A DNA stretch of 64,000 nt from Spartinivicinus poritis. Its GTDB lineage: Bacteria; Pseudomonadota; Gammaproteobacteria; Pseudomonadales; Zooshikellaceae. Position 1 is the first letter of the stretch, and the number at the start of each line of letters is the position of its first letter. Both the position numbers and the translations under genes were made by a program. The notes under the pieces were generated by a model that worked only from the letters and a program-made list of their open reading frames with translations, searched no databases and was not told where the DNA came from. The stretch covers positions 62,001 to 126,000 of the forward strand of contig NZ_JAPMOU010000005.1 of NCBI RefSeq assembly GCF_028858535.1, read 5' to 3'. Shown here in pieces: positions 1 through 64,000 of the stretch.

Positions 1-17
1 TTTATTAAGTGGATTAG

Positions 18-1628
18 TTACATACAAACTTTGGCATCAGCAAAATGTTTGCCAGATACACAGCGAGCACCGGATTGACAATGTTCATCCGTTTGGCAAT
101 AACACTCACCACTGGCATTACAGCCTGGGTTTAAATAGTTAATTAACGGGTCTTGGTTACTGACACGTTCCCAGAAGGGATTAGTAAAAATATTATAAGG
201 GTCAACTTCTTGTTTAAAGGCAACAAACTCATCCCATTTAGGATAACGAGAAGGCATATTTTCAAAAATGGCAATGGAATTTTTACCCCAGTGCGGTCTA
301 GCTTGATATTTGCGAAGTGACATTTGTTCAATTTCTAAATTAACGAAATAATTTTTAGGCACTGCCTCTCCTTTTTGGCGTAATGTGTATTCAGTACTTA
401 TATAAGCTGAATCACGACCCGCATTCATTCCTAAATAACTAGGGGAAGCTTTGCCAAAGCGAAAGTAAATACCATTTAATGGAAAACAAGTGCGAGAATG
501 CTTGGCGATAATTTGTTTAACATCTTTAATCCAGTTAGGAAGTTGTTCAAGGGGAATAGTGACTTCTTGTAAAGCGATAGGTAAACGATCCCAAATGCAT
601 TGATCGGGCTTTTTACATTGAAAGTATTGCATCCGATCTGAATGGCCTACTGGGCTTTTCAGTTTTTTGCCGGTGTCAATATCACGGTAATAGGAGCTGG
701 CCCTGGCATTATAGCGAACACTAGCCGCAAGGCATTGTAAGCTGGAACCAGGAAACTCATGAAGGGCATTAAACAATAACCCATACATATATTCCTGAAA
801 GTCAGATACATCAGCCTGAGCATTGTAGGCATTACCTGGCGTTTCCAGTGGTACTGGGTTATAAGTCGTGACGGTATAACGCCCAAGCCCTGGAAACCAG
901 GCAATATTGGCTGAATAATTGTCTTTGGCTATGGTTAAGACTTTATCTTCCAAGCCGTTATCGTTTTTATAACCTTTAACATCAGCTTTAACCTTAAAAG
1001 CAGGCTCTAGCTGAATAGTGACTTCGACAACAATACCCAATACCCCTAAGTTTACTCTGGCAGCATTGAGGGATTCTCCTGTTAATACTCTAACGTCTCC
1101 TAATCCATCAACAATTTTTAACTCAGTTACATAGTCAGCAATCATATTGCTTTTTTTATGCAGGGTAGAACCATGGGTCCCACTGCCTAACATACCACCA
1201 ATGGTGAATGTGCCTAGTTCAGTGACCATGTTGACAGCTAAAGCTTGCTCCCTTAAAAAGTCATTTAATTTATTAAAGCGCATGCCGGCTTGTACGGTAA
1301 TGGTTTTATTTTCCGCATCAAACTTAACCACTTTATCCATATTTTTTAAGGTGACTTGGATTTCTCCACTTTTGGTACAGGCGGCATCAATTTGACTGGC
1401 AAATTTACGATTGCCTGTCATAACTTTTCTATTTTCATCAACGGCTTGTCGTACAACTTCTTGAACTTCTTCTATTGAGTGAGGATCATAAATAATTCCT
1501 GGCTTGCATTCAAAGGTGCCCTGGTAATTGGTTAGGGTTTCTTGGTCTCCTTCTAGCCAGGCGAGGGCGGCTTTTGAAATAACAGCAATAAAGGTAATGG
1601 CGACAAAAATAACTATTTTTCGTTTCAC
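18..1628 (-). CDS. Exported FAD-linked oxidase, L-gulonolactone/sugar-lactone oxidase-like
   Basis: 536 aa. Residues 1-23 look like a Sec signal peptide (basic start, hydrophobic core, AALA before WLEG), so the enzyme probably acts in the periplasm. Next comes a PCMH-type FAD-binding domain (about 35-215) with a GTHGST loop, then an ALO-type substrate domain carrying the typical RPHWGK motif near residue 450. The usual GHS histidine that covalently binds FAD is replaced around TGNRKF, so FAD is probably non-covalent. The last 35 residues are rich in cysteine (CNASGECYC, CQSGARC, VCM), a tail that by memory resembles plant L-gulonolactone oxidases. The family oxidises aldonolactones or related polyols; the substrate here is unknown. 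It may be co-transcribed with the carotenoid-oxygenase-like gene 90 bp upstream on the same strand. Family assignment is firm, substrate is not. Confidence 0.8.
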   Translation of the reverse strand: MKRKIVIFVAITFIAVISKAALAWLEGDQETLTNYQGTFECKPGIIYDPHSIEEVQEVVRQAVDENRKVMTGNRKFASQIDAACTKSGEIQVTLKNMDKVVKFDAENKTITVQAGMRFNKLNDFLREQALAVNMVTELGTFTIGGMLGSGTHGSTLHKKSNMIADYVTELKIVDGLGDVRVLTGESLNAARVNLGVLGIVVEVTIQLEPAFKVKADVKGYKNDNGLEDKVLTIAKDNYSANIAWFPGLGRYTVTTYNPVPLETPGNAYNAQADVSDFQEYMYGLLFNALHEFPGSSLQCLAASVRYNARASSYYRDIDTGKKLKSPVGHSDRMQYFQCKKPDQCIWDRLPIALQEVTIPLEQLPNWIKDVKQIIAKHSRTCFPLNGIYFRFGKASPSYLGMNAGRDSAYISTEYTLRQKGEAVPKNYFVNLEIEQMSLRKYQARPHWGKNSIAIFENMPSRYPKWDEFVAFKQEVDPYNIFTNPFWERVSNQDPLINYLNPGCNASGECYCQTDEHCQSGARCVSGKHFADAKVCM

Positions 1629-1718
1629 ACTAAATCTCCTTGTGTGGTGGATATTTAATTAACTCCTTGCTTATATATTTACTTTCCAGATACAACCTAA
1701 ACGATGTGGTAACTAATG

Positions 1719-3563
1719 TTAACTGAACCGGGGTAAAATATGACGTTTGATGGCTTGTTGGACCTGCCGTGAATGGAATGACAGTTTTTCTTTAAAGTAG
1801 CCTGCTATATCAGCTTGATAGGCGGCAACGGGGCGTTTATTAATGGTAGGCACCCAGAGAGCGTGATTGGTAGTAGCAAAATGAAGTTGTGGGCTGGCTA
1901 AAATACAAATAGGCCCTTGTGCTAACTGCTTGCCATCGAAAATCCAGAACTCCTTGCCATTAGAGTTTGCATGTGATGGGTATTTGCGTACAACCGCAGT
2001 AAAAATATAGCCATCATCTTGAGTATAACTACGGTTTTTGGCCATAAACTGAGGTGTACGCATCACACAGTCTTCAGGGAATTGGTAGCTGTCTGATATA
2101 GCCATTTGCTGACAATCCATATGAATAAGCGCAGACGGAACTGGATAACTAGGCAATTGATCATTACGAAAGAGGCGGTTGGGATAATTTTTATAAGCAT
2201 CAGCTACTCGCTTGACGACATGCTCTGGTCGGTAGCCAATTGCAGCCCAGTAAATATGGTCAAATTGTTCTGGAAACTGAAAATGGCCCCGATAAGCAGG
2301 ATCATTGAGATCCCAGCAGACTGCTTGGTCTCGAATTAGTTGGAAATCAGAAACAATTTCTCTAACTGAGTCACTCAATACTTGCAGGCGAACTCTGACT
2401 AGTCCACCAACATCCACTGGTGCAACTGGGTAACCCGCAATGTCTGAGCTGACATACCCCCCAAATAATAACTTTTCATGGTTAAACTGAGGCTCTGATT
2501 TATCCATTGCGCCTAAATACTGACCATATAAAGTAATTTCATTATCATAGTCATCATAATTACACACGATATCCGACGTATCAAAGTTTAATTCAATATA
2601 ATCAGCGACTACTTGTGAATTATTGGATTGCAAATCTGCTTTGCGAATGATCCAAACTGGCGTATGGTGGTTTTGTGGTGTTACTTTTTTAGAGCCAAGA
2701 ATGCGCATATTTTCGACACGAGCAGCTGTTTCAAAAATCAAAATATGATGACGTGTGACGCCTAGCGAATGAGAGGTTGCAGTAATAAAAGCATTTTTAC
2801 CTTGTCTGTTAACGACATTCCAAGTTTTAAAATTACCCACTAAGTCCCATTGAATCAGTCGTATAAAACTGTTTCGTAGTCCAGAAGTCCCCATATTACC
2901 ACCATAATTGATGGTGAAACATTCATTTCTTTCTAAGTCAAAATAGGGATGACCTGTAGTGCGAACTTGTGGAAATAACCATTTATCAGGCGCAAAGGCT
3001 TCTGCAATGGGAGGGAGGCTGGATTTCCATTCATCTACTTCTCCAATCGGGGTAATTAAGTCAAGTGTGGTTCCGTCAAATTCATAAGGGATTCCCCCTT
3101 CATAACTTAGGGCGAAACGATTGTTACCTAAATAATTAGGAGCTGTATTACAGTAATTCATAAAGCCTAAATTAGGACTAAAGTAAACAGTACCTCCCAA
3201 TAGATAAAATGGGTCCAATAATCCACTGAATTTGTCTTGTAAAATGGCAGAGGGGGTTTCAATCATCTTGCGGGTAAAACGCGCTTGCCCATGAGTAAAA
3301 TCAACTCGAGATAAGGCACCCTTACCGTTAGGAGAAAGATGGTTTTTCTCTAATGGAATGCCTTCAGCAATAAAGACATGGCCGTATAAATCAGCAGGAA
3401 GTGAGCCCATAACAATATCTAGAGGGCCTGAAGCAGGCTTTAAACTACTTTGCATAATTACGTTAGGAAAAGACGAAGCAGGAATTAATGCTTGATTGGA
3501 TAGGGTAATACCTGGCATCAAGCCAGTAACCCCCGCAGCTTTAATAAAGTCCCTTCTTTTCAT
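1719..3563 (-). CDS. Tat-exported carotenoid oxygenase-like protein
   Basis: 614 aa. The N-terminus MKRRDFIKAAG followed by a hydrophobic stretch is a twin-arginine signal, so the folded protein is probably exported. The body resembles the RPE65/carotenoid cleavage dioxygenase seven-bladed propeller, which binds Fe(II) through four histidines. Three are easy to place: GHPYFD, TSHSLGVT and NHALW near the C-terminus. The third expected one, usually in an FHxxNAxE context, is not obvious; the matching stretch seems to read IVCNYDDYDNEI. The protein may therefore have altered metal binding or a non-carotenoid substrate. It lies upstream of the lactone-oxidase-like gene on the same strand and is divergent from the RND transporter. 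The family call is fairly safe; the reaction is unknown. Confidence 0.75.
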   Translation of the reverse strand: MKRRDFIKAAGVTGLMPGITLSNQALIPASSFPNVIMQSSLKPASGPLDIVMGSLPADLYGHVFIAEGIPLEKNHLSPNGKGALSRVDFTHGQARFTRKMIETPSAILQDKFSGLLDPFYLLGGTVYFSPNLGFMNYCNTAPNYLGNNRFALSYEGGIPYEFDGTTLDLITPIGEVDEWKSSLPPIAEAFAPDKWLFPQVRTTGHPYFDLERNECFTINYGGNMGTSGLRNSFIRLIQWDLVGNFKTWNVVNRQGKNAFITATSHSLGVTRHHILIFETAARVENMRILGSKKVTPQNHHTPVWIIRKADLQSNNSQVVADYIELNFDTSDIVCNYDDYDNEITLYGQYLGAMDKSEPQFNHEKLLFGGYVSSDIAGYPVAPVDVGGLVRVRLQVLSDSVREIVSDFQLIRDQAVCWDLNDPAYRGHFQFPEQFDHIYWAAIGYRPEHVVKRVADAYKNYPNRLFRNDQLPSYPVPSALIHMDCQQMAISDSYQFPEDCVMRTPQFMAKNRSYTQDDGYIFTAVVRKYPSHANSNGKEFWIFDGKQLAQGPICILASPQLHFATTNHALWVPTINKRPVAAYQADIAGYFKEKLSFHSRQVQQAIKRHILPRFS

Positions 3564-4070
3564 AGGTACTCCTATCCACTTGAGTGAAGATAAAACTTAC
3601 AAGTACGTTATTATATTTTTAATGAATTTTTATGACAGATGATATAAGTCTAAGTGACTTCAGCATATTACACGAAATTGAAGGATGGCAATAAAAATTT
3701 ACAAACTGAGCGGTATTGTAGAAAAAGCTAAACTAAGCTGAGCGTTAACATTGAAATTTGATTGCATTATTTTGATTAAACCGTGTATTGTATGAAGAGT
3801 ACTTAATAGTTGGCTTATTGATATTGTTACGGTAAATAGTAACCATAATCAATGCTGAGTGATTTTAGCTAAATTGAAATAATAAAGTCATATTTTTGGC
3901 TTTGTGATAATATAAAAAGAATTATACGTAAGTATAAAGTAGTGCAGTATAAGGACTAAATATATAGGAAAAAATAGTTGCTAGTTATGAAAGTCTGTAC
4001 TTACCCGCTATAAGCTGTTTTTAAGTGGTTAAAAAATAGACTTTAGCGACTTGATACCCAGGGAGGGGCA
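3564..4070. other. Divergent intergenic region, no gene seen
   Basis: 507 bp, strongly AT-rich, between the leftward carotenoid-oxygenase-like gene and the rightward RND module; it should hold promoters for both. No ORF, tRNA or strong hairpin was recognised. A weak sigma70-like pair (TTGCAT near 3761 and TATTGT about 18 bp further on) is possible but not convincing. The RND start is preceded by a clear GGGAGGGG ribosome-binding site at about 4061-4068. Confidence 0.5.
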
Positions 4071-6383
4071 ATGATGCAGCAACTCATTAATACACTTCTC
4101 GTCCGACCGTGGTTTACCTTACTCGTTTGTCTATTGCTAATTATTGCAGCTTCTTATGGAAATGGTTTATTAACTTTCAGGGGGGATTACAAAGTTTTTT
4201 TTAGTAAAGACAACCCTCAGTTAGTTGAGTTTGAAAGTATGCAAAAAGAGTTCAACAAGACTGAAAACATGACGATTGTACTAGCCCCAGATACAGACGA
4301 TGTTTTTACCAAGTCAACCTTAGCTTTGATTAAAGAAATAACGGAGGAAGCCTGGCAAACACCCTACTCATCCAGAGTTGATTCATTGACCAATTATCAA
4401 TATACCTATGCCAAAGGAGATGATCTAATTGTTGAAGACCTTGTTTTCGAGACAGTGGACCTTAATCAAACAAAGCTTGAGCAAATTAAGCAAGTAGCAA
4501 TTAATGAGCCTGACTTAGTTAATCGATTAATTTCTCGCACTGGGCATGTGGCTGTTGTTAATATTACTGTTCAACTACCTGAGCGTGATAAGACTGCTGA
4601 AACACTTGAAGTGACACAGTTTGTTAAGAAGTTAACAGCCAAATATAAAGAGAAATATCCAGACATCAGCTTTTATAATTCAGGCATTTTATTTATAGAC
4701 TATAGCTTTGCAAAAGAAGCACAATTAGATGCTGAACTGATTATTCCTTTAATGTTTGTTGTTATTTTAATTATGTTGGGATGGCTCTTGAAGTCGATTG
4801 CCAGTACTTTAGCAACGTTAGTGTTGATTACAGTGACAATAGCAGTAACGATGGGTTTAGCAGGTTGGGCTGGATTTGCTTTAAATACTGCAACAGTCAA
4901 TGTACCTACTTTAGTAATGACACTTGCTGTGGCAGATTGTGTTCATATCACTTCCTCTGTAGTCTTTGCAATGCGGCAGGGGCAAAGTAAGTTAGCAGCC
5001 ATTAATCATAGCTTAACCGTTAATTTAAAACCAGTATTCTTAACCAGTGCAACGACTGCACTTGGTTTCTTATCGATGAATTTTTCCGATGCAGATACTT
5101 TACAAGAATTAGGAAATTTAACGGCTTTAGGGGTAGTTATAGCTTTTGCTTTTTCTGTTACTTTGCTTCCTGCATTACTGTTGTTATTGCCAATGAAAGT
5201 AAAACAGCGGGAATATATTGATAATAACATGAACCAACTAGCTGATTGGGTCATTCTTCACCATCGTAAAATATTACCTTTATCTTTATTATCAGTCATT
5301 ATATTTGGTGGACTAATTACCTTAAATACTGTAAGTGATGATGCAGTGAGCTACTTTGCTGAAGGAACTGAGTTTAGACGTTCCGCTGACTTTTTGGAAG
5401 AAAACTTATCAGGTATGTCTTATGCTGACTTTTCAATTGACTCTGGAACAGCAGGTGGTGTAAATGAGCCTGCGTTTCTTCAAGTTGTTGAAAAGTTTAG
5501 TCATTGGCTACGGCAACAGCCTGAGGTTGATCATGTATTTACTATAAGTGATACACTGAAACGCTTGAATAAAAACATGCATGGGGATGACCCTGTTTGG
5601 TATAAGTTGCCTGAAACAAGGAATTTAGTTGCACAATATATATTACTCTATGAAATGTCTTTGCCTTACGGATTAGATTTAAACAATCAGTTAAATATTG
5701 ATAAGTCTGCAACTCGAGTTGCATGTACCATAAAAAACATTGGCAGTAAAGAGTTTATTGCTTTTGAGAATAGAGCAAAACAATGGATTAGAAATAATGC
5801 ACCAGAATTGAAAGTAACAGCCGCAAGCCCATCGCTTATGTTTGCTCATATTGGAGAACAAAATATGGATAGCATGTTGCAGGGAACATTTATTGCGCTA
5901 TTATCTATTTCATTTGTATTAATTATTGCATTACGTTCATGGCGATTAGGCCTCATTAGCTTGGTATCGAATGTACTGCCTGCATTGATAGGTTTTGGCT
6001 GTTGGGCATTATATTCTGGTCAAATTAATCTAGGGCTTTCTGTGGTTTCTAGTATGAGTTTAGGCATCATAGTAGATGATACAGTTCATTTTTTGAGTAA
6101 GTATAAATTGGCGAAAGGGTTAGGAAAGTCGAAAGAAGATGCTATCCGTTACGCTTTTGTCAATGTTGGTCGAGCCTTGTGGATTACAACGTTGGTCTTA
6201 GTCATAGGGTTTGGTGTGTTAGTATTATCATCATTTCAGTTAAATGCAGACATGGGGCTGTTGACAAGTGTTATTTTAGTCATTGCATTACTAATCGATT
6301 TTATATTTTTACCTGCTTACTTATTGATATTTGATAAGCAAAATGTACTGCAACAAGTACCTGAAGCTGCGATAAGTCATTGA
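4071..6383 (+). CDS. MMPL/RND-superfamily inner-membrane exporter
   Basis: 770 aa. The architecture is RND: one N-terminal membrane helix (about 10-32), a large periplasmic loop, a membrane block (about 222-375), then the same pattern again (helix about 398-420, loop to 620, membrane block 622-755). Acidic residues expected for proton coupling sit in the fourth helix of each half: D289 in VADCVH and D669/D670 in GIIVDDTVHF. The VDDTVHF form is typical of MMPL-type pumps for hydrophobic lipid-like cargo, not of AcrB-type drug pumps. No membrane fusion protein is encoded beside it. Instead a LolA-like periplasmic protein and an outer-membrane barrel follow closely, suggesting a three-part envelope transport route. 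The pigment cluster nearby makes a prodiginine a possible cargo, but this is inference. Confidence 0.85.
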   Translation: MMQQLINTLLVRPWFTLLVCLLLIIAASYGNGLLTFRGDYKVFFSKDNPQLVEFESMQKEFNKTENMTIVLAPDTDDVFTKSTLALIKEITEEAWQTPYSSRVDSLTNYQYTYAKGDDLIVEDLVFETVDLNQTKLEQIKQVAINEPDLVNRLISRTGHVAVVNITVQLPERDKTAETLEVTQFVKKLTAKYKEKYPDISFYNSGILFIDYSFAKEAQLDAELIIPLMFVVILIMLGWLLKSIASTLATLVLITVTIAVTMGLAGWAGFALNTATVNVPTLVMTLAVADCVHITSSVVFAMRQGQSKLAAINHSLTVNLKPVFLTSATTALGFLSMNFSDADTLQELGNLTALGVVIAFAFSVTLLPALLLLLPMKVKQREYIDNNMNQLADWVILHHRKILPLSLLSVIIFGGLITLNTVSDDAVSYFAEGTEFRRSADFLEENLSGMSYADFSIDSGTAGGVNEPAFLQVVEKFSHWLRQQPEVDHVFTISDTLKRLNKNMHGDDPVWYKLPETRNLVAQYILLYEMSLPYGLDLNNQLNIDKSATRVACTIKNIGSKEFIAFENRAKQWIRNNAPELKVTAASPSLMFAHIGEQNMDSMLQGTFIALLSISFVLIIALRSWRLGLISLVSNVLPALIGFGCWALYSGQINLGLSVVSSMSLGIIVDDTVHFLSKYKLAKGLGKSKEDAIRYAFVNVGRALWITTLVLVIGFGVLVLSSFQLNADMGLLTSVILVIALLIDFIFLPAYLLIFDKQNVLQQVPEAAISH

Positions 6384-6408
6384 AAATTTGTAGAGTGAGA
6401 AGGAAAAA

Positions 6409-7230
6409 ATGATGCTGAATATTATTATGAATAGAGCAGATATAAGGCAAGTATGGTTAGTCGTTATAATAGTGCTATGTGGAACTACGCTACAAATAGC
6501 GAAGGCAAATGTATATGCAGAAAAAGGGTTGCAAATTGCCAAAGAGCGAAAAAAAAGGGATATGGGGTGGGGTGATAGTATTTCTGAAGTGATTATGACT
6601 TTGCGAAATGCAGAAGGCAAAGAAAGCATTCGGAAAATGCGGATGAAAAATCTAGAGGTGATAGATGACGGCGATAAAGGGCTAACAGTCTTTGATCAAC
6701 CAAGAGATGTGAAAGGTACTGCTTTTTTAAACTATTCACACCCTACGGAGCCAGACGATCAGTGGTTGTATTTACCAGCACTGAAACGAGTAAAACGGAT
6801 TGCTTCAAGAAATAAATCAGGCCCTTTTATGGGAAGTGAATTCGCTTACGAAGACTTAACCTCATTTGAAATTGAAAAGTATCGTTACGCTTATTTAAAA
6901 GAAGAAGTACTTAATGACGTCAATTGCTTTGTTGTTGAGCAATACCCATTAGACGATTTTTCAGGTTATAAACGATTGGTGGTATGGGTAGACCAACAAC
7001 ATTATCGTCCATTTAAAGTTGAATACTTTGATAAGAAAAATTCCCTATTAAAAAGCTTGTTATTTAAGGATTATAAACGCTACCTAAATAAGTATTGGCG
7101 AGCAGCTACAATGGAAATGATGAACCATCAAACAGGTAAAGTTACTGAGCTTAAAACTCTCCGGTTAGAGTTTAATACGGGCTTAAATAAGCAAGACTTC
7201 GATAAAAGTAGTTTGAAACGAGTTCGTTAA
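6409..7230 (+). CDS. Outer membrane lipoprotein-sorting (LolA-like) periplasmic protein
   Basis: 273 aa, starting 25 bp after the RND gene with a GAGAAGG site upstream. A cleavable signal (hydrophobic stretch about 15-30, then AKA before NVYAEK) sends it to the periplasm. The mature part matches the LolA-like family annotated as outer membrane lipoprotein-sorting protein: motifs such as TAFLNYSHP, DDQWLYLPALKRVKRI and GSEFAYEDL are characteristic. Such proteins have a half-barrel that shields a hydrophobic ligand and are commonly encoded beside MMPL pumps. It probably carries cargo from the pump to the outer membrane. A second possible ATG at 6427 would shorten the signal peptide. The cargo is unknown. 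Confidence 0.8.
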   Translation: MMLNIIMNRADIRQVWLVVIIVLCGTTLQIAKANVYAEKGLQIAKERKKRDMGWGDSISEVIMTLRNAEGKESIRKMRMKNLEVIDDGDKGLTVFDQPRDVKGTAFLNYSHPTEPDDQWLYLPALKRVKRIASRNKSGPFMGSEFAYEDLTSFEIEKYRYAYLKEEVLNDVNCFVVEQYPLDDFSGYKRLVVWVDQQHYRPFKVEYFDKKNSLLKSLLFKDYKRYLNKYWRAATMEMMNHQTGKVTELKTLRLEFNTGLNKQDFDKSSLKRVR

Positions 7231-7234
7231 GTTA

Positions 7235-8425
7235 ATGAGATATTGTTTATTTGGCATTATATGGCTAAGTTTAAGTAGTAGTCATGTGTTGGCAGTTGAT
7301 GATATTGCTGGTTCATTCAGTCTAGAGAATAGATTTTTTCTAGAAGAGGGCTCACAATCGGATCGACCTGATTATCAGTTAAGTTTGAGTATTGCGCCTG
7401 AGCTTTACTGGGCATCAGAAGATGAAAAAGAGAGTTTAACCTTAGTATCTTTTTTTCGTTGGGATAATCAAGACAGTGAGCGTACCCATGCTGATATACG
7501 TGAGTTGATGTGGCTGCATGTGGGCAATGAGTGGGAACTAAGAGTTGGGGTAGGCAAAGTATTTTGGGGAGTAACAGAATCTGTTCATTTGGTTGATGTG
7601 ATCAATCAAACAGATTTTGTTGAAACTGTAGATGGTGAAGAAAAACTAGGGCAGCCAATGCTATTTGGGAGTTGGATTAAAAGCTGGGGTACCTTAGATG
7701 TTTTTTTATTACCATGGTTTAGAGAGCGAACCTTCCCTGGGGATAATGAGCGTTTTAGTCTATCGCTACCAATCAAGGTAAATAATGCTGAGTACCAGTC
7801 TTCGGCAGAACAACAGCATGTTGATTTTGTTTTACGTTGGAGTCATACAATAGAAGACTGGGACATTGGCACCTATTATTTTCATGGAACATCAAGAGAT
7901 CCAGATTTAGTTGTGAAGTTTAATGGATTGGGAAACCCAGAGTTAGTGCCTTTTTATCCTCAAATGAAGCAATTTGGGGTAGATATCCAAGCTACTCTGG
8001 GTGCATGGCTGTGGAAGCTAGAAGCGATTTATCGAGATAGTACAGAGAGTTATTGGTCTACTATTGCTGGTTTTGAGTACACCTTTGTGGGGGTATTGAA
8101 CTCGAATTGGGATATTGGTGTACTAGCAGAGTACCAATATGATCAACGGGGAACAGCAGCGCCTATACCACACCAAAATGACCTATTTCTGGGAGGACGG
8201 TTTGTAGTTAATGATGTTGCTGGCACAGAAATATTAATGGGTGCAGTGAAAGACTTAAATTGGCATCATAGTTATTCTGGACTAGTTGAAGCCTCTACAA
8301 GATTGTCTAATCAGCTTAAACTTTCTCTAGAAGCTTATTTTTTTGCTAGTAATAATATAAGGGATGCTAACTATCCATTTAGAAATGATGATTATATTCA
8401 AGTTGGCTTGAAATATTATTTTTAG
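7235..8425 (+). CDS. Predicted outer-membrane beta-barrel protein of the RND/LolA-like module
   Basis: 396 aa, starting 4 bp after the LolA-like gene, so almost certainly the third gene of that operon. Signal peptide residues 1-20 end in VLA before VDDIAG. The rest is rich in alternating polar and aromatic strands and ends in GLKYYF, with the C-terminal phenylalanine expected of Bam-inserted barrels. I do not recognise a named family with certainty; DUF1302-like outer-membrane proteins occur in the same gene context. Its place in the operon suggests an outer-membrane exit pore or receptor for what the pump exports. Confidence 0.7.
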   Translation: MRYCLFGIIWLSLSSSHVLAVDDIAGSFSLENRFFLEEGSQSDRPDYQLSLSIAPELYWASEDEKESLTLVSFFRWDNQDSERTHADIRELMWLHVGNEWELRVGVGKVFWGVTESVHLVDVINQTDFVETVDGEEKLGQPMLFGSWIKSWGTLDVFLLPWFRERTFPGDNERFSLSLPIKVNNAEYQSSAEQQHVDFVLRWSHTIEDWDIGTYYFHGTSRDPDLVVKFNGLGNPELVPFYPQMKQFGVDIQATLGAWLWKLEAIYRDSTESYWSTIAGFEYTFVGVLNSNWDIGVLAEYQYDQRGTAAPIPHQNDLFLGGRFVVNDVAGTEILMGAVKDLNWHHSYSGLVEASTRLSNQLKLSLEAYFFASNNIRDANYPFRNDDYIQVGLKYYF

Positions 8426-8489
8426 TATTTATCCCCTTCGCTTGGGATATGGCTGTTATCTTCTTAACATTTAAGAAATAATTCGTGAA

Positions 8490-8520
8490 GGGTATATCAG
8501 GCTAGTGATATACCCATTTT
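8490..8520. terminator. Bidirectional intrinsic terminator between convergent genes
   Basis: A perfect 10-bp stem (GGGTATATCA at 8490-8499, TGATATACCC at 8506-8515) with loop GGCTAG is followed by ATTTTT. It lies between the outer-membrane barrel gene (ends 8425) and the leftward flavoprotein gene (ends 8524), where a shared terminator is expected. The stem is AT-rich, so strength is uncertain. Confidence 0.65.
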
Positions 8521-8523
8521 TAG

Positions 8524-9996
8524 TTAGTCAAAAATAGTTCGGCTAGATCCTAATATTTTTTTAGGGTCAAATCGGTATTTCAATGTTTTAACCATTCTCC
8601 ATTTACGCCTGTAGTGTCTTCGCCAATCCTGTCTCGTCATTGGTATTGCTCCAACTGGGTACTGAAAGCCACCAGCAGCAACCACTTGTTCATATATTGC
8701 TTTATTTATCTGCATTAATGCCTCTGCTTGCTCTATTGTAGGAGGGATGGCATTGCGCATTAATGAAAAATAAAAGAAATAATGGTCTTTAGGTATTTTG
8801 AATAATGGTGTGTTAAATGGCTCACAGCTATACCCTGAAAATAGAATTGGTCCACCACCCATATCATTTGGGTTTAAATTCGACAGTATATCAGAAATAA
8901 CAGGCTCTGCTTGATTGTCTGGAATTAGTAAAGGACACCAGGGGTGAGGGTAGTACCATACACCTATTTTTTTTAACTGCTCAACAATGGGAGCTAAACG
9001 ATTTAAATAAGCAAAAAATGGCATGTCCTGTATAACTTCAGTTCCGATGTTATAATTGAGCCCATTGAGTTGCTGGGCATTATCGGGTTCGCTACCTGGC
9101 TCGAAATACTTGGTTGCTTGTAGACTAAATTTCCAGCCACCATTATTATTGGGTTCTGCTCCCCCTTGAACAGCACTAAATCTTTTATCTTTCAAAAGTT
9201 GTTTATTATCACTGAGGAATAATGATAGATCATCATAATAAAGCTGATAAAATCTTACTTGTGAGGGGGCTGAAGTAAGTTTCATACGTGCTTCAACTAT
9301 AATCCCAAATTGACCTAACCCTGATCTTAGTGCATGAAATAGTGAAGAATAATGAGTTGGAGAGCAGGTTATTAGTTCCCCCTTTCCTGTGACTGCAGTT
9401 AATTGTAGTACATTGTCGGCCATTGTACCGAATTGATAGGATTGAGCACCTAAACCTCCAACGGATAATGTTCCACCAACAGTTAACTCAAGAAAGTCAG
9501 TTACAATTGGTAAGGTCAGTTGATGAGGTAACGTATGATTTAAAAGATTAAACCAATTTGTACCTGCTTCAACGAGAACACTTGTATCGGTTATCTCTTT
9601 TACTGTGGTGAGAGACGACATATCTATTACAACACCAGCGTTGACTTGTGCTTCTCCTGCGGTTGAAAAACCTTGACCTCTTGCAGTAACATTGATTTGA
9701 TGAACCATTGCAAACCGCACCATTTTTACAATATCTTGTACTGAGGCTGGTTTGAGTACGGCTCTTGGTATTAGGTGAATAATATGACCAAAATCGTCAG
9801 CGGCTTTTTGTAATGAGTCGTTATCTGTAAGTAGTTCACCTTCGAAGTCAGGAAAATCATTAGCTAAAAAGTGGTACTGATGATCAAGGAGGGTATCTGT
9901 TGTTGCCCAACTTCTAGTTTGTAAGTTAAATCCGATAATAATACCGGCAGTGAGAACTCCTTTTATTGTTTCCCGGCGAGAGAGCTTTTTTTTCAT
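8524..9996 (-). CDS. Tat-signal FAD-binding oxidoreductase, cytokinin-dehydrogenase-like
   Basis: 490 aa. The N-terminus MKKKLSRRETIKGVL plus a hydrophobic stretch is a twin-arginine signal, indicating export of a folded flavoprotein. The PCMH FAD domain spans about 75-250 (VTARGQGFSTAGEAQ, GGTLSVGGLGAQSYQFG, HALRSGLGQFGI). The histidine for covalent FAD in a GHS motif is a Q here (RGQGFS). The C-terminal domain has HPWCPLLIP, reminiscent of cytokinin dehydrogenases. Enzymes of this fold remove hydride from amines or alcohols and some perform oxidative ring closures. The gene sits 99 bp after the VOC gene, on the same strand as pigA-pigE, so it could belong to the pigment region. Substrate unknown. 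Confidence 0.75.
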   Translation of the reverse strand: MKKKLSRRETIKGVLTAGIIIGFNLQTRSWATTDTLLDHQYHFLANDFPDFEGELLTDNDSLQKAADDFGHIIHLIPRAVLKPASVQDIVKMVRFAMVHQINVTARGQGFSTAGEAQVNAGVVIDMSSLTTVKEITDTSVLVEAGTNWFNLLNHTLPHQLTLPIVTDFLELTVGGTLSVGGLGAQSYQFGTMADNVLQLTAVTGKGELITCSPTHYSSLFHALRSGLGQFGIIVEARMKLTSAPSQVRFYQLYYDDLSLFLSDNKQLLKDKRFSAVQGGAEPNNNGGWKFSLQATKYFEPGSEPDNAQQLNGLNYNIGTEVIQDMPFFAYLNRLAPIVEQLKKIGVWYYPHPWCPLLIPDNQAEPVISDILSNLNPNDMGGGPILFSGYSCEPFNTPLFKIPKDHYFFYFSLMRNAIPPTIEQAEALMQINKAIYEQVVAAGGFQYPVGAIPMTRQDWRRHYRRKWRMVKTLKYRFDPKKILGSSRTIFD

Positions 9997-10095
9997 GGCT
10001 TGTTTTCCTTAACTAGCAACTAAAGCTGTTTTACAATACTCATTAACGCTACTTAACTATTATTGTTAAGTTCTATTTTATCTCTAAGCTATTGA

Positions 10096-10635
10096 TTAAG
10101 TTTTACTCATGTCATGTTTTGAGGGTAAGGATCGTATCATTTCTTTTGTAATATTGGTTTTCCCTTTTTGTTTTAAAGCTTTCATAGTTTTAAGTATACT
10201 CCATGGCATTGGGATACTCGGTAGATGGGCAAGCTCCCAACGAATTCCAGTAGGGTCAGTAAAGAAAACAGCATAATAACCAGGCGCGTAAATAGGGTAT
10301 TCAGCAGGAGTATCCGTTACTGTTACATTTTCTTTTAGTAAAAAATTTTTATGGAAATAATTAACCTCTTTTTTGTTTTTAGCCCATAATGCTATATGGT
10401 GAATACCTGTAGAATGCTCTTGTGAGTTTAATATAGTACCCTTTTCGGCAGGTTGAATACCAATATAGCTATGCGGAAAAGGGTATCTTGCTACATAATA
10501 AGTAGAGCAGTAACCTAGATTCATTGTCCAAAAGCTATTATAACCTAACCAGCCAAACATGCGATCATAAAACTTGATTGACTCTTCGTAGTTAACGACT
10601 GAAAACTCTACATGACAAATGCCTTTGAATCGCAT
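10096..10635 (-). CDS. VOC (glyoxalase/bleomycin-resistance/dioxygenase) family protein
   Basis: 179 aa, cytoplasmic, no signal peptide. The beginning HVEFSVVNYEESIKFYDRMF and the later HHIALWAKNKKEVNYFH plus DPTGIRWELAHL are the paired beta-alpha-beta-beta-beta modules of the vicinal oxygen chelate fold, with likely metal ligands at H, H and E. The family includes lyases, isomerases, dioxygenases and binding proteins, so the reaction cannot be named. A good ribosome-binding site (AGGAAAGGG) precedes the ATG. It lies 79 bp after pigE on the same strand and may be read from the same transcript; a short palindrome sits in the gap. A role in prodiginine metabolism is only suggested by position. 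Confidence 0.75.
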   Translation of the reverse strand: MRFKGICHVEFSVVNYEESIKFYDRMFGWLGYNSFWTMNLGYCSTYYVARYPFPHSYIGIQPAEKGTILNSQEHSTGIHHIALWAKNKKEVNYFHKNFLLKENVTVTDTPAEYPIYAPGYYAVFFTDPTGIRWELAHLPSIPMPWSILKTMKALKQKGKTNITKEMIRSLPSKHDMSKT

Positions 10636-10714
10636 TGATAAACCCTTTCCTTGAATTAGCTATTAATATCCCTTTTTTATTGGTTATATACCATTCGCTT
10701 TGGCTATATTATAT

Positions 10715-13261
10715 CTAATCCATAAAAGTTGACATCTCTTCGCACACTATGCCAAATGATTTAACAAAATGGTCAATTTCTTCTTTAGTGATGATAAGAG
10801 GAGGCTGAATTCTCATCACAGTGGAGCTGTTTGCAGTAATGAAAGTGAGAATGTGATGATCATTACCTAGCTTGGTTACAAAGCGCATACAAAACATTTC
10901 GGCTAATGATTTTTCCATTTCTTTTATCACACCAGACATATGGCCTTTTAATTCATCAGGCAAAAACTGGTAAGTACGAAACCAGTCTCCGGGAAAGCGA
11001 GTTGCTAGCTCATTGGCGCAAGCCTCAACAGCTCCCTGAAAATTTTGTTTAAATTGAATACCTAACATTAGCCCCTGGCCGCGAATAGCTGATATAAAAG
11101 GGTATTTGGATGCAATTTTTTCAAGCCCTTGTTTTAAATATAATCCCTGCTTATCAGCTTTTTCAAATAATTTTTGCTCAATAATAGAATTAATGGCTGC
11201 TAATCCAGTTGTTGCTGCTAGGTTACCGCCACCAAAAGTCGATGTGTGAACTAGAAATCGACCACTAGTGCCGTACGCGGCATCCCATATTTTTGCAGTA
11301 CTCAGGGTTGCTCCTATAGGCACTAATCCACCTGATAGTGACTTAGAAAGAATAAGAATATCTGGATTAATATTTTCCCACTCACAAGCAAATAACTTGC
11401 CTGTACGCCCCATACCGGTTTGAATTTCATCTACTATAAACAAGGTATTAGTTTGACGACAAAGGGTTTCTGCTGCTTTTAAATAACCTGATGGAGGAAC
11501 ATAAACACCTCCTTCTCCTTGAATCGGTTCAATAATGAATGCTGCGGTATCTCTTTTTTCAAGTACTGCCCTCAATGCGTCAATATCACCAAAGGGGACG
11601 CTGACACAGCCAGGTAATAATGGCCTGAAATGTTTACAGTGTTTTTCTCGTCCAGTAATCGATAAAGCACCTAGTGTTTTACCATGATAGCTATTGTCTG
11701 CATATACCAACTGTGGGCGATTACTTGCTGCTTTCGCGAGTTTAATTGCAGCTTCAACAGCCTCTGCACCTGAGTTACTAAAAAAGACGCGCTCCATTTT
11801 TCCTGGAGTGATTTGGCATAGGCGTTCAGCCAACTGAGAAGTTTGTTTCGGGATGGAAATATATTGTATAAAGTTTGGTGTATCACTTTGTAAAAACTGT
11901 TGAGCAGCCTCTACAACAGCTGTTGGGTTATGGCCTAAATTTAAACAGCCATAACCTGCAACCATATCCAGATATTGAGTCCCATTGGTGTCTGTTAGTG
12001 TCGACTTTTCTGCGCGTTCAAACACACGGTCACAGTGTTGCATTTGCAGAAAGTCAGCCATCATCGGATTAATGTGGCTTCGAAATCGATGTATGGTTTG
12101 AGATCGAGTATCTACTGGTAAATGTTGCTGAGAACTTAGTTCTGTATTGACAGGGCTAGTATGGGTTTTATCGATAACACGATTAAAATGGTAATGGCGG
12201 AAATGTTCAATCGCTTCTTTACTGATGCGATGGCCATAAGATGCTAACGGTAGAGTAAAAAAACCATGTTGCTCAGCAAGTTTACCTATTTCAATCACTT
12301 TTTCAGGGGCTAAATCCCGCCCAATAGAAAAGCATTCAGCTCGGTTTTCTAAAGCGAGTACCATTGTTTCTGCTAAGCAGCCGTTAAGTTGTTGTTTAAT
12401 GCCTAAATTTAATGACTCACCACCAAATTTCACTTGATTGGATGCTGTAACACAGCCGCCATCAATAATTAAAATATCGTTACGTGGTGTTACGAGTTGT
12501 GTGACGTCTCTTGGTAAAGCAATATCAACAACAATTGCACCTGGCATGAGTTTGTTTGCATTAATGACGCCACCCGATGAAGTTGCAGTTGCATAAATTA
12601 AGTTGCGTTGATAGCAATCATCAATCTTATCAGTTACCGTTATTTTATCATGCCACTTTTCAGGGATGTCTTCTAAAATTTCCGATTTACTGGCATTACG
12701 TGTTCTATGAACTAAATCAAGGTGACATCCTAGTTTGAGTAGCAGTTTGGTTAACGACAGACAGATTGATCCAGGATAACCAACAATCGCAATTCGGGTA
12801 TTGTCTGGCTTTAGCTTTAGCCAATCTATCAGTTGTACGATAACTTTATATCCAGAATAAGTCGTAAGAGAATTACCACTGGTTACAGGAAGCTTTGCTT
12901 GCTTTGCTGTTTCTAAGCCGCGCTTGCCAATAATAGAAGTGAAACCACCTAGGCCCACTAACTGAGAGCCCATTAATTCCATGGACGCAATGCCATCAAA
13001 AATACGTTGTTGAACAGTTCGTGCTGACTGGAGCATTTCTTCAGCAGTCATGGGTAAATAATGAACAATACCTTCACATACACTACCTGTTGCAGATTGT
13101 ATTTGCCCAAAGTCAACAAATGGTATTAAGTTACGATGGCTCCAAAGTTGTCGGTCATAACCACTGTGTAAGTCTTTTGTCGTTCTATCGAACATATCAA
13201 GCATTTTAACATATCGTTTAAGGCCGATAGAGGTTGGGTGTGCAATGAATCCAAATTTCAT
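10715..13261 (-). CDS. pigE: PigE: aminotransferase of the MAP branch of prodigiosin synthesis
   Basis: 848 aa from the ATG at 13261, chosen over an upstream TTG because GGAGAG lies 6 bases before it. The N-terminal 370 residues resemble an acyl-ACP-reductase/thioester-reductase-like NAD(P)-binding module (GLGGFTSIIGKRG, TSGNSLTTYSGYK, IAIVGYPGSI). The C-terminal part is a class III PLP aminotransferase with FSNSGAEAVEAAIKLA, FIVDEIQTGMGRTG and the Schiff-base lysine about residue 640 in LSKSLSGG. In Serratia, PigE aminates 3-acetyloctanal, whose product cyclises to H2MAP; the reductase part may supply the enal precursor. It follows pigD with a 19-bp gap. Domain order, length and neighbours all agree with PigE. 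Confidence 0.92.
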   Translation of the reverse strand: MKFGFIAHPTSIGLKRYVKMLDMFDRTTKDLHSGYDRQLWSHRNLIPFVDFGQIQSATGSVCEGIVHYLPMTAEEMLQSARTVQQRIFDGIASMELMGSQLVGLGGFTSIIGKRGLETAKQAKLPVTSGNSLTTYSGYKVIVQLIDWLKLKPDNTRIAIVGYPGSICLSLTKLLLKLGCHLDLVHRTRNASKSEILEDIPEKWHDKITVTDKIDDCYQRNLIYATATSSGGVINANKLMPGAIVVDIALPRDVTQLVTPRNDILIIDGGCVTASNQVKFGGESLNLGIKQQLNGCLAETMVLALENRAECFSIGRDLAPEKVIEIGKLAEQHGFFTLPLASYGHRISKEAIEHFRHYHFNRVIDKTHTSPVNTELSSQQHLPVDTRSQTIHRFRSHINPMMADFLQMQHCDRVFERAEKSTLTDTNGTQYLDMVAGYGCLNLGHNPTAVVEAAQQFLQSDTPNFIQYISIPKQTSQLAERLCQITPGKMERVFFSNSGAEAVEAAIKLAKAASNRPQLVYADNSYHGKTLGALSITGREKHCKHFRPLLPGCVSVPFGDIDALRAVLEKRDTAAFIIEPIQGEGGVYVPPSGYLKAAETLCRQTNTLFIVDEIQTGMGRTGKLFACEWENINPDILILSKSLSGGLVPIGATLSTAKIWDAAYGTSGRFLVHTSTFGGGNLAATTGLAAINSIIEQKLFEKADKQGLYLKQGLEKIASKYPFISAIRGQGLMLGIQFKQNFQGAVEACANELATRFPGDWFRTYQFLPDELKGHMSGVIKEMEKSLAEMFCMRFVTKLGNDHHILTFITANSSTVMRIQPPLIITKEEIDHFVKSFGIVCEEMSTFMD

Positions 13262-13280
13262 TTGTGACTCTCCATAATTG

Positions 13281-15731
13281 CTATACTTCAATTAATGAGG
13301 ATTCTGATTGATTTTGGTATGGTTTTAATACGGGATCATCTCTTTGCCAACCAGTCGCTGTAGCTAAACTAATACCATCACCTTCATTATTATGAGAAAC
13401 CACTACTGAAAAGAGGTTAATACGCTGAGGTTCAAGTAACGCACTTGCTAACATTTGATTATCAAATGTTTCGATTGTTTGGGATTTAATTTTGAGTCCA
13501 CATAAATCATCTTCCCAATCTGGAAAATGAATATTAACTAAGCGCATTTGCCGTGAAGTTCGCTTAAACAATATACGTTCTTGATAAGTATTAATAACTG
13601 AATGGCCTGCATTCTGAAAAAAGAAAATAGTAATATTTTTGTTCATTTGATTAGGGTGTGCTATAGCATTTTCTATAAAACTAGGTAATACATCTGGTAC
13701 TACGCCTTTTGCACCATCCCCAATAAAGGCGATGATATTGGTTGGGCAGGTATAGGCAATCCCGACTGATGCTAATAGTGCATCTCCCATGAGTGCCCGA
13801 CCATACCATCCAGAAAAACCTCTTCTTGTTTTGGCTACATTGCGTATTGCTGAGATGCCACACCGACCTACGTCATATAAGCCTGTATAGTCGTATCCAT
13901 GCTCAACAATGAGCCGTTCGATAAGATCGTTTAGCTTTGCAAAAAAGAAGTTTGGGCTCATTGGTAAAGTAGGTAATTTATTGACAACATCTGAAGGTGT
14001 ATCTATTAAAGAGTTTATTGTATGATAACGCTTTATACGCAATGTGTTAGGTACGTTAAGATGTTCATTGACATAATGGAGAAAATCCAGGTAGTTCATT
14101 GTTAAACCATGATTTGTAAAGGGAGCAATATGGTTTGGATTATTAGTCAACTGAACAATATCAATTTTTCGTTCTAATCTACCTTCAGGAAACGGGGTAG
14201 CAATTTGTGGGATTTTACTTTTTAAGAAAAATAAACACTGTTCACCAGGTGGGTTGAGTTTATTATTGGTATGTAAATAATTATACACTCGAGGCGAATA
14301 TCCATAAATACTCAGTGTGCCTAAGTAATTAGAATTTCTTTTTCCATTATAAAACTTTGGAATCACGCCAGGATATGTTAAAGAATCTACGAGAGCGATA
14401 CCTGCTCTACTTGCAATAGATAGCGTCATTTCTAATTCAGTATCATTCATTGGACCACACTGCCATAAAAGCTTTTCTGGACCATGATTAATAATATCAA
14501 CTACTTTATCAAGTGTTTGTTGACAAGGTGAAATACTGGTAGCTTTATTCTGGTGGCTATTTTTTTTAGAAAAATTTATATCGATATGGCTTACCGCTTC
14601 AAGAACGGCTTGTGTAACGAGCAAAACTACTGGACCTTGCTCTAAATCATATAGCTCAGCTACTTTTAGTAGATCATTATCAACATTATCAATATTATCC
14701 ATGTAGAGATGAGGAACTCGATAAGCAGCGAGTACATCTCGAGTATCTTCATCTTGTGAGATAGTGCCTTGAAAGGCGAACCATTGATTTGCTCTATTTT
14801 CAGCACAAATTATAATTCCTTTCGCTTTTGCATCTCTTAAGTTGGCTAAAGTACCTTTAAATTCATCAATCATTCCACTGGTAACTACGATTAAAAAAGG
14901 TTTTTGATATAGTTGCCAGTTAGCCATTGCACCACAAGCAAGACTATGTTCACTAGGGCCTCTTAGCGCTGGAATGCCCATGGGTTTAATTTTTGACTCT
15001 ACATACTGAATGAGTGATGAAACGATTGAGCCAGTAAAATAAAAAAACAACCAATTATTTTGTGCTTTGAGAGAAAATAGATTTAGCAGTTGCTCTCCAA
15101 GCAAATTGTGAGGAATGTCTTTTATGGTTGGCTTGATACGGCGATTAGCATAACTCATTTCAAAAAAGTCCATCCATAAACAAAGCAACTTGGTTTGTAA
15201 TACAGACCGCTCTGTTGGCAATATACACTCAATATATTGCATTGGTTGATAGCGTATTTTACTGTGATTTGTATTTGTAAATGCAGCAGCAGTAAAAGAT
15301 GAGTAAAAAGAATTGACCTGAGATTCTTTTAATGAAGCATAAAACTCTACAAGCTCTTGGTCGAGCTTTTGTGGTGTAAGCGCATTATTTTCTATTTTAG
15401 TATAATCCACATAAACCATGCCAATTTGTAGCTCAGCACTACTTGTTATATTCGGGAGGTTAATTATTTTTTCTGAGGCCCTTTTTAAGCTTGGAGCTTG
15501 AATAACTTTAACTGAAATATTGTCTTTGCGCTTGTTTAAATAATTAATGGCCTTATTTTTTGCTTCCTGAAACACGGAGTCAGTTGAAGAGGGGATGAAT
15601 TTGTAGCTTATATCAGCATCAATAGTGACTTGTTGTATAACTTTACCCTGTAAGTCACTCAATGCACTTAATCCAGCCTCAAAAAAAAAGTTACTTTCTG
15701 TAATGACAACTACACCAATAGTAATGTCCAT
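13281..15731 (-). CDS. pigD: PigD: ThDP-dependent 3-acetyloctanal synthase
   Basis: 816 aa, close to Serratia PigD in length. It is a thiamine-diphosphate enzyme: the C-terminal domain has the cofactor motif beginning GDGAKGVVPDVLPSF (GDG at 671-673) and the following QNAGHSVINTYQERI, while a glutamate-containing PYR-like domain lies around GPSEHSLACGAMANWQ. By family knowledge PigD decarboxylates pyruvate and adds the two-carbon unit to 2-octenal (Stetter-type 1,4-addition) to give 3-acetyloctanal, the PigE substrate. A T9 tract lies near the 5' end (about 15680). It starts 49 bp after pigC, with AAGGA before the ATG. Confidence 0.92.
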   Translation of the reverse strand: MDITIGVVVITESNFFFEAGLSALSDLQGKVIQQVTIDADISYKFIPSSTDSVFQEAKNKAINYLNKRKDNISVKVIQAPSLKRASEKIINLPNITSSAELQIGMVYVDYTKIENNALTPQKLDQELVEFYASLKESQVNSFYSSFTAAAFTNTNHSKIRYQPMQYIECILPTERSVLQTKLLCLWMDFFEMSYANRRIKPTIKDIPHNLLGEQLLNLFSLKAQNNWLFFYFTGSIVSSLIQYVESKIKPMGIPALRGPSEHSLACGAMANWQLYQKPFLIVVTSGMIDEFKGTLANLRDAKAKGIIICAENRANQWFAFQGTISQDEDTRDVLAAYRVPHLYMDNIDNVDNDLLKVAELYDLEQGPVVLLVTQAVLEAVSHIDINFSKKNSHQNKATSISPCQQTLDKVVDIINHGPEKLLWQCGPMNDTELEMTLSIASRAGIALVDSLTYPGVIPKFYNGKRNSNYLGTLSIYGYSPRVYNYLHTNNKLNPPGEQCLFFLKSKIPQIATPFPEGRLERKIDIVQLTNNPNHIAPFTNHGLTMNYLDFLHYVNEHLNVPNTLRIKRYHTINSLIDTPSDVVNKLPTLPMSPNFFFAKLNDLIERLIVEHGYDYTGLYDVGRCGISAIRNVAKTRRGFSGWYGRALMGDALLASVGIAYTCPTNIIAFIGDGAKGVVPDVLPSFIENAIAHPNQMNKNITIFFFQNAGHSVINTYQERILFKRTSRQMRLVNIHFPDWEDDLCGLKIKSQTIETFDNQMLASALLEPQRINLFSVVVSHNNEGDGISLATATGWQRDDPVLKPYQNQSESSLIEV

Positions 15732-15780
15732 AGTGTGATTCCTTTTTATTTATTAATGAAAGCTTAAAATAGAACGCGTA

Positions 15781-18468
15781 CTAGGTATTGGCTTTCTTTT
15801 CAATTCGAATAACTCCAGCATCGCCATCGATGAATATTAAGTCACCTGTTTGGATTTTTTGAGTTGCAGATATTGAGTTTACTACTGCTGGTATTCCAAA
15901 TTCTCTAGATACGATTGAACTATGAGATAGCGTTGAGCCTATATCAGAAATAACACCTGATGCTAAAGCAAATAATGGTGTCCAAGAAGCATCAGTAAAC
16001 TTCGTAACTAATATTTCCCCTTGCTTGAATGACTCTACCTGAGTTGTTAAATCTGTGATCACTCGAGCATATGCAGTTATAGAGCCAGGACTGGATCCTA
16101 GGCCATAAATAACAGATGAGTCATTATCTTGAGTAACATTAACTTTTCGTTTAGATATATGTTGGCCAATAATTGCCATGGGAGGGTCTTCTAAATTAAG
16201 GTTGACTAAATGGCGATGCCTATTTTCATTTACTTTAGTTTTACTAAAGGCTAATTCTGCTGGTTTACGTCCTGCTACGTAATCTCGAAACGTATTAAAA
16301 TCTATATAAGGAATATCATTTTGATCAATAATGCCTTGTTTTACTAATCGGCTAGCCACTTCGTATACTATTTTTCTATAGAACCATGTTTCTGAAATAT
16401 AAGTAGGGCGGGTAGCTTCTCTTCGCTCTGCCATTTTACTATAAGCTGCAATGACAAACTTAATTTTTAATTTTGCTTTTAACGGCAGGCATGAAATTAA
16501 TTGTTCTGTATCAGCTTCTCTTAGTTCACTCACTTTGGTTAATCTTGAATCCAACTTTAGGTCGCTGCCAAGGTACATTCTAATCATTTGTAAAATATAG
16601 ATTGGGTCATCATTCCAACGTGGTATGGTTAGCTCAAATTCTTGTCTACCTCGAGAACCAAAATTGTAAAGGAAATCAGAAAAATCTTGATACCAGAATA
16701 TCCTACCTTCTGAATCATTTTTAAGTGTGGCAACTAATTGGTCTAGAGAGGTATTGATAAATAGGTTTGTTAATTTAGGAGAGCGACGAACTGTCTCAGC
16801 AAGCACATTGACTGCTTTAGTTACTTCAATTGTTCTTAACCCATTCATTGATGCTTTTATTCTGTTTTGTAATCCATTGCCTTGGTGGCCCAGAAATTTA
16901 TCACAAAGCTCGGTAAGTAAATCGTATAAAGCAAAGGATTGAAGAAAGAATGGCATATAAGCAGCACAAGCTTCTAGAAAATGCTTATCAATTCTTTCTA
17001 ATTCTTTATTTAATGCAGTTAAGCTCATTGAATTTAGGTCGAGCTTATGAAAACGAGCGGTTTCTTTTTTTCTCAAAGCTATCATTTTTTTGACGATACG
17101 CTCAGAGCTAAACAGGTTTCTTATTTGACAGTAAAGCCAGTAGATGCTGCTTTTAAAATATTGAACACCAGCGGTAGGCTCACCATAGGGATTAATATAG
17201 TTGGAAAAATCGATAGTATCAGTAGCATAGCGTTTAGTAAACTTCATTGGATCATGGGTTGGTGGACACTGAGTTAATAATTTTGCTGAAGCGGAAATAT
17301 TTAAATACACATGACCTTGGATATAGCCCATATAGTGCTGCGATTTGCCAATATCTAATAAACCCATTTTTTTAATCGCAGGTCCATGAATATTATGTTG
17401 ATAAAAATGGCAAAAAGATAAACCTAAAGGGGTCATTAACCCTGTGACTATTTCTCCCGTATCCATCCTTGAAAACATGGCATTATCACGAATGAAATCA
17501 TTTGTTTCTTCTGAGTCTGCACACAGCTTTGTTATTTTTTTTTCAGTTGTAATTGGTCTTGCTTGTAAAATCCAAATTTTATTATCTTTAACAGCCCACT
17601 CAATATCTAACTCATTATCATAATGTTTACGGATAGCTTCTGATTGCTGAGCAAGCTTTATTGCCTGTTCATCGGTCAAAGATGCTGCATGCACTTTATT
17701 TGTGGGCACATCTAAGAGTGAAATTATCCCTGGAGTAGCACGCCCTGACATTGTTTGTTTGGGTCGAACGACTTTATCAATAACTGTAAAATTAGTTTTA
17801 TCAATAATATAGCTATCAGTCGTTACTTGGCCAGATACTACTCCTTCGCCTAATCCCCAACAAGATTCTACTATTATATGGTTTTTATTTCCATTCACTG
17901 GATCTTGAGTAAACAGCACACCTGCTGCATCTGCGTCTACCATTTCCTGTATAATGACACCAATAGCAGAATCTTTATATGAGTTTAAAGGCTTATTGTT
18001 TTGATAACTATCTACTCTATCTGCCCAAATAGATCCCCAGCATAGTTTGATACTTTCAGTAACTGATTGCTCGCCATGGATATCTAAATATGTTTCAAAC
18101 TGCCCAGCATAAGATTGAGTGATGCTATCTTCATTCATTGCAGAAGACCTAACAGCTACTCTCCCTTTACCTATTTTATTATAAGCTTCTATAATACTTT
18201 TATGTATAGGCTCAGGTAAGTTAGTTTGTTGAATTTTATTACGAATTTTTTTACATGTTGCTGTATCATAACGATCAAAACTGTTTATCCAGTCTTCTAG
18301 GCCTGATTCTTTTAAAAATGCTTGATAAGCAGAGACAGTGACACAATAAGCTTTAGGAACAGGAAAGCCTGCATGAACTAATTTGTTCAGTGATTTCGCC
18401 TTACCACCGAGGTTATTGTAGTCGCTACTATGTCCAATATGTGCTACAAAATTATGCTGTTTACTCAT
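15781..18468 (-). CDS. pigC: PigC: terminal condensing enzyme, MBC + MAP to prodigiosin
   Basis: 895 aa, matching PigC/RedH-type enzymes. The N-terminal domain is a PEP-synthase-like ATP-grasp (NLGGKAKSLNKLVHAGFPVP near residue 20, VAVRSSAMNEDS near 105). The C-terminal swivelling domain carries the phospho-carrier histidine in GSTLSHSSIVSRE (about H849). A long middle segment shows no other catalytic motif. In Serratia this ATP-dependent ligase joins 4-methoxy-2,2'-bipyrrole-5-carbaldehyde and 2-methyl-3-amylpyrrole as the final step and works at the membrane. It starts 30 bp after pigB, with GGAG before the ATG. Presence of both substrate branches in the window supports the call. Confidence 0.95.
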   Translation of the reverse strand: MSKQHNFVAHIGHSSDYNNLGGKAKSLNKLVHAGFPVPKAYCVTVSAYQAFLKESGLEDWINSFDRYDTATCKKIRNKIQQTNLPEPIHKSIIEAYNKIGKGRVAVRSSAMNEDSITQSYAGQFETYLDIHGEQSVTESIKLCWGSIWADRVDSYQNNKPLNSYKDSAIGVIIQEMVDADAAGVLFTQDPVNGNKNHIIVESCWGLGEGVVSGQVTTDSYIIDKTNFTVIDKVVRPKQTMSGRATPGIISLLDVPTNKVHAASLTDEQAIKLAQQSEAIRKHYDNELDIEWAVKDNKIWILQARPITTEKKITKLCADSEETNDFIRDNAMFSRMDTGEIVTGLMTPLGLSFCHFYQHNIHGPAIKKMGLLDIGKSQHYMGYIQGHVYLNISASAKLLTQCPPTHDPMKFTKRYATDTIDFSNYINPYGEPTAGVQYFKSSIYWLYCQIRNLFSSERIVKKMIALRKKETARFHKLDLNSMSLTALNKELERIDKHFLEACAAYMPFFLQSFALYDLLTELCDKFLGHQGNGLQNRIKASMNGLRTIEVTKAVNVLAETVRRSPKLTNLFINTSLDQLVATLKNDSEGRIFWYQDFSDFLYNFGSRGRQEFELTIPRWNDDPIYILQMIRMYLGSDLKLDSRLTKVSELREADTEQLISCLPLKAKLKIKFVIAAYSKMAERREATRPTYISETWFYRKIVYEVASRLVKQGIIDQNDIPYIDFNTFRDYVAGRKPAELAFSKTKVNENRHRHLVNLNLEDPPMAIIGQHISKRKVNVTQDNDSSVIYGLGSSPGSITAYARVITDLTTQVESFKQGEILVTKFTDASWTPLFALASGVISDIGSTLSHSSIVSREFGIPAVVNSISATQKIQTGDLIFIDGDAGVIRIEKKANT

Positions 18469-18498
18469 TTTTTATCTCCAAGATAATGTAACAATAAA

Positions 18499-20181
18499 TT
18501 AAACAGCTTGTTTATTTGGTATAGTATTATTATAGTGATTACTAAGATAGGCAATGGTACTAGTTGCTGCCCAATTACCAGCATAAATTGCTGATTCAAT
18601 ATTTCCAATACCTATACTATCTTGGTTAGCAAAGAAAAGGCCTTTATTTGGACTAGAAGCCAAATTAAAAATATTATTTTTAATTTGACCAATTTCTGAT
18701 ATGACAAGCCCTTGATTCCAGCGCCATATTTTTATGTCTTTAATAATTTGGCTTGATTGGCCTGCAGCTTCTAGGATATCACATACTTCACTTAATACTG
18801 ATAATTGTAAATCTTTAAAATCTATTTTATTGAGTTTACCTTGATCTTGACTATTAGCAATTGGTTTTAAAAGGGTGATGATGCCATAGTCATCTGGATA
18901 GCCAGGGTCTTGCCAATTAGCAACTAGGCAAGTACCTGCTTTACACCAAATATTAGTATCGGTACACGAGGTTAAATCTTCAATTAAATACCCACCAAAC
19001 TTGTCAGGCCAAATAGGCTCATTTAAAAAAACACCTGCTATACAATAATCATGATGTTTAATAGCCTTCATTGCCTGTAGCTGATTAGTGGGTATGTGTT
19101 TTATAGCATTTATCGCTGAATATTTTGGTGCGGCCCAAATTACTGACTTTGCTTTCACTTCTAGCATTTGATTTTGCTGAGAGTAGCGAATAATATAGTT
19201 ATTATCCTGTTCTGTAATAGAAATAACCTTTGATTTACTTTGTAGAGTACAGTTTTTACATGAACTCAGATTTCTTTCTAATTGCTCTGAAATATAACCA
19301 TTTCCCCCTGGAAAGGCAACTAATGTGCCATATAAATAGCCAACTAAAAAGTATATTCCTACATAAGCTGAAACAGATTTAGTTGATAAACACTCTACTC
19401 TTAAGGTTGTTTCAATTGAGTTAATAACTAATGATCCGATTTTGTAACTAGGAACTAATTCTTTGGGTAGAGTTCTTCTTATATCATGATTACAAAATAA
19501 ATCATGTAAAGAAATAGAGTCGAATAACTCCATTTCTTCTCTACTCCATTGGCAGTTGTTATGCCATGGCAGCTGAGGGTGTTTGTTCGATGGAGTGAAT
19601 TTTTCTAAATATTTAAATAATTCTATAAATACAGGGTCTCCTAATTTTTTTGGGGCCGCAACATATCTTTTTTTTGTTACTAAGTTAGTGACTAAGTTTT
19701 TTGATAAAGCATAAATTGATGGGTTTTTTAATGATGATGGTTGCTTTAAAAGAGATTTTGTGACTTCGTTTAAATTTTTTATTAGTTCTTTTGTATTAAA
19801 TAGAACAAGCGTATCCTCATCAGTTTCTTGCCACTTATTCCATAAGTCGAGATCCATTAATAGCTTTCCAACATCGCTTTCAAGTAATGGTTTTTGAAAA
19901 CATGTCCCTGCTGTTGAAAATCTTAAGTCATTCCACTGGTTTGAACAGGCATTTCCTCCTAGTTTATTTCCTTGGTCAAGTAAAAGTGTGGAGTAGTGCT
20001 CCCTCACTTGCCATGCAGCTGTTAAACCAGAAATTCCTCCTCCAACTATTACAATATCATATTCTCCAACATGTTCTATTGCTTGACTACCTTTTACTTG
20101 AAAGTCATCATATATACTTTCAAAGTTGTTGCTGGGAAATAATGGTATTGATTTTTCATTGCCACCTGTTTTATCTATCAT
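18499..20181 (-). CDS. pigB: PigB: FAD-dependent H2MAP oxidase
   Basis: 560 aa FAD/NAD(P)-binding amine-oxidase-like flavoprotein. A Rossmann dinucleotide motif VGGGISG lies at about 46-52, followed by LLLDQGNKLGGNA; the C-terminus has the matching flavin contact (GLFFANQDSIGIGNIESAIYAG). PigB oxidises dihydro-MAP to the aromatic pyrrole MAP. From memory the Serratia protein is about 670 aa with membrane segments at its N-terminus. Here that part is absent, and a separate small membrane protein is encoded directly upstream with only 7 bases between, so the protein may be split in two. Flanking pigA and pigC support the identity. Confidence 0.85.
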   Translation of the reverse strand: MIDKTGGNEKSIPLFPSNNFESIYDDFQVKGSQAIEHVGEYDIVIVGGGISGLTAAWQVREHYSTLLLDQGNKLGGNACSNQWNDLRFSTAGTCFQKPLLESDVGKLLMDLDLWNKWQETDEDTLVLFNTKELIKNLNEVTKSLLKQPSSLKNPSIYALSKNLVTNLVTKKRYVAAPKKLGDPVFIELFKYLEKFTPSNKHPQLPWHNNCQWSREEMELFDSISLHDLFCNHDIRRTLPKELVPSYKIGSLVINSIETTLRVECLSTKSVSAYVGIYFLVGYLYGTLVAFPGGNGYISEQLERNLSSCKNCTLQSKSKVISITEQDNNYIIRYSQQNQMLEVKAKSVIWAAPKYSAINAIKHIPTNQLQAMKAIKHHDYCIAGVFLNEPIWPDKFGGYLIEDLTSCTDTNIWCKAGTCLVANWQDPGYPDDYGIITLLKPIANSQDQGKLNKIDFKDLQLSVLSEVCDILEAAGQSSQIIKDIKIWRWNQGLVISEIGQIKNNIFNLASSPNKGLFFANQDSIGIGNIESAIYAGNWAATSTIAYLSNHYNNTIPNKQAV

Positions 20182-20188
20182 AATGCTT

Positions 20189-20614
20189 TTATCTCTTAAT
20201 GGGTTGTATATTGGGGCTTGAAATACTGCTGTTATCTGTTGGTTGAAGATGGAATTTTACAATTAAAGCTGATATTATTATGAAAAAGCCATCTATAATA
20301 AAAATTTGCCAATAAGCTCTGTGTAATATACTAATAAAGCAGATTAGCATAATAATTTGAGCACTGATGGTTGTTTTTATTAAAAATTTATTCAGATATA
20401 AAATAAGGCCAGAAAAAAATAGAGCTAATCCTACAAAAATAGTAATAAAGGTAGAGTGACTAACTAGCCAGCTTGTTAATGGTTCAAGTATTGTTTCATG
20501 ATTTGCCTCTAATGCATTAATTAATACCTCTTTCACATCTTCAACTTGAGGAAATGCTTTAGCAATACCTGCAAGCATATAAATAATGCCAATAATTTTT
20601 TGAATAATAGTCAT
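20189..20614 (-). CDS. Small membrane protein, DoxX-like, between pigA and pigB
   Basis: 141 aa from the ATG at 20614. An upstream TTG extension would overlap pigA and adds a non-membrane tail, so the ATG is preferred, though its ribosome-binding site is weak. Four hydrophobic helices are visible: MTIIQKIIGIIYMLAGIAKA, about 50-70, about 75-95 and about 100-125. The layout resembles DoxX-type proteins (helix 1 with MLAGIAKAF). It lies 34 bp after pigA and 7 bp before pigB. It could be the detached counterpart of the N-terminal membrane region reported for Serratia PigB, anchoring the oxidase at the membrane. That is inference; no enzyme motif is visible. Confidence 0.65.
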   Translation of the reverse strand: MTIIQKIIGIIYMLAGIAKAFPQVEDVKEVLINALEANHETILEPLTSWLVSHSTFITIFVGLALFFSGLILYLNKFLIKTTISAQIIMLICFISILHRAYWQIFIIDGFFIIISALIVKFHLQPTDNSSISSPNIQPIKR

Positions 20615-20648
20615 GATAGAAATAATTATTCTCAATGTTAAATAACAG

Positions 20649-21791
20649 TTAACGTAAACCCATCTGCTTTGCAATTAACTCTCTTTGCACTTCAGAAGTA
20701 CCTGAGAAGATTCGAGCAGGTAGTGAATCCAGTAACAATCGATCAATACCAACTTCTTTAGAAATTCCCATTCCACCAAATATTTGAATTGCGTCTAATC
20801 CAGTTTGTACAGCACTTTCAGATATCCATAATTTGCTTAAAGCTACATCTAATTCATTAGGCTTACCTTGACTTGATTGTTGTCCAACTTTATATAGTAA
20901 TAGACGTGAAGTTTCTAGCCTTGCTTTAATATCCACGAGCTTATCTGAGATAGCTTGATTATGGCAGATGGGCTTACCAAACTGATGACGTTCTTTTGCG
21001 TGGCTTATACACTTTTCTAAAGCACGTTCCATAGCTCCTACATAAGCAGCAAATAAACAGCTTCTTTCCCAAATCATTGAATCATGAAATATTAATGCAC
21101 CTACATCAAGCGAACCGAGTAAATGACTTTGTGGAATGAAACAGTTATTAAGATAAATATCTGCCCAAGGGGTACTGGCAAGCCCACTTTTCTTTCTATT
21201 TTGACTAATGAATAAACCAGTAGTTTTTTTAGGAACTAAAAAGCAACTAATTCCTAAAAATGACTGTTCAGTGTTGGTTTTGGCGTATACTAAAAATATA
21301 TCAGCTACTGGTGCATTTGTAATGAAGCACTTTTCTCCTGTTATATAATAATAACCATTATCAAATTTTGCAGTCGTTTTCATATTATAAACATCTGAAC
21401 CAGAGCTTGGCTCAGTAATAGCATTTGCTGCAATTAGTTTTCCTGAAGCTAAATCATGAAGATACTTCTCTTTTATTAACGCTGAACCATGATTCCATAC
21501 CGGAACAGTACAGGCGAACATATGTGCACATAAAGAAAAAATGAGCCCTAAATCTGGGCAGGATTTGCCAAGTGCCTCTACCATCAGAATGGTATCTAAT
21601 ACATTTAATCCTGAACCTCCCCACTCTTCAGGCACTGGTAATCCTGCAAAACCGAAATTAGCAGCATGTTTCCAGTTTGATTCATTAAAAGATTGATCAT
21701 CATAAGGCTGTGTTGGTGGAAACGTTTTTGCGGCAAACTGAACCACACTGTCAATATATGACTTTTGGTCATCATTAATCTCAAAGTCCAT
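20649..21791 (-). CDS. pigA: PigA: L-prolyl-S-PCP dehydrogenase
   Basis: 380 aa, full-length acyl-CoA dehydrogenase fold: N-terminal helical domain, beta domain with ITEPSSGSDV and ITGEKCFITNA, and C-terminal helical domain ending GTSEVQRELIAKQMGL. The usual YEGT catalytic glutamate is absent (IFSGT here). As in isovaleryl- and prolyl-carrier dehydrogenases, a glutamate in the middle of the protein, E242 in IWERS, is the likely base. PigA uses FAD to oxidise prolyl bound to PigG to pyrrolyl-2-carboxyl-S-PCP. It is the first gene of the leftward operon, with GGAG seven bases before the ATG, and it is divergent from pigG, its carrier partner. Confidence 0.93.
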   Translation of the reverse strand: MDFEINDDQKSYIDSVVQFAAKTFPPTQPYDDQSFNESNWKHAANFGFAGLPVPEEWGGSGLNVLDTILMVEALGKSCPDLGLIFSLCAHMFACTVPVWNHGSALIKEKYLHDLASGKLIAANAITEPSSGSDVYNMKTTAKFDNGYYYITGEKCFITNAPVADIFLVYAKTNTEQSFLGISCFLVPKKTTGLFISQNRKKSGLASTPWADIYLNNCFIPQSHLLGSLDVGALIFHDSMIWERSCLFAAYVGAMERALEKCISHAKERHQFGKPICHNQAISDKLVDIKARLETSRLLLYKVGQQSSQGKPNELDVALSKLWISESAVQTGLDAIQIFGGMGISKEVGIDRLLLDSLPARIFSGTSEVQRELIAKQMGLR

Positions 21792-22297
21792 TTGATTACT
21801 CCTAAGTAAATGCTATTTCTAAGTGAAACTTATATAATATATTGATGTTACACTTTTTATATGTTGCGAAATGATTGCAACTATATATATGTAAAAATTA
21901 TCCAGCTATTAGTTTAATAAAGTTATTTAGTGATATTATAACTGGTTAAAATTATGTCTATATCAGTTTCAAGGTGTAGCTGTCCAATAGTACAGGTTGA
22001 TTTAAAAAATAAAGTTGCTTAACTATATGACGTTGTATCATATCACCGATAAGTTTTATGGGAGATATAAGTGTTCGCTGATAAAAAATATTAATATCTA
22101 TTCTACAATTAATATTGCTTTTGTTGGAATATGTTTGCGAATAATAAATTAAAAAACTCTAGTGATCATAAGATGTTGTAGAGTATGTATAAAATTACTA
22201 CTTTAAATTTGAGCCATGGGTACTTACTAGTAATTATGATAGAGCTGGATTATCTGAGTATTCAGGCAATAGGTCGAAACATATAAAGGAGGAATTC
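21792..22297. promoter_or_regulatory. Divergent control region between pigA and pigG
   Basis: 506 bp, very AT-rich, no gene. It must contain the start signals for both halves of the pigment cluster. Visible structure: an inverted repeat ATATGA-N7-TCATAT at 22025-22043 and a smaller GTTGC-N9-GCAAC at 21863-21881, either of which could be an operator. No consensus sigma70 promoter stands out on either strand. The pigG start is preceded by a perfect AAAGGAGG site (22286-22293). Confidence 0.6.
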
Positions 22298-22561
22298 ATG
22301 GAGCAGTCTCTAGTGGAAACAGAATCTATAAAAAATAAAGTAGTGGAGTTTATTACTTCGACTAAAGATATCGGTAATATAAAACTTGATGATGATGTGC
22401 CTTTGTTAAAACTAAATATTTTAGATTCTATCTCACTTTTTGAGCTAATAGCTTATCTACAGGAAGAGTTTGGTATGCTAATTCCTATGACTAGTGTAAA
22501 ACCTGAAAATTTCCATTCAATTTCAGCAATATGTCATATGGTAAAAAAGTATTTAAAATAA
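22298..22561 (+). CDS. pigG: PigG: peptidyl carrier protein for proline
   Basis: 87 aa acyl/peptidyl carrier protein. The phosphopantetheine attachment serine is S44 in NILDSISLFEL, and four short helices are expected around it. In the pathway PigI loads L-proline onto this carrier and PigA oxidises it to the pyrrole. The ribosome-binding site AAAGGAGG with ideal spacing suggests strong translation, and it heads the rightward operon. No PigL-type phosphopantetheinyl transferase lies in the window, so activation must come from elsewhere. Confidence 0.92.
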   Translation: MEQSLVETESIKNKVVEFITSTKDIGNIKLDDDVPLLKLNILDSISLFELIAYLQEEFGMLIPMTSVKPENFHSISAICHMVKKYLK

Positions 22562-22609
22562 TTTGTGATACTTCGATCTCACTTGATTAGTAATGGTGTT
22601 GGATAAAAA

Positions 22610-24415
22610 ATGCAAGACTTAATATGTGAAAAATATGTGGTTAATACTATATCATTGCATACTGGCTATGAAAAATCAGTGTTAGAACTTAATGCTGAAC
22701 TTGAAGCTAAATTAGGAATAGACTCGATTACGCTACACGGTATATTGACTGAAATTGATAAAACATTGGGCTCAAACTCAATATCAAATATTCATAACTG
22801 TGTTGTCATTAGTGATATTATTGATAATATAGAGAATTTTTCAGATAAAATACCTAAACAATTTTCCACTGATATTGATGATAATGAGTCAAAAGTATCT
22901 AAAGCAATAGCATTTGATAATAAATCTAATAATAATGACTGGAGCAAGATATTTAAAGATAGATTTAATTTGACATTAAATAATGATGATAACCTCTGCA
23001 ATAAATTAGCTCCTGAGCTATATGATGAATTATTGGCTTATGTTAAAAATATTGTTAAAGGTAACTCAGTAATTAGTATTAATGATTGTAATTCGCTCAG
23101 TGATATTGCTACTTTTATCGAGCTTGTTGTAGGAAAACCAGATCAATCAGCGTTAGCGCTTGATACCAGTAATTTGACAATGAAGGATTTTCATGAATAT
23201 AAAAATCCTGACTTATTTGCAAAAGCTTATCGATTTAGAGACTTCTATCACTCTAGAACTGCTGATGGTAGCTATTGGTATGGAATGCCAATGCTAAGCC
23301 GTAGCACAGGTCGTGCTGTAATTTATGATGAAGTGAGAAAAGAAAAGCGTCAATTTATTATGATGGCTTCGAATAATTATTTAGGGTTAGCGAACCACCC
23401 TAAAGTAATTGAAGCGATTACATCAGCTGTTAAGAAGTATGGTGCTACTCACACTGGCAGTCGTATTATTGGGGGAACAAACCATCTCCATAAGGAATTA
23501 GAACAACGTTTAGCTTCTTTCAAAGGGACTGATGATGCAATAGTGTTTCCATCTGGCTACTCTGCAAATGTAGGTACTATATCGGCATTGGTTAGAAAGT
23601 ATGATGCAATTATTGTTGATAAGTTTAACCATATGTCCATTATGGATGGTGCAAAGCTTTCAGGTGGTGCAGTCAAAATATATCGTCATAATGATATGGC
23701 CCATCTAGAAACTGTATTACGTGATCACTGTAATGATGTTGAAGGCAAACTGATAGTTATTGATGGTGTCTTTAGTATGCATGGTGATGTATGTGATTTA
23801 CCAAGTATTGTTCGGCTGGCTAAACAGTATAATGCTAAGGTAATGGTTGATGATGCGCACTCAACAGGTGTATTAGGTAAAACAGGTAGTGGTACCGCAG
23901 AACATTTTGGCTTAAAAGGTCAGGTTGATTTAGAGCTAGGCACATTTAGCAAAACACTTTCTGGTGTAGGAGGGTTCGTTTGTGGTCGCTCAGAAGTGAT
24001 TGAGTATTTACGCTTTTTTGCTAACGCTTATGTTTTTGCTGCTACTATTCCAGCCCATGTTGCTGCAGGACTAATTGCATCATTAGACGTAATGCAGACA
24101 GAGCCTGAAAGACTACAACAGTTATGGAATAATGTTAATTATTTTAAAACTGAACTAATAAAACTTGGATTTGATACTGAACATAGTGAAAGTGCAGTTA
24201 TTCCAATTGTTATCAAAGATCATAAACTGGCTCTTGAGTTTGGCAAGAAAGTACGAGATAAGGGTGTTTATTGCCAAACGGTAGTTTATCCTGGTGTGAG
24301 TGTTGGTGATGAACGTTTAAGAATAAGTATCAGCTCAGAACACTCAGATGTTGATTTAAACCAAGCATTAGATGTATTTACAACTGCTGGGCGTTCATTA
24401 GGGATTATTAATTGA
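22610..24415 (+). CDS. pigH: PigH: carrier-protein/PLP alpha-oxoamine synthase making HBM
   Basis: 601 aa. An N-terminal acyl carrier domain has its serine at S39 (KLGIDSITL). A second carrier-like segment at about 105-175 aligns with the first, but the serine motif is replaced by KLAPELYDE (132-140), so it appears unable to take a phosphopantetheine arm. Residues from about 210 form an alpha-oxoamine synthase: ATHTGSRIIGGT, VDDAHSTG (413-420) and the PLP lysine K448 in GTFSKTLSGVGG. In Serratia, PigH binds a malonyl unit on its carrier, PigJ condenses it with pyrrolyl-PCP, and the PLP domain adds serine to give 4-hydroxy-2,2'-bipyrrole-5-methanol. Codon use in the N-terminal third is extremely AT-rich. 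Confidence 0.93.
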   Translation: MQDLICEKYVVNTISLHTGYEKSVLELNAELEAKLGIDSITLHGILTEIDKTLGSNSISNIHNCVVISDIIDNIENFSDKIPKQFSTDIDDNESKVSKAIAFDNKSNNNDWSKIFKDRFNLTLNNDDNLCNKLAPELYDELLAYVKNIVKGNSVISINDCNSLSDIATFIELVVGKPDQSALALDTSNLTMKDFHEYKNPDLFAKAYRFRDFYHSRTADGSYWYGMPMLSRSTGRAVIYDEVRKEKRQFIMMASNNYLGLANHPKVIEAITSAVKKYGATHTGSRIIGGTNHLHKELEQRLASFKGTDDAIVFPSGYSANVGTISALVRKYDAIIVDKFNHMSIMDGAKLSGGAVKIYRHNDMAHLETVLRDHCNDVEGKLIVIDGVFSMHGDVCDLPSIVRLAKQYNAKVMVDDAHSTGVLGKTGSGTAEHFGLKGQVDLELGTFSKTLSGVGGFVCGRSEVIEYLRFFANAYVFAATIPAHVAAGLIASLDVMQTEPERLQQLWNNVNYFKTELIKLGFDTEHSESAVIPIVIKDHKLALEFGKKVRDKGVYCQTVVYPGVSVGDERLRISISSEHSDVDLNQALDVFTTAGRSLGIIN

Positions 24416-24473
24416 TAGGCTTTAGCATTTATTAAGATAATGTAATTAATGTTTTATTATTGGTAGCGTTTCT

Positions 24474-24785
24474 ATGTTAATTATTCATAAAATAAAATTG
24501 AAAGAAAAGGTCTCTGCTCTAGACTTTGAAAATTGGGTTAAAGAAAAAGATTATCTTGCATGTGAGTCTTTAGATGGTGTTGTACGATTTGCGGTACATA
24601 GTGTGCAGGATAAAAGTGAGAATTTTGACTATGTGGAAACAATATTTGTTAATGACATAACTGTTTTCGAGCAAGATATGAATAAACCTATATTCAAATC
24701 GCTTGAAAAAGATTTTTATGCAATGGCGGAAGTGGTTGAGGAAATAGAGTTAAATACTATCTCACCTGGTTATAACTGGTTTTGA
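24474..24785 (+). CDS. pigK: PigK/HapK-like small protein
   Basis: 103 aa, soluble, about the size of Serratia PigK and Hahella HapK (REDY-like family, a ferredoxin-like dimeric alpha/beta barrel). Features are an initial beta strand (MLIIHKIKLKE), FENWVKEKDYLACESLDGVVRFAVH and an aromatic C-terminus ending GYNWF. No enzyme activity is firmly known for the family; a helper role in bipyrrole formation has been proposed. It sits between pigH and pigM inside the MBC-branch operon. Identity rests on size, position and overall pattern. Confidence 0.75.
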   Translation: MLIIHKIKLKEKVSALDFENWVKEKDYLACESLDGVVRFAVHSVQDKSENFDYVETIFVNDITVFEQDMNKPIFKSLEKDFYAMAEVVEEIELNTISPGYNWF

Positions 24786-24838
24786 CTGTGTTGATTCCTT
24801 AAACATTAAATGATGGAGTGGATGGCCTAGGAGCTTTA

Positions 24839-26011
24839 ATGAAACAGAAAATAAATGAGTCATTTAATGTACAGTTAGAGAGCTGTTTGAATATTGCTAA
24901 GTGGTCTCCATCTTCACATAATAGTCAACCTTGGTTTTGCTTGTTGGTTGAAAATAGTAAGCATCAAAAGCAATTATTTAAAAATATTAATGATCAATTA
25001 CTCCTTGAAGACCCTGGTTCTAGGGTGATTTTGCTTGGTTTAGATAATAATCGTTGTTTAAAAGCACTTGCTGCCCATGATTTAGAAATGCATTTATCAT
25101 TAGGTGCTTTTTCTCAGGTTTTAATACGGTTACTCTATTTGTCTGGTTATTCAATTTTAGTAAATGAATACTATGAGCAATCATTGGCTCTTGATTGGAT
25201 TGACAAATCAAAGGAGCCAAAACTAGCAGTAATTATTAAGGTTGATAATCATAATCAAGCTAATATAAAAAAACCTGAGCAAAAAACCTGTTATGATCGT
25301 TTTGTTGATTTAGTAAAATCTAGAAAAACTAATAGAGGTGGCTATTTACCAATATCTAGTTCAGATCAATTTTTTAACGAAGAGAGTGTTTTGCAATATG
25401 CAAAGCTATATGATCAACATGACAGTCAGGTAGTACATTTTAATAATACTTGGCAAGTTCAAACAATAGTAGAGCTCATCAAAAAGCATGCGGGTTTAGA
25501 TTTTCAACATAACCAAGCATGGTCAGAAACTTATCGATATATTTATTTTTTAACAAAAGATTGTAAGCCTATTGGGTTTTCTGTTCAAAGTTTATTTGGA
25601 GATTGTAACTTTATTAAGCGATTATGGTTTGCGACTATTTTTAACCCAAAAGTAATATCAATGCTGAACTATTTTGGATTTCATCAGTTGATTGCAAAAC
25701 AAATGGCAACGCTAGTAAATGACTGTGCTTTTTGTGTAGGTATCACTATTGAACATAGTGCTAGCATTAAACAGAAAATTATGGCAGGTGCTAAAGTAGT
25801 TGATAATTGGTTATCAGCCACAGCGAATGGCTTATCTTATCATCCATTAAGTATTTTATTACAACATGACCATGTGCGTAGTCAGTTAGAAAGGCGTTTA
25901 GGTGTAAAAGGGCGACTTATTTTTTTTGTAAGAGTGGGGCAGGCAATATCAACATTCAAAGATACTTCCCGTATTTCTGGAGATGAACTACTGACTACTG
26001 ACTTGTTTTAA
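24839..26011 (+). CDS. pigM: PigM: nitroreductase-fold oxidase, HBM to HBC
   Basis: 390 aa using the ATG at 24839; a GTG at 24818 would add seven residues, but AGGAG lies directly before the ATG. The N-terminal segment AKWSPSSHNSQPW is typical of flavin nitroreductase-like proteins, and a second half (SRKTNRGGY and RVGQA near the end) fits a two-lobed nitroreductase-like fold. In Serratia, PigM oxidises the bipyrrole alcohol HBM to the aldehyde HBC before O-methylation. It lies between pigK and pigI, 14 bp before pigI. The order differs from Serratia but the gene set agrees. Confidence 0.85.
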   Translation: MKQKINESFNVQLESCLNIAKWSPSSHNSQPWFCLLVENSKHQKQLFKNINDQLLLEDPGSRVILLGLDNNRCLKALAAHDLEMHLSLGAFSQVLIRLLYLSGYSILVNEYYEQSLALDWIDKSKEPKLAVIIKVDNHNQANIKKPEQKTCYDRFVDLVKSRKTNRGGYLPISSSDQFFNEESVLQYAKLYDQHDSQVVHFNNTWQVQTIVELIKKHAGLDFQHNQAWSETYRYIYFLTKDCKPIGFSVQSLFGDCNFIKRLWFATIFNPKVISMLNYFGFHQLIAKQMATLVNDCAFCVGITIEHSASIKQKIMAGAKVVDNWLSATANGLSYHPLSILLQHDHVRSQLERRLGVKGRLIFFVRVGQAISTFKDTSRISGDELLTTDLF

Positions 26012-26025
26012 TGTAATCAAGAAAA

Positions 26026-27597
26026 ATGGCTGATATGATTATGTATAATTTTACCAACCTAAGTGACTTAATATCTACAGGGTTAAAGCAGAACCCAAAT
26101 GGTACAGCGTTAATTGCTAATAATATTCAGTTGACCTATCTGGAATATAATAATGCAATTACACAGGCGATAGCAACACTAATGAAAAATGGTGTTAAAA
26201 AAGGAGATACAGTTGCTATTGTATTACCTAAGTCAATAGAGTCATTGATTACGGTGATGGCTATTATTAAGCTAGGTGCTGTATATGTACCCATCGATAT
26301 TGCACTGCCTGATGAACGAGTGCTTTATATCATCAATAACTGTCAATGTAAGGTTGTGATTGCCGATTGCCGTTGGTTAGAAAACATAAAAAGTTTAATT
26401 GCAGCAGATGCACAACTTATCTTGATAGAGATGTCTTATGAAGAACTGATAAATCAAGAAGGAAGTTTAATACCATTTCATGATGTAGCCATTCATCTGG
26501 ATGATTTATTATGTATTTTATATACATCAGGATCCACCGGACAACCGAAAGGTGTCAAGATAACCCATCGAAATTTACTGAATTTTATCAACTGGGCACT
26601 GTTAACCTTCAATGTCAGTAAGTTTGATGTATTTGCTTGGCATGCAAAACTCAACTTTGATATCTCTACTTTTGATATTTTTTCATCTTTAGCAGTAGGT
26701 GCAAGCCTAGTGATACTCGACGATGATGAAATAATGAATCCTTATATATTAGCGGAAAAAATTTATAAACATCAGATTTCAGCGTGGTATTCAGTACCTT
26801 CAATTTTACAACTAATGACAAAAACTAATGTGTTAAAACACTTTGACTGTCAGTCACTAAGATATGTTTTGTTTGCAGGAGAAGTATTTCATCCTAAATC
26901 ATTAAAACAACTTACCATCATGTTGCCAACGGCTAGATTTTTTAATTTGTATGGGCCAACTGAAACGAATGTCTGTACTTTTTTTGAAGTCAATGTTGAT
27001 CAATTAAGTGAAACCCAACCGCTTCCTATAGGGATGTGTTTGCCTAATGTGGTTGCAAATGTATGTGATGAAAATGGTCACCCTGTAGCGGAGGGGTGTA
27101 AAGGAGAACTTATCATTAGTGGACCCTGTGTCACGCCTGGCTACTGGGGGGCCAAAGATCCTTTAATTGCTCAGCAGCATGCAAATAACACCCACTATAC
27201 AGGTGACTTAGTCCACCAAGAGAATGGCTGTTTGTATTATCATGGTCGTATAGATGGCATGGTTAAAATTAATGGTAACCGAGTTGAGCTAGGTGAAATA
27301 GAGCATGTGGTAAATCAATTTAGTGGTGTTATTGATGCGGCAGCTATTATGACTAATAAAGAGGGTTTGCAACAATTAGTTATTTGTTATAAATCAGCAA
27401 TAGGTGAAATTGATTTAATTGATTTAAAAAGGCATTGTGCTCGATTTTTGCCTAAATATATGATTCCTCATAATGCAATGAAAATCACTGAATTGCCATT
27501 AAATCCTAATGGTAAGATAGATAGACGTCGTTTGACGACTTTGCTTGCTAACGATCAAATACCAGTATCAGCTACAACGGCTGCTTTGGAGGTATAA
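26026..27597 (+). CDS. pigI: PigI: L-prolyl-AMP ligase (adenylation enzyme)
   Basis: 523 aa stand-alone adenylation domain of the ANL family. Core motifs are visible: ILYTSGSTGQPKGVKITHRN (A3), NLYGPTETNVC (A5), HYTGDLV (A7), GRIDGMVKINGNRVELGEIE (A8) and the A10 lysine in NPNGKIDRR. It activates L-proline with ATP and transfers it to PigG. Its stop TAA overlaps the pigJ start (TAATG), so translation is probably coupled. Neighbours confirm the pathway. Confidence 0.93.
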   Translation: MADMIMYNFTNLSDLISTGLKQNPNGTALIANNIQLTYLEYNNAITQAIATLMKNGVKKGDTVAIVLPKSIESLITVMAIIKLGAVYVPIDIALPDERVLYIINNCQCKVVIADCRWLENIKSLIAADAQLILIEMSYEELINQEGSLIPFHDVAIHLDDLLCILYTSGSTGQPKGVKITHRNLLNFINWALLTFNVSKFDVFAWHAKLNFDISTFDIFSSLAVGASLVILDDDEIMNPYILAEKIYKHQISAWYSVPSILQLMTKTNVLKHFDCQSLRYVLFAGEVFHPKSLKQLTIMLPTARFFNLYGPTETNVCTFFEVNVDQLSETQPLPIGMCLPNVVANVCDENGHPVAEGCKGELIISGPCVTPGYWGAKDPLIAQQHANNTHYTGDLVHQENGCLYYHGRIDGMVKINGNRVELGEIEHVVNQFSGVIDAAAIMTNKEGLQQLVICYKSAIGEIDLIDLKRHCARFLPKYMIPHNAMKITELPLNPNGKIDRRRLTTLLANDQIPVSATTAALEV

Positions 27598-30203
27598 TGG
27601 CTGAGCCAATCGCTATTGTAGGAATAGCGGGTTGTTATGGTGGTTATCAAAGCCTGACAGATTGGTGGCAAGCGGTAGGCACAATTGATAAGCAGCGATC
27701 AGATCCAGCTATTGCTACCCCTTCTGTATATAAGCTTCCGCAGATAGATTTTCAGGCATTAATTAAGCAGTTTCGCATACCTCCTGTTTATCTTAAAACA
27801 TTGCCTGAAGTGTTATTACGGGTACTCTCAGTAACTGAGCAAGCTATTTTACAAGTTGAACAAGGTGGGACAATTAATCGTCTTACAAGCGATGTTTATT
27901 TTGCGGGAGGACAACCGTTTGCCAATATTTGCAATAATGCACTTAGGGTCAATGCAGTTGAGTTTGCAGCAACATTATCTTCTGTAGAACAAAACCTTTT
28001 CATGCAAGCGGTCACAGCATTGCCTGCCAATTTTAATGATAAACTTTATGAGCTGTCAGCCTCTATTGCTAGTCAGATAGCCGTTCAGTTTAAATTTCAG
28101 GGGCGAGCAATGTCGTTTGATGGTTACGATTTGGGGGCAGCCTGGGCACTCGATACGGCTATAAATAATTTACGTACACATCAGTCTGAGTTAGCATTAG
28201 TGTGTGCAGGCCAGGTTTATGACTCTACGTTGTTACTCAGCTTATTGAAACTAGCTAAGCTAATTGATCGACGTCAGTTAACATTGGGAGAGGGAGTAGG
28301 GGCGCTAGTATTAATGCGTCAAAGTGACGCTGTTAGGCAGCAACGGCCAATTTTAGCATTATTAACCGGCATGAGTGTATGGCAGCAGCCGGGTAAAGGT
28401 GCCTTTAACTATAATGTACGGCAGTCGCTTCAGCAAAAAATAATCCGAAAAGCCTTAGCGCAAAGTGAGCAGCAATCAATAACAAAATTAAAACATGCAT
28501 TGTTAAGTAGTACGCCCTTTACTTGGCAAGAAGAATATCAGGCATTATCTGCCGTTTATCAACCGTCTCAACCCCATCTTACCTGTACTTCAACGGTAGG
28601 CTCGATAGGTCATACTTTCGCTTGTGCTCCATTAGCAGCAATTAGTTATGGGGTAATGGCTATGCAGCATGAGCAGTGGCCAGCTATTGATCCTGTTGCT
28701 AACAGCCAAGTCGTTCAGTGGCAACATGAGCCTATTATATCTGTTGCAATTAATTCGATTGGTATTGGTGGGGGTTGTGCTCATGTAGTATTAGCTGCTA
28801 ATAGCCCTAAGCCTTCAGCTACTGTGGTCAAACCCCATTTTTCTCCAGTTGCAGTGGTGGGTATCGGGGTGAATTTTGCGTTGGGTGACACGACTGAGCA
28901 GTTTTGGCGCAACAATTTATTAGGTAAGAATACGTTGCTGCCACTATCTGAGGATAATTTAGCGAATGGGTTAGTAAGTAAAGATGGGTGTTATGATGTT
29001 AACCGCAGTTATACGCGGCTGGCATCGCAAATTCAGCTATCGACTATGCAGTGTCCTGCTGGTATGTTGCCTCATCGATGGTTAGCATTGGACCCTTCTC
29101 AGAAATTAGCAATTTGGCTTACCCAGAAAGCTATTCAAGACTGGGAGTTGAGTGAGGAATATTTACTTAAACAACCAAACATGGGAGTGTATTGGGGCAC
29201 TAATCAAAGCAATAAAACAGCGCGAGATTATGGCGCTACCTATTTAAATCAAGAGCAGTTTGCTTTTCTGTTAGACAAATTTAAAATACCAAAGTCTTTA
29301 CAACAGCGCTGGCAACGTTGGTTAGTTGAGCAATTAGGAGAGCCTGGTCGGTTTGCTTTTGATGGTGGACTAGCATCAGGTATCCCTTTAGCAACTATAC
29401 AACAACTGGGTATTGTTGGAAAGACGGTAGCGACACAAGCGGCTTGTGCTTCTTCTTTGGCTGCCATTGATATTGCTTGTCGCGCATTACAGTTGGGAGA
29501 AATTGATGTAGCGCTGGCTGGCGGATTAGAATTAGGCGCAAATCACTATGAGCTTGTTTTATGTTCAAGAATGCAACTCTTGTCTCCTAATATTATTACT
29601 CCATTTGATGTTAGTGCCGATGGGTTTTCAATTGGTGAAGGTGGTGCTTTATTTGTTTTAAAACGACTTGATGATAGCATACGTGACGGTGATCGGATCT
29701 ATGGCGTGATTCGAAGTATAGGGGCTTCTAATGATGCTATTTCTATGATGGCACCTTCTGCTCAAGGTCAAGCACTTGCGATTGATCGAGCATTTAATCA
29801 GGTGGACTTGTTACCAAGAGATATTGAGTTTATCGAAATGCATGGTACGGGTACAACTAAAGGTGATGTGATAGAAACTCAGGCAGTATCGAACAGCTAT
29901 GGTGCTGTTGTACGACAAAACCCGCTTTATTTAGCTTCAATCAAATCATTAATAGGCCATACGATGGCAGCTGCAGGTGCTGCTGGCTTATTGCGGGCAT
30001 TATTAGCCGTTTATCATGGGACATTTCCTCATACGATTAATATTTGCCAGCAAAACCCGTCACTTGCTTTAGTGGATAATCTACAAGCGATAATACCGAC
30101 GGAGCCAGTTCCCTGGAATAGCCAACAGCCCAGGAGAGCGGGAGTTAACTCGTTTGGGACTGGTGGAATTAATTACCATCTACTTGTAGAGCAACATCTT
30201 TAA
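27597..30203 (+). CDS. pigJ: PigJ: tandem ketosynthase for pyrrole-malonate condensation
   Basis: 868 aa with two ketosynthase folds. The C-terminal one (about 415-868) is complete: catalytic C617 in QAACASSLAAI, HGTGTTKGD and KSLIGHTMAAAG histidines, and a GGINYH-type end. The N-terminal one (1-405) keeps the fold and a late histidine (GSIGHTFAC) but lacks the cysteine (FDGYDLGAAW at that place) and the HGTGT motif, like a chain-length-factor partner. PigJ decarboxylates the malonyl group held by PigH and joins it to pyrrolyl-S-PigG. GGAGG precedes the start inside pigI. Confidence 0.92.
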   Translation: MAEPIAIVGIAGCYGGYQSLTDWWQAVGTIDKQRSDPAIATPSVYKLPQIDFQALIKQFRIPPVYLKTLPEVLLRVLSVTEQAILQVEQGGTINRLTSDVYFAGGQPFANICNNALRVNAVEFAATLSSVEQNLFMQAVTALPANFNDKLYELSASIASQIAVQFKFQGRAMSFDGYDLGAAWALDTAINNLRTHQSELALVCAGQVYDSTLLLSLLKLAKLIDRRQLTLGEGVGALVLMRQSDAVRQQRPILALLTGMSVWQQPGKGAFNYNVRQSLQQKIIRKALAQSEQQSITKLKHALLSSTPFTWQEEYQALSAVYQPSQPHLTCTSTVGSIGHTFACAPLAAISYGVMAMQHEQWPAIDPVANSQVVQWQHEPIISVAINSIGIGGGCAHVVLAANSPKPSATVVKPHFSPVAVVGIGVNFALGDTTEQFWRNNLLGKNTLLPLSEDNLANGLVSKDGCYDVNRSYTRLASQIQLSTMQCPAGMLPHRWLALDPSQKLAIWLTQKAIQDWELSEEYLLKQPNMGVYWGTNQSNKTARDYGATYLNQEQFAFLLDKFKIPKSLQQRWQRWLVEQLGEPGRFAFDGGLASGIPLATIQQLGIVGKTVATQAACASSLAAIDIACRALQLGEIDVALAGGLELGANHYELVLCSRMQLLSPNIITPFDVSADGFSIGEGGALFVLKRLDDSIRDGDRIYGVIRSIGASNDAISMMAPSAQGQALAIDRAFNQVDLLPRDIEFIEMHGTGTTKGDVIETQAVSNSYGAVVRQNPLYLASIKSLIGHTMAAAGAAGLLRALLAVYHGTFPHTINICQQNPSLALVDNLQAIIPTEPVPWNSQQPRRAGVNSFGTGGINYHLLVEQHL

Positions 30204-30235
30204 TTACTATTTATATAATAGGAAATCAAATAAAA

Positions 30236-30886
30236 ATGATCTCGCAAGAACAAATAGAAACAGGACAGGAAGTCTACTCACCCAATATACTGAAGATATA
30301 TGATATTATGGTTTTGAGCCTGTCAAATCGGTTTATTTGGAAAAGTAAAAAAAAAATAACCCAGACATTTTTTGATAATGCTGTCACTAATAACCATTTA
30401 GATGTTGGAGTGGGTACGGGCTACTTTTTAGATCACTGCCAGTGGCAGCAAAAACCCCGTATTGGTTTAATGGACTTGAACGAAAACTGTCTGCAAGAAG
30501 CGAAAAAACGCTTATTACGATATAACCCAGAAATATATTGCTGGGATGTATTTCAACCTATTGAGTTAGAGAATAAATTTGATAGTTGCAGTATGAATTT
30601 TTTGTTTCATTGTTTGCCTGGGTCAATTAAGGAAAAATTACAAATTATTAATAATTTAAAAGGTGCATTAAACCCTGGAAGCACTGTTTTTGGTACAACA
30701 GTGCTTTATGATGGGGTGAAAAAATCTTTTTTTGCTGAAAAGCTAATGCGCTTCTATAACAAAAAAGGAATTTTCTCTAATTATGGAGACTCCTTATCTG
30801 AAATGCAAAAATTACTACCTGAGCTAGGAGAAGTTGAGCAGCTTTCGACTGAGGGGTGTGTTTGTTTTTTTAAACTAACGGTATGA
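30236..30886 (+). CDS. Class I SAM methyltransferase, probable PigF equivalent
   Basis: 216 aa with the SAM-binding motif LDVGVGTGYFLD (motif I), acidic LMDLNENCL after strand 2, and FLFHCLPG plus LNPGSTVFGTT further on. This is the small Rossmann methyltransferase type. From memory Serratia PigF is a larger (about 340 aa) O-methyltransferase with a dimerisation domain, which this protein lacks. By position, between pigJ and pigN, it should O-methylate HBC to MBC, possibly as a non-orthologous replacement. A run of ten A residues at 30347-30356, near codons 38-41, is a possible slippage site. Role inferred from context; the methyltransferase fold is certain. Confidence 0.75.
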   Translation: MISQEQIETGQEVYSPNILKIYDIMVLSLSNRFIWKSKKKITQTFFDNAVTNNHLDVGVGTGYFLDHCQWQQKPRIGLMDLNENCLQEAKKRLLRYNPEIYCWDVFQPIELENKFDSCSMNFLFHCLPGSIKEKLQIINNLKGALNPGSTVFGTTVLYDGVKKSFFAEKLMRFYNKKGIFSNYGDSLSEMQKLLPELGEVEQLSTEGCVCFFKLTV

Positions 30887-30973
30887 TATTAATTTGTGGC
30901 TGCTGCTATATCTATGGTGAAAGTTAGACGTGAGGGTCAGTAGCCCTAACTGTTGAGTTATAAGGATAGTAAA

Positions 30974-31702
30974 ATGGAATTATGGATTACACTTGGTGTA
31001 GTAATAGCTGTATTATCATTTTTTGCTGCCGGTAGTGCTAAAAAATACCGAGATATGAGAATGCCCTTTATTTGGGGGTTTAACACGTTGTTGCCTGTTG
31101 CTTTGGTATACTGTTTTTATGGTAAAGGCGACTGGCAGCATAAACTACTAATTATCAGCTTCGTAGGCATCTATTTGTTAAGAATGAATGTAGTTTTGAC
31201 AATATGGTATGAGAATACGGCTGCTGCTAAACTAAAAGATGTCATACCGTCTTCACAGTTGACTGGTTTATCATTATTACTTGTTAATATTTTTGGTTGG
31301 ATTTATTGTTTGCCATTTTATTGGGCTGCAGATTTACAAGGTAGTTTTTCTTATTTGGAGTATTCAGCAATAGGTGTATATATAGTAGGAACAATTTGGC
31401 ATTTTGGTAGTGATTATCAAAAGCGCAAATTTAAACTTAACCCAGCAAATAAGGGGAAAATTATAAATGTTGGTTTTTGGCGTTATTCGAGGCATCCAAA
31501 TTACTTCGGCGATTTTTTGATTTTTGTAAGCTTTGGGATGATTTCGGGAAGTATATGGGGAATCGTTGCTCCACTCGCCAATATAGCCCAGTACTTTAGT
31601 GATGCTATTCCAAAAAGTGAAAAAATGGCTGAAGACCGTTATGGTCATGATTGGATGGAATATAAAAAGAGTGTAAAGTGTTTTATTCCATGGGTTTATT
31701 AG
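30974..31702 (+). CDS. pigN: PigN-like membrane protein (DUF1295 / steroid-reductase-like)
   Basis: 242 aa from the ATG at 30974, preferred over a TTG at 30953 because AAGGA lies seven bases before it. Several membrane helices are evident (about 3-20, 35-55, 60-75, 95-120, 135-155, 175-200). The C-terminal part has FWRYSRHPNYFGDF, the signature of DUF1295/5-alpha-reductase and isoprenylcysteine methyltransferase-like proteins. In Serratia, PigN assists PigF in methylation of HBC to MBC. It is the last gene of the rightward pig operon. Confidence 0.85.
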   Translation: MELWITLGVVIAVLSFFAAGSAKKYRDMRMPFIWGFNTLLPVALVYCFYGKGDWQHKLLIISFVGIYLLRMNVVLTIWYENTAAAKLKDVIPSSQLTGLSLLLVNIFGWIYCLPFYWAADLQGSFSYLEYSAIGVYIVGTIWHFGSDYQKRKFKLNPANKGKIINVGFWRYSRHPNYFGDFLIFVSFGMISGSIWGIVAPLANIAQYFSDAIPKSEKMAEDRYGHDWMEYKKSVKCFIPWVY

Positions 31703-31738
31703 CAGCCGCTATTATTCGCTTAAAGCAAAAGGCCTTGC

Positions 31739-31809
31739 CCTAGATATACCCGTTAATGGGGCTGTCGAAAGTTTTATTGTATTAGACTTACCCCCATTAA
31801 CCTAGATAT
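31739..31809. repeat. Inverted repeat flanked by direct repeats after pigN
   Basis: A 9-bp inverted repeat (TTAATGGGG at 31753-31761, CCCCATTAA at 31792-31800) has a 30-base loop. The unit CCTAGATAT occurs in the same orientation on both sides (31739-31747, 31801-31809). It lies in the 170-bp gap between the convergent pigN and luxR-type genes. It could act as a weak terminator or be the footprint of a small element; there is no U-tract right after the stem. Confidence 0.4.
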
Positions 31810-31872
31810 CACTCATGAAGGGGGTATTGATGTTATTATTTATACAATTGCAGTGATTAATGACTATATATG

Positions 31873-32619
31873 TTATACTGGCTGCTGCATTAATTGAATA
31901 AGATTTAAATTTAAAGCTTTGGTGATTGCTTGCACTCTATTCACAGCATCAAGCTTTTTAAATATATTTGATAGGTGAAATTTAACTGTTCTTTCTGATA
32001 TCGCTAGAATTTTACTAATATCCCAAGTTGACTTGCCTTGAATTATCCAAAACAAAATTTCTTGTTCTCTTTTGGTTAGATTAGGGGCATGGTCTTGCTT
32101 TAAACATTGTTCTCTTAAGTGAAAGAACAGACTGTTTAAGTGTGGCAGAGTATAATGAAGAATTCTCTCAATAAAGTTGTATTGCAAACTATGCTGGTAT
32201 CCTATAATGATAACGACTATCGAGTCATCCAGTTTATTGGATGACTCTACAAAGTGACTGCCTAATAAGCCAAACTCTTTCATCAATGTACAGGTTTTTA
32301 GGATACGGCAATTATCAGATTTGCTTAATATATTCTTTATAATGCTATGCTGGTTACTGTTAGCAATAATTTTTTGTGGAACAATAGTGCTTTTTTTGTG
32401 GTTATAAATAAACCAAAATGGCGTACTTCCCCCATAGTGCTTAGTATTTTTATCGGAATAAACGATAAACTCATCACATTTTGTGAGTGAAGTAAACTGG
32501 TGGGTGATTTCCGAAAGGTTGTCACTGCCATTAATATTGCGTACACAGTTATTAATTAACTCAATAATTTCTATTAGACAGTTTTTTTGTAGGCGCTCAC
32601 TTTCTTTTGTTGTATTCAT
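31873..32619 (-). CDS. LuxR-family transcriptional regulator
   Basis: 248 aa. The C-terminal 65 residues form a LuxR/NarL-type helix-turn-helix (LTKREQEILFWIIQGKSTWDI, ISERTVKFHLSNIFKKL). The N-terminal about 175 residues show no receiver aspartate motif and do not carry the tryptophan/aspartate pattern of acyl-homoserine-lactone-binding domains, so the signal it senses is unknown. It starts with AAGGA before the ATG. It is convergent with pigN at the edge of the pigment cluster and is the only regulator gene there, making it a likely local controller of pig expression. That link is inference. Confidence 0.85.
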   Translation of the reverse strand: MNTTKESERLQKNCLIEIIELINNCVRNINGSDNLSEITHQFTSLTKCDEFIVYSDKNTKHYGGSTPFWFIYNHKKSTIVPQKIIANSNQHSIIKNILSKSDNCRILKTCTLMKEFGLLGSHFVESSNKLDDSIVVIIIGYQHSLQYNFIERILHYTLPHLNSLFFHLREQCLKQDHAPNLTKREQEILFWIIQGKSTWDISKILAISERTVKFHLSNIFKKLDAVNRVQAITKALNLNLIQLMQQPV

Positions 32620-33207
32620 TTTAACGTCCTTGTTACTTATGTCATTTCAACTGACAGCAAGTCGATACGTAAGCCACTATGAATTATATTTATTTTTTTT
32701 ATGGTATTTGGTAATTATTTGTTTTTTCTGAACTTATTGTTAAAAATTTATTTTTTCTGGAAATAGGTGGTGTCAGTTTTTATATTAATTTAATACTAAA
32801 GGCAGTTGTACTTTTTTTAAGTTAAATGTGACGTGCTTTGATATTTTTTGAGTCATATTTTGTGTGAGTTAAATTCATAATGATTTTGATGGATTTAAAC
32901 TGATATACCTTTTACGAATGATTACTAAGCTTCATTATCGCCAAACGCCGAGTATTTATAGCCTCACCTTTATGCCTTTTGGTGTATAAAAATTATTTAT
33001 GTTAGATATATATCTGCTTTAAGACACTGGGGTATGAATATAGCGTCATAAAAAATATGTTTTTAAACAGTTGGCTAAATGAGGCCGCTTTTTGTAGGTA
33101 AAGCCGCTTAATTTATTCGGATTAGTTTTTGCATAACAAGGATATTGTTGTAAGAAATTTGGCAGTAGCAGGATAAAAGATGCAAAACGAAGGGTAAGAG
33201 CAACTCC
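32620..33207. other. Intergenic region upstream of flhA, no gene seen
   Basis: 588 bp of AT-rich DNA between the divergent luxR-type gene and flhA. No flhB coding sequence, RNA gene or strong sigma54/sigma28 promoter was recognised. A perfect 12-bp palindrome AGATATATATCT lies at 33004-33015. This is the junction between the pigment island and the flagellar core. Confidence 0.5.
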
Positions 33208-35346
33208 ATGGACAAAGCAGCAGTCGTTGAAGGTATTAAGGGGGTAGGGCGCGGTAGTTTTGGGGTTCCACTGCTGCTGTTAGCGCTGCTGGCTATGATG
33301 ACCTTGCCAGTGCCCCCGTTTATTCTGGATGTGTTATTTACCTTTAATATCACCTTATCATTAGTCGTTTTGTTGGTGAGTGTTTATACCCTGCGCCCCT
33401 TAGATTTCGCTGTTTTTCCTACCATTTTATTAGTCGCTACTTTATTACGTCTGGCATTGAATGTTGCCTCAACCCGAGTGGTATTACTCCGTGGTCATGA
33501 AGGTGGTGATGCAGCGGGAAAAGTTATTCAAGCGTTCGGTGAGGTGGTGATTGGTGGGAATTATGTAGTTGGGTTGGTGGTGTTTGCCATTTTAATGATC
33601 ATTAATTTCGTGGTAGTCACTAAAGGGGCGGGCCGTATATCTGAAGTCAGTGCGCGGTTCACCCTGGATGCCATGCCAGGTAAACAAATGGCCATTGATG
33701 CGGATTTAAATGCGGGTTTGATCAACCAGGATGAAGCGCGTAAGCGACGGACAGAAGTGGGTCAGGAAGCTGACTTTTATGGCTCAATGGATGGTGCCAG
33801 CAAGTTTGTTCGGGGCGATGCCGTCGCAGGGCTGTTGATTTTATTTATTAATATTATTGGTGGCTTAAGCATCGGGATGATTCAACATGATTTACCCTTT
33901 CCTGTAGCTATGCAGAATTATTCGCTACTAACGATTGGTGATGGATTAGTGGCGCAAATTCCTTCCTTATTATTATCAACTGCGGCTGCCATTATCGTTA
34001 CGCGCGTTTCTGATGCGAAAGACATGGGCCACCAGGTGGTTCAGCAAATGTTTGCTACACCTAAGGCATTGGGTGTAGCTGCAGCTATTTTAATAGTGAT
34101 GGGGTCTATCCCAGGAATGCCTCATTTGGCCTTTTTAGGGCTGGGTTTATTAGCGGCAGGCGGGGCTTTTTGGATTTATCGTCGAACTCAGCCAAAAGTG
34201 AAAACAGCAGGAGAAGGGCAGTTGCCTGCGGCACCAGGGCAGAAAACAGCAGAGTCCGCAGAGGTGCCTGCAGCAGCGCCTGAAATAAAAGAGTTAGGTT
34301 GGGATGATGTTACTCCAGTCGATATGATTGGTTTAGAAGTCGGCTATCGATTAATTCCCTTGGTAGATAAAACCCAAGGGGGAGAGTTGCTGAGTCGAAT
34401 TAAAGGTGTCCGGAAAAAACTGTCTCAAGAACTGGGTTTTTTAATGCCTTCAGTGCACATTCGTGACAACCTGGATTTATTACCCAACGCTTATCGTATA
34501 ACGCTAATGGGTGTGACAATCAGCGAGGCAGAAGTCCACCCTGATCGTGACTTGGCGATTAACCCTGGTCAAGTTTTTGGCTCATTGCAAGGGATTGAAG
34601 CCAAGGACCCTGCGTTTGGGTTAGATGCGATTTGGATTGAGTCAAACTTAAAAGAGCAAGCCCAAACCTTAGGCTATACCGTTGTGGATGCATCTACTGT
34701 GGTTGCCACGCACTTGAATCAGATTATCCATAAACATGCCCATGAGTTGATTGGCCACGAAGAAGTACAACAAATGTTGGACTTATTAGCTAAGCAGTCG
34801 CCGAAATTGGCTGAAGATTTAGTACCAAACAAGTTATCCATCAGTTTATTACTAAAAGTATTGCAGAATTTATTACTGGAAAAAGTCCCTGTTCGTGATA
34901 TTCGTACCATTGCCGAAGCTTTGGCGGAAGCAGCGATGATAAGTCAAGATCCTGCCACGCTCACTGCCGCAGCTAGAGAGGCATTGTCTCGATCTATCGT
35001 GCAAGGGTTGGTAGGTACTGACCTGCAAATTCCAGTGGTTACTTTAGCACCTCAGTTGGAACAGATGTTGCTGCAGTCTGTTCAACAAGCTAAACAGTCA
35101 GGTGCTGCAACGGTTGACTCGGTGGTGTTAGAACCAGGTATGGCAGAGCAATTACAGCAGTCTTTAGCTGATGCTTGTCAACGGCAAGAGCTAGCCGGAA
35201 AACCTGCCATATTATTGGTGGCAGCACCGATCAGGCCGTTTTTAGCTCGATTTGCCCGGTTTGGGGTACCGAATTTACATGTGCTTTCTTACCAGGAAGT
35301 GCCTGATAACAAACAGGTAACCATTGAAGCAACTGTAGGCCAGTAA
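33208..35346 (+). CDS. flhA: FlhA, flagellar type III export gate protein
   Basis: 712 aa, normal length. The N-terminal half has about eight membrane helices (about 20-320) with the FHIPEP-family cytoplasmic segment (RRTEVGQEADFYGSMDGASK and following). The C-terminal half is the cytoplasmic domain that docks chaperone-substrate complexes. FlhA forms a nonameric ring in the inner membrane within the flagellar export apparatus. It is first in the flagellar operon here; flhB, often directly upstream, is missing from this position. A small hairpin (CCAGC/GCTGG, 35356-35371) lies between it and flhF. Confidence 0.97.
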   Translation: MDKAAVVEGIKGVGRGSFGVPLLLLALLAMMTLPVPPFILDVLFTFNITLSLVVLLVSVYTLRPLDFAVFPTILLVATLLRLALNVASTRVVLLRGHEGGDAAGKVIQAFGEVVIGGNYVVGLVVFAILMIINFVVVTKGAGRISEVSARFTLDAMPGKQMAIDADLNAGLINQDEARKRRTEVGQEADFYGSMDGASKFVRGDAVAGLLILFINIIGGLSIGMIQHDLPFPVAMQNYSLLTIGDGLVAQIPSLLLSTAAAIIVTRVSDAKDMGHQVVQQMFATPKALGVAAAILIVMGSIPGMPHLAFLGLGLLAAGGAFWIYRRTQPKVKTAGEGQLPAAPGQKTAESAEVPAAAPEIKELGWDDVTPVDMIGLEVGYRLIPLVDKTQGGELLSRIKGVRKKLSQELGFLMPSVHIRDNLDLLPNAYRITLMGVTISEAEVHPDRDLAINPGQVFGSLQGIEAKDPAFGLDAIWIESNLKEQAQTLGYTVVDASTVVATHLNQIIHKHAHELIGHEEVQQMLDLLAKQSPKLAEDLVPNKLSISLLLKVLQNLLLEKVPVRDIRTIAEALAEAAMISQDPATLTAAAREALSRSIVQGLVGTDLQIPVVTLAPQLEQMLLQSVQQAKQSGAATVDSVVLEPGMAEQLQQSLADACQRQELAGKPAILLVAAPIRPFLARFARFGVPNLHVLSYQEVPDNKQVTIEATVGQ

Positions 35347-35476
35347 CATGCTTAGCCAGCAATAAAGCTGGTTAAAGGTAAGGCTACATGGTGAGTTTAA
35401 ACAACTACGTGGGACGTTGTGCCAAAACACTTCACTTGTATTGTTTTGGCCATTGAGTGCGCAGGGGTTAAGTGGC

Positions 35477-36805
35477 ATGACAATAAAACGTTATTTTGCA
35501 GCGGATATGCGACAAGCCATGCGGCTGGTGAAAAATGATCTAGGGCTTGATGCGACGATTTTAAACCAACAAAAAGTGGCTGGCGGGGTTGAGGTATTAG
35601 CAACTTTAGAATTGTCCCAGCCGACCAGACCCCCTGGTCCTGTGACACCAGAGCCTTTATTAAATGAGGAAAAACAGCAGCTGCGGGTAGCAATTAACCA
35701 GGCGAAGCAAGTGATTAATCGTGCCCAGCAGGGTAGTGCTACAACCACTGATGTTAATTTACAGTTGAGGTCAACACCTGGTTTAAAGTCAGTGAGTAAA
35801 ACTGACTCTACAATGACAGCAACATCTGTTGTACACCCGAATGTCACTGATCATCAATTTAGTGCGCTGCAAAATGAAGTCAGCGGCATGAGGGCATTAC
35901 TGGAACAACAATTAGGGCAGTTAGGCTGGTTAAAATACTGTAAGCAAAATCCGGCTAAGGCGCAGCTTTGGAAAAAATTGCAGGCGATAGGTTTTAGTGG
36001 TCACTATTGTCAACAATTACTGGCGAATTTACCTCTACAGCAACAGGGGCTTGATGCCTGGCGAAATTTATTAGCCAATATTGTGAAAAAACTACCTGTC
36101 ACCTCTAAAGATATTACCGATCAAGGGGGGATTTTTGCTTGTGTCGGGCCTACTGGCGCAGGAAAAACCACGACGATAGGTAAACTCGCTACCCGTTATG
36201 CATTAAAGCATGGTACGGATAAGCTGGCATTAGTCACCATGGATACCTTTCGAATTGGTGCCACTGACCAAATTAAAACTTTAGGTAAAATATTAAATGT
36301 GCCGGTTAAAGTGGTGGAGGACGGCCAGCAATTACAAACAGTATTAGATAGCTTTCAGAAAAAGTCGTTGGTCTTAATTGATACAGCTGGGCTTAATCAC
36401 CAAGATCCCAAATTGCAGCTACAATTATCTATATTAAATCAGGTGCGGCCAATGGTGCGAGGCTTGCTGGTTTTATCAACAACCAGCCAGCAACAAGTGC
36501 TGCAAGTGGCTTATAACACATATAGTCAAACTCGGTTAGTAGGGGGGGTGTTAACTAAACTGGATGAGGCTTCCAGGCTGGGGGAGGCAATTGAGCTGCT
36601 CATGGATAAACACCTTGCGGTGTCTTATGTCACTGATGGCCAGCGGATTCCGGACGATATTCATCAGGCACGGGCTTATCAATTGATTAGTCGTGCAGTG
36701 GCCCTCAGTCAACATGCTGAGTTAGCAGAAAGTGAGCTAATGTCAGCTTATATGCAGGCTAATCCTGTAGCTGTAACACCTCCTATGCAAGCCAATGTTG
36801 GTTAA
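35477..36805 (+). CDS. flhF: FlhF, SRP-type GTPase for polar flagellum placement
   Basis: 442 aa from the ATG at 35477. An in-frame extension to 35417 exists, but the conserved family start MxxKRYFAADMRQAM begins at 35477. N-terminal B domain, glutamine-rich linker, then NG GTPase: P-loop GPTGAGKTTTIGKL, DTFRIGATDQI, LIDTAGL and TKLDE. FlhF recruits early flagellar parts to the pole in polarly flagellated bacteria and is paired with FleN. Confidence 0.95.
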   Translation: MTIKRYFAADMRQAMRLVKNDLGLDATILNQQKVAGGVEVLATLELSQPTRPPGPVTPEPLLNEEKQQLRVAINQAKQVINRAQQGSATTTDVNLQLRSTPGLKSVSKTDSTMTATSVVHPNVTDHQFSALQNEVSGMRALLEQQLGQLGWLKYCKQNPAKAQLWKKLQAIGFSGHYCQQLLANLPLQQQGLDAWRNLLANIVKKLPVTSKDITDQGGIFACVGPTGAGKTTTIGKLATRYALKHGTDKLALVTMDTFRIGATDQIKTLGKILNVPVKVVEDGQQLQTVLDSFQKKSLVLIDTAGLNHQDPKLQLQLSILNQVRPMVRGLLVLSTTSQQQVLQVAYNTYSQTRLVGGVLTKLDEASRLGEAIELLMDKHLAVSYVTDGQRIPDDIHQARAYQLISRAVALSQHAELAESELMSAYMQANPVAVTPPMQANVG

Positions 36806-36996
36806 TAGCCCTGTGCCCAATGAAAGGGGATGAGAATAATAAATAAGGCGCTAAGGGGAGTCTCGGTTACCTCTATACAGCGTGTTCCTTATTGTCTGTA
36901 CTCGACAGTTGATGAGTATCGTGACAATGAATGAGCTTCAGGCGGCTGATGCCATGAGCCATTCATTAAAAGGATATAACCAGGATTAATCCGCAT

Positions 36997-37818
36997 ATGA
37001 TCAAACATCCAGTACAAGTAGTCGCAGTAACCGGAGCAAAAGGGGGCGTAGGTAAAACAAATGTAGCAGTAAATTTGAGCATAGCATTGGCGGAACTAGG
37101 GCGTCGGGTAATGTTGCTAGATGCTGACTTGGGGTTGGCCAATGTCGATATTTTATTGGGGTTATCTCCAACTCGGAATATGGCGGATGTACTGGCGGGA
37201 CGCTGTGATCTAAGAGATATTATTTTACAAGGCCCTGGTGGTATTCGAATTATTCCTGCTTCTTCTGGTGCCCAAAAAATGACTGAGCTGAGTTCCCAGG
37301 AACATGCTGGAATGATTTCAGCGTTCAGCGAACTCAGTAACCAACTGGACATGCTTATCATTGATACCGCAGCAGGTATTTCTGATACAGTCATTAGTTT
37401 TGTTCGAGCTGCACAAGAATTAATTATTGTTGTTACTGATGAGCCTACCTCAATTACTGATGCTTACGCTTTGATTAAATTATTACACCGTGATTATGGG
37501 TTATTGCGGTTTCGAGTTGTGGCCAATATGGTGAGATCTCAGCAGGAAGGCCATAATATATATAACAAACTCGTCAATGTAACTGATCGATTTTTAGAAG
37601 TGGCGCTGCAATATTTGGGTGCTATTCCGCTGGATGAGGCTGTACGGAAAGCTGTTTTGCGCCAACGCGCCGTTATTGATATTTACCCCCGTTCTAAAGC
37701 CGCTGTGGCAATTCGAGCGCTGGCACAAAAAGTCGATGCTTTTCCTCTCCCATCATCACCGCGTGGTCATTTAGAATTTTTTATTGAAAACCTGGTTGCT
37801 GGTGAAGTAGGAAGATAA
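36997..37818 (+). CDS. fleN: FleN (FlhG), MinD-like flagellar number regulator
   Basis: 273 aa ParA/MinD ATPase. Deviant Walker A GAKGGVGKTN near residue 14, LLDADLGLANVDILLGL (switch I), IIDTAAG (Walker B) and a C-terminal amphipathic segment. In Pseudomonas and Vibrio FleN/FlhG limits flagella to one per pole by restraining FlhF and the master regulator FleQ. It lies 191 bp after flhF and 11 bp before fliA in the classical order. Confidence 0.95.
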   Translation: MIKHPVQVVAVTGAKGGVGKTNVAVNLSIALAELGRRVMLLDADLGLANVDILLGLSPTRNMADVLAGRCDLRDIILQGPGGIRIIPASSGAQKMTELSSQEHAGMISAFSELSNQLDMLIIDTAAGISDTVISFVRAAQELIIVVTDEPTSITDAYALIKLLHRDYGLLRFRVVANMVRSQQEGHNIYNKLVNVTDRFLEVALQYLGAIPLDEAVRKAVLRQRAVIDIYPRSKAAVAIRALAQKVDAFPLPSSPRGHLEFFIENLVAGEVGR

Positions 37819-37829
37819 TAGGCAATTTT

Positions 37830-38567
37830 ATGGTGTCGAATGAAGCAGGTTTGTATTCTAAGTCGGGACAGCAATTTAACCAGCAATTAATTGAGCAATA
37901 TGCCGGTTTGGTGAAACGAATCGCCCATCATTTAGCTGCACGGTTGCCTTCTCAGGTGCAATTAGATGATTTATTACAAGCCGGTATGATAGGCCTGTTA
38001 GAGGCTGCTAAAAAGTATGATGGGAGTAAAGGTGCTACGTTTGAAACCTATGCAGGTATTCGCATTCGTGGCGCGATGCTTGATGAAATTCGCAAAGGGG
38101 ATTGGGTACCGCGCTCGGTACATCGCAATAGTCGGCGGATTACCGAAGCAATCAGTGGGCTTGAAGCCAGGCTTGGACGCGACGCCAAAGATGGAGAAAT
38201 TGCAGAAGAATTAGGATTGAGCTTAACTGAATACCATCAGCTGTTAAGTGATACAGCCTCAAGCCGGTTATTTAGCTTTGAAGAATTACTGAGTAGCCAT
38301 GATGGACGGCACACTTGGTTAGCGGATCAACAACAATCATCACCGCCAACCAAACACCAAACTGAGCAATTTAAAAAAGCACTGGCTAAAGCCATTGCCA
38401 CACTACCGGAACGAGAGCAGTTATTGCTCTCACTCTATTATGACGAAGAGCTTAACCTCAAGGAAATTGGCATGGTATTGGGGGTGAGTGAGTCACGCGT
38501 AAGTCAGCTTCACAGTCAAGCGGCTGCTCGGCTTCGAGCGCGTCTGCAAGACTGGGCAGTTGAATAG
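37830..38567 (+). CDS. fliA: FliA, flagellar sigma factor sigma28
   Basis: 245 aa. Region 2 (YAGLVKRIAHHLAARLP, DDLLQAGMIGLLEAAKKY, TFETYAGIRIRGAMLDEIR), region 3 and region 4 (LPEREQLLLSLYYDEELNLKEIG, VSESRVSQLHSQA) are all present with no sigma54-type or anti-sigma fusion. It directs late flagellar and chemotaxis transcription. Position between fleN and cheY is standard for polar-flagellate gammaproteobacteria. Confidence 0.97.
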   Translation: MVSNEAGLYSKSGQQFNQQLIEQYAGLVKRIAHHLAARLPSQVQLDDLLQAGMIGLLEAAKKYDGSKGATFETYAGIRIRGAMLDEIRKGDWVPRSVHRNSRRITEAISGLEARLGRDAKDGEIAEELGLSLTEYHQLLSDTASSRLFSFEELLSSHDGRHTWLADQQQSSPPTKHQTEQFKKALAKAIATLPEREQLLLSLYYDEELNLKEIGMVLGVSESRVSQLHSQAAARLRARLQDWAVE

Positions 38568-38648
38568 ACTGGCACCCTCTTAATGACCTACTAGACTAGT
38601 AAGTTAGATGTTCAGCACAAACATCAATGTGGCTTGATGGAGGTCGCT

Positions 38649-39041
38649 TTGGACAAAAATATGAAAATTCTGATCGTAGATGATTTCTCTACGATGAGAC
38701 GGATTATAAAAAATTTGTTACGTGACTTAGGTTTCACGAATACGTCAGAAGCAGATGACGGGCAAACTGCACTACCTATGTTGCAAAGTGGTGGCTTTGA
38801 TTTTCTGGTGACCGACTGGAATATGCCGGGTATGACAGGCATTGACTTACTCAAAGCTGTAAGGGCGGACCCAAAACTAAATACACTTCCTGTTTTAATG
38901 GTAACTGCTGAAGCCAAGCGCGATCAAATTATTGAAGCTGCTCAGGCAGGTGTGAATGGCTATGTAGTAAAACCTTTTACTGCTGCGGTGTTGAAGGAGA
39001 AAATCGAAAAGATTTTTGAGCGTGTTGAAGCAGGTGGTTAA
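38649..39041 (+). CDS. cheY: CheY chemotaxis response regulator
   Basis: 130 aa single receiver domain. Phospho-acceptor aspartate in [10 protein letters not shown], acidic pair in LIVDDFS, switch Thr in MVTAEA and Lys in VVKPFTA. The TTG at 38649 is taken as start because GGAGG (38639-38643) is five bases before it, giving [12 protein letters not shown]; an ATG at 38661 is the alternative. Phospho-CheY binds the flagellar switch; the neighbouring cheZ encodes its phosphatase. Confidence 0.95.
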
Positions 39042-39050
39042 GAGGTATAT

Positions 39051-39839
39051 ATGTCGCTGCTTGATAAATTAAAAGACCATGCGCCCACTGAATTTGAAAC
39101 GAGCCTGAAAGAACAGGCTCAAAAAATGGTGGAGCATCTGGAAAAAGGCAATTTAAAAGATGCCATAGAAGTTATTCAGGAAATTAACGAAGTCAGGGAT
39201 AAAAGCTTATACAAAGAGGTGGGCAGACTTACCCGGGCACTACATGAATCGATTCGAAATTTTCATGTAGAGGCTGGGCTGGCGAGTGATGATAAAGAAG
39301 CCATGTCTGACATGGTGGATGCATCTGATCGTTTAGAATACGTAACAAAAATGACAGAAAGTGCAGCGAATACAACCATGGACTTGGTTGATAACAGCAT
39401 GCCCATTATTGATGAGCTCAAGTCAGATGCCCATAGCTTAAGGGATGAATGGACTAAGATTCGCAAGCGGCAAATGAATCCGGATGAATTTAGAAAACTC
39501 TATAAACAGATGGATGAGTTTTTAGATCGTAGTGAAAAACAAGTTAATCAAGTCCATAGCAATTTAACTGAAATTTTAGTTGCACAAAATTATCAGGATT
39601 TAACTGGTCAGGTTATTAAAAGAGTTGTTGAACTTGTTCAGCAGGTAGAAGACAGTTTAGTTGATCTGGTCAGAATGGCGGGTCAGGTAGATAAAATTAC
39701 TGGCATTGAGCATGAAATAACAGCAACAGAAGAAGATTCCATTGCTGCTGAAGGTCCACAAATTAAAGCAGAGGAGCGAGTCGATGTAGTGTCAGGCCAA
39801 GATGATGTTGATGATTTGCTTTCTAGTTTGGGGTTTTAG
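39051..39839 (+). CDS. cheZ: CheZ, CheY-phosphate phosphatase
   Basis: 262 aa mainly helical. The long helical hairpin contains the catalytic region NYQDLTGQVIKRVVELVQQV, with the conserved D and Q residues, and the C-terminus DDVDDLLSSLGF is the CheY-binding peptide. It removes phosphate from CheY to end signals. It starts 9 bp after cheY. Confidence 0.95.
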   Translation: MSLLDKLKDHAPTEFETSLKEQAQKMVEHLEKGNLKDAIEVIQEINEVRDKSLYKEVGRLTRALHESIRNFHVEAGLASDDKEAMSDMVDASDRLEYVTKMTESAANTTMDLVDNSMPIIDELKSDAHSLRDEWTKIRKRQMNPDEFRKLYKQMDEFLDRSEKQVNQVHSNLTEILVAQNYQDLTGQVIKRVVELVQQVEDSLVDLVRMAGQVDKITGIEHEITATEEDSIAAEGPQIKAEERVDVVSGQDDVDDLLSSLGF

Positions 39840-39851
39840 GGGAGCTGTCTC

Positions 39852-42209
39852 ATGAGTTTCGAGGCTGATGAAGACATCCTGCAGGATTTTTTAGTCGAAG
39901 CCGGAGAAATCTTAGAGCTGCTTTCTGAACAGCTCGTTGATCTGGAAAATAGCCCCGATGATATGGATTTATTAAATGCTATTTTCCGGGGGTTCCACAC
40001 CGTTAAAGGAGGAGCAGGGTTTCTTCAATTAAATAGCCTTGTTGATTGCTGTCATGTGGCTGAAAATGTTTTTGATATTTTACGCAATGGCCAGCGGTCA
40101 GTAACGACCGAGCTAATGGATGTTGTATTACAAGCATTAGACTCAATTAATGAAATGTTCAGCCAAGTTAGGGATCGTGTTGAGCCTTCACCTGCTGACC
40201 CTGAGCTATTAAAAGCCCTATCAGTACTTGCCCAACCAGAAGGCGCAGCACCTGCTGAAGCACCACCTGCCGCAGAAGCGGCGCCACCGGAACCACCTCC
40301 TGCTGCACCTGAGCCAGCCCCCACTCCCCAGCAACCTACTGCTAATGCCGGGGCTGAAGCAGGGGAAGATATCACTGATGCAGAGTTTGAAAAGCTGTTA
40401 GATGCGGTTGCAGACGAATCGTCAGAGGCTAAAGAACCTGATAAAGCGGCAGCTGCTGCAGCGGCTGGCAGCGATGACATTACTGAAGATGAATTTGAAG
40501 CACTGCTGGATCAATTACATGGTAGTGGCCCAGTTGGCACCTCAGCGCCAGCACCGGCTGCGCCAGAAAAACCTGCTGAACCTGCGCCTACTTCAGCTGC
40601 AGCCCCCCCCAGTGGTGATGAAATTACTGAGGATGAGTTTGAGGCGCTGTTGGATGAATTGCATGGGGGCAGTGCGCCAAGTGGTCAGGGGACTACTCCA
40701 GCTGAACCAGCTGGGGCTCAGCCCGCTGCGACGACACCTGCGCCACCAGAAGCTCCAGCAGCTGCCGCAGCCAAAACAGGAAGCGACTTGATAACGGAAG
40801 CTGAGTTTGAAAGTCTGCTAGATGAACTACAAGGGAAAACCCCTGCTGCTGCAGCACCTGCTAAGCCTGCTCCAGCCTCCCCCCCACCTGCAAACCCCGC
40901 TGCTACTGCGGCACCCGTAAAACGAGAACCACCTGCGGCAGCGCCTCCAGCCAGCCCACCTAAACCACCAGCGGCAGCTGAACCGCGTCAACCAGCGGGT
41001 GGAGGCGGTAAGCCAGCGCCAGCCAAAGAAGCGCCTGCTGCTGAAGCCACCGTTCGGGTAGATACTGCGCGACTTGATGACATCATGAACATGGTAGGTG
41101 AGCTGGTGTTGGTCAGGAACCGACTAGTCAGGTTGGGTAACAAAAGTGGGGATGAAGTGTTATCAAAGGCTGTTGCCAACCTGGATGTAGTCACGGGTGA
41201 TCTTCAGTTGTCAGTGATGAAAACCCGGATGCAACCGATCAAGAAAGTATTTGGTCGGTTTCCTCGGGTAGTGCGGGATTTGGCCAGAAGTCTGAAAAAA
41301 GAAATTAATTTAGAGCTTGAAGGTGAGGAAACAGACCTAGACAAAAACCTGGTTGAAGCGTTAGCAGACCCTCTAGTGCACTTGGTCAGAAACGCAGTTG
41401 ATCATGGTATTGAGTCTCCAGAGGATCGAGAAAAAGCAGGTAAATCACGCAAAGGCACCGTGGTATTGTCTGCCCAGCAAGAAGGTGATCATATTTTACT
41501 ATCCATTGCGGATGACGGTGCAGGGATGGATCCTGATAAATTAAGAGGAATAGCTGTTTCTCGTGGGCTTTATGAACAGGATGCGGCTGATCGGCTATCG
41601 GATAATGAGTGTTATAACTTAATTTTTGCCCCCGGTTTTTCAACTAAAACTGAAATTACGGATATTTCTGGCCGTGGAGTGGGCATGGATGTCGTAAAAA
41701 ATAAAATCTCTCAATTAAATGGCACCATTAATATTGACTCAGTAAAAGGAGAAGGCTCTAAGCTTATTATTAAAGTGCCATTAACATTGGCAATTATGCC
41801 AACCTTAATGGTAATGCTGGAAAACCAAGCATTTGCTTTACCTCTAGTCAGTGTGAATGAAATTTTTCATCTGGATTTATCGAAAACTAATGTAGTGGAT
41901 GGACAGGAAGTGGTCATTGTTAGAGAAAAAGCATTGCCATTATTCCACTTAAAACGTTGGCTAATTAATGGCAGACGATTTGATGACAGTGATGTAACGA
42001 AGACAGAAGCTCATGTAGTCGTAGTATCGGTAGGTACTCAACGAGTGGGGTTTGTTGTTGATCAACTAATTGGACAGGAAGAAGTGGTCATTAAACCCTT
42101 GGGGCAGACTTTGCAAGGCACACCTGGGATGGCCGGTGCCACCATTACAGGCGATGGGCGAATTGCATTAATCTTGGATGTTCCTAGTTTACTGAAAGAG
42201 TATGCATAA
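39852..42209 (+). CDS. cheA: CheA chemotaxis histidine kinase with repeated LID-like linker motifs
   Basis: 785 aa. P1 Hpt domain with phospho-histidine H49 in FHTVKGGAGF; a long Ala/Pro-rich linker (about 128-400) instead of a recognisable P2 domain; P3 dimerisation (about 400-470); P4 ATPase with VRNAVDHGIE, DDGAGMD and GRGVGMDVVK; P5 CheW-like. The linker carries four copies of an acidic helix motif, consensus ITEDEFEALLDELHG, at about 173-186, 210-224, 258-272 and 314-328. These look like the LID sequences that bind ParP in Vibrio, fitting the parC and parP genes downstream. High local G+C in the linker reflects Ala/Pro codons. Confidence 0.96.
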   Translation: MSFEADEDILQDFLVEAGEILELLSEQLVDLENSPDDMDLLNAIFRGFHTVKGGAGFLQLNSLVDCCHVAENVFDILRNGQRSVTTELMDVVLQALDSINEMFSQVRDRVEPSPADPELLKALSVLAQPEGAAPAEAPPAAEAAPPEPPPAAPEPAPTPQQPTANAGAEAGEDITDAEFEKLLDAVADESSEAKEPDKAAAAAAAGSDDITEDEFEALLDQLHGSGPVGTSAPAPAAPEKPAEPAPTSAAAPPSGDEITEDEFEALLDELHGGSAPSGQGTTPAEPAGAQPAATTPAPPEAPAAAAAKTGSDLITEAEFESLLDELQGKTPAAAAPAKPAPASPPPANPAATAAPVKREPPAAAPPASPPKPPAAAEPRQPAGGGGKPAPAKEAPAAEATVRVDTARLDDIMNMVGELVLVRNRLVRLGNKSGDEVLSKAVANLDVVTGDLQLSVMKTRMQPIKKVFGRFPRVVRDLARSLKKEINLELEGEETDLDKNLVEALADPLVHLVRNAVDHGIESPEDREKAGKSRKGTVVLSAQQEGDHILLSIADDGAGMDPDKLRGIAVSRGLYEQDAADRLSDNECYNLIFAPGFSTKTEITDISGRGVGMDVVKNKISQLNGTINIDSVKGEGSKLIIKVPLTLAIMPTLMVMLENQAFALPLVSVNEIFHLDLSKTNVVDGQEVVIVREKALPLFHLKRWLINGRRFDDSDVTKTEAHVVVVSVGTQRVGFVVDQLIGQEEVVIKPLGQTLQGTPGMAGATITGDGRIALILDVPSLLKEYA

Positions 42210-42251
42210 ACATGGTATTAACTTTGTTAGCTAACAAACAGGAGCGACTGG

Positions 42252-43385
42252 GTGGCCATTAGAGTGCTAATTGTTGATGACTCAGGCTTTTTTCGTCGCC
42301 GGGTCAGTGAAATTTTAAAAACAGACCCACAAATCGAGGTAGTGGGTACTGCAGATAATGGCAGAGAAGCGGTTGATAAAAACCTGGAGCTAAAACCTGA
42401 TGTCATTACGATGGATTACGAAATGCCGGTCATGGATGGTATTACTGCGCTTGTAAAAATCATGGAAACTCATCCCACCCCTGTATTGATGTTTTCTTCG
42501 TTAACCCATGAAGGCGCTCGAGTGACACTAGATGCATTGGAAGCAGGTGCTGTAGATTATTTACCGAAAAACTTTGAAGATATTTCGAGAAATAGCGCAG
42601 AATTAAGAAAAACCCTTTGTGATCGCGTAAAAGCTGTAGCGCGCAGTCACATTCCAGGTAAAAGCAGAGCTGCTGAACCCGCACCTTCGCCCGCTCCGGC
42701 TCCTGCTGCACCCAAAACCACAGCACCACCAGCAGCGGCAAAACCCAAAAAAATTATTCATGACCTGGCTTCTAATGAAGCAGTTGCAGGTAAGGTGGTT
42801 ACTTATAGTCGTGGCAGTGCGCGCCATAAGCTGGTGGCTATTGGTACTTCCACCGGAGGCCCAGTTGCTTTACAGAAAGTGTTAACTGCCTTGCCGGGTA
42901 ATTTTCCTACCCCTATTTTACTGATTCAACATATGCCAGGTACTTTTACTAAAGCTTTTGCTGAGCGCCTCCATCGGTTGTGTCAAATAAATGTAAAAGA
43001 GGCGGAAGATGGTGATCAATTAAAACCAGGGGTGGCCTTATTAGCGCCTGGTGGTAAACAGTTAATGGTTGATGGCCGAGGCGGAGGAACCGTTCGAGTG
43101 CTGGCGGGTGATGAGCGGTTGAACTATAAGCCTTGTGTGGACGTGACCTTTGGCTCTGCTGCGAAAGCATTTGGCGATAAAGTCTTAGCTGTGGTGTTAA
43201 CTGGGATGGGAGCAGATGGTAGAGAAGGGGCCCGAATGCTTAAAGCCAAAGGCTCGAAGGTTTGGGCTCAAGACCGGGAAAGCTGTGTTATTTTTGGGAT
43301 GCCAATGGCAGTCATTAATGCCAATTTGGCAGATGAAGTGGTCGGCTTGGAGAGCCTCAGTCAACGGTTAGTCGAAGCCATATAG
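42252..43385 (+). CDS. cheB: CheB, receptor methylesterase/deamidase
   Basis: 377 aa with a GTG start at 42252 supported by AGGAG seven bases upstream. N-terminal receiver (LIVDDSGFF, phospho-Asp in TMDYEMPVMDG), Ala/Pro linker (about 140-165), C-terminal methylesterase with catalytic S in GTSTGGPVAL, H in IQHMPGTFT and D in LTGMGADG. Removes methyl groups from chemoreceptors for adaptation. Follows cheA by 42 bp. Confidence 0.96.
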   Translation: MAIRVLIVDDSGFFRRRVSEILKTDPQIEVVGTADNGREAVDKNLELKPDVITMDYEMPVMDGITALVKIMETHPTPVLMFSSLTHEGARVTLDALEAGAVDYLPKNFEDISRNSAELRKTLCDRVKAVARSHIPGKSRAAEPAPSPAPAPAAPKTTAPPAAAKPKKIIHDLASNEAVAGKVVTYSRGSARHKLVAIGTSTGGPVALQKVLTALPGNFPTPILLIQHMPGTFTKAFAERLHRLCQINVKEAEDGDQLKPGVALLAPGGKQLMVDGRGGGTVRVLAGDERLNYKPCVDVTFGSAAKAFGDKVLAVVLTGMGADGREGARMLKAKGSKVWAQDRESCVIFGMPMAVINANLADEVVGLESLSQRLVEAI

Positions 43386-43578
43386 AACAGTTCAGTTATA
43401 CAGGTATGTCTGGAATAACGAGTTGGGTTATCGAAGGAAGAAAGAGCATACCTGCTGTAGAGCATTTTGATCAGTTAGCGTTAACAGGACAGAATAGCGC
43501 AATATCTAAATTTAAATACATATTAAATTAAGCACTTGCATTATATTCACTGAATAAAAAAGGATACAGCATTCATAT
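43386..43578. other. cheB-motC gap with long inverted repeat
   Basis: 193 bp. CAGGTATG (43401-43408) and CATACCTG (43447-43454) form an 8-bp inverted repeat enclosing a smaller ATAAC/GTTAT hairpin; there is no terminal T-tract. It may be an RNA stability or processing element between the chemotaxis and motor genes. AAAAAAGGA (43555-43563) lies upstream of the motC ATG. Confidence 0.35.
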
Positions 43579-44319
43579 ATGGATGTGTTAAGTGTGGTGG
43601 GGGTTATCCTCGCTATTTTAGCCATTATAGGTGGCAATTATCTGGAAGGGGGACATGCAAGTGCATTAATTAATGGCCCTGCTGCTTTAATTGTATTTGG
43701 TGGCACCCTGGGGGCTGCATTTATTCAAACCTCAGCAGTGAGTTTTAAGCGCGCATTAAGAATGTTTTTATGGATATTTATTCCACCACAGTTTGAAATT
43801 CAGGAAGGCATTAGCAAAGTCGTGAATTGGAGTATGACGGCGCGTAAGGAAGGATTGCTTGGACTAGAGGCAATTGCTGATGCTGAAGTGGATGACTTTG
43901 CTCGAAAAGGGTTGCAGCTATTAGTCGATGGCAGTGAGCCGGAAGTGCTGAGAAATGTCATGGAAGTGGACTTATATGCGGTTGAAACTCGAGACATGCA
44001 GGCAGCCAAGGTGTTTGAAAGTATGGGAGGGTATTCGCCTACCATCGGCATTATTGGTGCAGTAATGGGGTTAATTCATGTGATGGGGAATTTGGCTGAC
44101 CCTTCGCAATTAGGTTCCGGTATAGCCACCGCATTTGTTGCTACAATTTATGGTGTAGCCTTTGCGAATTTGTTTTTATTACCAGCAGCGAACAAGTTAA
44201 AGTTTTGTATTCATCGCCAATCCCTTTACCGGGAAATGATGATAGAAGGCATACTGTCTATTGCTGATGGTGAAAATCCTCGTGCCATTGAACTAAAGCT
44301 GCAAGGATTTACTAACTGA
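43579..44319 (+). CDS. motC: MotC, flagellar stator ion channel (MotA/PomA family)
   Basis: 246 aa, the length typical of Pseudomonas MotC. Four membrane helices: two N-terminal (MDVLSVVGVILAILAIIGG; PAALIVFGGTLGAAF), a cytoplasmic loop (about 75-150), and two C-terminal (GIIGAVMGLIHVM; IATAFVATIYGVAFANLFLL). Forms the proton or sodium stator with MotD. It starts a two-gene unit, 3 bp before motD. Confidence 0.94.
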   Translation: MDVLSVVGVILAILAIIGGNYLEGGHASALINGPAALIVFGGTLGAAFIQTSAVSFKRALRMFLWIFIPPQFEIQEGISKVVNWSMTARKEGLLGLEAIADAEVDDFARKGLQLLVDGSEPEVLRNVMEVDLYAVETRDMQAAKVFESMGGYSPTIGIIGAVMGLIHVMGNLADPSQLGSGIATAFVATIYGVAFANLFLLPAANKLKFCIHRQSLYREMMIEGILSIADGENPRAIELKLQGFTN

Positions 44320-44322
44320 TTT

Positions 44323-45135
44323 ATGACAAGACGGCGAGTGCGAGAAGAGCATGAAAATCATGAGCGTTGGTTAGTTTCCTATGCTGACTTTATTACCTTA
44401 TTATTTGCCTTTTTTGTCGTAATGTATTCTATTTCTTCTGTCAATGAAGGCAAGTACCGTATTTTATCAGAAACCCTGGTAGGGGTATTTAGTGAGCCAG
44501 ACCGTTCCTTAAAACCCATTCAAGTAGGCGATGTGACTCAGCGTTTTCCTGATAAGCCGGTGGATATTATTCAGGTGCCAGATGCCTTTGATATGACGCT
44601 AGATGATAGCGAAACTGAGCAGCCTAAAGATGATACTCTGGCTAAATTAGAAAGCCAGTTTAGTGAAACATTTTCAGATTTAATCAGTAAAGATTTATTA
44701 ACTATTACAGGCAATGAACTGTGGGTAGAAATTGAATTAAAAAGCAACTTATTATTTCTTAGTGGCGACTCGATACCGTCAAATGCGGCTTTTGATATTA
44801 TAAAGCAAGTGGCGGATATATTGAAAAATTACCAAAACCCTCTGCATATAGAAGGTTTTACCGATAATATGCCAATAAATACTAATCAGTTCCCAACCAA
44901 CTGGGAGTTGTCTGCGGCCAGAGCGGCAGCGGTGGTTAGGCTGCTGGCCAGTTATGGGGTTGACCCTAGGCGTATGGCTGCCGTGGGGTATGGCCAATTT
45001 CAACCGATTACGACTAATGACACCCCGGAAGGACGACGCCAAAATCGTCGAGTGATACTAGTTATTTCAAAAAACCTGGATATCCGAAATAGCGTTAATA
45101 CGGCAGGGGGGCGTAATAACCCTGGCAGGCCCTGA
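44323..45135 (+). CDS. motD: MotD, flagellar stator peptidoglycan-binding subunit (MotB family)
   Basis: 270 aa. One membrane helix with the ion-carrying aspartate in WLVSYADFITLLFAFFVVMY (D22), a plug/linker, and a C-terminal OmpA-like peptidoglycan-binding domain (EGFTDNMPINT, NWELSAARAAAVVRLL, GYGQFQPI, NRRVILVI). Anchors the stator formed with MotC. The order cheB-motC-motD-parC matches Pseudomonas. Confidence 0.94.
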   Translation: MTRRRVREEHENHERWLVSYADFITLLFAFFVVMYSISSVNEGKYRILSETLVGVFSEPDRSLKPIQVGDVTQRFPDKPVDIIQVPDAFDMTLDDSETEQPKDDTLAKLESQFSETFSDLISKDLLTITGNELWVEIELKSNLLFLSGDSIPSNAAFDIIKQVADILKNYQNPLHIEGFTDNMPINTNQFPTNWELSAARAAAVVRLLASYGVDPRRMAAVGYGQFQPITTNDTPEGRRQNRRVILVISKNLDIRNSVNTAGGRNNPGRP

Positions 45136-45266
45136 CTATACTCTAAAACATTCTGCTTAAAACAATAGCTATACTGTAATAGTGATTGCTTGGCTTAATC
45201 CTTGCGTCTTTTGCCATTTAAATATGTTGTAGTGGAGTGGAAGTTCAGTTGGCATGGGAGTGAATA

Positions 45267-46064
45267 GTGAGAGTTTGGGCGGTATCTAATCAAAAGGGTG
45301 GAGTGGGTAAAACCACCACAGTTGTTACTCTTGGGGGGTTATTGGGCAGTTTACATAAAAAAGTTCTGTTGGTTGATTTAGATCCCCATGCGTCTTTGAC
45401 CTGTTATTTTAAATATGACCCCGACCACCTTGAGCATAGTGTTTTCGACTTATTTCAACATCAGGGAAATGTGCCAGAAAACCTGCCTGGCCAACTGGTG
45501 CTAGAAACCAGTCACCCTAATGTCAATTTTTTGCCTGCCACGACGGCTATTGCTACGTTAGAGCGAAAGCTTGCGGGAGAAGGGGGGTATGGGCTGGTGC
45601 TATCAAAAGCACTTGCTCATCTATGGGAACATTTTGATTTTGTATTACTTGATACGCCTCCCCAATTGGGCGTATTAATGGTGAATGCTTTGGCTGCCAG
45701 TGAACGACTGTTGATTCCGGTTCAAACTGAGTTTTTAGCAATCAAAGGGTTAGAGCGGATGATGCATACCTTGGATATGATTAATCATTCTAGAAAAAAA
45801 CAGCTTCCTTACTTGATTGTACCCACCCTCTTTGACCGACGTACCCATGCCAGTATTGCTGCCTTAAGAGCATTGCGAGCTAACTACCCTGAACAAGTTT
45901 GGCAATCTTATATTCCGGTGGACACTAAGTTTCGCGATGCCAGTGAGCAGGGGATTGCCATTCATGAGTTGGATAACCATTCTCGTGGGGTTAAAGCCTA
46001 TCGGCATTTACTAAAAGATTTATTAAACCTGCAAGCCAAGGTGATATCAAAGGCGGTGAGTTAG
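45267..46064 (+). CDS. parC: ParC-type ParA ATPase for chemosensory array positioning
   Basis: 265 aa with a GTG start; GGGAG lies six bases before it. Deviant Walker A NQKGGVGKTTTVV at residues 8-20, LLVDLDPHASLTCYF, LLDTPPQLGVLM. Belongs to the ParA/MinD class. In Vibrio the homologue ParC recruits ParP and the chemotaxis array to the cell pole; in Pseudomonas the gene is annotated soj/parA. Not a chromosome-partition ParA: no parB and the neighbours are chemotaxis genes. Confidence 0.88.
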   Translation: MRVWAVSNQKGGVGKTTTVVTLGGLLGSLHKKVLLVDLDPHASLTCYFKYDPDHLEHSVFDLFQHQGNVPENLPGQLVLETSHPNVNFLPATTAIATLERKLAGEGGYGLVLSKALAHLWEHFDFVLLDTPPQLGVLMVNALAASERLLIPVQTEFLAIKGLERMMHTLDMINHSRKKQLPYLIVPTLFDRRTHASIAALRALRANYPEQVWQSYIPVDTKFRDASEQGIAIHELDNHSRGVKAYRHLLKDLLNLQAKVISKAVS

Positions 46065-46067
46065 TAT

Positions 46068-47006
46068 ATGAAGCCTTTAGAAGGATCTAAGCCATCAGCA
46101 AATGATACGCTGGAAGATTATTTGAGTGACCTATTGCACGATAATCATGGTATGACTGAGCCAGTTCCGGACAAGCTATTATCAACACAACAAACCCAGC
46201 AAAATGATGGGCATTCGGCAAAAGATGTGAGTTCAGTAACAAAGGAAGCATTAACCACTCAACCACAGGCTCCATCGTCGCAGCAGCCAAAAGCTGTGAC
46301 AGCTACCCGTCAACTTCCTGAAGTATTACTGCCTCAACAAGTATTAACTCCTCCAGTTGAAGCGCTGCAACAGACAATTGCAGCCCCTGAGCTAGATACT
46401 GTTACTGACTTACAAAAGCTGCAAAAAGCCTCTCTGGCTGAGTTAATCATTGCCAAAGCTCAATCGGCGCCTCCCATTACAGCAGTTGAGCAGGGGCGGC
46501 CTGCTTGGGCTGAAAAGCCATTTGAATGCCTGTTATTTAATGTGGCAGGACTCACTCTGGCGGTACCACTGGTTTGTTTAGGTGGTGTGTATCTCTTTAA
46601 TGATTCGGTCACTCAAGTAGTGGGGCAGCCAGAGTGGGTTTTAGGGCTCTATAAACACCATGATCAGTCGCTTTCTGTTGTGGATACTGCCTGGTGGGTG
46701 ATGCCAGAACGCTACAAGACTCAAACCATTGAAAATTATCACTATATTATCAGTATTGATAAAACCCGTTGGGGGATAGCGGTACATGATTTGGCTCATG
46801 CAGTTAGAATCAGTCCTGATGCAGTGAAATGGCGCACTAAGCGAACCCAACGGCCTTGGTTAGCTGGCATTGTGATTGATGAAATGTGTGCTTTACTGGA
46901 TATAGCAAAACTGGCACAACTCTTTGATGAACAAGCTAGCCTGAATCGCTCATCTAATACAGAAGCTACTGATAGCAAAGATGATGGGTATGTTGCCAAA
47001 AAGTAA
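46068..47006 (+). CDS. parP: ParP, CheW-like array-localisation protein
   Basis: 312 aa. The N-terminal about 150 residues are Gln/Pro/Ala-rich and disordered in appearance; residues about 155-300 form a CheW-like domain (FECLLFNVAGLTLAVPLVCLGGVYLF, WVLGLYKHHDQSLSVVDTAWWV, ICIDEMCALLD-type end). In Vibrio, ParP links ParC to CheA and stabilises the array. Here it starts 3 bp after the ParC gene and CheA has matching LID-like repeats, strengthening the assignment. Confidence 0.85.
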   Translation: MKPLEGSKPSANDTLEDYLSDLLHDNHGMTEPVPDKLLSTQQTQQNDGHSAKDVSSVTKEALTTQPQAPSSQQPKAVTATRQLPEVLLPQQVLTPPVEALQQTIAAPELDTVTDLQKLQKASLAELIIAKAQSAPPITAVEQGRPAWAEKPFECLLFNVAGLTLAVPLVCLGGVYLFNDSVTQVVGQPEWVLGLYKHHDQSLSVVDTAWWVMPERYKTQTIENYHYIISIDKTRWGIAVHDLAHAVRISPDAVKWRTKRTQRPWLAGIVIDEMCALLDIAKLAQLFDEQASLNRSSNTEATDSKDDGYVAKK

Positions 47007-47074
47007 GCATTTTGATAGCCCTATATTATAGTTAAAGATGCAAACCGGGGAATTATGTTGGAAGAGAGCAGTTT

Positions 47075-47560
47075 ATGGCAACTCATACTACACAAAGTCA
47101 AAGCTCGGAAGATCCCATCCTACAGTGGGTCACCTTTCGTTTAGATGATGAAACCTACGGCATTAATGTAATGCAGGTGCAAGAAGTATTGCGTTATACC
47201 GAAATTGCTCCTGTACCTGGTGCGCCTACTTATGTGTTGGGTATTATTAATTTGCGGGGAAATGTAGTTACTGTCATTGATACTCGTCAGCGGTTTGGTT
47301 TGCAACCGGCGGAAGTAACAGACAACACCCGGATTGTCATTATTGAAGCAGAAAAACAAGTTGTAGGGATTTTGGTTGATAGTGTGGCTGAAGTTGTTTA
47401 TTTAAGGCAGTCAGAAATTGAAACGGCACCTAATGTAGGCAATGAAGAAACCGCTAAATTTATTCAGGGTGTTTGTAATAAAAATAATGAGTTATTAATT
47501 CTTGTTGAGCTAGATAAATTAATGTCAGAAGGTGAATGGGCTGAAATAGGAGAGATGTAA
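47075..47560 (+). CDS. cheW: CheW chemotaxis coupling protein
   Basis: 161 aa CheW domain: LQWVTFRLDDETYGINVMQVQ-type start, EIAPVPGAPTYVLGIINLRG, VVTVIDTRQRFGL and VGILVDSVAEVV. Couples receptors to CheA in the array. Last of the chemotaxis genes on this strand, following parP by 68 bp. Confidence 0.95.
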   Translation: MATHTTQSQSSEDPILQWVTFRLDDETYGINVMQVQEVLRYTEIAPVPGAPTYVLGIINLRGNVVTVIDTRQRFGLQPAEVTDNTRIVIIEAEKQVVGILVDSVAEVVYLRQSEIETAPNVGNEETAKFIQGVCNKNNELLILVELDKLMSEGEWAEIGEM

Positions 47561-47603
47561 AAATAAAATAATCGGCCCTGACAGTGAGTCTATACCCAAA
47601 GCG

Positions 47604-47755
47604 TAGGGTTTTTAGGGGCGGCCGTCGAGCAATGAAGCCCCATGAGTTTATGTTTTTATAAATGATTGGGGTGAATGCAGTTAAATGCTCCTGCTTAAAC
47701 TGCATTCCCACCATCCATGGTGGTCAGCGACGACAACAACCCCTAAAAATCATTC
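47604..47755. repeat. Multi-hairpin palindromic intergenic element
   Basis: About 145 bp with nested perfect inverted repeats. Outer arms are TTTTTAGGGG (47609-47618) and CCCCTAAAAA (47740-47749); inside them CGTCG (47623-47627) pairs CGACG (47728-47732). Internal hairpins are CCCCA (47638-47642) with TGGGG (47667-47671), GAATGCAGTT (47673-47682) with AACTGCATTC (47698-47707), and CCACCAT (47708-47714) with ATGGTGG (47717-47723). The layout is cloverleaf-like, as in REP/BIME-type or MITE-like elements. It fills the gap between cheW and the DUF2802 gene. Confidence 0.7.
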
Positions 47756-47766
47756 GAGAAGGGTAT

Positions 47767-48174
47767 ATGAGTGAAATAGCCGGGGCTTATCTAATTGCTT
47801 TTAGCAGTTGTCTCTTTGCCATTGCGGCAGTGATTTATTGTTGGCGACAAAAAAAAATAATAAATAAACAGCAGCTTGCGATTCAACAATTACAACAGGA
47901 TATCAAAGCTGTAGGTGCAGGCGCTATTGGTGTAGGGCAGCGCTTGCAGCAGGTAGAAACCAAGCTGACCAAAACCATTGATCAACAAGAAATGCTTGAA
48001 CAGCGTGATGCTGAACAATTGTCGTATACGCAAGCTAATAAACTCTGTGCAATGGGTGCATCAGTAGAAGAAATCATGGATGCATGTGGGTTATCGAAAG
48101 CAGAAGCTGAGTTAGTTGCGTTGGTGCACAGACCCTCTCCTCACTCGTCTGGATCAGGCAAACGAGGTAGCTGA
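47767..48174 (+). CDS. DUF2802 family membrane-anchored coiled-coil protein
   Basis: 135 aa from the ATG at 47767, preceded by GAGAAGGG; an upstream in-frame extension runs through the palindromic repeat and is rejected. One N-terminal membrane helix (about 7-24), a basic RQKK stretch, a coiled coil (about 30-80) and a small helical C-terminal domain (YTQANKLCAMGASVEEIMDACGLSKAEAELV) typical of DUF2802. Genes of this family often follow cheW in flagellar clusters; function unknown. Its last 34 bases overlap the convergent FlhB-like gene. Confidence 0.75.
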   Translation: MSEIAGAYLIAFSSCLFAIAAVIYCWRQKKIINKQQLAIQQLQQDIKAVGAGAIGVGQRLQQVETKLTKTIDQQEMLEQRDAEQLSYTQANKLCAMGASVEEIMDACGLSKAEAELVALVHRPSPHSSGSGKRGS

Positions 48175-48494
48175 TTGCTATTATTTTGCGGGCTGTTTTC
48201 CTGTTGATTCTTTTCAGTCGTATCCTGCCAACCCTTAGGGTATTTTCCTTGAAGCTTGTACGCAAATGCAATAATTTCAGCGATGGTAAAATACAGTTGT
48301 TCAGGTATTTCTTCACCTAGTTCTAACCCAGCCAATAAATTGACTAGCTCTTTATTTTGGTACAAAGGCACTTCGCATTCGGTGGCGATAGTAATAATGG
48401 CTTCGGCGATTTCGTCAGATCCTTTGGCGGTTACTTTTGGTGCTGTTTCACCATCATAAAATAAAGCAACTGCTGTTTGTTGTGTGTTATTCAT
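48141..48494 (-). CDS. Stand-alone FlhB C-terminal-domain homologue
   Basis: 117 aa matching the cytoplasmic FlhBC/EscU-type domain: AVALFYDGETAPKVTAKG, then VPLYQNKELVNLLAGLELGEEIPEQLYFTIAEIIAFAY. It begins just after where the autocleaved NPTH motif would be and has no membrane part, so it resembles the PTH fragment alone. Such FhlB-type proteins occur near fliK in many flagellated bacteria and may take part in substrate-specificity switching. Start ATG overlaps the fliK stop (TGATG), so translation is probably coupled; a Gln/Asn/Pro-rich tail follows the domain. Confidence 0.85.
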   Translation of the reverse strand: MNNTQQTAVALFYDGETAPKVTAKGSDEIAEAIITIATECEVPLYQNKELVNLLAGLELGEEIPEQLYFTIAEIIAFAYKLQGKYPKGWQDTTEKNQQENSPQNNSNQLPRLPDPDE

Positions 48495-50053
48495 CAGGTT
48501 TTAATATCAATTAAATGTTGCTCAATAAATGTATTTTGTCTGGCGGGGGTGCCTTGTTGGCATGTCAGGGTTTCCACTTGTATGCCTCGTTTAGTTAGTG
48601 CCTGTTGTAGCTCTTCAATGTGCTGGTTGATTGCTTGATAAGTGGCTTGTTGTTCCGCCCAAAAAGAGACGTTTGCTTTATTATTGCGTAATTTCACTCT
48701 GGCATATAACGGTCCTATCGGTGGTAGGTCAAAGCTGAGCTGAAATTGCCAGAGCGTTTCTTGTTCTTCTGTTGATGATGAATGGGGTTGGTTATTTTGC
48801 TTTTGTAATTCTAATTGAATACTGTGCCACTGGCTTTGTATATATAGAGGGATTTCCAATTGCCATTGTTGGATAACTGGGGCATCGGCAGTTGGTGTTG
48901 CGAGTGTTGGTTGCAAGGACATCAGCTGGTTGCTTTGTAGGCGGTAAACAGCCTGCTTTAACAGTTGCACTAATTCCAGCTGTGTATTTGGCTGGGTGGT
49001 AGCGGCTGCAAGCCAGGGAAATTGGTGGCTAAGTGGCTGAGGAATGGTCGTGTATAACTGTGCCCATGGAGATTGTCGAGCTGGACTAGGGGAGGTGTGT
49101 GGTTGGCTGGTTTGGCTCAGTGATTTTATTAATTGTAGTAATAGGCCTTTTAGGTCTTGCGACTCTTTTATTGACTGATAGGTTGTTGCAGGTTGATTGG
49201 TTAGTTTTTGCTCAAAAAATAAGCCGCTGTTTGTTAGCCACTGACTGAGTTCTTTAGGTGTGGTTAATTGTTTTACCGTCGGTAGCTGACTAACGAAGTC
49301 ACTAAATACCTTTGGCACACTATTAGGAAGTAGCTGATTGTGTCGAATGGTTTGTGCCAACTGTTTGAGCACCTGATGAACCGGTAGGCTGTGGACTACT
49401 GTTTGCTGCAATGATTGGTTGAGCGTTAACCACTGGCTTTGTTGGTAGGGCAGACTTTGCAAGTGAATACCTTGATTAGTGCGATATAGGTTAACGATGT
49501 GGCCAGGCAAAATGGGTTGGTCGGTATTTAGCCAAAACACTTGGTTGTTTTGACCAAGCAAAACGGGCAGCAACCGATTACCGCCTTCACCTAAGGGGAT
49601 TGATGTTCTTAGATGAGGGGTAGGTAAACTATCCAGCACTTGCCCTTGTCGGCCAGGCTGCTGTGGGGTAGCTTCTAGTATACGGCTAAGGTTTTGTAAT
49701 TGTTGTTGGGGGCTAGGTAGAGTGACCGCCTGTAATAATGTCAACTGGTTGCCTGACTTGGGTAAACTCACGTGTAATACACTGTTATTTGGCCAGGGGG
49801 TGTTACTGCGAAACCACCAGGATTTTCCAGCCTGGTCTTTTGCCTCAATAATATAATGGCCATTTTGATCTAGCTGTAACAAGTTACTTTGATTGGCAGG
49901 AATAGAAGTGAGAACCTGGCTAACCACAAGGGTATGTCGAGGTGTGTTAGCAGCTGATGTAGAACTTAGCAGGTTGGTGCCTGCTACTGTCTTATTTGCT
50001 GGTTTTGGGGCTGTAGTGGGTTCCACGGGTTTATCAGGAATTAAATCCGCCAA
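48494..50053 (-). CDS. fliK: FliK-like flagellar hook-length control protein
   Basis: 519 aa with a TTG start, supported by AAAAGGA seven bases before it and no nearby ATG. The long N-terminal part is Gln/Ser/Pro/Leu-rich, as in hook-length rulers; the C-terminal about 90 residues form the Flg_hook domain (WQFQLSFDLPPIGPLYARVKL, VSFWAEQQATYQAINQHIEEL). FliK measures the hook and triggers the FlhB switch, so pairing with an FlhB-domain gene is sensible. Sequence divergence of the N-terminus means another fliK could exist elsewhere in the genome. Confidence 0.8.
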   Translation of the reverse strand: MADLIPDKPVEPTTAPKPANKTVAGTNLLSSTSAANTPRHTLVVSQVLTSIPANQSNLLQLDQNGHYIIEAKDQAGKSWWFRSNTPWPNNSVLHVSLPKSGNQLTLLQAVTLPSPQQQLQNLSRILEATPQQPGRQGQVLDSLPTPHLRTSIPLGEGGNRLLPVLLGQNNQVFWLNTDQPILPGHIVNLYRTNQGIHLQSLPYQQSQWLTLNQSLQQTVVHSLPVHQVLKQLAQTIRHNQLLPNSVPKVFSDFVSQLPTVKQLTTPKELSQWLTNSGLFFEQKLTNQPATTYQSIKESQDLKGLLLQLIKSLSQTSQPHTSPSPARQSPWAQLYTTIPQPLSHQFPWLAAATTQPNTQLELVQLLKQAVYRLQSNQLMSLQPTLATPTADAPVIQQWQLEIPLYIQSQWHSIQLELQKQNNQPHSSSTEEQETLWQFQLSFDLPPIGPLYARVKLRNNKANVSFWAEQQATYQAINQHIEELQQALTKRGIQVETLTCQQGTPARQNTFIEQHLIDIKT

Positions 50054-50207
50054 TCCGTTGTCCTTTTAGTACTGATATAGCTTTATCTTAAAGCTATAGC
50101 TTATTTTTTACTGATTGATTACTCCTAAGTGCAAGAGCGGCTTTTGCGGAATATCAATAAAAATGTTTATTAGTGCAAGCTAAGTAAAATGAAACCCTTG
50201 TTATCAC

Positions 50208-50265
50208 TTGGGTCAAATGGCTCCGATGCGTATAATGCCCCACCAGTGGAGGGTGCAATTTTTTT
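50208..50265 (+). promoter_or_regulatory. Candidate sigma70 promoter and early hairpin upstream of ccmA
   Basis: TTGGGT (50208-50213) and a perfect TATAAT (50231-50236) are separated by 17 bases. Just downstream a GC-rich hairpin (GCCCC against GGGTGC, about 50237-50256) is followed by seven T residues (50259-50265). The latter could attenuate transcription soon after initiation. The ccmA start follows about 75 bases later. Confidence 0.6.
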
Positions 50266-50339
50266 CACGCCTTCAGTAGCGGTTACGACGGTTATACAGT
50301 GGCCTGATTGAATAAGCTCAGTGTAGTGAAGGGGTTTCG

Positions 50340-50975
50340 GTGCCAGATTTTCTTAGTGTGCAACAATTAGCGTGTGAACGAGATGATCGTTGGTTGTTTC
50401 AGCAGTTAAGTTTTCAGGTTAATCCAGGTGAAATCTGGCAGGTGGAAGGACCTAATGGTTCTGGTAAAACCACCTTATTGCGTATTTTGGCCGGTTTATT
50501 AGCACCTCAAACAGGTGAAGTGCTGTGGCAAGGGACAGCTATCCAATTGTTACGAGCAAGCTTTCAGCAGTCGCTACTGTATACAGGGCACCAGGTTGGG
50601 GTGAAGGCTCATTTGACGCCAGTTGAAAACTTATCCTGGTATTTGGGCATGTATGGTGATGTATCCAGTCAGGCAGTAATGGAGGCGCTGGCGCAGGTTG
50701 GCTTAACTGGCTATGAAGATGTGCTTTGTCACCACTTATCGGCTGGACAGCTGCGGCGAGTTGCTCTGGCCCGTTTGCAATTGGCTACTCAGCCTCTGTG
50801 GATTTTAGATGAACCCTTTACTGCTATTGATAAAACAGGCGTGGTGGAGCTTGAGCAATTGTTACTGGAAAAAGCCAAAGCAGGTAAGGCCATTATTTTA
50901 ACTACCCATCATCAGCTGAACCTTGATTACCAGCAGCTGCACCATCTTTCATTGCTTGATTATCAGGCTCACTAG
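50340..50975 (+). CDS. ccmA: CcmA, haem exporter ATP-binding protein
   Basis: 211 aa with a GTG start (AGGGG upstream). ABC ATPase: Walker A GPNGSGKTTL (about 38-47), signature LSAGQLRRVALARL, Walker B LWILDEPF, H-loop TTHHQ. With CcmB and CcmC it releases holo-CcmE during cytochrome c maturation. First gene of the ccm operon. Confidence 0.96.
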   Translation: MPDFLSVQQLACERDDRWLFQQLSFQVNPGEIWQVEGPNGSGKTTLLRILAGLLAPQTGEVLWQGTAIQLLRASFQQSLLYTGHQVGVKAHLTPVENLSWYLGMYGDVSSQAVMEALAQVGLTGYEDVLCHHLSAGQLRRVALARLQLATQPLWILDEPFTAIDKTGVVELEQLLLEKAKAGKAIILTTHHQLNLDYQQLHHLSLLDYQAH

Positions 50976-50984
50976 GAGGCAATC

Positions 50985-51662
50985 GTGGGTCTGTTAAGTG
51001 CATTTCAATTGATAGTAAAGCGAGACTTATTGCTGGCGTTTCGCCGTCGGGCTGAGATCGTTAATCCACTGATTTTTTTCTTATTAGTTGCTTCTTTGTT
51101 TCCGCTGGGCATTACCCCTGAACGAAAAATGCTTGCCTTGATTGCACCGGGGGTAATTTGGGTAGCCGCTTTATTGGCAGTGATGCTGTCCTTGGATCAG
51201 CTGTTTAAACATGATTATGATGATGGCTCACTAAGCTTGCTGGTGTTATCACCTGTGCCTTTATTTTGGCTAGCGCTAGCGAAAGTACTGGTCCACTGGC
51301 TAGTGAGTGGTGCACTACTGTTACTATTTGCCCCGATTTTGGCGTTAATGCTACATCTGCCAGATGCAGCCTGGTGGCCTATGTTGGCTAGTTTACTATT
51401 AGGCACGCCTTTATTAAGTTTAATTGGCGCTATTGGTGCTGCCTTAACTGTTGGCTTGAAAAAAGGTGGGGTATTATTGTCATTACTGGTGTTACCGCTG
51501 AATATTCCAGTATTGATCTTTGGCTCGGGAGCTGTGATTGCTGCTACCCAAGCATTACCCTATGAAGGTCAGCTACTGTGGCTGGCTGTGTTGTTAGTGT
51601 TAGGTATTACCCTAGCACCTTTTGCCATTGCAGCAGGGCTGCGGATAAGTGTTTCTGAATAA
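50985..51662 (+). CDS. ccmB: CcmB, haem exporter membrane subunit
   Basis: 225 aa, GTG start with AGGAGG upstream. Six hydrophobic helices; family motifs [18 protein letters not shown] and [16 protein letters not shown]. Membrane partner of CcmA. Nine bases after ccmA. Confidence 0.95.
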
Positions 51663-51682
51663 CTGGTATTGACTGTTTGCTC

Positions 51683-52426
51683 ATGAAGTGGACCTGGTTT
51701 CACCGCTTAGGCTCTCCTAAGTGGTTTTTTGAGAAAAGTGGTAAGTGGCTACCCTGGTTGGCTTGGGTTTCCATTGGGTTGCTAACGACGGGGGTTGTAT
51801 GGGGGCTAGCATTTGCACCACCCGACTACCTGCAAGGCAATAGTTACCGCATTATTTTTATTCATGTACCCAGTGCTTTTCTTGCCCAGGCCTGCTATGT
51901 CACGATGGCAGTCGCAGGAGCAGTAGGGTTAGTTTGGAAAATGAAGCTGGCTGATATGGCAGCCAAGTGTTGTGCGCCGATCGGCGCCTCTTTCACGATT
52001 CTTGCTTTGTTAACGGGTGCTATATGGGGTAAACCTACCTGGGGAACCTGGTGGGAGTGGGATGCCCGACTTACCTCAATGTTGATTTTATTATTTCTGT
52101 ATTTAGGTTTTATTGCCTTAGAAAGCGCCATTGATAATGTTCAAACAGCAGCCAAAGCGTGTGCAGTCCTGGCATTGGTTGGACTGGTCAACATCCCGAT
52201 TATCAAATACTCCGTAGAGTGGTGGAATACTCTACACCAGCCTGCCACTTTAAAACTCACTGAAAAGCCGAGTATGGCGCCTGAAATGTTAGTGCCATTG
52301 CTGATATGTATTGCAGGGTTTTATTGTTTTTTTCTAGTGGTCTTTTTATACCGGCTACGTAATGAAATTTTATGGCGAGAGCGGCGCACACAATGGGTGC
52401 GGCTTTGGATGAAGCGGTTTCAGTAG
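51683..52426 (+). CDS. ccmC: CcmC, haem-handling membrane protein
   Basis: 247 aa using ATG 51683; a TTG two codons earlier is possible. Six membrane helices, with the tryptophan-rich WWD haem motif [13 protein letters not shown] (about 110-125) and flanking histidines (FIHVPSA, NTLHQPA). Loads haem onto CcmE. Confidence 0.95.
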
Positions 52427-52435
52427 GTGTGTTTT

Positions 52436-52618
52436 ATGTATTTTGAGTCATGGCAACAGTTTTGGTTAATGGGGGGGCATGGTCCCTATGTATGGGTCAG
52501 TTATGCGATTGGCTTGATGGTGGTTTTGTATAACGTTTTGAGTCCATGGTTGAAACGTAAACAACTGATTAAAGACACCTTACGAAGTATCCGTCGGGAA
52601 GAGGTAAGCCAGTCATGA
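52436..52618 (+). CDS. ccmD: CcmD, small haem-exporter accessory protein
   Basis: 60 aa from ATG 52436; a GTG three codons earlier also fits. One membrane helix (MGGHGPYVWVSYAIGLMVVL) followed by a basic tail (LKRKQLIKDTLRSIRREE), the classical CcmD pattern. Needed for release of holo-CcmE. Stop overlaps the ccmE start (ATGA). Confidence 0.93.
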   Translation: MYFESWQQFWLMGGHGPYVWVSYAIGLMVVLYNVLSPWLKRKQLIKDTLRSIRREEVSQS

Positions 52619-53073
52619 ATCCAGTACGTAAGCAGCGGCTGTTGGTGGTCATATTTATTGTGCTTGGTGTTAGCTTGGCTGTAGGGTTAGCGCTGTTTGC
52701 CCTGCAAGAGAATGTTAATTATTTCTACTCCCCTCAGCAACTGCAGGCGGGGGAAGCCAAGTTGGATCAAAAAATCAGAGTGGGTGGCTTAGTTGTACCA
52801 GGATCAGTCAAGCGTGACCCTGAAAGCTTGAAGGTAGAGTTTACCATTACAGATCAGCAAGCCACAGCAGTTGTTCGTTATGAAGGTATTTTGCCGGACC
52901 TGTTCCGCGAAGGACAAGGGATCATTGCCTTAGGCAGGTTGTCAGCTAATCAGATTGTAGAAGCTGATGAGGTATTGGCCAAACATGATGAGAACTATAT
53001 GCCGCCAGAAGTACAGGAAGCGCTTGAAAAAGCTGGGCATCCTGGTCGTAACACCCAGGCATCTGCACAGTGA
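52615..53073 (+). CDS. ccmE: CcmE, periplasmic haem chaperone
   Basis: 152 aa. N-terminal signal anchor (about 8-28), then an OB-fold periplasmic domain (IRVGGLVVPGSVKRDP, VRYEGILPDLFREGQGI). Covalent haem attaches to the histidine in LAKHDENYMPPE (about H124), and the tyrosine ligand lies in the same motif. Hands haem to CcmF. Confidence 0.96.
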   Translation: MNPVRKQRLLVVIFIVLGVSLAVGLALFALQENVNYFYSPQQLQAGEAKLDQKIRVGGLVVPGSVKRDPESLKVEFTITDQQATAVVRYEGILPDLFREGQGIIALGRLSANQIVEADEVLAKHDENYMPPEVQEALEKAGHPGRNTQASAQ

Positions 53074-53116
53074 TGGGATGGATAAATAACCTTGTGTCGG
53101 CTGGAGATAAAATAGC

Positions 53117-55114
53117 ATGATTCCAGAACTTGGCCACCTGGCATTAATAATTGCTTTGTGTTTGGCTGTATTGCTCGCTGTAGTGCCATTAATTGGCAGT
53201 TATTGCAAAGATCACATCATGATGGGGCTGGCTAAACCCCTGGCAACTGGGCAGCTGGTCTTTCTATCACTCAGTTTTGGTTGCTTGGCTTATGCCTTTC
53301 TAGCGGATGATTTTTCTGTCGCTTATGTGGCTCAAAACTCTAACACCCTACTGCCAACACCTTATAAATTCAGTGCCGTATGGGGGGCTCATGAAGGCTC
53401 GTTTCTACTATGGTGCCTTATTATGGCTTGCTGGACCTTTGCTGTAGCGCTGGCCAGTCATCACCTGCCCGAGCGGGTTACGGCAAGAGTGCTGGCCATT
53501 TTAGGCTGGTGTTCAGTTGGCTTTTTATTGTTCTTAGTGATTACTTCAAACCCTTTTGAGCGTTTATTGCCCAATACCCCTGCAGATGGGCGTGATCTAA
53601 ATCCTTTACTGCAAGACTTTGGCTTAATCATCCATCCACCTTTGCTATATGTGGGTTATGTAGGCTTTTCTGTGGTATTTGCCTTTGCTATTACTGCATT
53701 GCTGGAAGGACGCTTAGATGCCACTTGGGCTCGTTGGTCTCGACCTTGGACAGCCATTGCCTGGGCGTTTTTAACTGTTGGTATTGCACTAGGTAGCTGG
53801 TGGGCATACTACGAGCTTGGCTGGGGAGGCTGGTGGTTCTGGGATCCTGTAGAAAATGCTTCATTTATGCCCTGGCTGGTGGGAACAGCATTAATGCACT
53901 CCCTAGCTGTGACAGAAAAGCGTGGGGTTTTTAAAAGCTGGACTGTCTTTTTAGCGATTTTCTCTTTTTCCTTGAGTTTGTTAGGTGCCTTTTTAGTTCG
54001 TTCTGGCGTGTTAACCTCAGTTCACTCATTTGCTAGTGATCCTTCGCGTGGGGTATTTATTTTAGTGCTGTTGCTGATCGTAATTGGTGGCTCTTTTACT
54101 TTGTATGCCTTTCGCGCACCCGCAGTGGCCAGTCAGCAGCGGTTTAACTGGCAGTCTAAAGAAGCGCTGTTGTTACTAAATAATATCTTTTTGTCAGTTG
54201 CTACAGCGATGATTTTAATTGGTACGCTATATCCGTTGATAGCTAAAGCCATGGGAGATAATAGTATTTCCATTGGTAAACCCTATTTTGACTTAATGTT
54301 TTCGGTATTTATGGCTCCTTTGGCCATTTGTTTGGGAATTGGTATTTGGGCAAACTGGAAGCAGTCTAAGGCAAGCTTTTTGTGGCAACAACTGCGGTAT
54401 ATTGGCTTGGCCAGTGTGATTTTAGGTGTTGTATTTTGTTTCAGTTATGGCGATGGCTGGCTATTACCTGTCTGGTTGGCTGTTTCACTCGTGGCTTGGA
54501 TTTGTCTCGCTTCAGTCAAACAGCTTTATTATAAAACCCGAAATCAGTCGTCTTTTATCTCTGGATTGCGTCGGCTACCAAGGCATTACTATGGTATGTG
54601 GTTCGCACATATCGGTTTTGCGGTCACTATAGCAGGTGCTGTATTAACCAGTTTTTATAGTATTGAGCGGGATATAAAGCTGGCGCCTGGGGATTCGGTT
54701 AATTTGGCCGGTTATCAGTTTTTATTTAAAGGGATTCAAGAAAAACAAGGACCAAACTATGTTGCTCAGCAAGGTCAGTTAGTTGTAACCAAGGGTGAGC
54801 AGGTGGTTGCATTATTAACGCCTGAAAAACGTCATTATCCCGTACAACAAAATGTTATGACGGAAGCGGCAATTGATCCTGGTTTATTCCGTGATTTGTA
54901 TGTAGCACTCGGTGAGTCTTTAGATGATAGTGGTGCCTGGGCAGTAAGAGTGCACTTTAAAGCATTTGTCCGGTTGATTTGGTTAGGTGCCTTATTGATG
55001 GCATTAGGTGGTGTGCTGGCGGCACTTGATAAGCGTTATCGACTGCGACTGACGGCGAAACAGGCTAATTCCCAGGTAATCAATGCTGAGGTGGTTGCTG
55101 ATGGCTCGGCTTAA
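53117..55114 (+). CDS. ccmF: CcmF, cytochrome c haem lyase core
   Basis: 665 aa with about 14-15 membrane helices. WWD haem domain GWGGWWFWDPVENASFMPW (about 235-253), GAHEGS near residue 91 and conserved histidines (IHPPLLYVGY, SVHSFASDP). Ligates haem to apocytochromes with CcmH/I. Its end overlaps the ccmG start by 14 bases. Confidence 0.96.
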   Translation: MIPELGHLALIIALCLAVLLAVVPLIGSYCKDHIMMGLAKPLATGQLVFLSLSFGCLAYAFLADDFSVAYVAQNSNTLLPTPYKFSAVWGAHEGSFLLWCLIMACWTFAVALASHHLPERVTARVLAILGWCSVGFLLFLVITSNPFERLLPNTPADGRDLNPLLQDFGLIIHPPLLYVGYVGFSVVFAFAITALLEGRLDATWARWSRPWTAIAWAFLTVGIALGSWWAYYELGWGGWWFWDPVENASFMPWLVGTALMHSLAVTEKRGVFKSWTVFLAIFSFSLSLLGAFLVRSGVLTSVHSFASDPSRGVFILVLLLIVIGGSFTLYAFRAPAVASQQRFNWQSKEALLLLNNIFLSVATAMILIGTLYPLIAKAMGDNSISIGKPYFDLMFSVFMAPLAICLGIGIWANWKQSKASFLWQQLRYIGLASVILGVVFCFSYGDGWLLPVWLAVSLVAWICLASVKQLYYKTRNQSSFISGLRRLPRHYYGMWFAHIGFAVTIAGAVLTSFYSIERDIKLAPGDSVNLAGYQFLFKGIQEKQGPNYVAQQGQLVVTKGEQVVALLTPEKRHYPVQQNVMTEAAIDPGLFRDLYVALGESLDDSGAWAVRVHFKAFVRLIWLGALLMALGGVLAALDKRYRLRLTAKQANSQVINAEVVADGSA

Positions 55115-55661
55115 GTTATTTATTCCATTACTGTTGTTTATTGCGCTAGCAGGTTTTCTTTATCAAGGTATTTATGACAAAGATGACAGCTTGACCTCAG
55201 CATTACTGAACAAGCCATTTCCCGCATTTTCGTTACCTACGGTCCAATCTGTTGAGACCAATATTGGTAAACAGGAATTACTAGGGGAAGCTGCACTGGT
55301 CAATGTGTGGGCGACCTGGTGCCCTTCTTGTCAGGTGGAGCACCCTTATTTACTCAAGCTGGCCCAACAAGGGGTGAAGATCATTGGTGTTAATTACAAG
55401 GATGATCGCGCAGCTGCCCAGCAATGGCTGATTAAATTAAAAAACCCCTATGTATTTAGTATTTTTGATCAGAAAGGACGGCTTGGAATGGATTTAGGTG
55501 TTTATGGCGCACCTGAAACCTACTTAATCGATAGGGAGGGGACTATTCGTTATAAACATGTAGGGGTAGTGGATGAACAAGTTTGGCTAACTAAAATCAA
55601 GCCAAAGTATGATGCCTTAAACACGAAAAAGGCAGAGCCAGTACAACAGAATGCAGGCTAA
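55101..55661 (+). CDS. ccmG: CcmG/DsbE, periplasmic thioredoxin-like reductase
   Basis: 186 aa from ATG 55101 (AGGTGG six bases upstream); an ATG 18 bases earlier is less typical. Membrane anchor (about 4-22), thioredoxin fold with active-site WATWCPSCQVEHP, and GAPETYLID, containing the conserved cis-proline region. Reduces apocytochrome CXXCH cysteines. Confidence 0.95.
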   Translation: MARLKLFIPLLLFIALAGFLYQGIYDKDDSLTSALLNKPFPAFSLPTVQSVETNIGKQELLGEAALVNVWATWCPSCQVEHPYLLKLAQQGVKIIGVNYKDDRAAAQQWLIKLKNPYVFSIFDQKGRLGMDLGVYGAPETYLIDREGTIRYKHVGVVDEQVWLTKIKPKYDALNTKKAEPVQQNAG

Positions 55662-55677
55662 TGGAGTGCCGTTAGTA

Positions 55678-56175
55678 ATGAATATGAAAGCCTATTTAAA
55701 GCCATTATTGATTTTGTTCATAACCAGTATGGGGTGGTTGTCCTTCAGTTGGGCAGCTATTGATACTTATCCATTTAAAACTGATGAGCAACGTCAGCGG
55801 TTTAAGCAGTTAACAGATGAGCTACGTTGCCCTAAATGTCAAAATCAGAATATTGCTGATTCTAATGCACCCATTGCTAAAGATTTTCGTGAAGAAATAT
55901 ATCGACAGCTGCTGGCTGGGCACTCAAACCAAACTATTGTCGACTTTATGGTTGCTCGATATGGGGAGTTTGTTTTATATCGCCCCACCTTTAGCAAGAA
56001 AACCTGGTTACTGTGGATAGGGCCTTTTATTTTGTTAGTAGTGGGGGCAGGGATTTTTTATCGATTAATCAGGAAAGGCCAATCTTCTAGTACTACTGCT
56101 TCTGCCCCATTATCAGAAGCTGAGCAGCGGCAAATTGAAGCTATTATTCACCAGCATGAAGAAACGAAGTCATGA
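55678..56175 (+). CDS. ccmH: CcmH, apocytochrome thiol-handling subunit
   Basis: 165 aa from ATG 55678; ATGs at 55651 and 55684 are alternatives. Signal peptide ending SFSWA, then LRCPKCQNQNIADSNAPIA with the redox LRCxxC motif, a three-helix domain, and a C-terminal membrane helix (LLWIGPFILLVVGAGIFY). Works with CcmF/CcmI. Confidence 0.94.
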   Translation: MNMKAYLKPLLILFITSMGWLSFSWAAIDTYPFKTDEQRQRFKQLTDELRCPKCQNQNIADSNAPIAKDFREEIYRQLLAGHSNQTIVDFMVARYGEFVLYRPTFSKKTWLLWIGPFILLVVGAGIFYRLIRKGQSSSTTASAPLSEAEQRQIEAIIHQHEETKS

Positions 56176-57407
56176 TGTTATTTTGGGTTATTGCAGCAGT
56201 ATTATTGATCATTGCTGTATCGTTTATATTATTGCCAATCCCCCGTCTTAACAGGCGATTAAATGAAGCTAGTCAACAACAACAGGCAGAGCAGGTTGCT
56301 CGTTACCAGCAGCAATTAGCCGAACTGGACTCTGCACATGCTGCAGGCCAGCTGGATAGTCTGGATTATGAAGAGCAAAAAAATGCTCTGGGAAAACGCT
56401 TGCTGGCAGATTATCAGCAGGTAAAGTCAACCCGGTTGAATACTATGATCTGGGTGGCAGGTGGTAGCTTACCAGTAGTTGTAATAGGACTTTATTTATT
56501 ATTGGGTGGAAGTCAGCAGGTTGCATTTACCCAACAGTTAAAATCGATAGACTGGGACAATGCTAGTGGTGCAGAGCTGGTTAATTCATTGGAAACATTA
56601 GCGGCCGACTATCCTAACCAACCCCAAGTGCATTATTTATTGGCTCGTACTTATATAGCAATGAATCAGTTGGGAAAAGCGGAACAGACTTTTACTGTAT
56701 TAAAAGTACAAGCACCGAATGACCCATCAGTCATTGCTCAATTAGCGCAGGTTAAGTATTTAAAACAAAATAATAAGATCACTCAAGAAGTAACGGCACT
56801 TGCTCAGCAAGCATTAACTATTCAACCGAATCAACCCACTGCGCTTGGTATTATGGGAATTGCGGCTTTTGAGTCAGGAGAGTATCAGCAGGCAATACAT
56901 TATTGGCAGCAAGTGTTGGCTACTCGTCCTGATCATGCGACAGCAACTGCTTTGCAGCAGGGAATAGCAAAAGCACAACAGTTGGCAGGTACAAAGAGCG
57001 TTCAACCAAAACCCCAAGTAACAGCAGATCAGCCTGCCTCCGAGCAAGTTGATGGAGAAAAGCTTGCTGATGCAGAAATCAGCGTTTTAGTAGAATTAGA
57101 TGAAACATTACAACAACAGTTGCCTAAGCATGCGCGGGTTTATGTATTGGCTAAGCATGCCAGTATGGGTATGCCTGTGGCAGTAGTACCACTCCAGGTG
57201 AGTGAACTACCAGCTTTGGTAAAACTTAATGACTCAAAAGTCATGATGGCTGGAAATAAATTATCCCAATATCAGACAGTTGATGTGATTGCTAAAATCT
57301 CTATTTCTGGAGATGCTACTCAGAGTGACTATATAGTCAGCAAGCAAAATATCAAAGTGAATCATAAAGGGGTTGTACGCTTAGCCATCTCTAAAAGCAG
57401 TAGTTAG
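56172..57407 (+). CDS. ccmI: CcmI, cytochrome c maturation TPR protein
   Basis: 411 aa, start overlapping the ccmH stop (ATGA). Two N-terminal membrane helices (about 3-21 and 94-113) with a coiled loop, TPR repeats (about 145-275: HYLLARTYIAMNQLGKAEQTF, ALGIMGIAAFESGEYQQAIHYW), and a beta-rich C-terminal periplasmic domain. Presents apocytochrome to the lyase. Last gene of the operon, followed by a strong terminator. Confidence 0.94.
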   Translation: MMLFWVIAAVLLIIAVSFILLPIPRLNRRLNEASQQQQAEQVARYQQQLAELDSAHAAGQLDSLDYEEQKNALGKRLLADYQQVKSTRLNTMIWVAGGSLPVVVIGLYLLLGGSQQVAFTQQLKSIDWDNASGAELVNSLETLAADYPNQPQVHYLLARTYIAMNQLGKAEQTFTVLKVQAPNDPSVIAQLAQVKYLKQNNKITQEVTALAQQALTIQPNQPTALGIMGIAAFESGEYQQAIHYWQQVLATRPDHATATALQQGIAKAQQLAGTKSVQPKPQVTADQPASEQVDGEKLADAEISVLVELDETLQQQLPKHARVYVLAKHASMGMPVAVVPLQVSELPALVKLNDSKVMMAGNKLSQYQTVDVIAKISISGDATQSDYIVSKQNIKVNHKGVVRLAISKSSS

Positions 57408-57801
57408 TATTTTATGATGCTGTGTTCAGTTGCTCAGGCAGCTCACTACACAGCACGCTTTCTGCCTTAGCTGGCAAAATAATAATCTTCAAGCAAACGT
57501 CAGCAGATCCTTAATATTAGACTAAAAGCTTAGAAATTAAGATTATAAAACCACTCGTTTTAGCTATATGATGTTCTGAATATCATATGGTAAATATTGA
57601 AAAGGCTGTAAAAATACAGCCTTTTTTATTTCTACCTGTCTAACAATAAAATTTTCAATCGAAAAGTGTAGCTTTTTGTACAGTTTTTGTCGTATAAGTA
57701 GAAAAATAATTGTACTTATATGATGACTGTTTAGCTTTCAATAATTATTATGTATCTTTGTGTGAATAATGAAATAATAAATTACATAACTGGAATCAGT
57801 A
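57408..57801. promoter_or_regulatory. Intergenic region between ccmI and the GntR gene, with candidate operator
   Basis: 394 bp with no gene. It holds a small hairpin (ATATGAT at 57566-57572 with ATCATAT at 57582-57588), the ccm terminator, and an 8-bp perfect inverted repeat TATAAGTA-N12-TACTTATA (57693-57720) about 80 bases before the GntR start. The repeat centres are 20 bp apart, two helical turns, as expected for a dimeric regulator site; it may be the GntR protein's own operator. Confidence 0.45.
57600..57626 (+). terminator. Intrinsic terminator of the ccm operon
   Basis: Perfect 10-bp stem AAAGGCTGTA (57600-57609), loop AAAA, TACAGCCTTT (57614-57623), with the right arm continuing into a run of T residues to 57626. 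No competing gene overlaps. Confidence 0.85.
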
Positions 57802-58467
57802 ATGGTCTTTAAAGCATCTGATAGTCTTTCTGAACAAATTGCACAACACTTAGCAAGTAAAATTATTAAAGGAGAGCTACTTGCTAAGGAAAGGATTCAG
57901 GAGTTAAAGGTAGCAAGCGAGTTAGGAGTAAGCCGTGGTTCTGTTCGAGAAGCCTTGCTGATATTACAACGCAAGCACTTAATTGATATTTTGCCCCGTC
58001 GTGGTGCAATGGTCACTGAATTAACCGAGCATAAAGTTCAAAGCCTATATGAAATGGTAGTGGAGCTGTATTCATTTCTTGCTTTGAAAGTAGCTGAGAA
58101 TTGGCAGGCTGAGATTCAGCTGAAACCGTTCAAGGCAACTTTAAAAGAGCTTGAGTTGTTAGCTGAGCAGCGCAATATTGAGCGTTACATTGAGGTGAGC
58201 TTTGATATTTTACGTCAAGCGTTACCGATTGCTGATAATTCCTATTTGGAACAAATTTTAGCCAATGTTCAGCCAGCTATTCATCGAACCTATTTCTTGG
58301 TAGCAAGCAAATATGAGGATCATATTGTTAAAAGCTTGAGCTTCTTTAAAGCGTTAATTCAGGTCGTTGAGCAAAGAGATCAACAGCAAATCAGGCAAGT
58401 TGTTGCTGCTTATGGCAAGCACCACCGAGATATGTTAATGACAGTTGTAGGAGGTCGTGACTACTAA
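57802..58467 (+). CDS. GntR-family (FadR/FCD type) transcriptional regulator
   Basis: 221 aa. N-terminal winged helix (about 8-75: LSEQIAQHLASKIIKGELLA, ELGVSRGSVREALLILQRK, RRGAMVTEL). C-terminal helical FCD domain, but the metal-binding DxxFH pattern reads EVSFD, so ligand or metal binding is probably altered. A GntR gene also precedes smc in Pseudomonas, so this linkage is conserved. Ligand unknown. Confidence 0.88.
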   Translation: MVFKASDSLSEQIAQHLASKIIKGELLAKERIQELKVASELGVSRGSVREALLILQRKHLIDILPRRGAMVTELTEHKVQSLYEMVVELYSFLALKVAENWQAEIQLKPFKATLKELELLAEQRNIERYIEVSFDILRQALPIADNSYLEQILANVQPAIHRTYFLVASKYEDHIVKSLSFFKALIQVVEQRDQQQIRQVVAAYGKHHRDMLMTVVGGRDY

Positions 58468-58973
58468 CAGTATAGTTGATCTTATTTTAATCAGTTCTAC
58501 CGCTCGTTGAGAACAGTAGCGTTATTTTGATAATGCTACTGACTTCTATCTATACAACTTTCTAGGTGCATTCAGTTCATTGCCTGTGTAAACTTGTCCT
58601 GTTGGGGACTATAGCTAGTTGTGCTAGTTGTATTGGTAAAGAGACTACTCTACATACTAAATCACTCACTTTGCTCAGCCACTGTATGGTGATTATAGTG
58701 AAGTGAGTAAGTTGTGACCTGTAGGCTTTTAAAGCCTATATAACAGCCTAATCGTGGGTTGTTGATAGTATGCTAAGTAGTGATTGCTCTAAGCACGCTC
58801 TTACCTGTTAATACAGTTATTTGTTAAACCTGTGTAAATGCAGCCCTAAGGGGAAATGTGATTAAGCTATCCTTGGGGGTACCTTAAATACTGCAGGTTT
58901 AGACGATTACAACTAGTCTTATTTATATTGTCCCGCCATCTTATAAAGTATGTTTATTGAGATTTAATGTTAC
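58468..58973. other. Intergenic region upstream of smc, no gene seen
   Basis: 506 bp. No ORF or RNA gene recognised. An imperfect palindrome TAGGCTTT-T-AAAGCCTA lies at 58722-58738. It probably contains the smc promoter, but none is clear. Confidence 0.45.
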
Positions 58974-61900
58974 ATGCGGCTTAAATCAATCAAACTGGCA
59001 GGCTTTAAGTCTTTTGTTGACCCCACTAATGTCCCCCTACCCAGTAACATGTGTGGTGTTGTGGGTCCTAATGGTTGTGGTAAATCAAATATTATTGATG
59101 CCGTGCGCTGGGTAATGGGAGAAAGCTCCGCTAAAAACCTGCGTGGCGAGTCAATGACCGATGTTATCTTTAATGGCTCAAATGCACGGAAACCTGTGGG
59201 GCAAGCGTCGGTAGAATTGATTTTTGATAATAGTGATGGCTCATTGGTGGGAGAATACGCCAAGTACAGTGAAATTTCAGTTAAGCGCCGAGTTACCCGC
59301 GATGGTAAAAATCAATATTTTCTGAACGGTACAAAATGCCGGCGGAAAGACATTACGGATATTTTCCTTGGTACGGGGCTAGGGCCTCGAAGCTATGCCA
59401 TTATCAGCCAGGGGATTATCTCTAATTTAATTGAGTCTAAACCTGAAGAGTTAAGAGTTTTTATTGAAGAAGCGGCGGGTATTTCAAAATATAAAGAGCG
59501 CCGCCGAGAAACAGAAAATCGTATTCGCCGTACTACTGAGAATCTTGAGCGACTGACCGACCTGCGTGAAGAACTGGAGCGCCAATTACACCACTTGCAT
59601 CGTCAGGCACAAGCAGCTGAAAAATATAAAGCATTTAAAGAAGAAGAGCGGTTAAAAAAAGCACAGCTACAAGGGTTGCGCTGGCGAGCTATTCATCAGC
59701 AGGTGGAAACCAAAAAACAATTAATTGGTGAGCTGGAAGTTAAGCTGGAAGCAGAGGTTGCGGGGCAGCGCTCGCAAGATTCCGCCATTGAAAAGCAGCG
59801 GGAGCTGCATATTTCCTTAACAGATCAGTTTAATGAAGTACAAGGCCGCTATTACAGTATTGGGGCTGAGGTAGCGCGGGTAGAGCAAAGCATCCAACAT
59901 GCTAAGGCCAGGCTGGCGGAGCTTCAGCAAGACTTGCAAGCCAGTGAAAGTAACTTACAAGAAGCTAACTCCGACTTAGTTAATGATCAGCAGCTACAAG
60001 CACAATTGACTGAAGAGCTGGCGGAAATAACCCCAGAGCTAGAGTTGCTCAGTGCAGCAGAAGAAGAATCGGCGATTGCACTGCAAACCGCAGAAGAGTC
60101 AATGCAAAACTGGCAAAACCGTTGGGACCAGTTTAACCAGCGATCAGCAGAACCTAAACGGAAGGCAGAGGTTGAGCAGTCCCGCATTCAGCATTTAGAG
60201 CAAGTATTGAAGCGATTGCATGAACGGATTCATCGCTTAGAAGAGGAGCAGCTAGGACTTTCAGCAGGGCCTTTGGAAGAAGAAATTGCCTTGCTGCAAG
60301 AGCAGCTGTCGGAACTGGAGCTGAATACGGAATCACAAGTTGGGCAAGTCGAAACCGTTGCTCAGTCAATTGAAAGCTATCGTCAACAAGAACAGAAACT
60401 GGCAGAGGTGCTTGATCAGTTACGTAGTGAGTTACAGCAGGCTCGTGGGCGCTTTGCATCGTTAGAGGCATTGCAACAGGCTGCCATGGGTGATAATGAT
60501 GAGGCTAATAGCTGGATCACCGAAGCTGGCTTAGCACAGCAAGCTAAGCTGGCAGAGCAACTGTCAGTGACACCGGGTTGGGAAACCGCATTAGAAACCG
60601 TGCTGGGGGACTGTCTGCAAGCGATAGTCGTGGATCAGCTTGATACAACCTCTGAGCAGCTGGCAACCTTGAAAGAAGGCACCGTTACTCTGCTTGAACC
60701 TCAGAGCCAACAGCACTCAGTCTCACTCAATGGTAAAACGCCTTTACTGTCAATCGTTAATGATGATAGCCATATTGCCCCTTTACTGTCAGGGATCTAT
60801 TTGGCTGAAACCCTACCAGAAGCCTTAGCCCATCGTCATGAGTTATCGCCCCATGAGTCTGTTGTGTGCCGGGAAGGTATTTGGGTAGGTCCAAACTGGC
60901 TAAGAGTGGCTAAAGGCGATAATGCCCAGGCTGGTATCTTAAAGCGCAAGCAAGCGCTGGAAAGTCTGGCAAATACCATTGACCACCTGGAAACCACCAT
61001 TGCTGCTCACAGCCAGCAATTGACGGAACTTCAGGATCAACACCGAGCTGCAGAGCAGCAGCGAGAGCAACTTCAGAAAACCCTGGCTGAGCTTAATCGG
61101 CAGCAAGGGGAGTGCAAAGCCGCATTGAGTGGTAAGCAAGTGAAGGTTGAGCAGGTGCTTGAACGGCGTAATAGAGTACTTCAAGAATTAGAAGAGCTGG
61201 CCAGTCAACAACACCAGGAACAACAGAATATCAGTGAGGCACGGCTGCTGTTACAAGAAGCGCTGGACTTAATGGCAGATGATGAAGGTCAGCGGGAACA
61301 GTTATTAGCCAGTCGTGATGAAATCAGGGCCGCACTTGATCAAGCTCGTCAGCAGGCCCGTTATGATAAAGATAAATCGCATCAGCTGGCATTGCGGCAA
61401 CAGTCGCTGACAACTCAACTGCAGTCAATTGAGCAAGGCCTGAGCCGGCTAACCAGCCAGGTGTCGCGTTTTGCTGATCAGCAGAGCCAGATAAAAGAGA
61501 CCATTGCCCAAACGGAATTACCACTCGCTGAGTGGGATATGGAACTTGAAGCGCAATTAGAACGTCGAATCCAAGTTGAAGATGAATTAGGCAACGCTCG
61601 TCGTGAGCTTGAAACCGTTGATCATGAAATACGACAGTATGAAAAGCTACGCAGTGGTGCAGAACAACAAGCCACTAAAATTCGTGGTGAATTAGAGCAG
61701 CAGCGGATTGAGTGGCAAGGTTTAACGGTTAGATTAAATACGTTGCAGGAACAACTGCAGGCAGAACAGTTTGATTTAGAGCAAGTCATTGCTGAACTTC
61801 CTGAAGATGCTGATGAAGCCATTTGGACTGAAACGCTGGAAAAACTGGCTAATAAAATCCAGCGGTTGGGTGCCATTAACCTGGCTGCAATTGAAGAGTA

Positions 61901-62480
61901 TGAAGTGCAGTCAGAGCGTAAACGTTATTTAGATGCTCAAAATGACGATTTACAAGAAGCGTTGAATACGCTTGAGGACGCTATCAGAAAAATTGATAAA
62001 GAAACGCGTAATCGGTTTAAGAGCACTTTTGATAAGGTCAATAATGGGTTACAAACCCTTTTTCCGAAGGTGTTTGGTGGCGGAAGTGCTTATTTAGAAC
62101 TAACGGGTGAGGATTTATTAGACACGGGGGTGGCGATAATGGCCAGACCCCCAGGTAAGAAAAACAGCACGATTCATTTATTGTCAGGTGGTGAGAAAGC
62201 ATTAACGGCCATCGCGTTAGTGTTTTCAATTTTCCAGCTAAATCCTGCGCCATTTTGTATGTTGGATGAGGTTGATGCGCCTTTAGATGATGCCAATGTG
62301 GGACGCTATGCTCGCATGGTGACGGAAATGTCTAAGTCAGTACAATTTATTTACATTACCCACAATAAAATAGCGATGGAAGCTGCCAGCCAATTAATGG
62401 GGGTAACCATGCAAGAGCCTGGGGTATCTCGCCTGGTAGCCGTTGATGTAGAAGCTGCCGCTGCACTGGCAGCAAACTAG
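58974..62480 (+). CDS. smc: SMC chromosome condensation ATPase
   Basis: 1168 aa, full length. Walker A GPNGCGKSNIIDAVRW (about 32-47), long coiled coil (about 165-500), hinge (about 505-665), second coiled coil (about 670-1010), signature HLLSGGEKALTAIAL and Walker B FCMLDEVDAPLDDANV. Forms DNA-looping condensin rings; partners ScpA/ScpB are not in the window. The smc-zipA-ligA order is standard in Pseudomonas relatives. Confidence 0.97.
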   Translation: MRLKSIKLAGFKSFVDPTNVPLPSNMCGVVGPNGCGKSNIIDAVRWVMGESSAKNLRGESMTDVIFNGSNARKPVGQASVELIFDNSDGSLVGEYAKYSEISVKRRVTRDGKNQYFLNGTKCRRKDITDIFLGTGLGPRSYAIISQGIISNLIESKPEELRVFIEEAAGISKYKERRRETENRIRRTTENLERLTDLREELERQLHHLHRQAQAAEKYKAFKEEERLKKAQLQGLRWRAIHQQVETKKQLIGELEVKLEAEVAGQRSQDSAIEKQRELHISLTDQFNEVQGRYYSIGAEVARVEQSIQHAKARLAELQQDLQASESNLQEANSDLVNDQQLQAQLTEELAEITPELELLSAAEEESAIALQTAEESMQNWQNRWDQFNQRSAEPKRKAEVEQSRIQHLEQVLKRLHERIHRLEEEQLGLSAGPLEEEIALLQEQLSELELNTESQVGQVETVAQSIESYRQQEQKLAEVLDQLRSELQQARGRFASLEALQQAAMGDNDEANSWITEAGLAQQAKLAEQLSVTPGWETALETVLGDCLQAIVVDQLDTTSEQLATLKEGTVTLLEPQSQQHSVSLNGKTPLLSIVNDDSHIAPLLSGIYLAETLPEALAHRHELSPHESVVCREGIWVGPNWLRVAKGDNAQAGILKRKQALESLANTIDHLETTIAAHSQQLTELQDQHRAAEQQREQLQKTLAELNRQQGECKAALSGKQVKVEQVLERRNRVLQELEELASQQHQEQQNISEARLLLQEALDLMADDEGQREQLLASRDEIRAALDQARQQARYDKDKSHQLALRQQSLTTQLQSIEQGLSRLTSQVSRFADQQSQIKETIAQTELPLAEWDMELEAQLERRIQVEDELGNARRELETVDHEIRQYEKLRSGAEQQATKIRGELEQQRIEWQGLTVRLNTLQEQLQAEQFDLEQVIAELPEDADEAIWTETLEKLANKIQRLGAINLAAIEEYEVQSERKRYLDAQNDDLQEALNTLEDAIRKIDKETRNRFKSTFDKVNNGLQTLFPKVFGGGSAYLELTGEDLLDTGVAIMARPPGKKNSTIHLLSGGEKALTAIALVFSIFQLNPAPFCMLDEVDAPLDDANVGRYARMVTEMSKSVQFIYITHNKIAMEAASQLMGVTMQEPGVSRLVAVDVEAAAALAAN

Positions 62481-62823
62481 CATCAAAAAATGAATAGGAA
62501 ACAGGTTGCGCGTAAGTCTTAGATAAAAATTTATGGCTAAAAAGCGGCTAAATATTGCACGGCTTGAAAAATATGCACCATAATTATTGTAAGACGTAAG
62601 AAGCATTGCCGCTCTAGATTGTTGCTGTAAATTGTCGTATAGCAAACAACAAGCGCAAGTTAAAGTCTGTTGTAACCGCTCATAAACTGGAGGCTGATGG
62701 TTCAATATTTTGTGTTAGCAGTGTTTATTTTACAAGGCCTTCACAAAAATATCTGACGGTTGTGCCAGGTAGTGGTTGAGTAGGGTTATGATAGCCTAAT
62801 TAGTAATAAGGTTGACAAATACA
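62481..62823. other. smc-zipA intergenic region, no gene seen
   Basis: 343 bp without a convincing ORF or RNA gene. Contains AT-rich sequence and possibly the zipA promoter; a TTGACA at 62812-62817 is too close to the start to be its -35. Confidence 0.4.
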
Positions 62824-63870
62824 ATGGATATCGGGTTACGAGAATCGTTAATTATTATCGGCATGATTGTGATAGCCGGTATTTTATTTGATGGTTATCG
62901 TCGGATGAAAGTTAACCGGCGTCGCGCTAGAGACTTGTCTTTAGGAATGGGTGCTGGGTTACAAAATGACGTTGATGATTTTAATAATGAATTACCCAAC
63001 GGGGGCGCTCGTGTTGTTGCTCAAGGAGATCAGCCGGTGATGCTGGATGATGAGGTGATCCCTGTGGCTGAAGAAACAGTGGCACCAGAGCCACCATTAA
63101 TCAGTACGCCAGTGGTTGCAGAAAAAACAGATAAAGTGACACCACTACAGCAATATAAAACGGCTAAGGTTTCATGGGGCAGTAACAGTTCAACAACGAA
63201 TAAAAAAGCGCCAACAACCAAGCCTGTGATTGCTTCTGATGCTGAAGCAGATGACGATGTGTTAATAGCGGATAAGACTGATCACTATACAACACCTGTG
63301 ACTAAGCCTACTGCTGCTCGTGTTATTAATAAAAATACCAGCAAACAAAAAACCACTAAACGAGCCCCAGTAAAAACGGTTAAGAAAGAGCCTGCTACCA
63401 CAGCGGTGGATCAATCTAATCAGTCTATTGCTGAAGAAGTGATCATTATAAATGTTGTTGCAAAAACCGAAGAAGGGTTTGTTGGTAGTGAGCTGTTGCA
63501 TGCATTATTGGCAAATGGCCTCAAGTTTGGTGAGATGCAAATTTTCCATCGTCATGAGCAGCCTGACGGTAATGGTTGTGTTTTATTCAGTGCAGCTAAT
63601 GGAGTAGAGCCTGGCTACTTTGACTTGGCTTCTATGGAGCAGCTGCAAACATCAGTGCTCAGTTTGTTCATGAGTTTGCCAGGGCCTCCAGAGCCAATGA
63701 AAGCCTTTGAGGAAATGGCGATGGCAGCTTACTATTTGTCCCGTTCATTGCAAGGTGAGTTGAAGGATGAACAGCACAGTGTGATGACGCAGCAAACATT
63801 AGAACACTGTCGTCAGCGCATCATGGACTACGAACGTCGTGTGCTGGTTAGAAAGCAGTCCGTTCAGTAA
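62824..63870 (+). CDS. zipA: ZipA, FtsZ-anchoring cell division protein
   Basis: 348 aa using ATG 62824; a TTG four codons earlier has no room for a ribosome-binding site. N-terminal membrane anchor MDIGLRESLIIIGMIVIAGI followed by the basic FDGYRRMKVNRRR stretch, a variable charged/Pro/Thr linker (about 45-205), and the C-terminal FtsZ-binding domain (about 210-340: EEVIIINVVAKTEEGFVG, GCVLFSAANGVEPGYFDL). Tethers FtsZ to the inner membrane. Lies between smc and ligA. Confidence 0.95.
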   Translation: MDIGLRESLIIIGMIVIAGILFDGYRRMKVNRRRARDLSLGMGAGLQNDVDDFNNELPNGGARVVAQGDQPVMLDDEVIPVAEETVAPEPPLISTPVVAEKTDKVTPLQQYKTAKVSWGSNSSTTNKKAPTTKPVIASDAEADDDVLIADKTDHYTTPVTKPTAARVINKNTSKQKTTKRAPVKTVKKEPATTAVDQSNQSIAEEVIIINVVAKTEEGFVGSELLHALLANGLKFGEMQIFHRHEQPDGNGCVLFSAANGVEPGYFDLASMEQLQTSVLSLFMSLPGPPEPMKAFEEMAMAAYYLSRSLQGELKDEQHSVMTQQTLEHCRQRIMDYERRVLVRKQSVQ

Positions 63871-63899
63871 ACCTTTTTTTCGTACTAACTTCTATGATC

Positions 63900-63930
63900 T
63901 CAGGCCTGCTTTGCAGGCCTGACGTTTTTT
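63900..63930 (+). terminator. Intrinsic terminator after zipA
   Basis: Perfect stem TCAGGCCTGC (63900-63909), loop TTT, GCAGGCCTGA (63913-63922), then CG and six T residues (63925-63930). It separates zipA from ligA; the ligA ATG follows 21 bases later, so readthrough or a downstream promoter must feed ligA. Confidence 0.85.
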
Positions 63931-63951
63931 AGCTGATTGTTGGGGAAATGA

Positions 63952-64000
63952 ATGTCAGCATCGAGTGCAGTTAAACAACAAGTTGAACAGTTAAGAAAAT
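63952..64000 (+). CDS. ligA: LigA, NAD-dependent DNA ligase (5' end only)
   Basis: Only 16 codons are inside the window: MSASSAVKQQVEQLRK, fitting the N-terminal Ia helix of bacterial NAD ligases. GGGGAA lies before the ATG. The gene order smc-zipA-ligA supports the call. Cut by the window edge, not truncated in nature as far as can be seen. Confidence 0.75.
   Translation, partial: MSASSAVKQQVEQLRK

Follow-up and report, generated by a model that had tools for sequence, protein, structure and literature searches.

Gene content and layout of the cluster

Positions 10715–31702 of the window (the whole 64,000-nucleotide stretch of Spartinivicinus poritis DNA analyzed here) are a prodiginine gene cluster, encoding a red prodigiosin-type pigment, and the cluster is an ordinary member of this known class. 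Judged from its genes, it is most likely functional, and we consider it quite probable that the full reading holds, namely a functional Spartinivicinus-type prodiginine cluster with PigF replaced, a linear heptyl product and a mosaic descent. An earlier note on this DNA had proposed a prodigiosin-type cluster, which is borne out: PigE, PigD, PigC, and PigA pass curated NCBIfam cut-offs, PigG, H, K, M, I, J, and N are recognized by their domains, and every gene it named was confirmed in position and strand. The features are as follows.

3704–33145, no strand: stretch absent from the congener G401, holding the cluster and its left neighbors (blastn breakpoints against L107)
10715–13291, minus: pigE, MAP-branch aminotransferase (NF053554, 1414 bits, cut-off 850; likely ATG start at 13261)
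13281–15731, minus: pigD, MAP-branch thiamine-diphosphate enzyme (NF053552, 1400 bits, cut-off 950)
15781–18468, minus: pigC, condensing ligase (NF052631, 1524 bits, cut-off 1300)
18499–20181, minus: C-terminal part of pigB as a separate gene, MAP-branch FAD oxidoreductase (NF053556 positions 127–654 of 659, 593 bits)
20189–20674, minus: N-terminal part of pigB as a separate gene, hydrophobic DUF6041 protein (NF053556 positions 2–126, 118 bits; PF19507, 137 bits; likely ATG start at 20614)
20649–21791, minus: pigA, prolyl-carrier-protein dehydrogenase, MBC branch (NF053553, 662 bits, cut-off 500)
21792–22297, no strand: divergent control region between the two operons (27% G+C)
21978–21997, plus: lux-box-like inverted repeat in the control region (single match in the window at ≤1 mismatch)
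22298–22561, plus: pigG, carrier protein (PF00550; 71% to S. ruber)
22610–24415, plus: pigH, carrier and PLP-dependent domain (BioF/KBL-type PLP models; alignment)
24474–24785, plus: pigK/hapK/redY-like gene (PF11639, 87 bits)
24818–26011, plus: pigM-like nitroreductase-fold oxidase (PF00881)
26026–27597, plus: pigI, adenylating enzyme of prolyl ligase type (TIGR01733, 335 bits; prolyl ligases among its solved relatives)
27597–30203, plus: pigJ, double ketosynthase (NF053555, 263 bits, under the cut-off of 900)
30236–30886, plus: 216-aa class I SAM methyltransferase, proposed PigF replacement (PF08242 and related; 84% to S. ruber)
30953–31702, plus: pigN-like DUF1295 membrane protein (PF06966, 100 bits; 73% to the G436 copy, L049)
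31873–32619, minus: LuxR-type regulator closing the cluster (PF00196 the only match over cut-off; 80% to S. ruber)

Both branches and the condensing enzyme are present, as had been claimed. In the MBC-branch set of PigA, G, H, I, J, and M, PigA exceeds its cut-off and the others are assigned by domains and similarity to other pig clusters; the gamma-proteobacterial MAP branch comprises PigD and PigE, both over cut-off, and PigB, complete in two genes. The PigC-type condensing ligase characteristic of pig and red clusters scores 975 bits on the RedH model, below that model's cut-off of 1350. Placement of PigC, PigD, and PigE in other families would have counted against the earlier note; all three score above their own NCBIfam cut-offs, which favors its claim. 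In alignments, one carrier motif with its serine (DSI) is seen in PigH, and the C-terminal ketosynthase domain of PigJ retains Cys-His-His while the N-terminal domain has no Cys; the Zooshikella-type PigJ (521 bits) likewise falls below 900 on NF053555. A plasmid search with PigM matched six records (26–28%), the same six that carry PigC at ~50% or more. No PigL phosphopantetheinyl transferase was found among the cluster ORFs scanned with profiles; the genome has two PF01648 (phosphopantetheinyl transferase) matches, neither on the cluster's contig, C5. The split PigB, the missing PigF and PigL, and the missing cyclase were absent from the earlier gene list.

From one 506-bp region the genes pigA, the N- and C-terminal parts of pigB, and pigC, D, and E run leftward, and pigG, H, K, M, I, J, the methyltransferase gene, and pigN run rightward. 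The MAP and MBC branches are thus nearly separated by strand, with pigA among the MAP genes, in agreement with the earlier description. The Serratia-type arrangement on one strand (the Serratia pig cluster is described as unidirectional in PMC6667630) is replaced by two divergent operons. The cluster occupies a ~29-kb stretch adjoining flhA, and the same place is empty in the congener G401.

Comparison with known clusters

The divergent layout does set the window apart from unidirectional clusters, but it is not peculiar to it: the cluster of Spartinivicinus ruber S2-4-1H, published in 2020 (PMC7484904), has the same genes, order, and strands, the split pigB, the small methyltransferase, the luxR gene, and the site beside flhA. 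The layout was thus in essence known from the literature, but the MBC half seems to come from a deeply separate lineage and to rely on a different methylation enzyme. The two Spartinivicinus clusters are not identical: in S. ruber a gene for a PRUB680-type cyclase intervenes between pigN and luxR, and the window's left trio of MMPL, LolA_like, and unknown genes was not matched in the 40 kb read from S. ruber.

Two Zooshikella-type clusters (G436 and G492; genus name inferred) share with the window the common descent of B, C, D, and E, the split pigB, and, in G436, the pigN-like gene. Unlike the window, they contain pigF, have MBC genes distant in sequence, and do not lie beside flhA; the G436 cluster is unidirectional, with the gene order A-B-C-D-E-F-G-H-I-J-K-M. 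Serratia, Vibrio, and Pseudoalteromonas pig clusters have the same pathway genes, although two Vibrio clusters and one Pseudoalteromonas cluster carry pigF and a fused pigB. In the synteny comparison, these Vibrio and Pseudoalteromonas clusters, like that of G436, lie on one strand as far as they were read, in contrast to the divergent order shared with S. ruber. The Methylocystis iwaonis and Thioclava plasmid clusters have the split pigB and the pigA–N set, but are on one strand, with pigF, a pigL-type gene, and pigA after pigM.

Neither pigB ORF reaches the whole-protein PigB cut-off of 850, and the N-terminal-part protein contains hydrophobic stretches. A frameshift does not explain the two-part gene, because the split recurs in six of the ten clusters compared (the window, S. 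ruber, G436, G492, Methylocystis, and Thioclava); pigB is a single ORF in the other four (G381, V. ruber, Vibrio MEBiC08052, and P. xiamenensis). No mention of DUF6041 was found in the open-licence literature.

Methylation and regulation

PigF occurs in all eight comparison clusters outside Spartinivicinus (the G492 copy is 86% identical to that of G436), and with the G436 copy as query none was found in the window's cluster and there were no matches in the S. ruber genome at E ≤ 0.001. Serratia-type O-methylation by PigF is thus not encoded in the cluster. We propose instead that the 216-aa methyltransferase, unrelated to PigF, carries out this O-methylation. The enzyme is encoded in both Spartinivicinus operons, and its 84% identity is the highest among the pathway genes compared. 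Relatives outside the genus lie outside pigment clusters in the three neighborhoods read, and a single-sequence structure prediction reached a mean pLDDT of only 35.5. Methylation could alternatively be due to a distant O-methyltransferase encoded elsewhere, such as G000:C70:312-1250, the one match that the G436 PigF query gave in the window's genome, located away from the cluster (24%, near full length, E 8.6e-17), with the 216-aa enzyme not being the pathway's O-methyltransferase. The profile search gave no PigF-type family match for the 216-aa protein, and the sole relative of known structure at E ≤ 0.01 is a weak hit (E 4e-4) and not PigF, as this alternative would have it; yet S. ruber makes a methoxylated pigment with no PigF match at that threshold and has kept the small methyltransferase in its operon, and we regard the distant enzyme as an improbable candidate. 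If the small methyltransferase does act in PigF's stead, the cluster offers a candidate O-methyltransferase of another family and a naturally two-piece PigB, useful for prodiginine engineering.

The lux-box-like repeat is a rare match (0.07 expected in the window; at least one in 5 of 100 shuffles). It begins a 29-bp block that is identical at 27 of 29 positions in S. ruber, the only one of 110 loci examined to hold its exact core. No signal-binding domain was recognized in the LuxR-type regulator by profile search (mean pLDDT of its single-sequence structure prediction only 38.5), and neither the window's genome nor that of S. ruber yielded a LuxI-type synthase (PF00765), which the G436 genome does have. 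Classical quorum sensing is rejected on these two absences; regulation would be at most a LuxR-solo circuit acting through the lux-box-like site.

Proposed pathway and product

Enzyme roles were assigned from homology, following the pathway descriptions in PMC6667630 and PMC8895007. In the MAP branch, PigD would add an acetyl unit derived from pyruvate to a 2-enal, PigE would carry out transamination followed by ring closure, and PigB, with its hydrophobic DUF6041 and FAD subunits as separate polypeptides, would oxidize the product to a 2-methyl-3-alkylpyrrole. In the MBC branch, PigI would load proline onto PigG for oxidation by PigA, PigJ and PigH would assemble the bipyrrole, PigM would oxidize it to the aldehyde, and the 216-aa SAM methyltransferase, perhaps with PigN, would add the O-methyl group made elsewhere by PigF. 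The carrier proteins would be activated by a phosphopantetheinyl transferase encoded outside the cluster, and PigC would join the MAP and MBC halves.

The earlier note had expected prodigiosin at m/z 324; the prodiginine class stands, while kinship with S. ruber changes the expected product to heptylprodigiosin. According to PMC7484904, S. ruber makes methoxylated heptyl- and cycloheptylprodigiosin, identified by NMR and MS, with heptyl forms as the major pigments. The 170 bp between pigN and luxR hold no PRUB680-type cyclase gene, and the genome has no close relative, only a 36% partial match. Since this ring-closing gene of S. ruber is missing, a linear product is expected: most likely linear heptylprodigiosin ([M+H]+ ~352), the cyclized form not being expected and the chain length being predicted from kinship with S. 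ruber alone. The product of Serratia and the main one of Zooshikella, pentyl prodigiosin (m/z 324), would fit the PigD, PigE, and PigC models, which are those of the prodigiosin pathway, and heptylprodigiosin is reported in PMC7484904 only in minor amounts from Zooshikella species. However, the nearest cluster is that of S. ruber, with its major heptyl forms, and PigD and PigE are 74% and 80% identical to the S. ruber proteins against 62% and 65% to those of G492, so a pentyl product appears rather unlikely. The window's strain and S. ruber, with otherwise equal clusters and the cyclase gene absent in one and present in the other, form a natural test of the proposed cyclase.

Probable mosaic descent

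The cluster is probably a mosaic: B, C, D, E, and pigN have a common origin with their Zooshikella counterparts, and the G-H-K-M-I-J block, possibly with the methyltransferase gene, does not. A joint tree of B, C, D, and E recovers a Zooshikellaceae clade (Spartinivicinus and Zooshikella) at 99/98 (starred), with weak support in single-gene trees (PigE 62/57, PigD 79/85), whereas G, H, I, J, K, and M jointly reject this clade (p-AU 0.0038). Of the divergent, reordered layout in the earlier note, the divergent strands hold, but "reordered" is probably not the best word, as the MBC genes jointly look like a separately diverged lineage and not like a reshuffled version of the neighbors' genes, although single-gene tests are mixed. 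The clade is rejected by PigA too (p 0.027), although its gene belongs to the MAP operon; the division between the operons is therefore imperfect.

We see about an even chance that the Spartinivicinus clusters are natural chimeras, joining a Zooshikella-related MAP half to an MBC operon that split off before all other sampled proteobacterial pig clusters and brought its own small O-methyltransferase, making bipyrrole methylation independent of PigF. The competing account is plain rearrangement, with one ancestral Zooshikellaceae cluster inverted and shuffled and its MBC genes then evolving fast, and no second origin. Every MBC gene is indeed recognizable as an orthologue, and the common clade is not rejected in the single-gene trees of PigH (p 0.17) and PigJ (p 0.16), or by PigI without outgroups (p 0.14). 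By plain identity PigI is nearest the Zooshikella type (41% against 33–39%), with PigJ and PigH tied. The Spartinivicinus stem in the joint MBC tree is very long (2.27), compatible with fast evolution, and a long-branch pull is therefore possible. Against this stand the joint MBC test and PigI with outgroups (p 0.009), the absence of PigF as well, a stem of just 0.34 in the joint MAP tree, and the 73% identity of PigN to the G436 copy. We accordingly hold plain rearrangement to be unlikely, if not strongly so. No closer MBC block appeared among the matches listed in plasmid searches, which covered 15 of 1258 records for PigJ, 15 of 757 for the methyltransferase, 20 of 3058 for PigI, 20 of 702 for PigH, and 20 of 1918 for PigA, and no donor was found among the clusters compared, a set without Serratia, Hahella, tambjamine, and red clusters. 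A chimeric origin, if true, shows that a bifurcated pathway can trade its two halves as whole units.

Wider occurrence

PigD was found in one of 369 genomes in a class-wide sample, the window's own, and in 14 of 390 in an order-wide sample, five over the cut-off. The HapK family occurs in 10 of 390 genomes of the same order; near five of these genes no pig set was seen at the four loci read (the fifth, G470, was left out), and the other five are pig clusters already known. Scanning genome contigs with a PigC query returned two Vibrio clusters, along with two loci in Lachnoanaerobaculum that match PigC alone.

Identity and layout of the cluster

A nearly full prodiginine gene set lies in two divergent operons of the window (G000:C5:62001-126000, within a genome of 6.83 Mb), with the following features.

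10715-31702, both strands: pigA, pigB (two parts), pigC, pigD and pigE leftward; pigG, H, K, M, I, J, a methyltransferase gene and pigN rightward
21978-21997, between the operons: lux-box-like inverted repeat
30236-30886, rightward: 216-aa class I SAM methyltransferase gene
31873-32619: luxR-type gene

The profile search placed PigE, PigD, PigC and PigA above the curated NCBIfam cut-offs, and the other genes were recognised by their domains and their similarity to genes of clusters on Methylocystis, Pseudoalteromonas and Thioclava plasmids and in Vibrio. The claim of a prodiginine cluster made in the earlier note is far beyond chance, and its coordinates and strands are correct.

The layout is, in essence, already published. 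The cluster of Spartinivicinus ruber has identical gene order and strands, and the numbering in the legend of fig. 5 of its description (PMC7484904) fits the order in the window: 2295 pigE, 2296 pigD, 2297 PEP-synthase-like, 2300 pigA, 2302 ACP, 2303 pigH, 2304 RedY, 2306 pigI, 2308 methyltransferase, 2310 PRUB680-like and 2311 LuxR. Gene 2297 is pigC. The cluster is a second member of a published type, and the pathway proteins compared share 56-84% amino-acid identity with those of S. ruber, which makes the window that of a different species of the genus. New here are a probable mosaic descent, a probable exchange of one O-methyltransferase for another, and the lack of the cyclase gene.

The available text of the same paper holds no remark on the absence of PigF or on a split pigB. 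In the window, the two pigB parts lie 7 bp apart in different reading frames; pigB is split in six of the ten clusters compared and fused in four. The N-terminal part has several hydrophobic stretches, and a separate hydrophobic subunit of this kind fits, without proving, the membrane-associated complex of PigB, PigC and PigN/F that is raised as speculation in the part of PMC10187637 available.

The 506-bp inter-operon region contains one lux-box-like repeat, the sole one in the window at ≤1 mismatch (0.07 expected; at least one in 5 of 100 shuffles). It heads a 29-bp block of which 27 positions are conserved in S. ruber. In both species the last gene of the cluster is of luxR type, but searches of the two genomes yielded no LuxI-type gene. 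We infer that the cluster LuxR would drive both operons from this putative shared site.

Probable mosaic descent

Ten clusters were compared: those of the window and S. ruber, of two presumed Zooshikella genomes (G436 and G492), and of G381, Vibrio ruber, Vibrio MEBiC08052, Methylocystis, Pseudoalteromonas xiamenensis and Thioclava. PigB (C-terminal part), PigC, PigD and PigE of the window share 49-63% identity with G436, each the top of the six listed comparisons outside the genus, and PigN shares 73% with G436 versus ≤64% with Vibrio, Methylocystis and Thioclava. For the bipyrrole (MBC) proteins, window-G436 identity is 28% for PigM, 32% for PigJ, 41% for PigI, 39% for PigK, 33% for PigG and 51% for PigH; the G436-Methylocystis values are 43, 46, 51, 59, 48 and 63%, respectively. 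PigA of the window is closer to Methylocystis than to G436 (58 versus 56%).

In the joint tree of PigB, C, D and E, Spartinivicinus groups with Zooshikella (99/98, starred), and the family clade also appears in the single-gene trees of PigC (92/92), PigD (79/85) and PigE (62/57). The joint tree of PigG, H, I, J, K and M groups Zooshikella with two alphaproteobacteria (97/97) and rejects a family clade (p-AU 0.0038). PigA alone rejects that clade too (p 0.027). When prolyl-ligase-like outgroups are added, PigI of Spartinivicinus falls outside all other pig clusters (94/93) and the family clade is rejected (p 0.009); PigH takes the same position with weak support (81/80), the family clade not being rejected (p 0.17).

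These comparisons are best read as a Zooshikella-like pigB-E half and pigN that would have been joined to an MBC block of foreign or anciently diverged origin. The main rival is that the MBC block evolved fast and had no separate descent, and the Spartinivicinus stem, at 2.3 substitutions per site in the MBC tree versus 0.34 in the pyrrole (MAP) tree, is a ground for caution in this respect. Also counting against a mosaic, PigI of the window is nearest to G436 (41% versus 33-39%) and PigJ and PigH are tied in the identity comparison; single-gene trees of PigJ (p 0.16) and of PigI without outgroups (p 0.14) do not reject the family clade.

O-methylation and product

PigF is present in all eight comparison clusters outside the genus. 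With PigF of G436 as query, S. ruber gave no match at E≤0.001; the window's genome gave a single relative, at 24% identity, which is not part of the cluster. The pigments of S. ruber bear a methoxyl group by NMR, according to the available text of PMC7484904, so that another enzyme must methylate there. The candidate, a probable replacement for PigF, is the 216-aa class I methyltransferase encoded between pigJ and pigN. The enzymes of the two species share 84% identity, and the best 15 of 757 records among its plasmid relatives show 41-48% identity; no pigment genes surround these relatives in three plasmid neighbourhoods read. The proposed exchange is testable, as Serratia without PigF yields the orange nor-form (PMC8895007, in the part available).

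S. ruber carries a relative of PRUB680, a proposed cyclase, between pigN and luxR, whereas the window has 170 bp in that position. The sole match in the window's genome is partial, at 36% identity, and falls in a protein of 272 aa with counterparts in S. ruber and in G401, a congener without the cluster. Close relatives occur in three of the six genomes searched (S. ruber as the query source, G436 and G381), and with none in the window's genome a linear product is expected. The earlier note named prodigiosin; by kinship alone, the chain is predicted to be heptyl, not pentyl.

The empty site beside flhA

Genome searches of G401, the third genome of the genus, found no PigD and no HapK. Its flhA region aligns with the window to 3703 and resumes at 33146, with 143 bp between in G401, and the S. 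ruber alignment breaks at matching places, so the cluster and its left neighbours, ~29.4 kb in all, form a single unit beside flhA that a genome either has or lacks. The exception is the genes at 4071-8425, absent there from S. ruber. Either gain in two species or loss in one may account for the empty site. Both operons have a G+C content of 36%, compared with 40% at the left end of the window and 45% in the flagellar genes.

The genes at 4071-8425, within the stretch missing from G401, encode an MMPL-family transporter, a LolA_like protein and a third product that matches no Pfam family; they had no match in the 40 kb of S. ruber read and are a possible exporter. Adjoining pigE, 8524-10635 holds an FAD oxidoreductase (cytokinin-dehydrogenase-like) and a glyoxalase-family gene, retained in S. 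ruber at 72% and 84% identity, neither a recognised prodiginine gene. At 33208-64000, flhA stands immediately right of the cluster and is followed by a long same-strand ORF run; six ORFs adjoining it are also beside flhA in G436.

Pig genes in other genomes

Three genomes from the window's order, G508, G721 and G511 (loci L038 10303-19932; L040; L036-L037), have PigD-PigE pairs (38-40% and 45-55% identity). The stretches read around them contain neither PigB nor PigC, nor any close MBC genes. The L038 pair adjoins an acyl-CoA dehydrogenase, an MFS transporter and an AMP-binding protein. Such pairs perhaps make a different product, an alkyl-pyrroline or pyrrole.

The position of pigA is highly variable among clusters. 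It follows pigM in Methylocystis and Thioclava; in Vibrio ruber, pigA (53%) is on a separate contig from pigB-N (L097 7834-8976; L045; L095), and the 6-8 kb upstream of pigB yielded no pigA in either Vibrio. Two alphaproteobacteria, Methylocystis iwaonis and Thioclava, carry their Pig-type clusters (L076, L078) on plasmids, with a DevC-type ABC exporter downstream.
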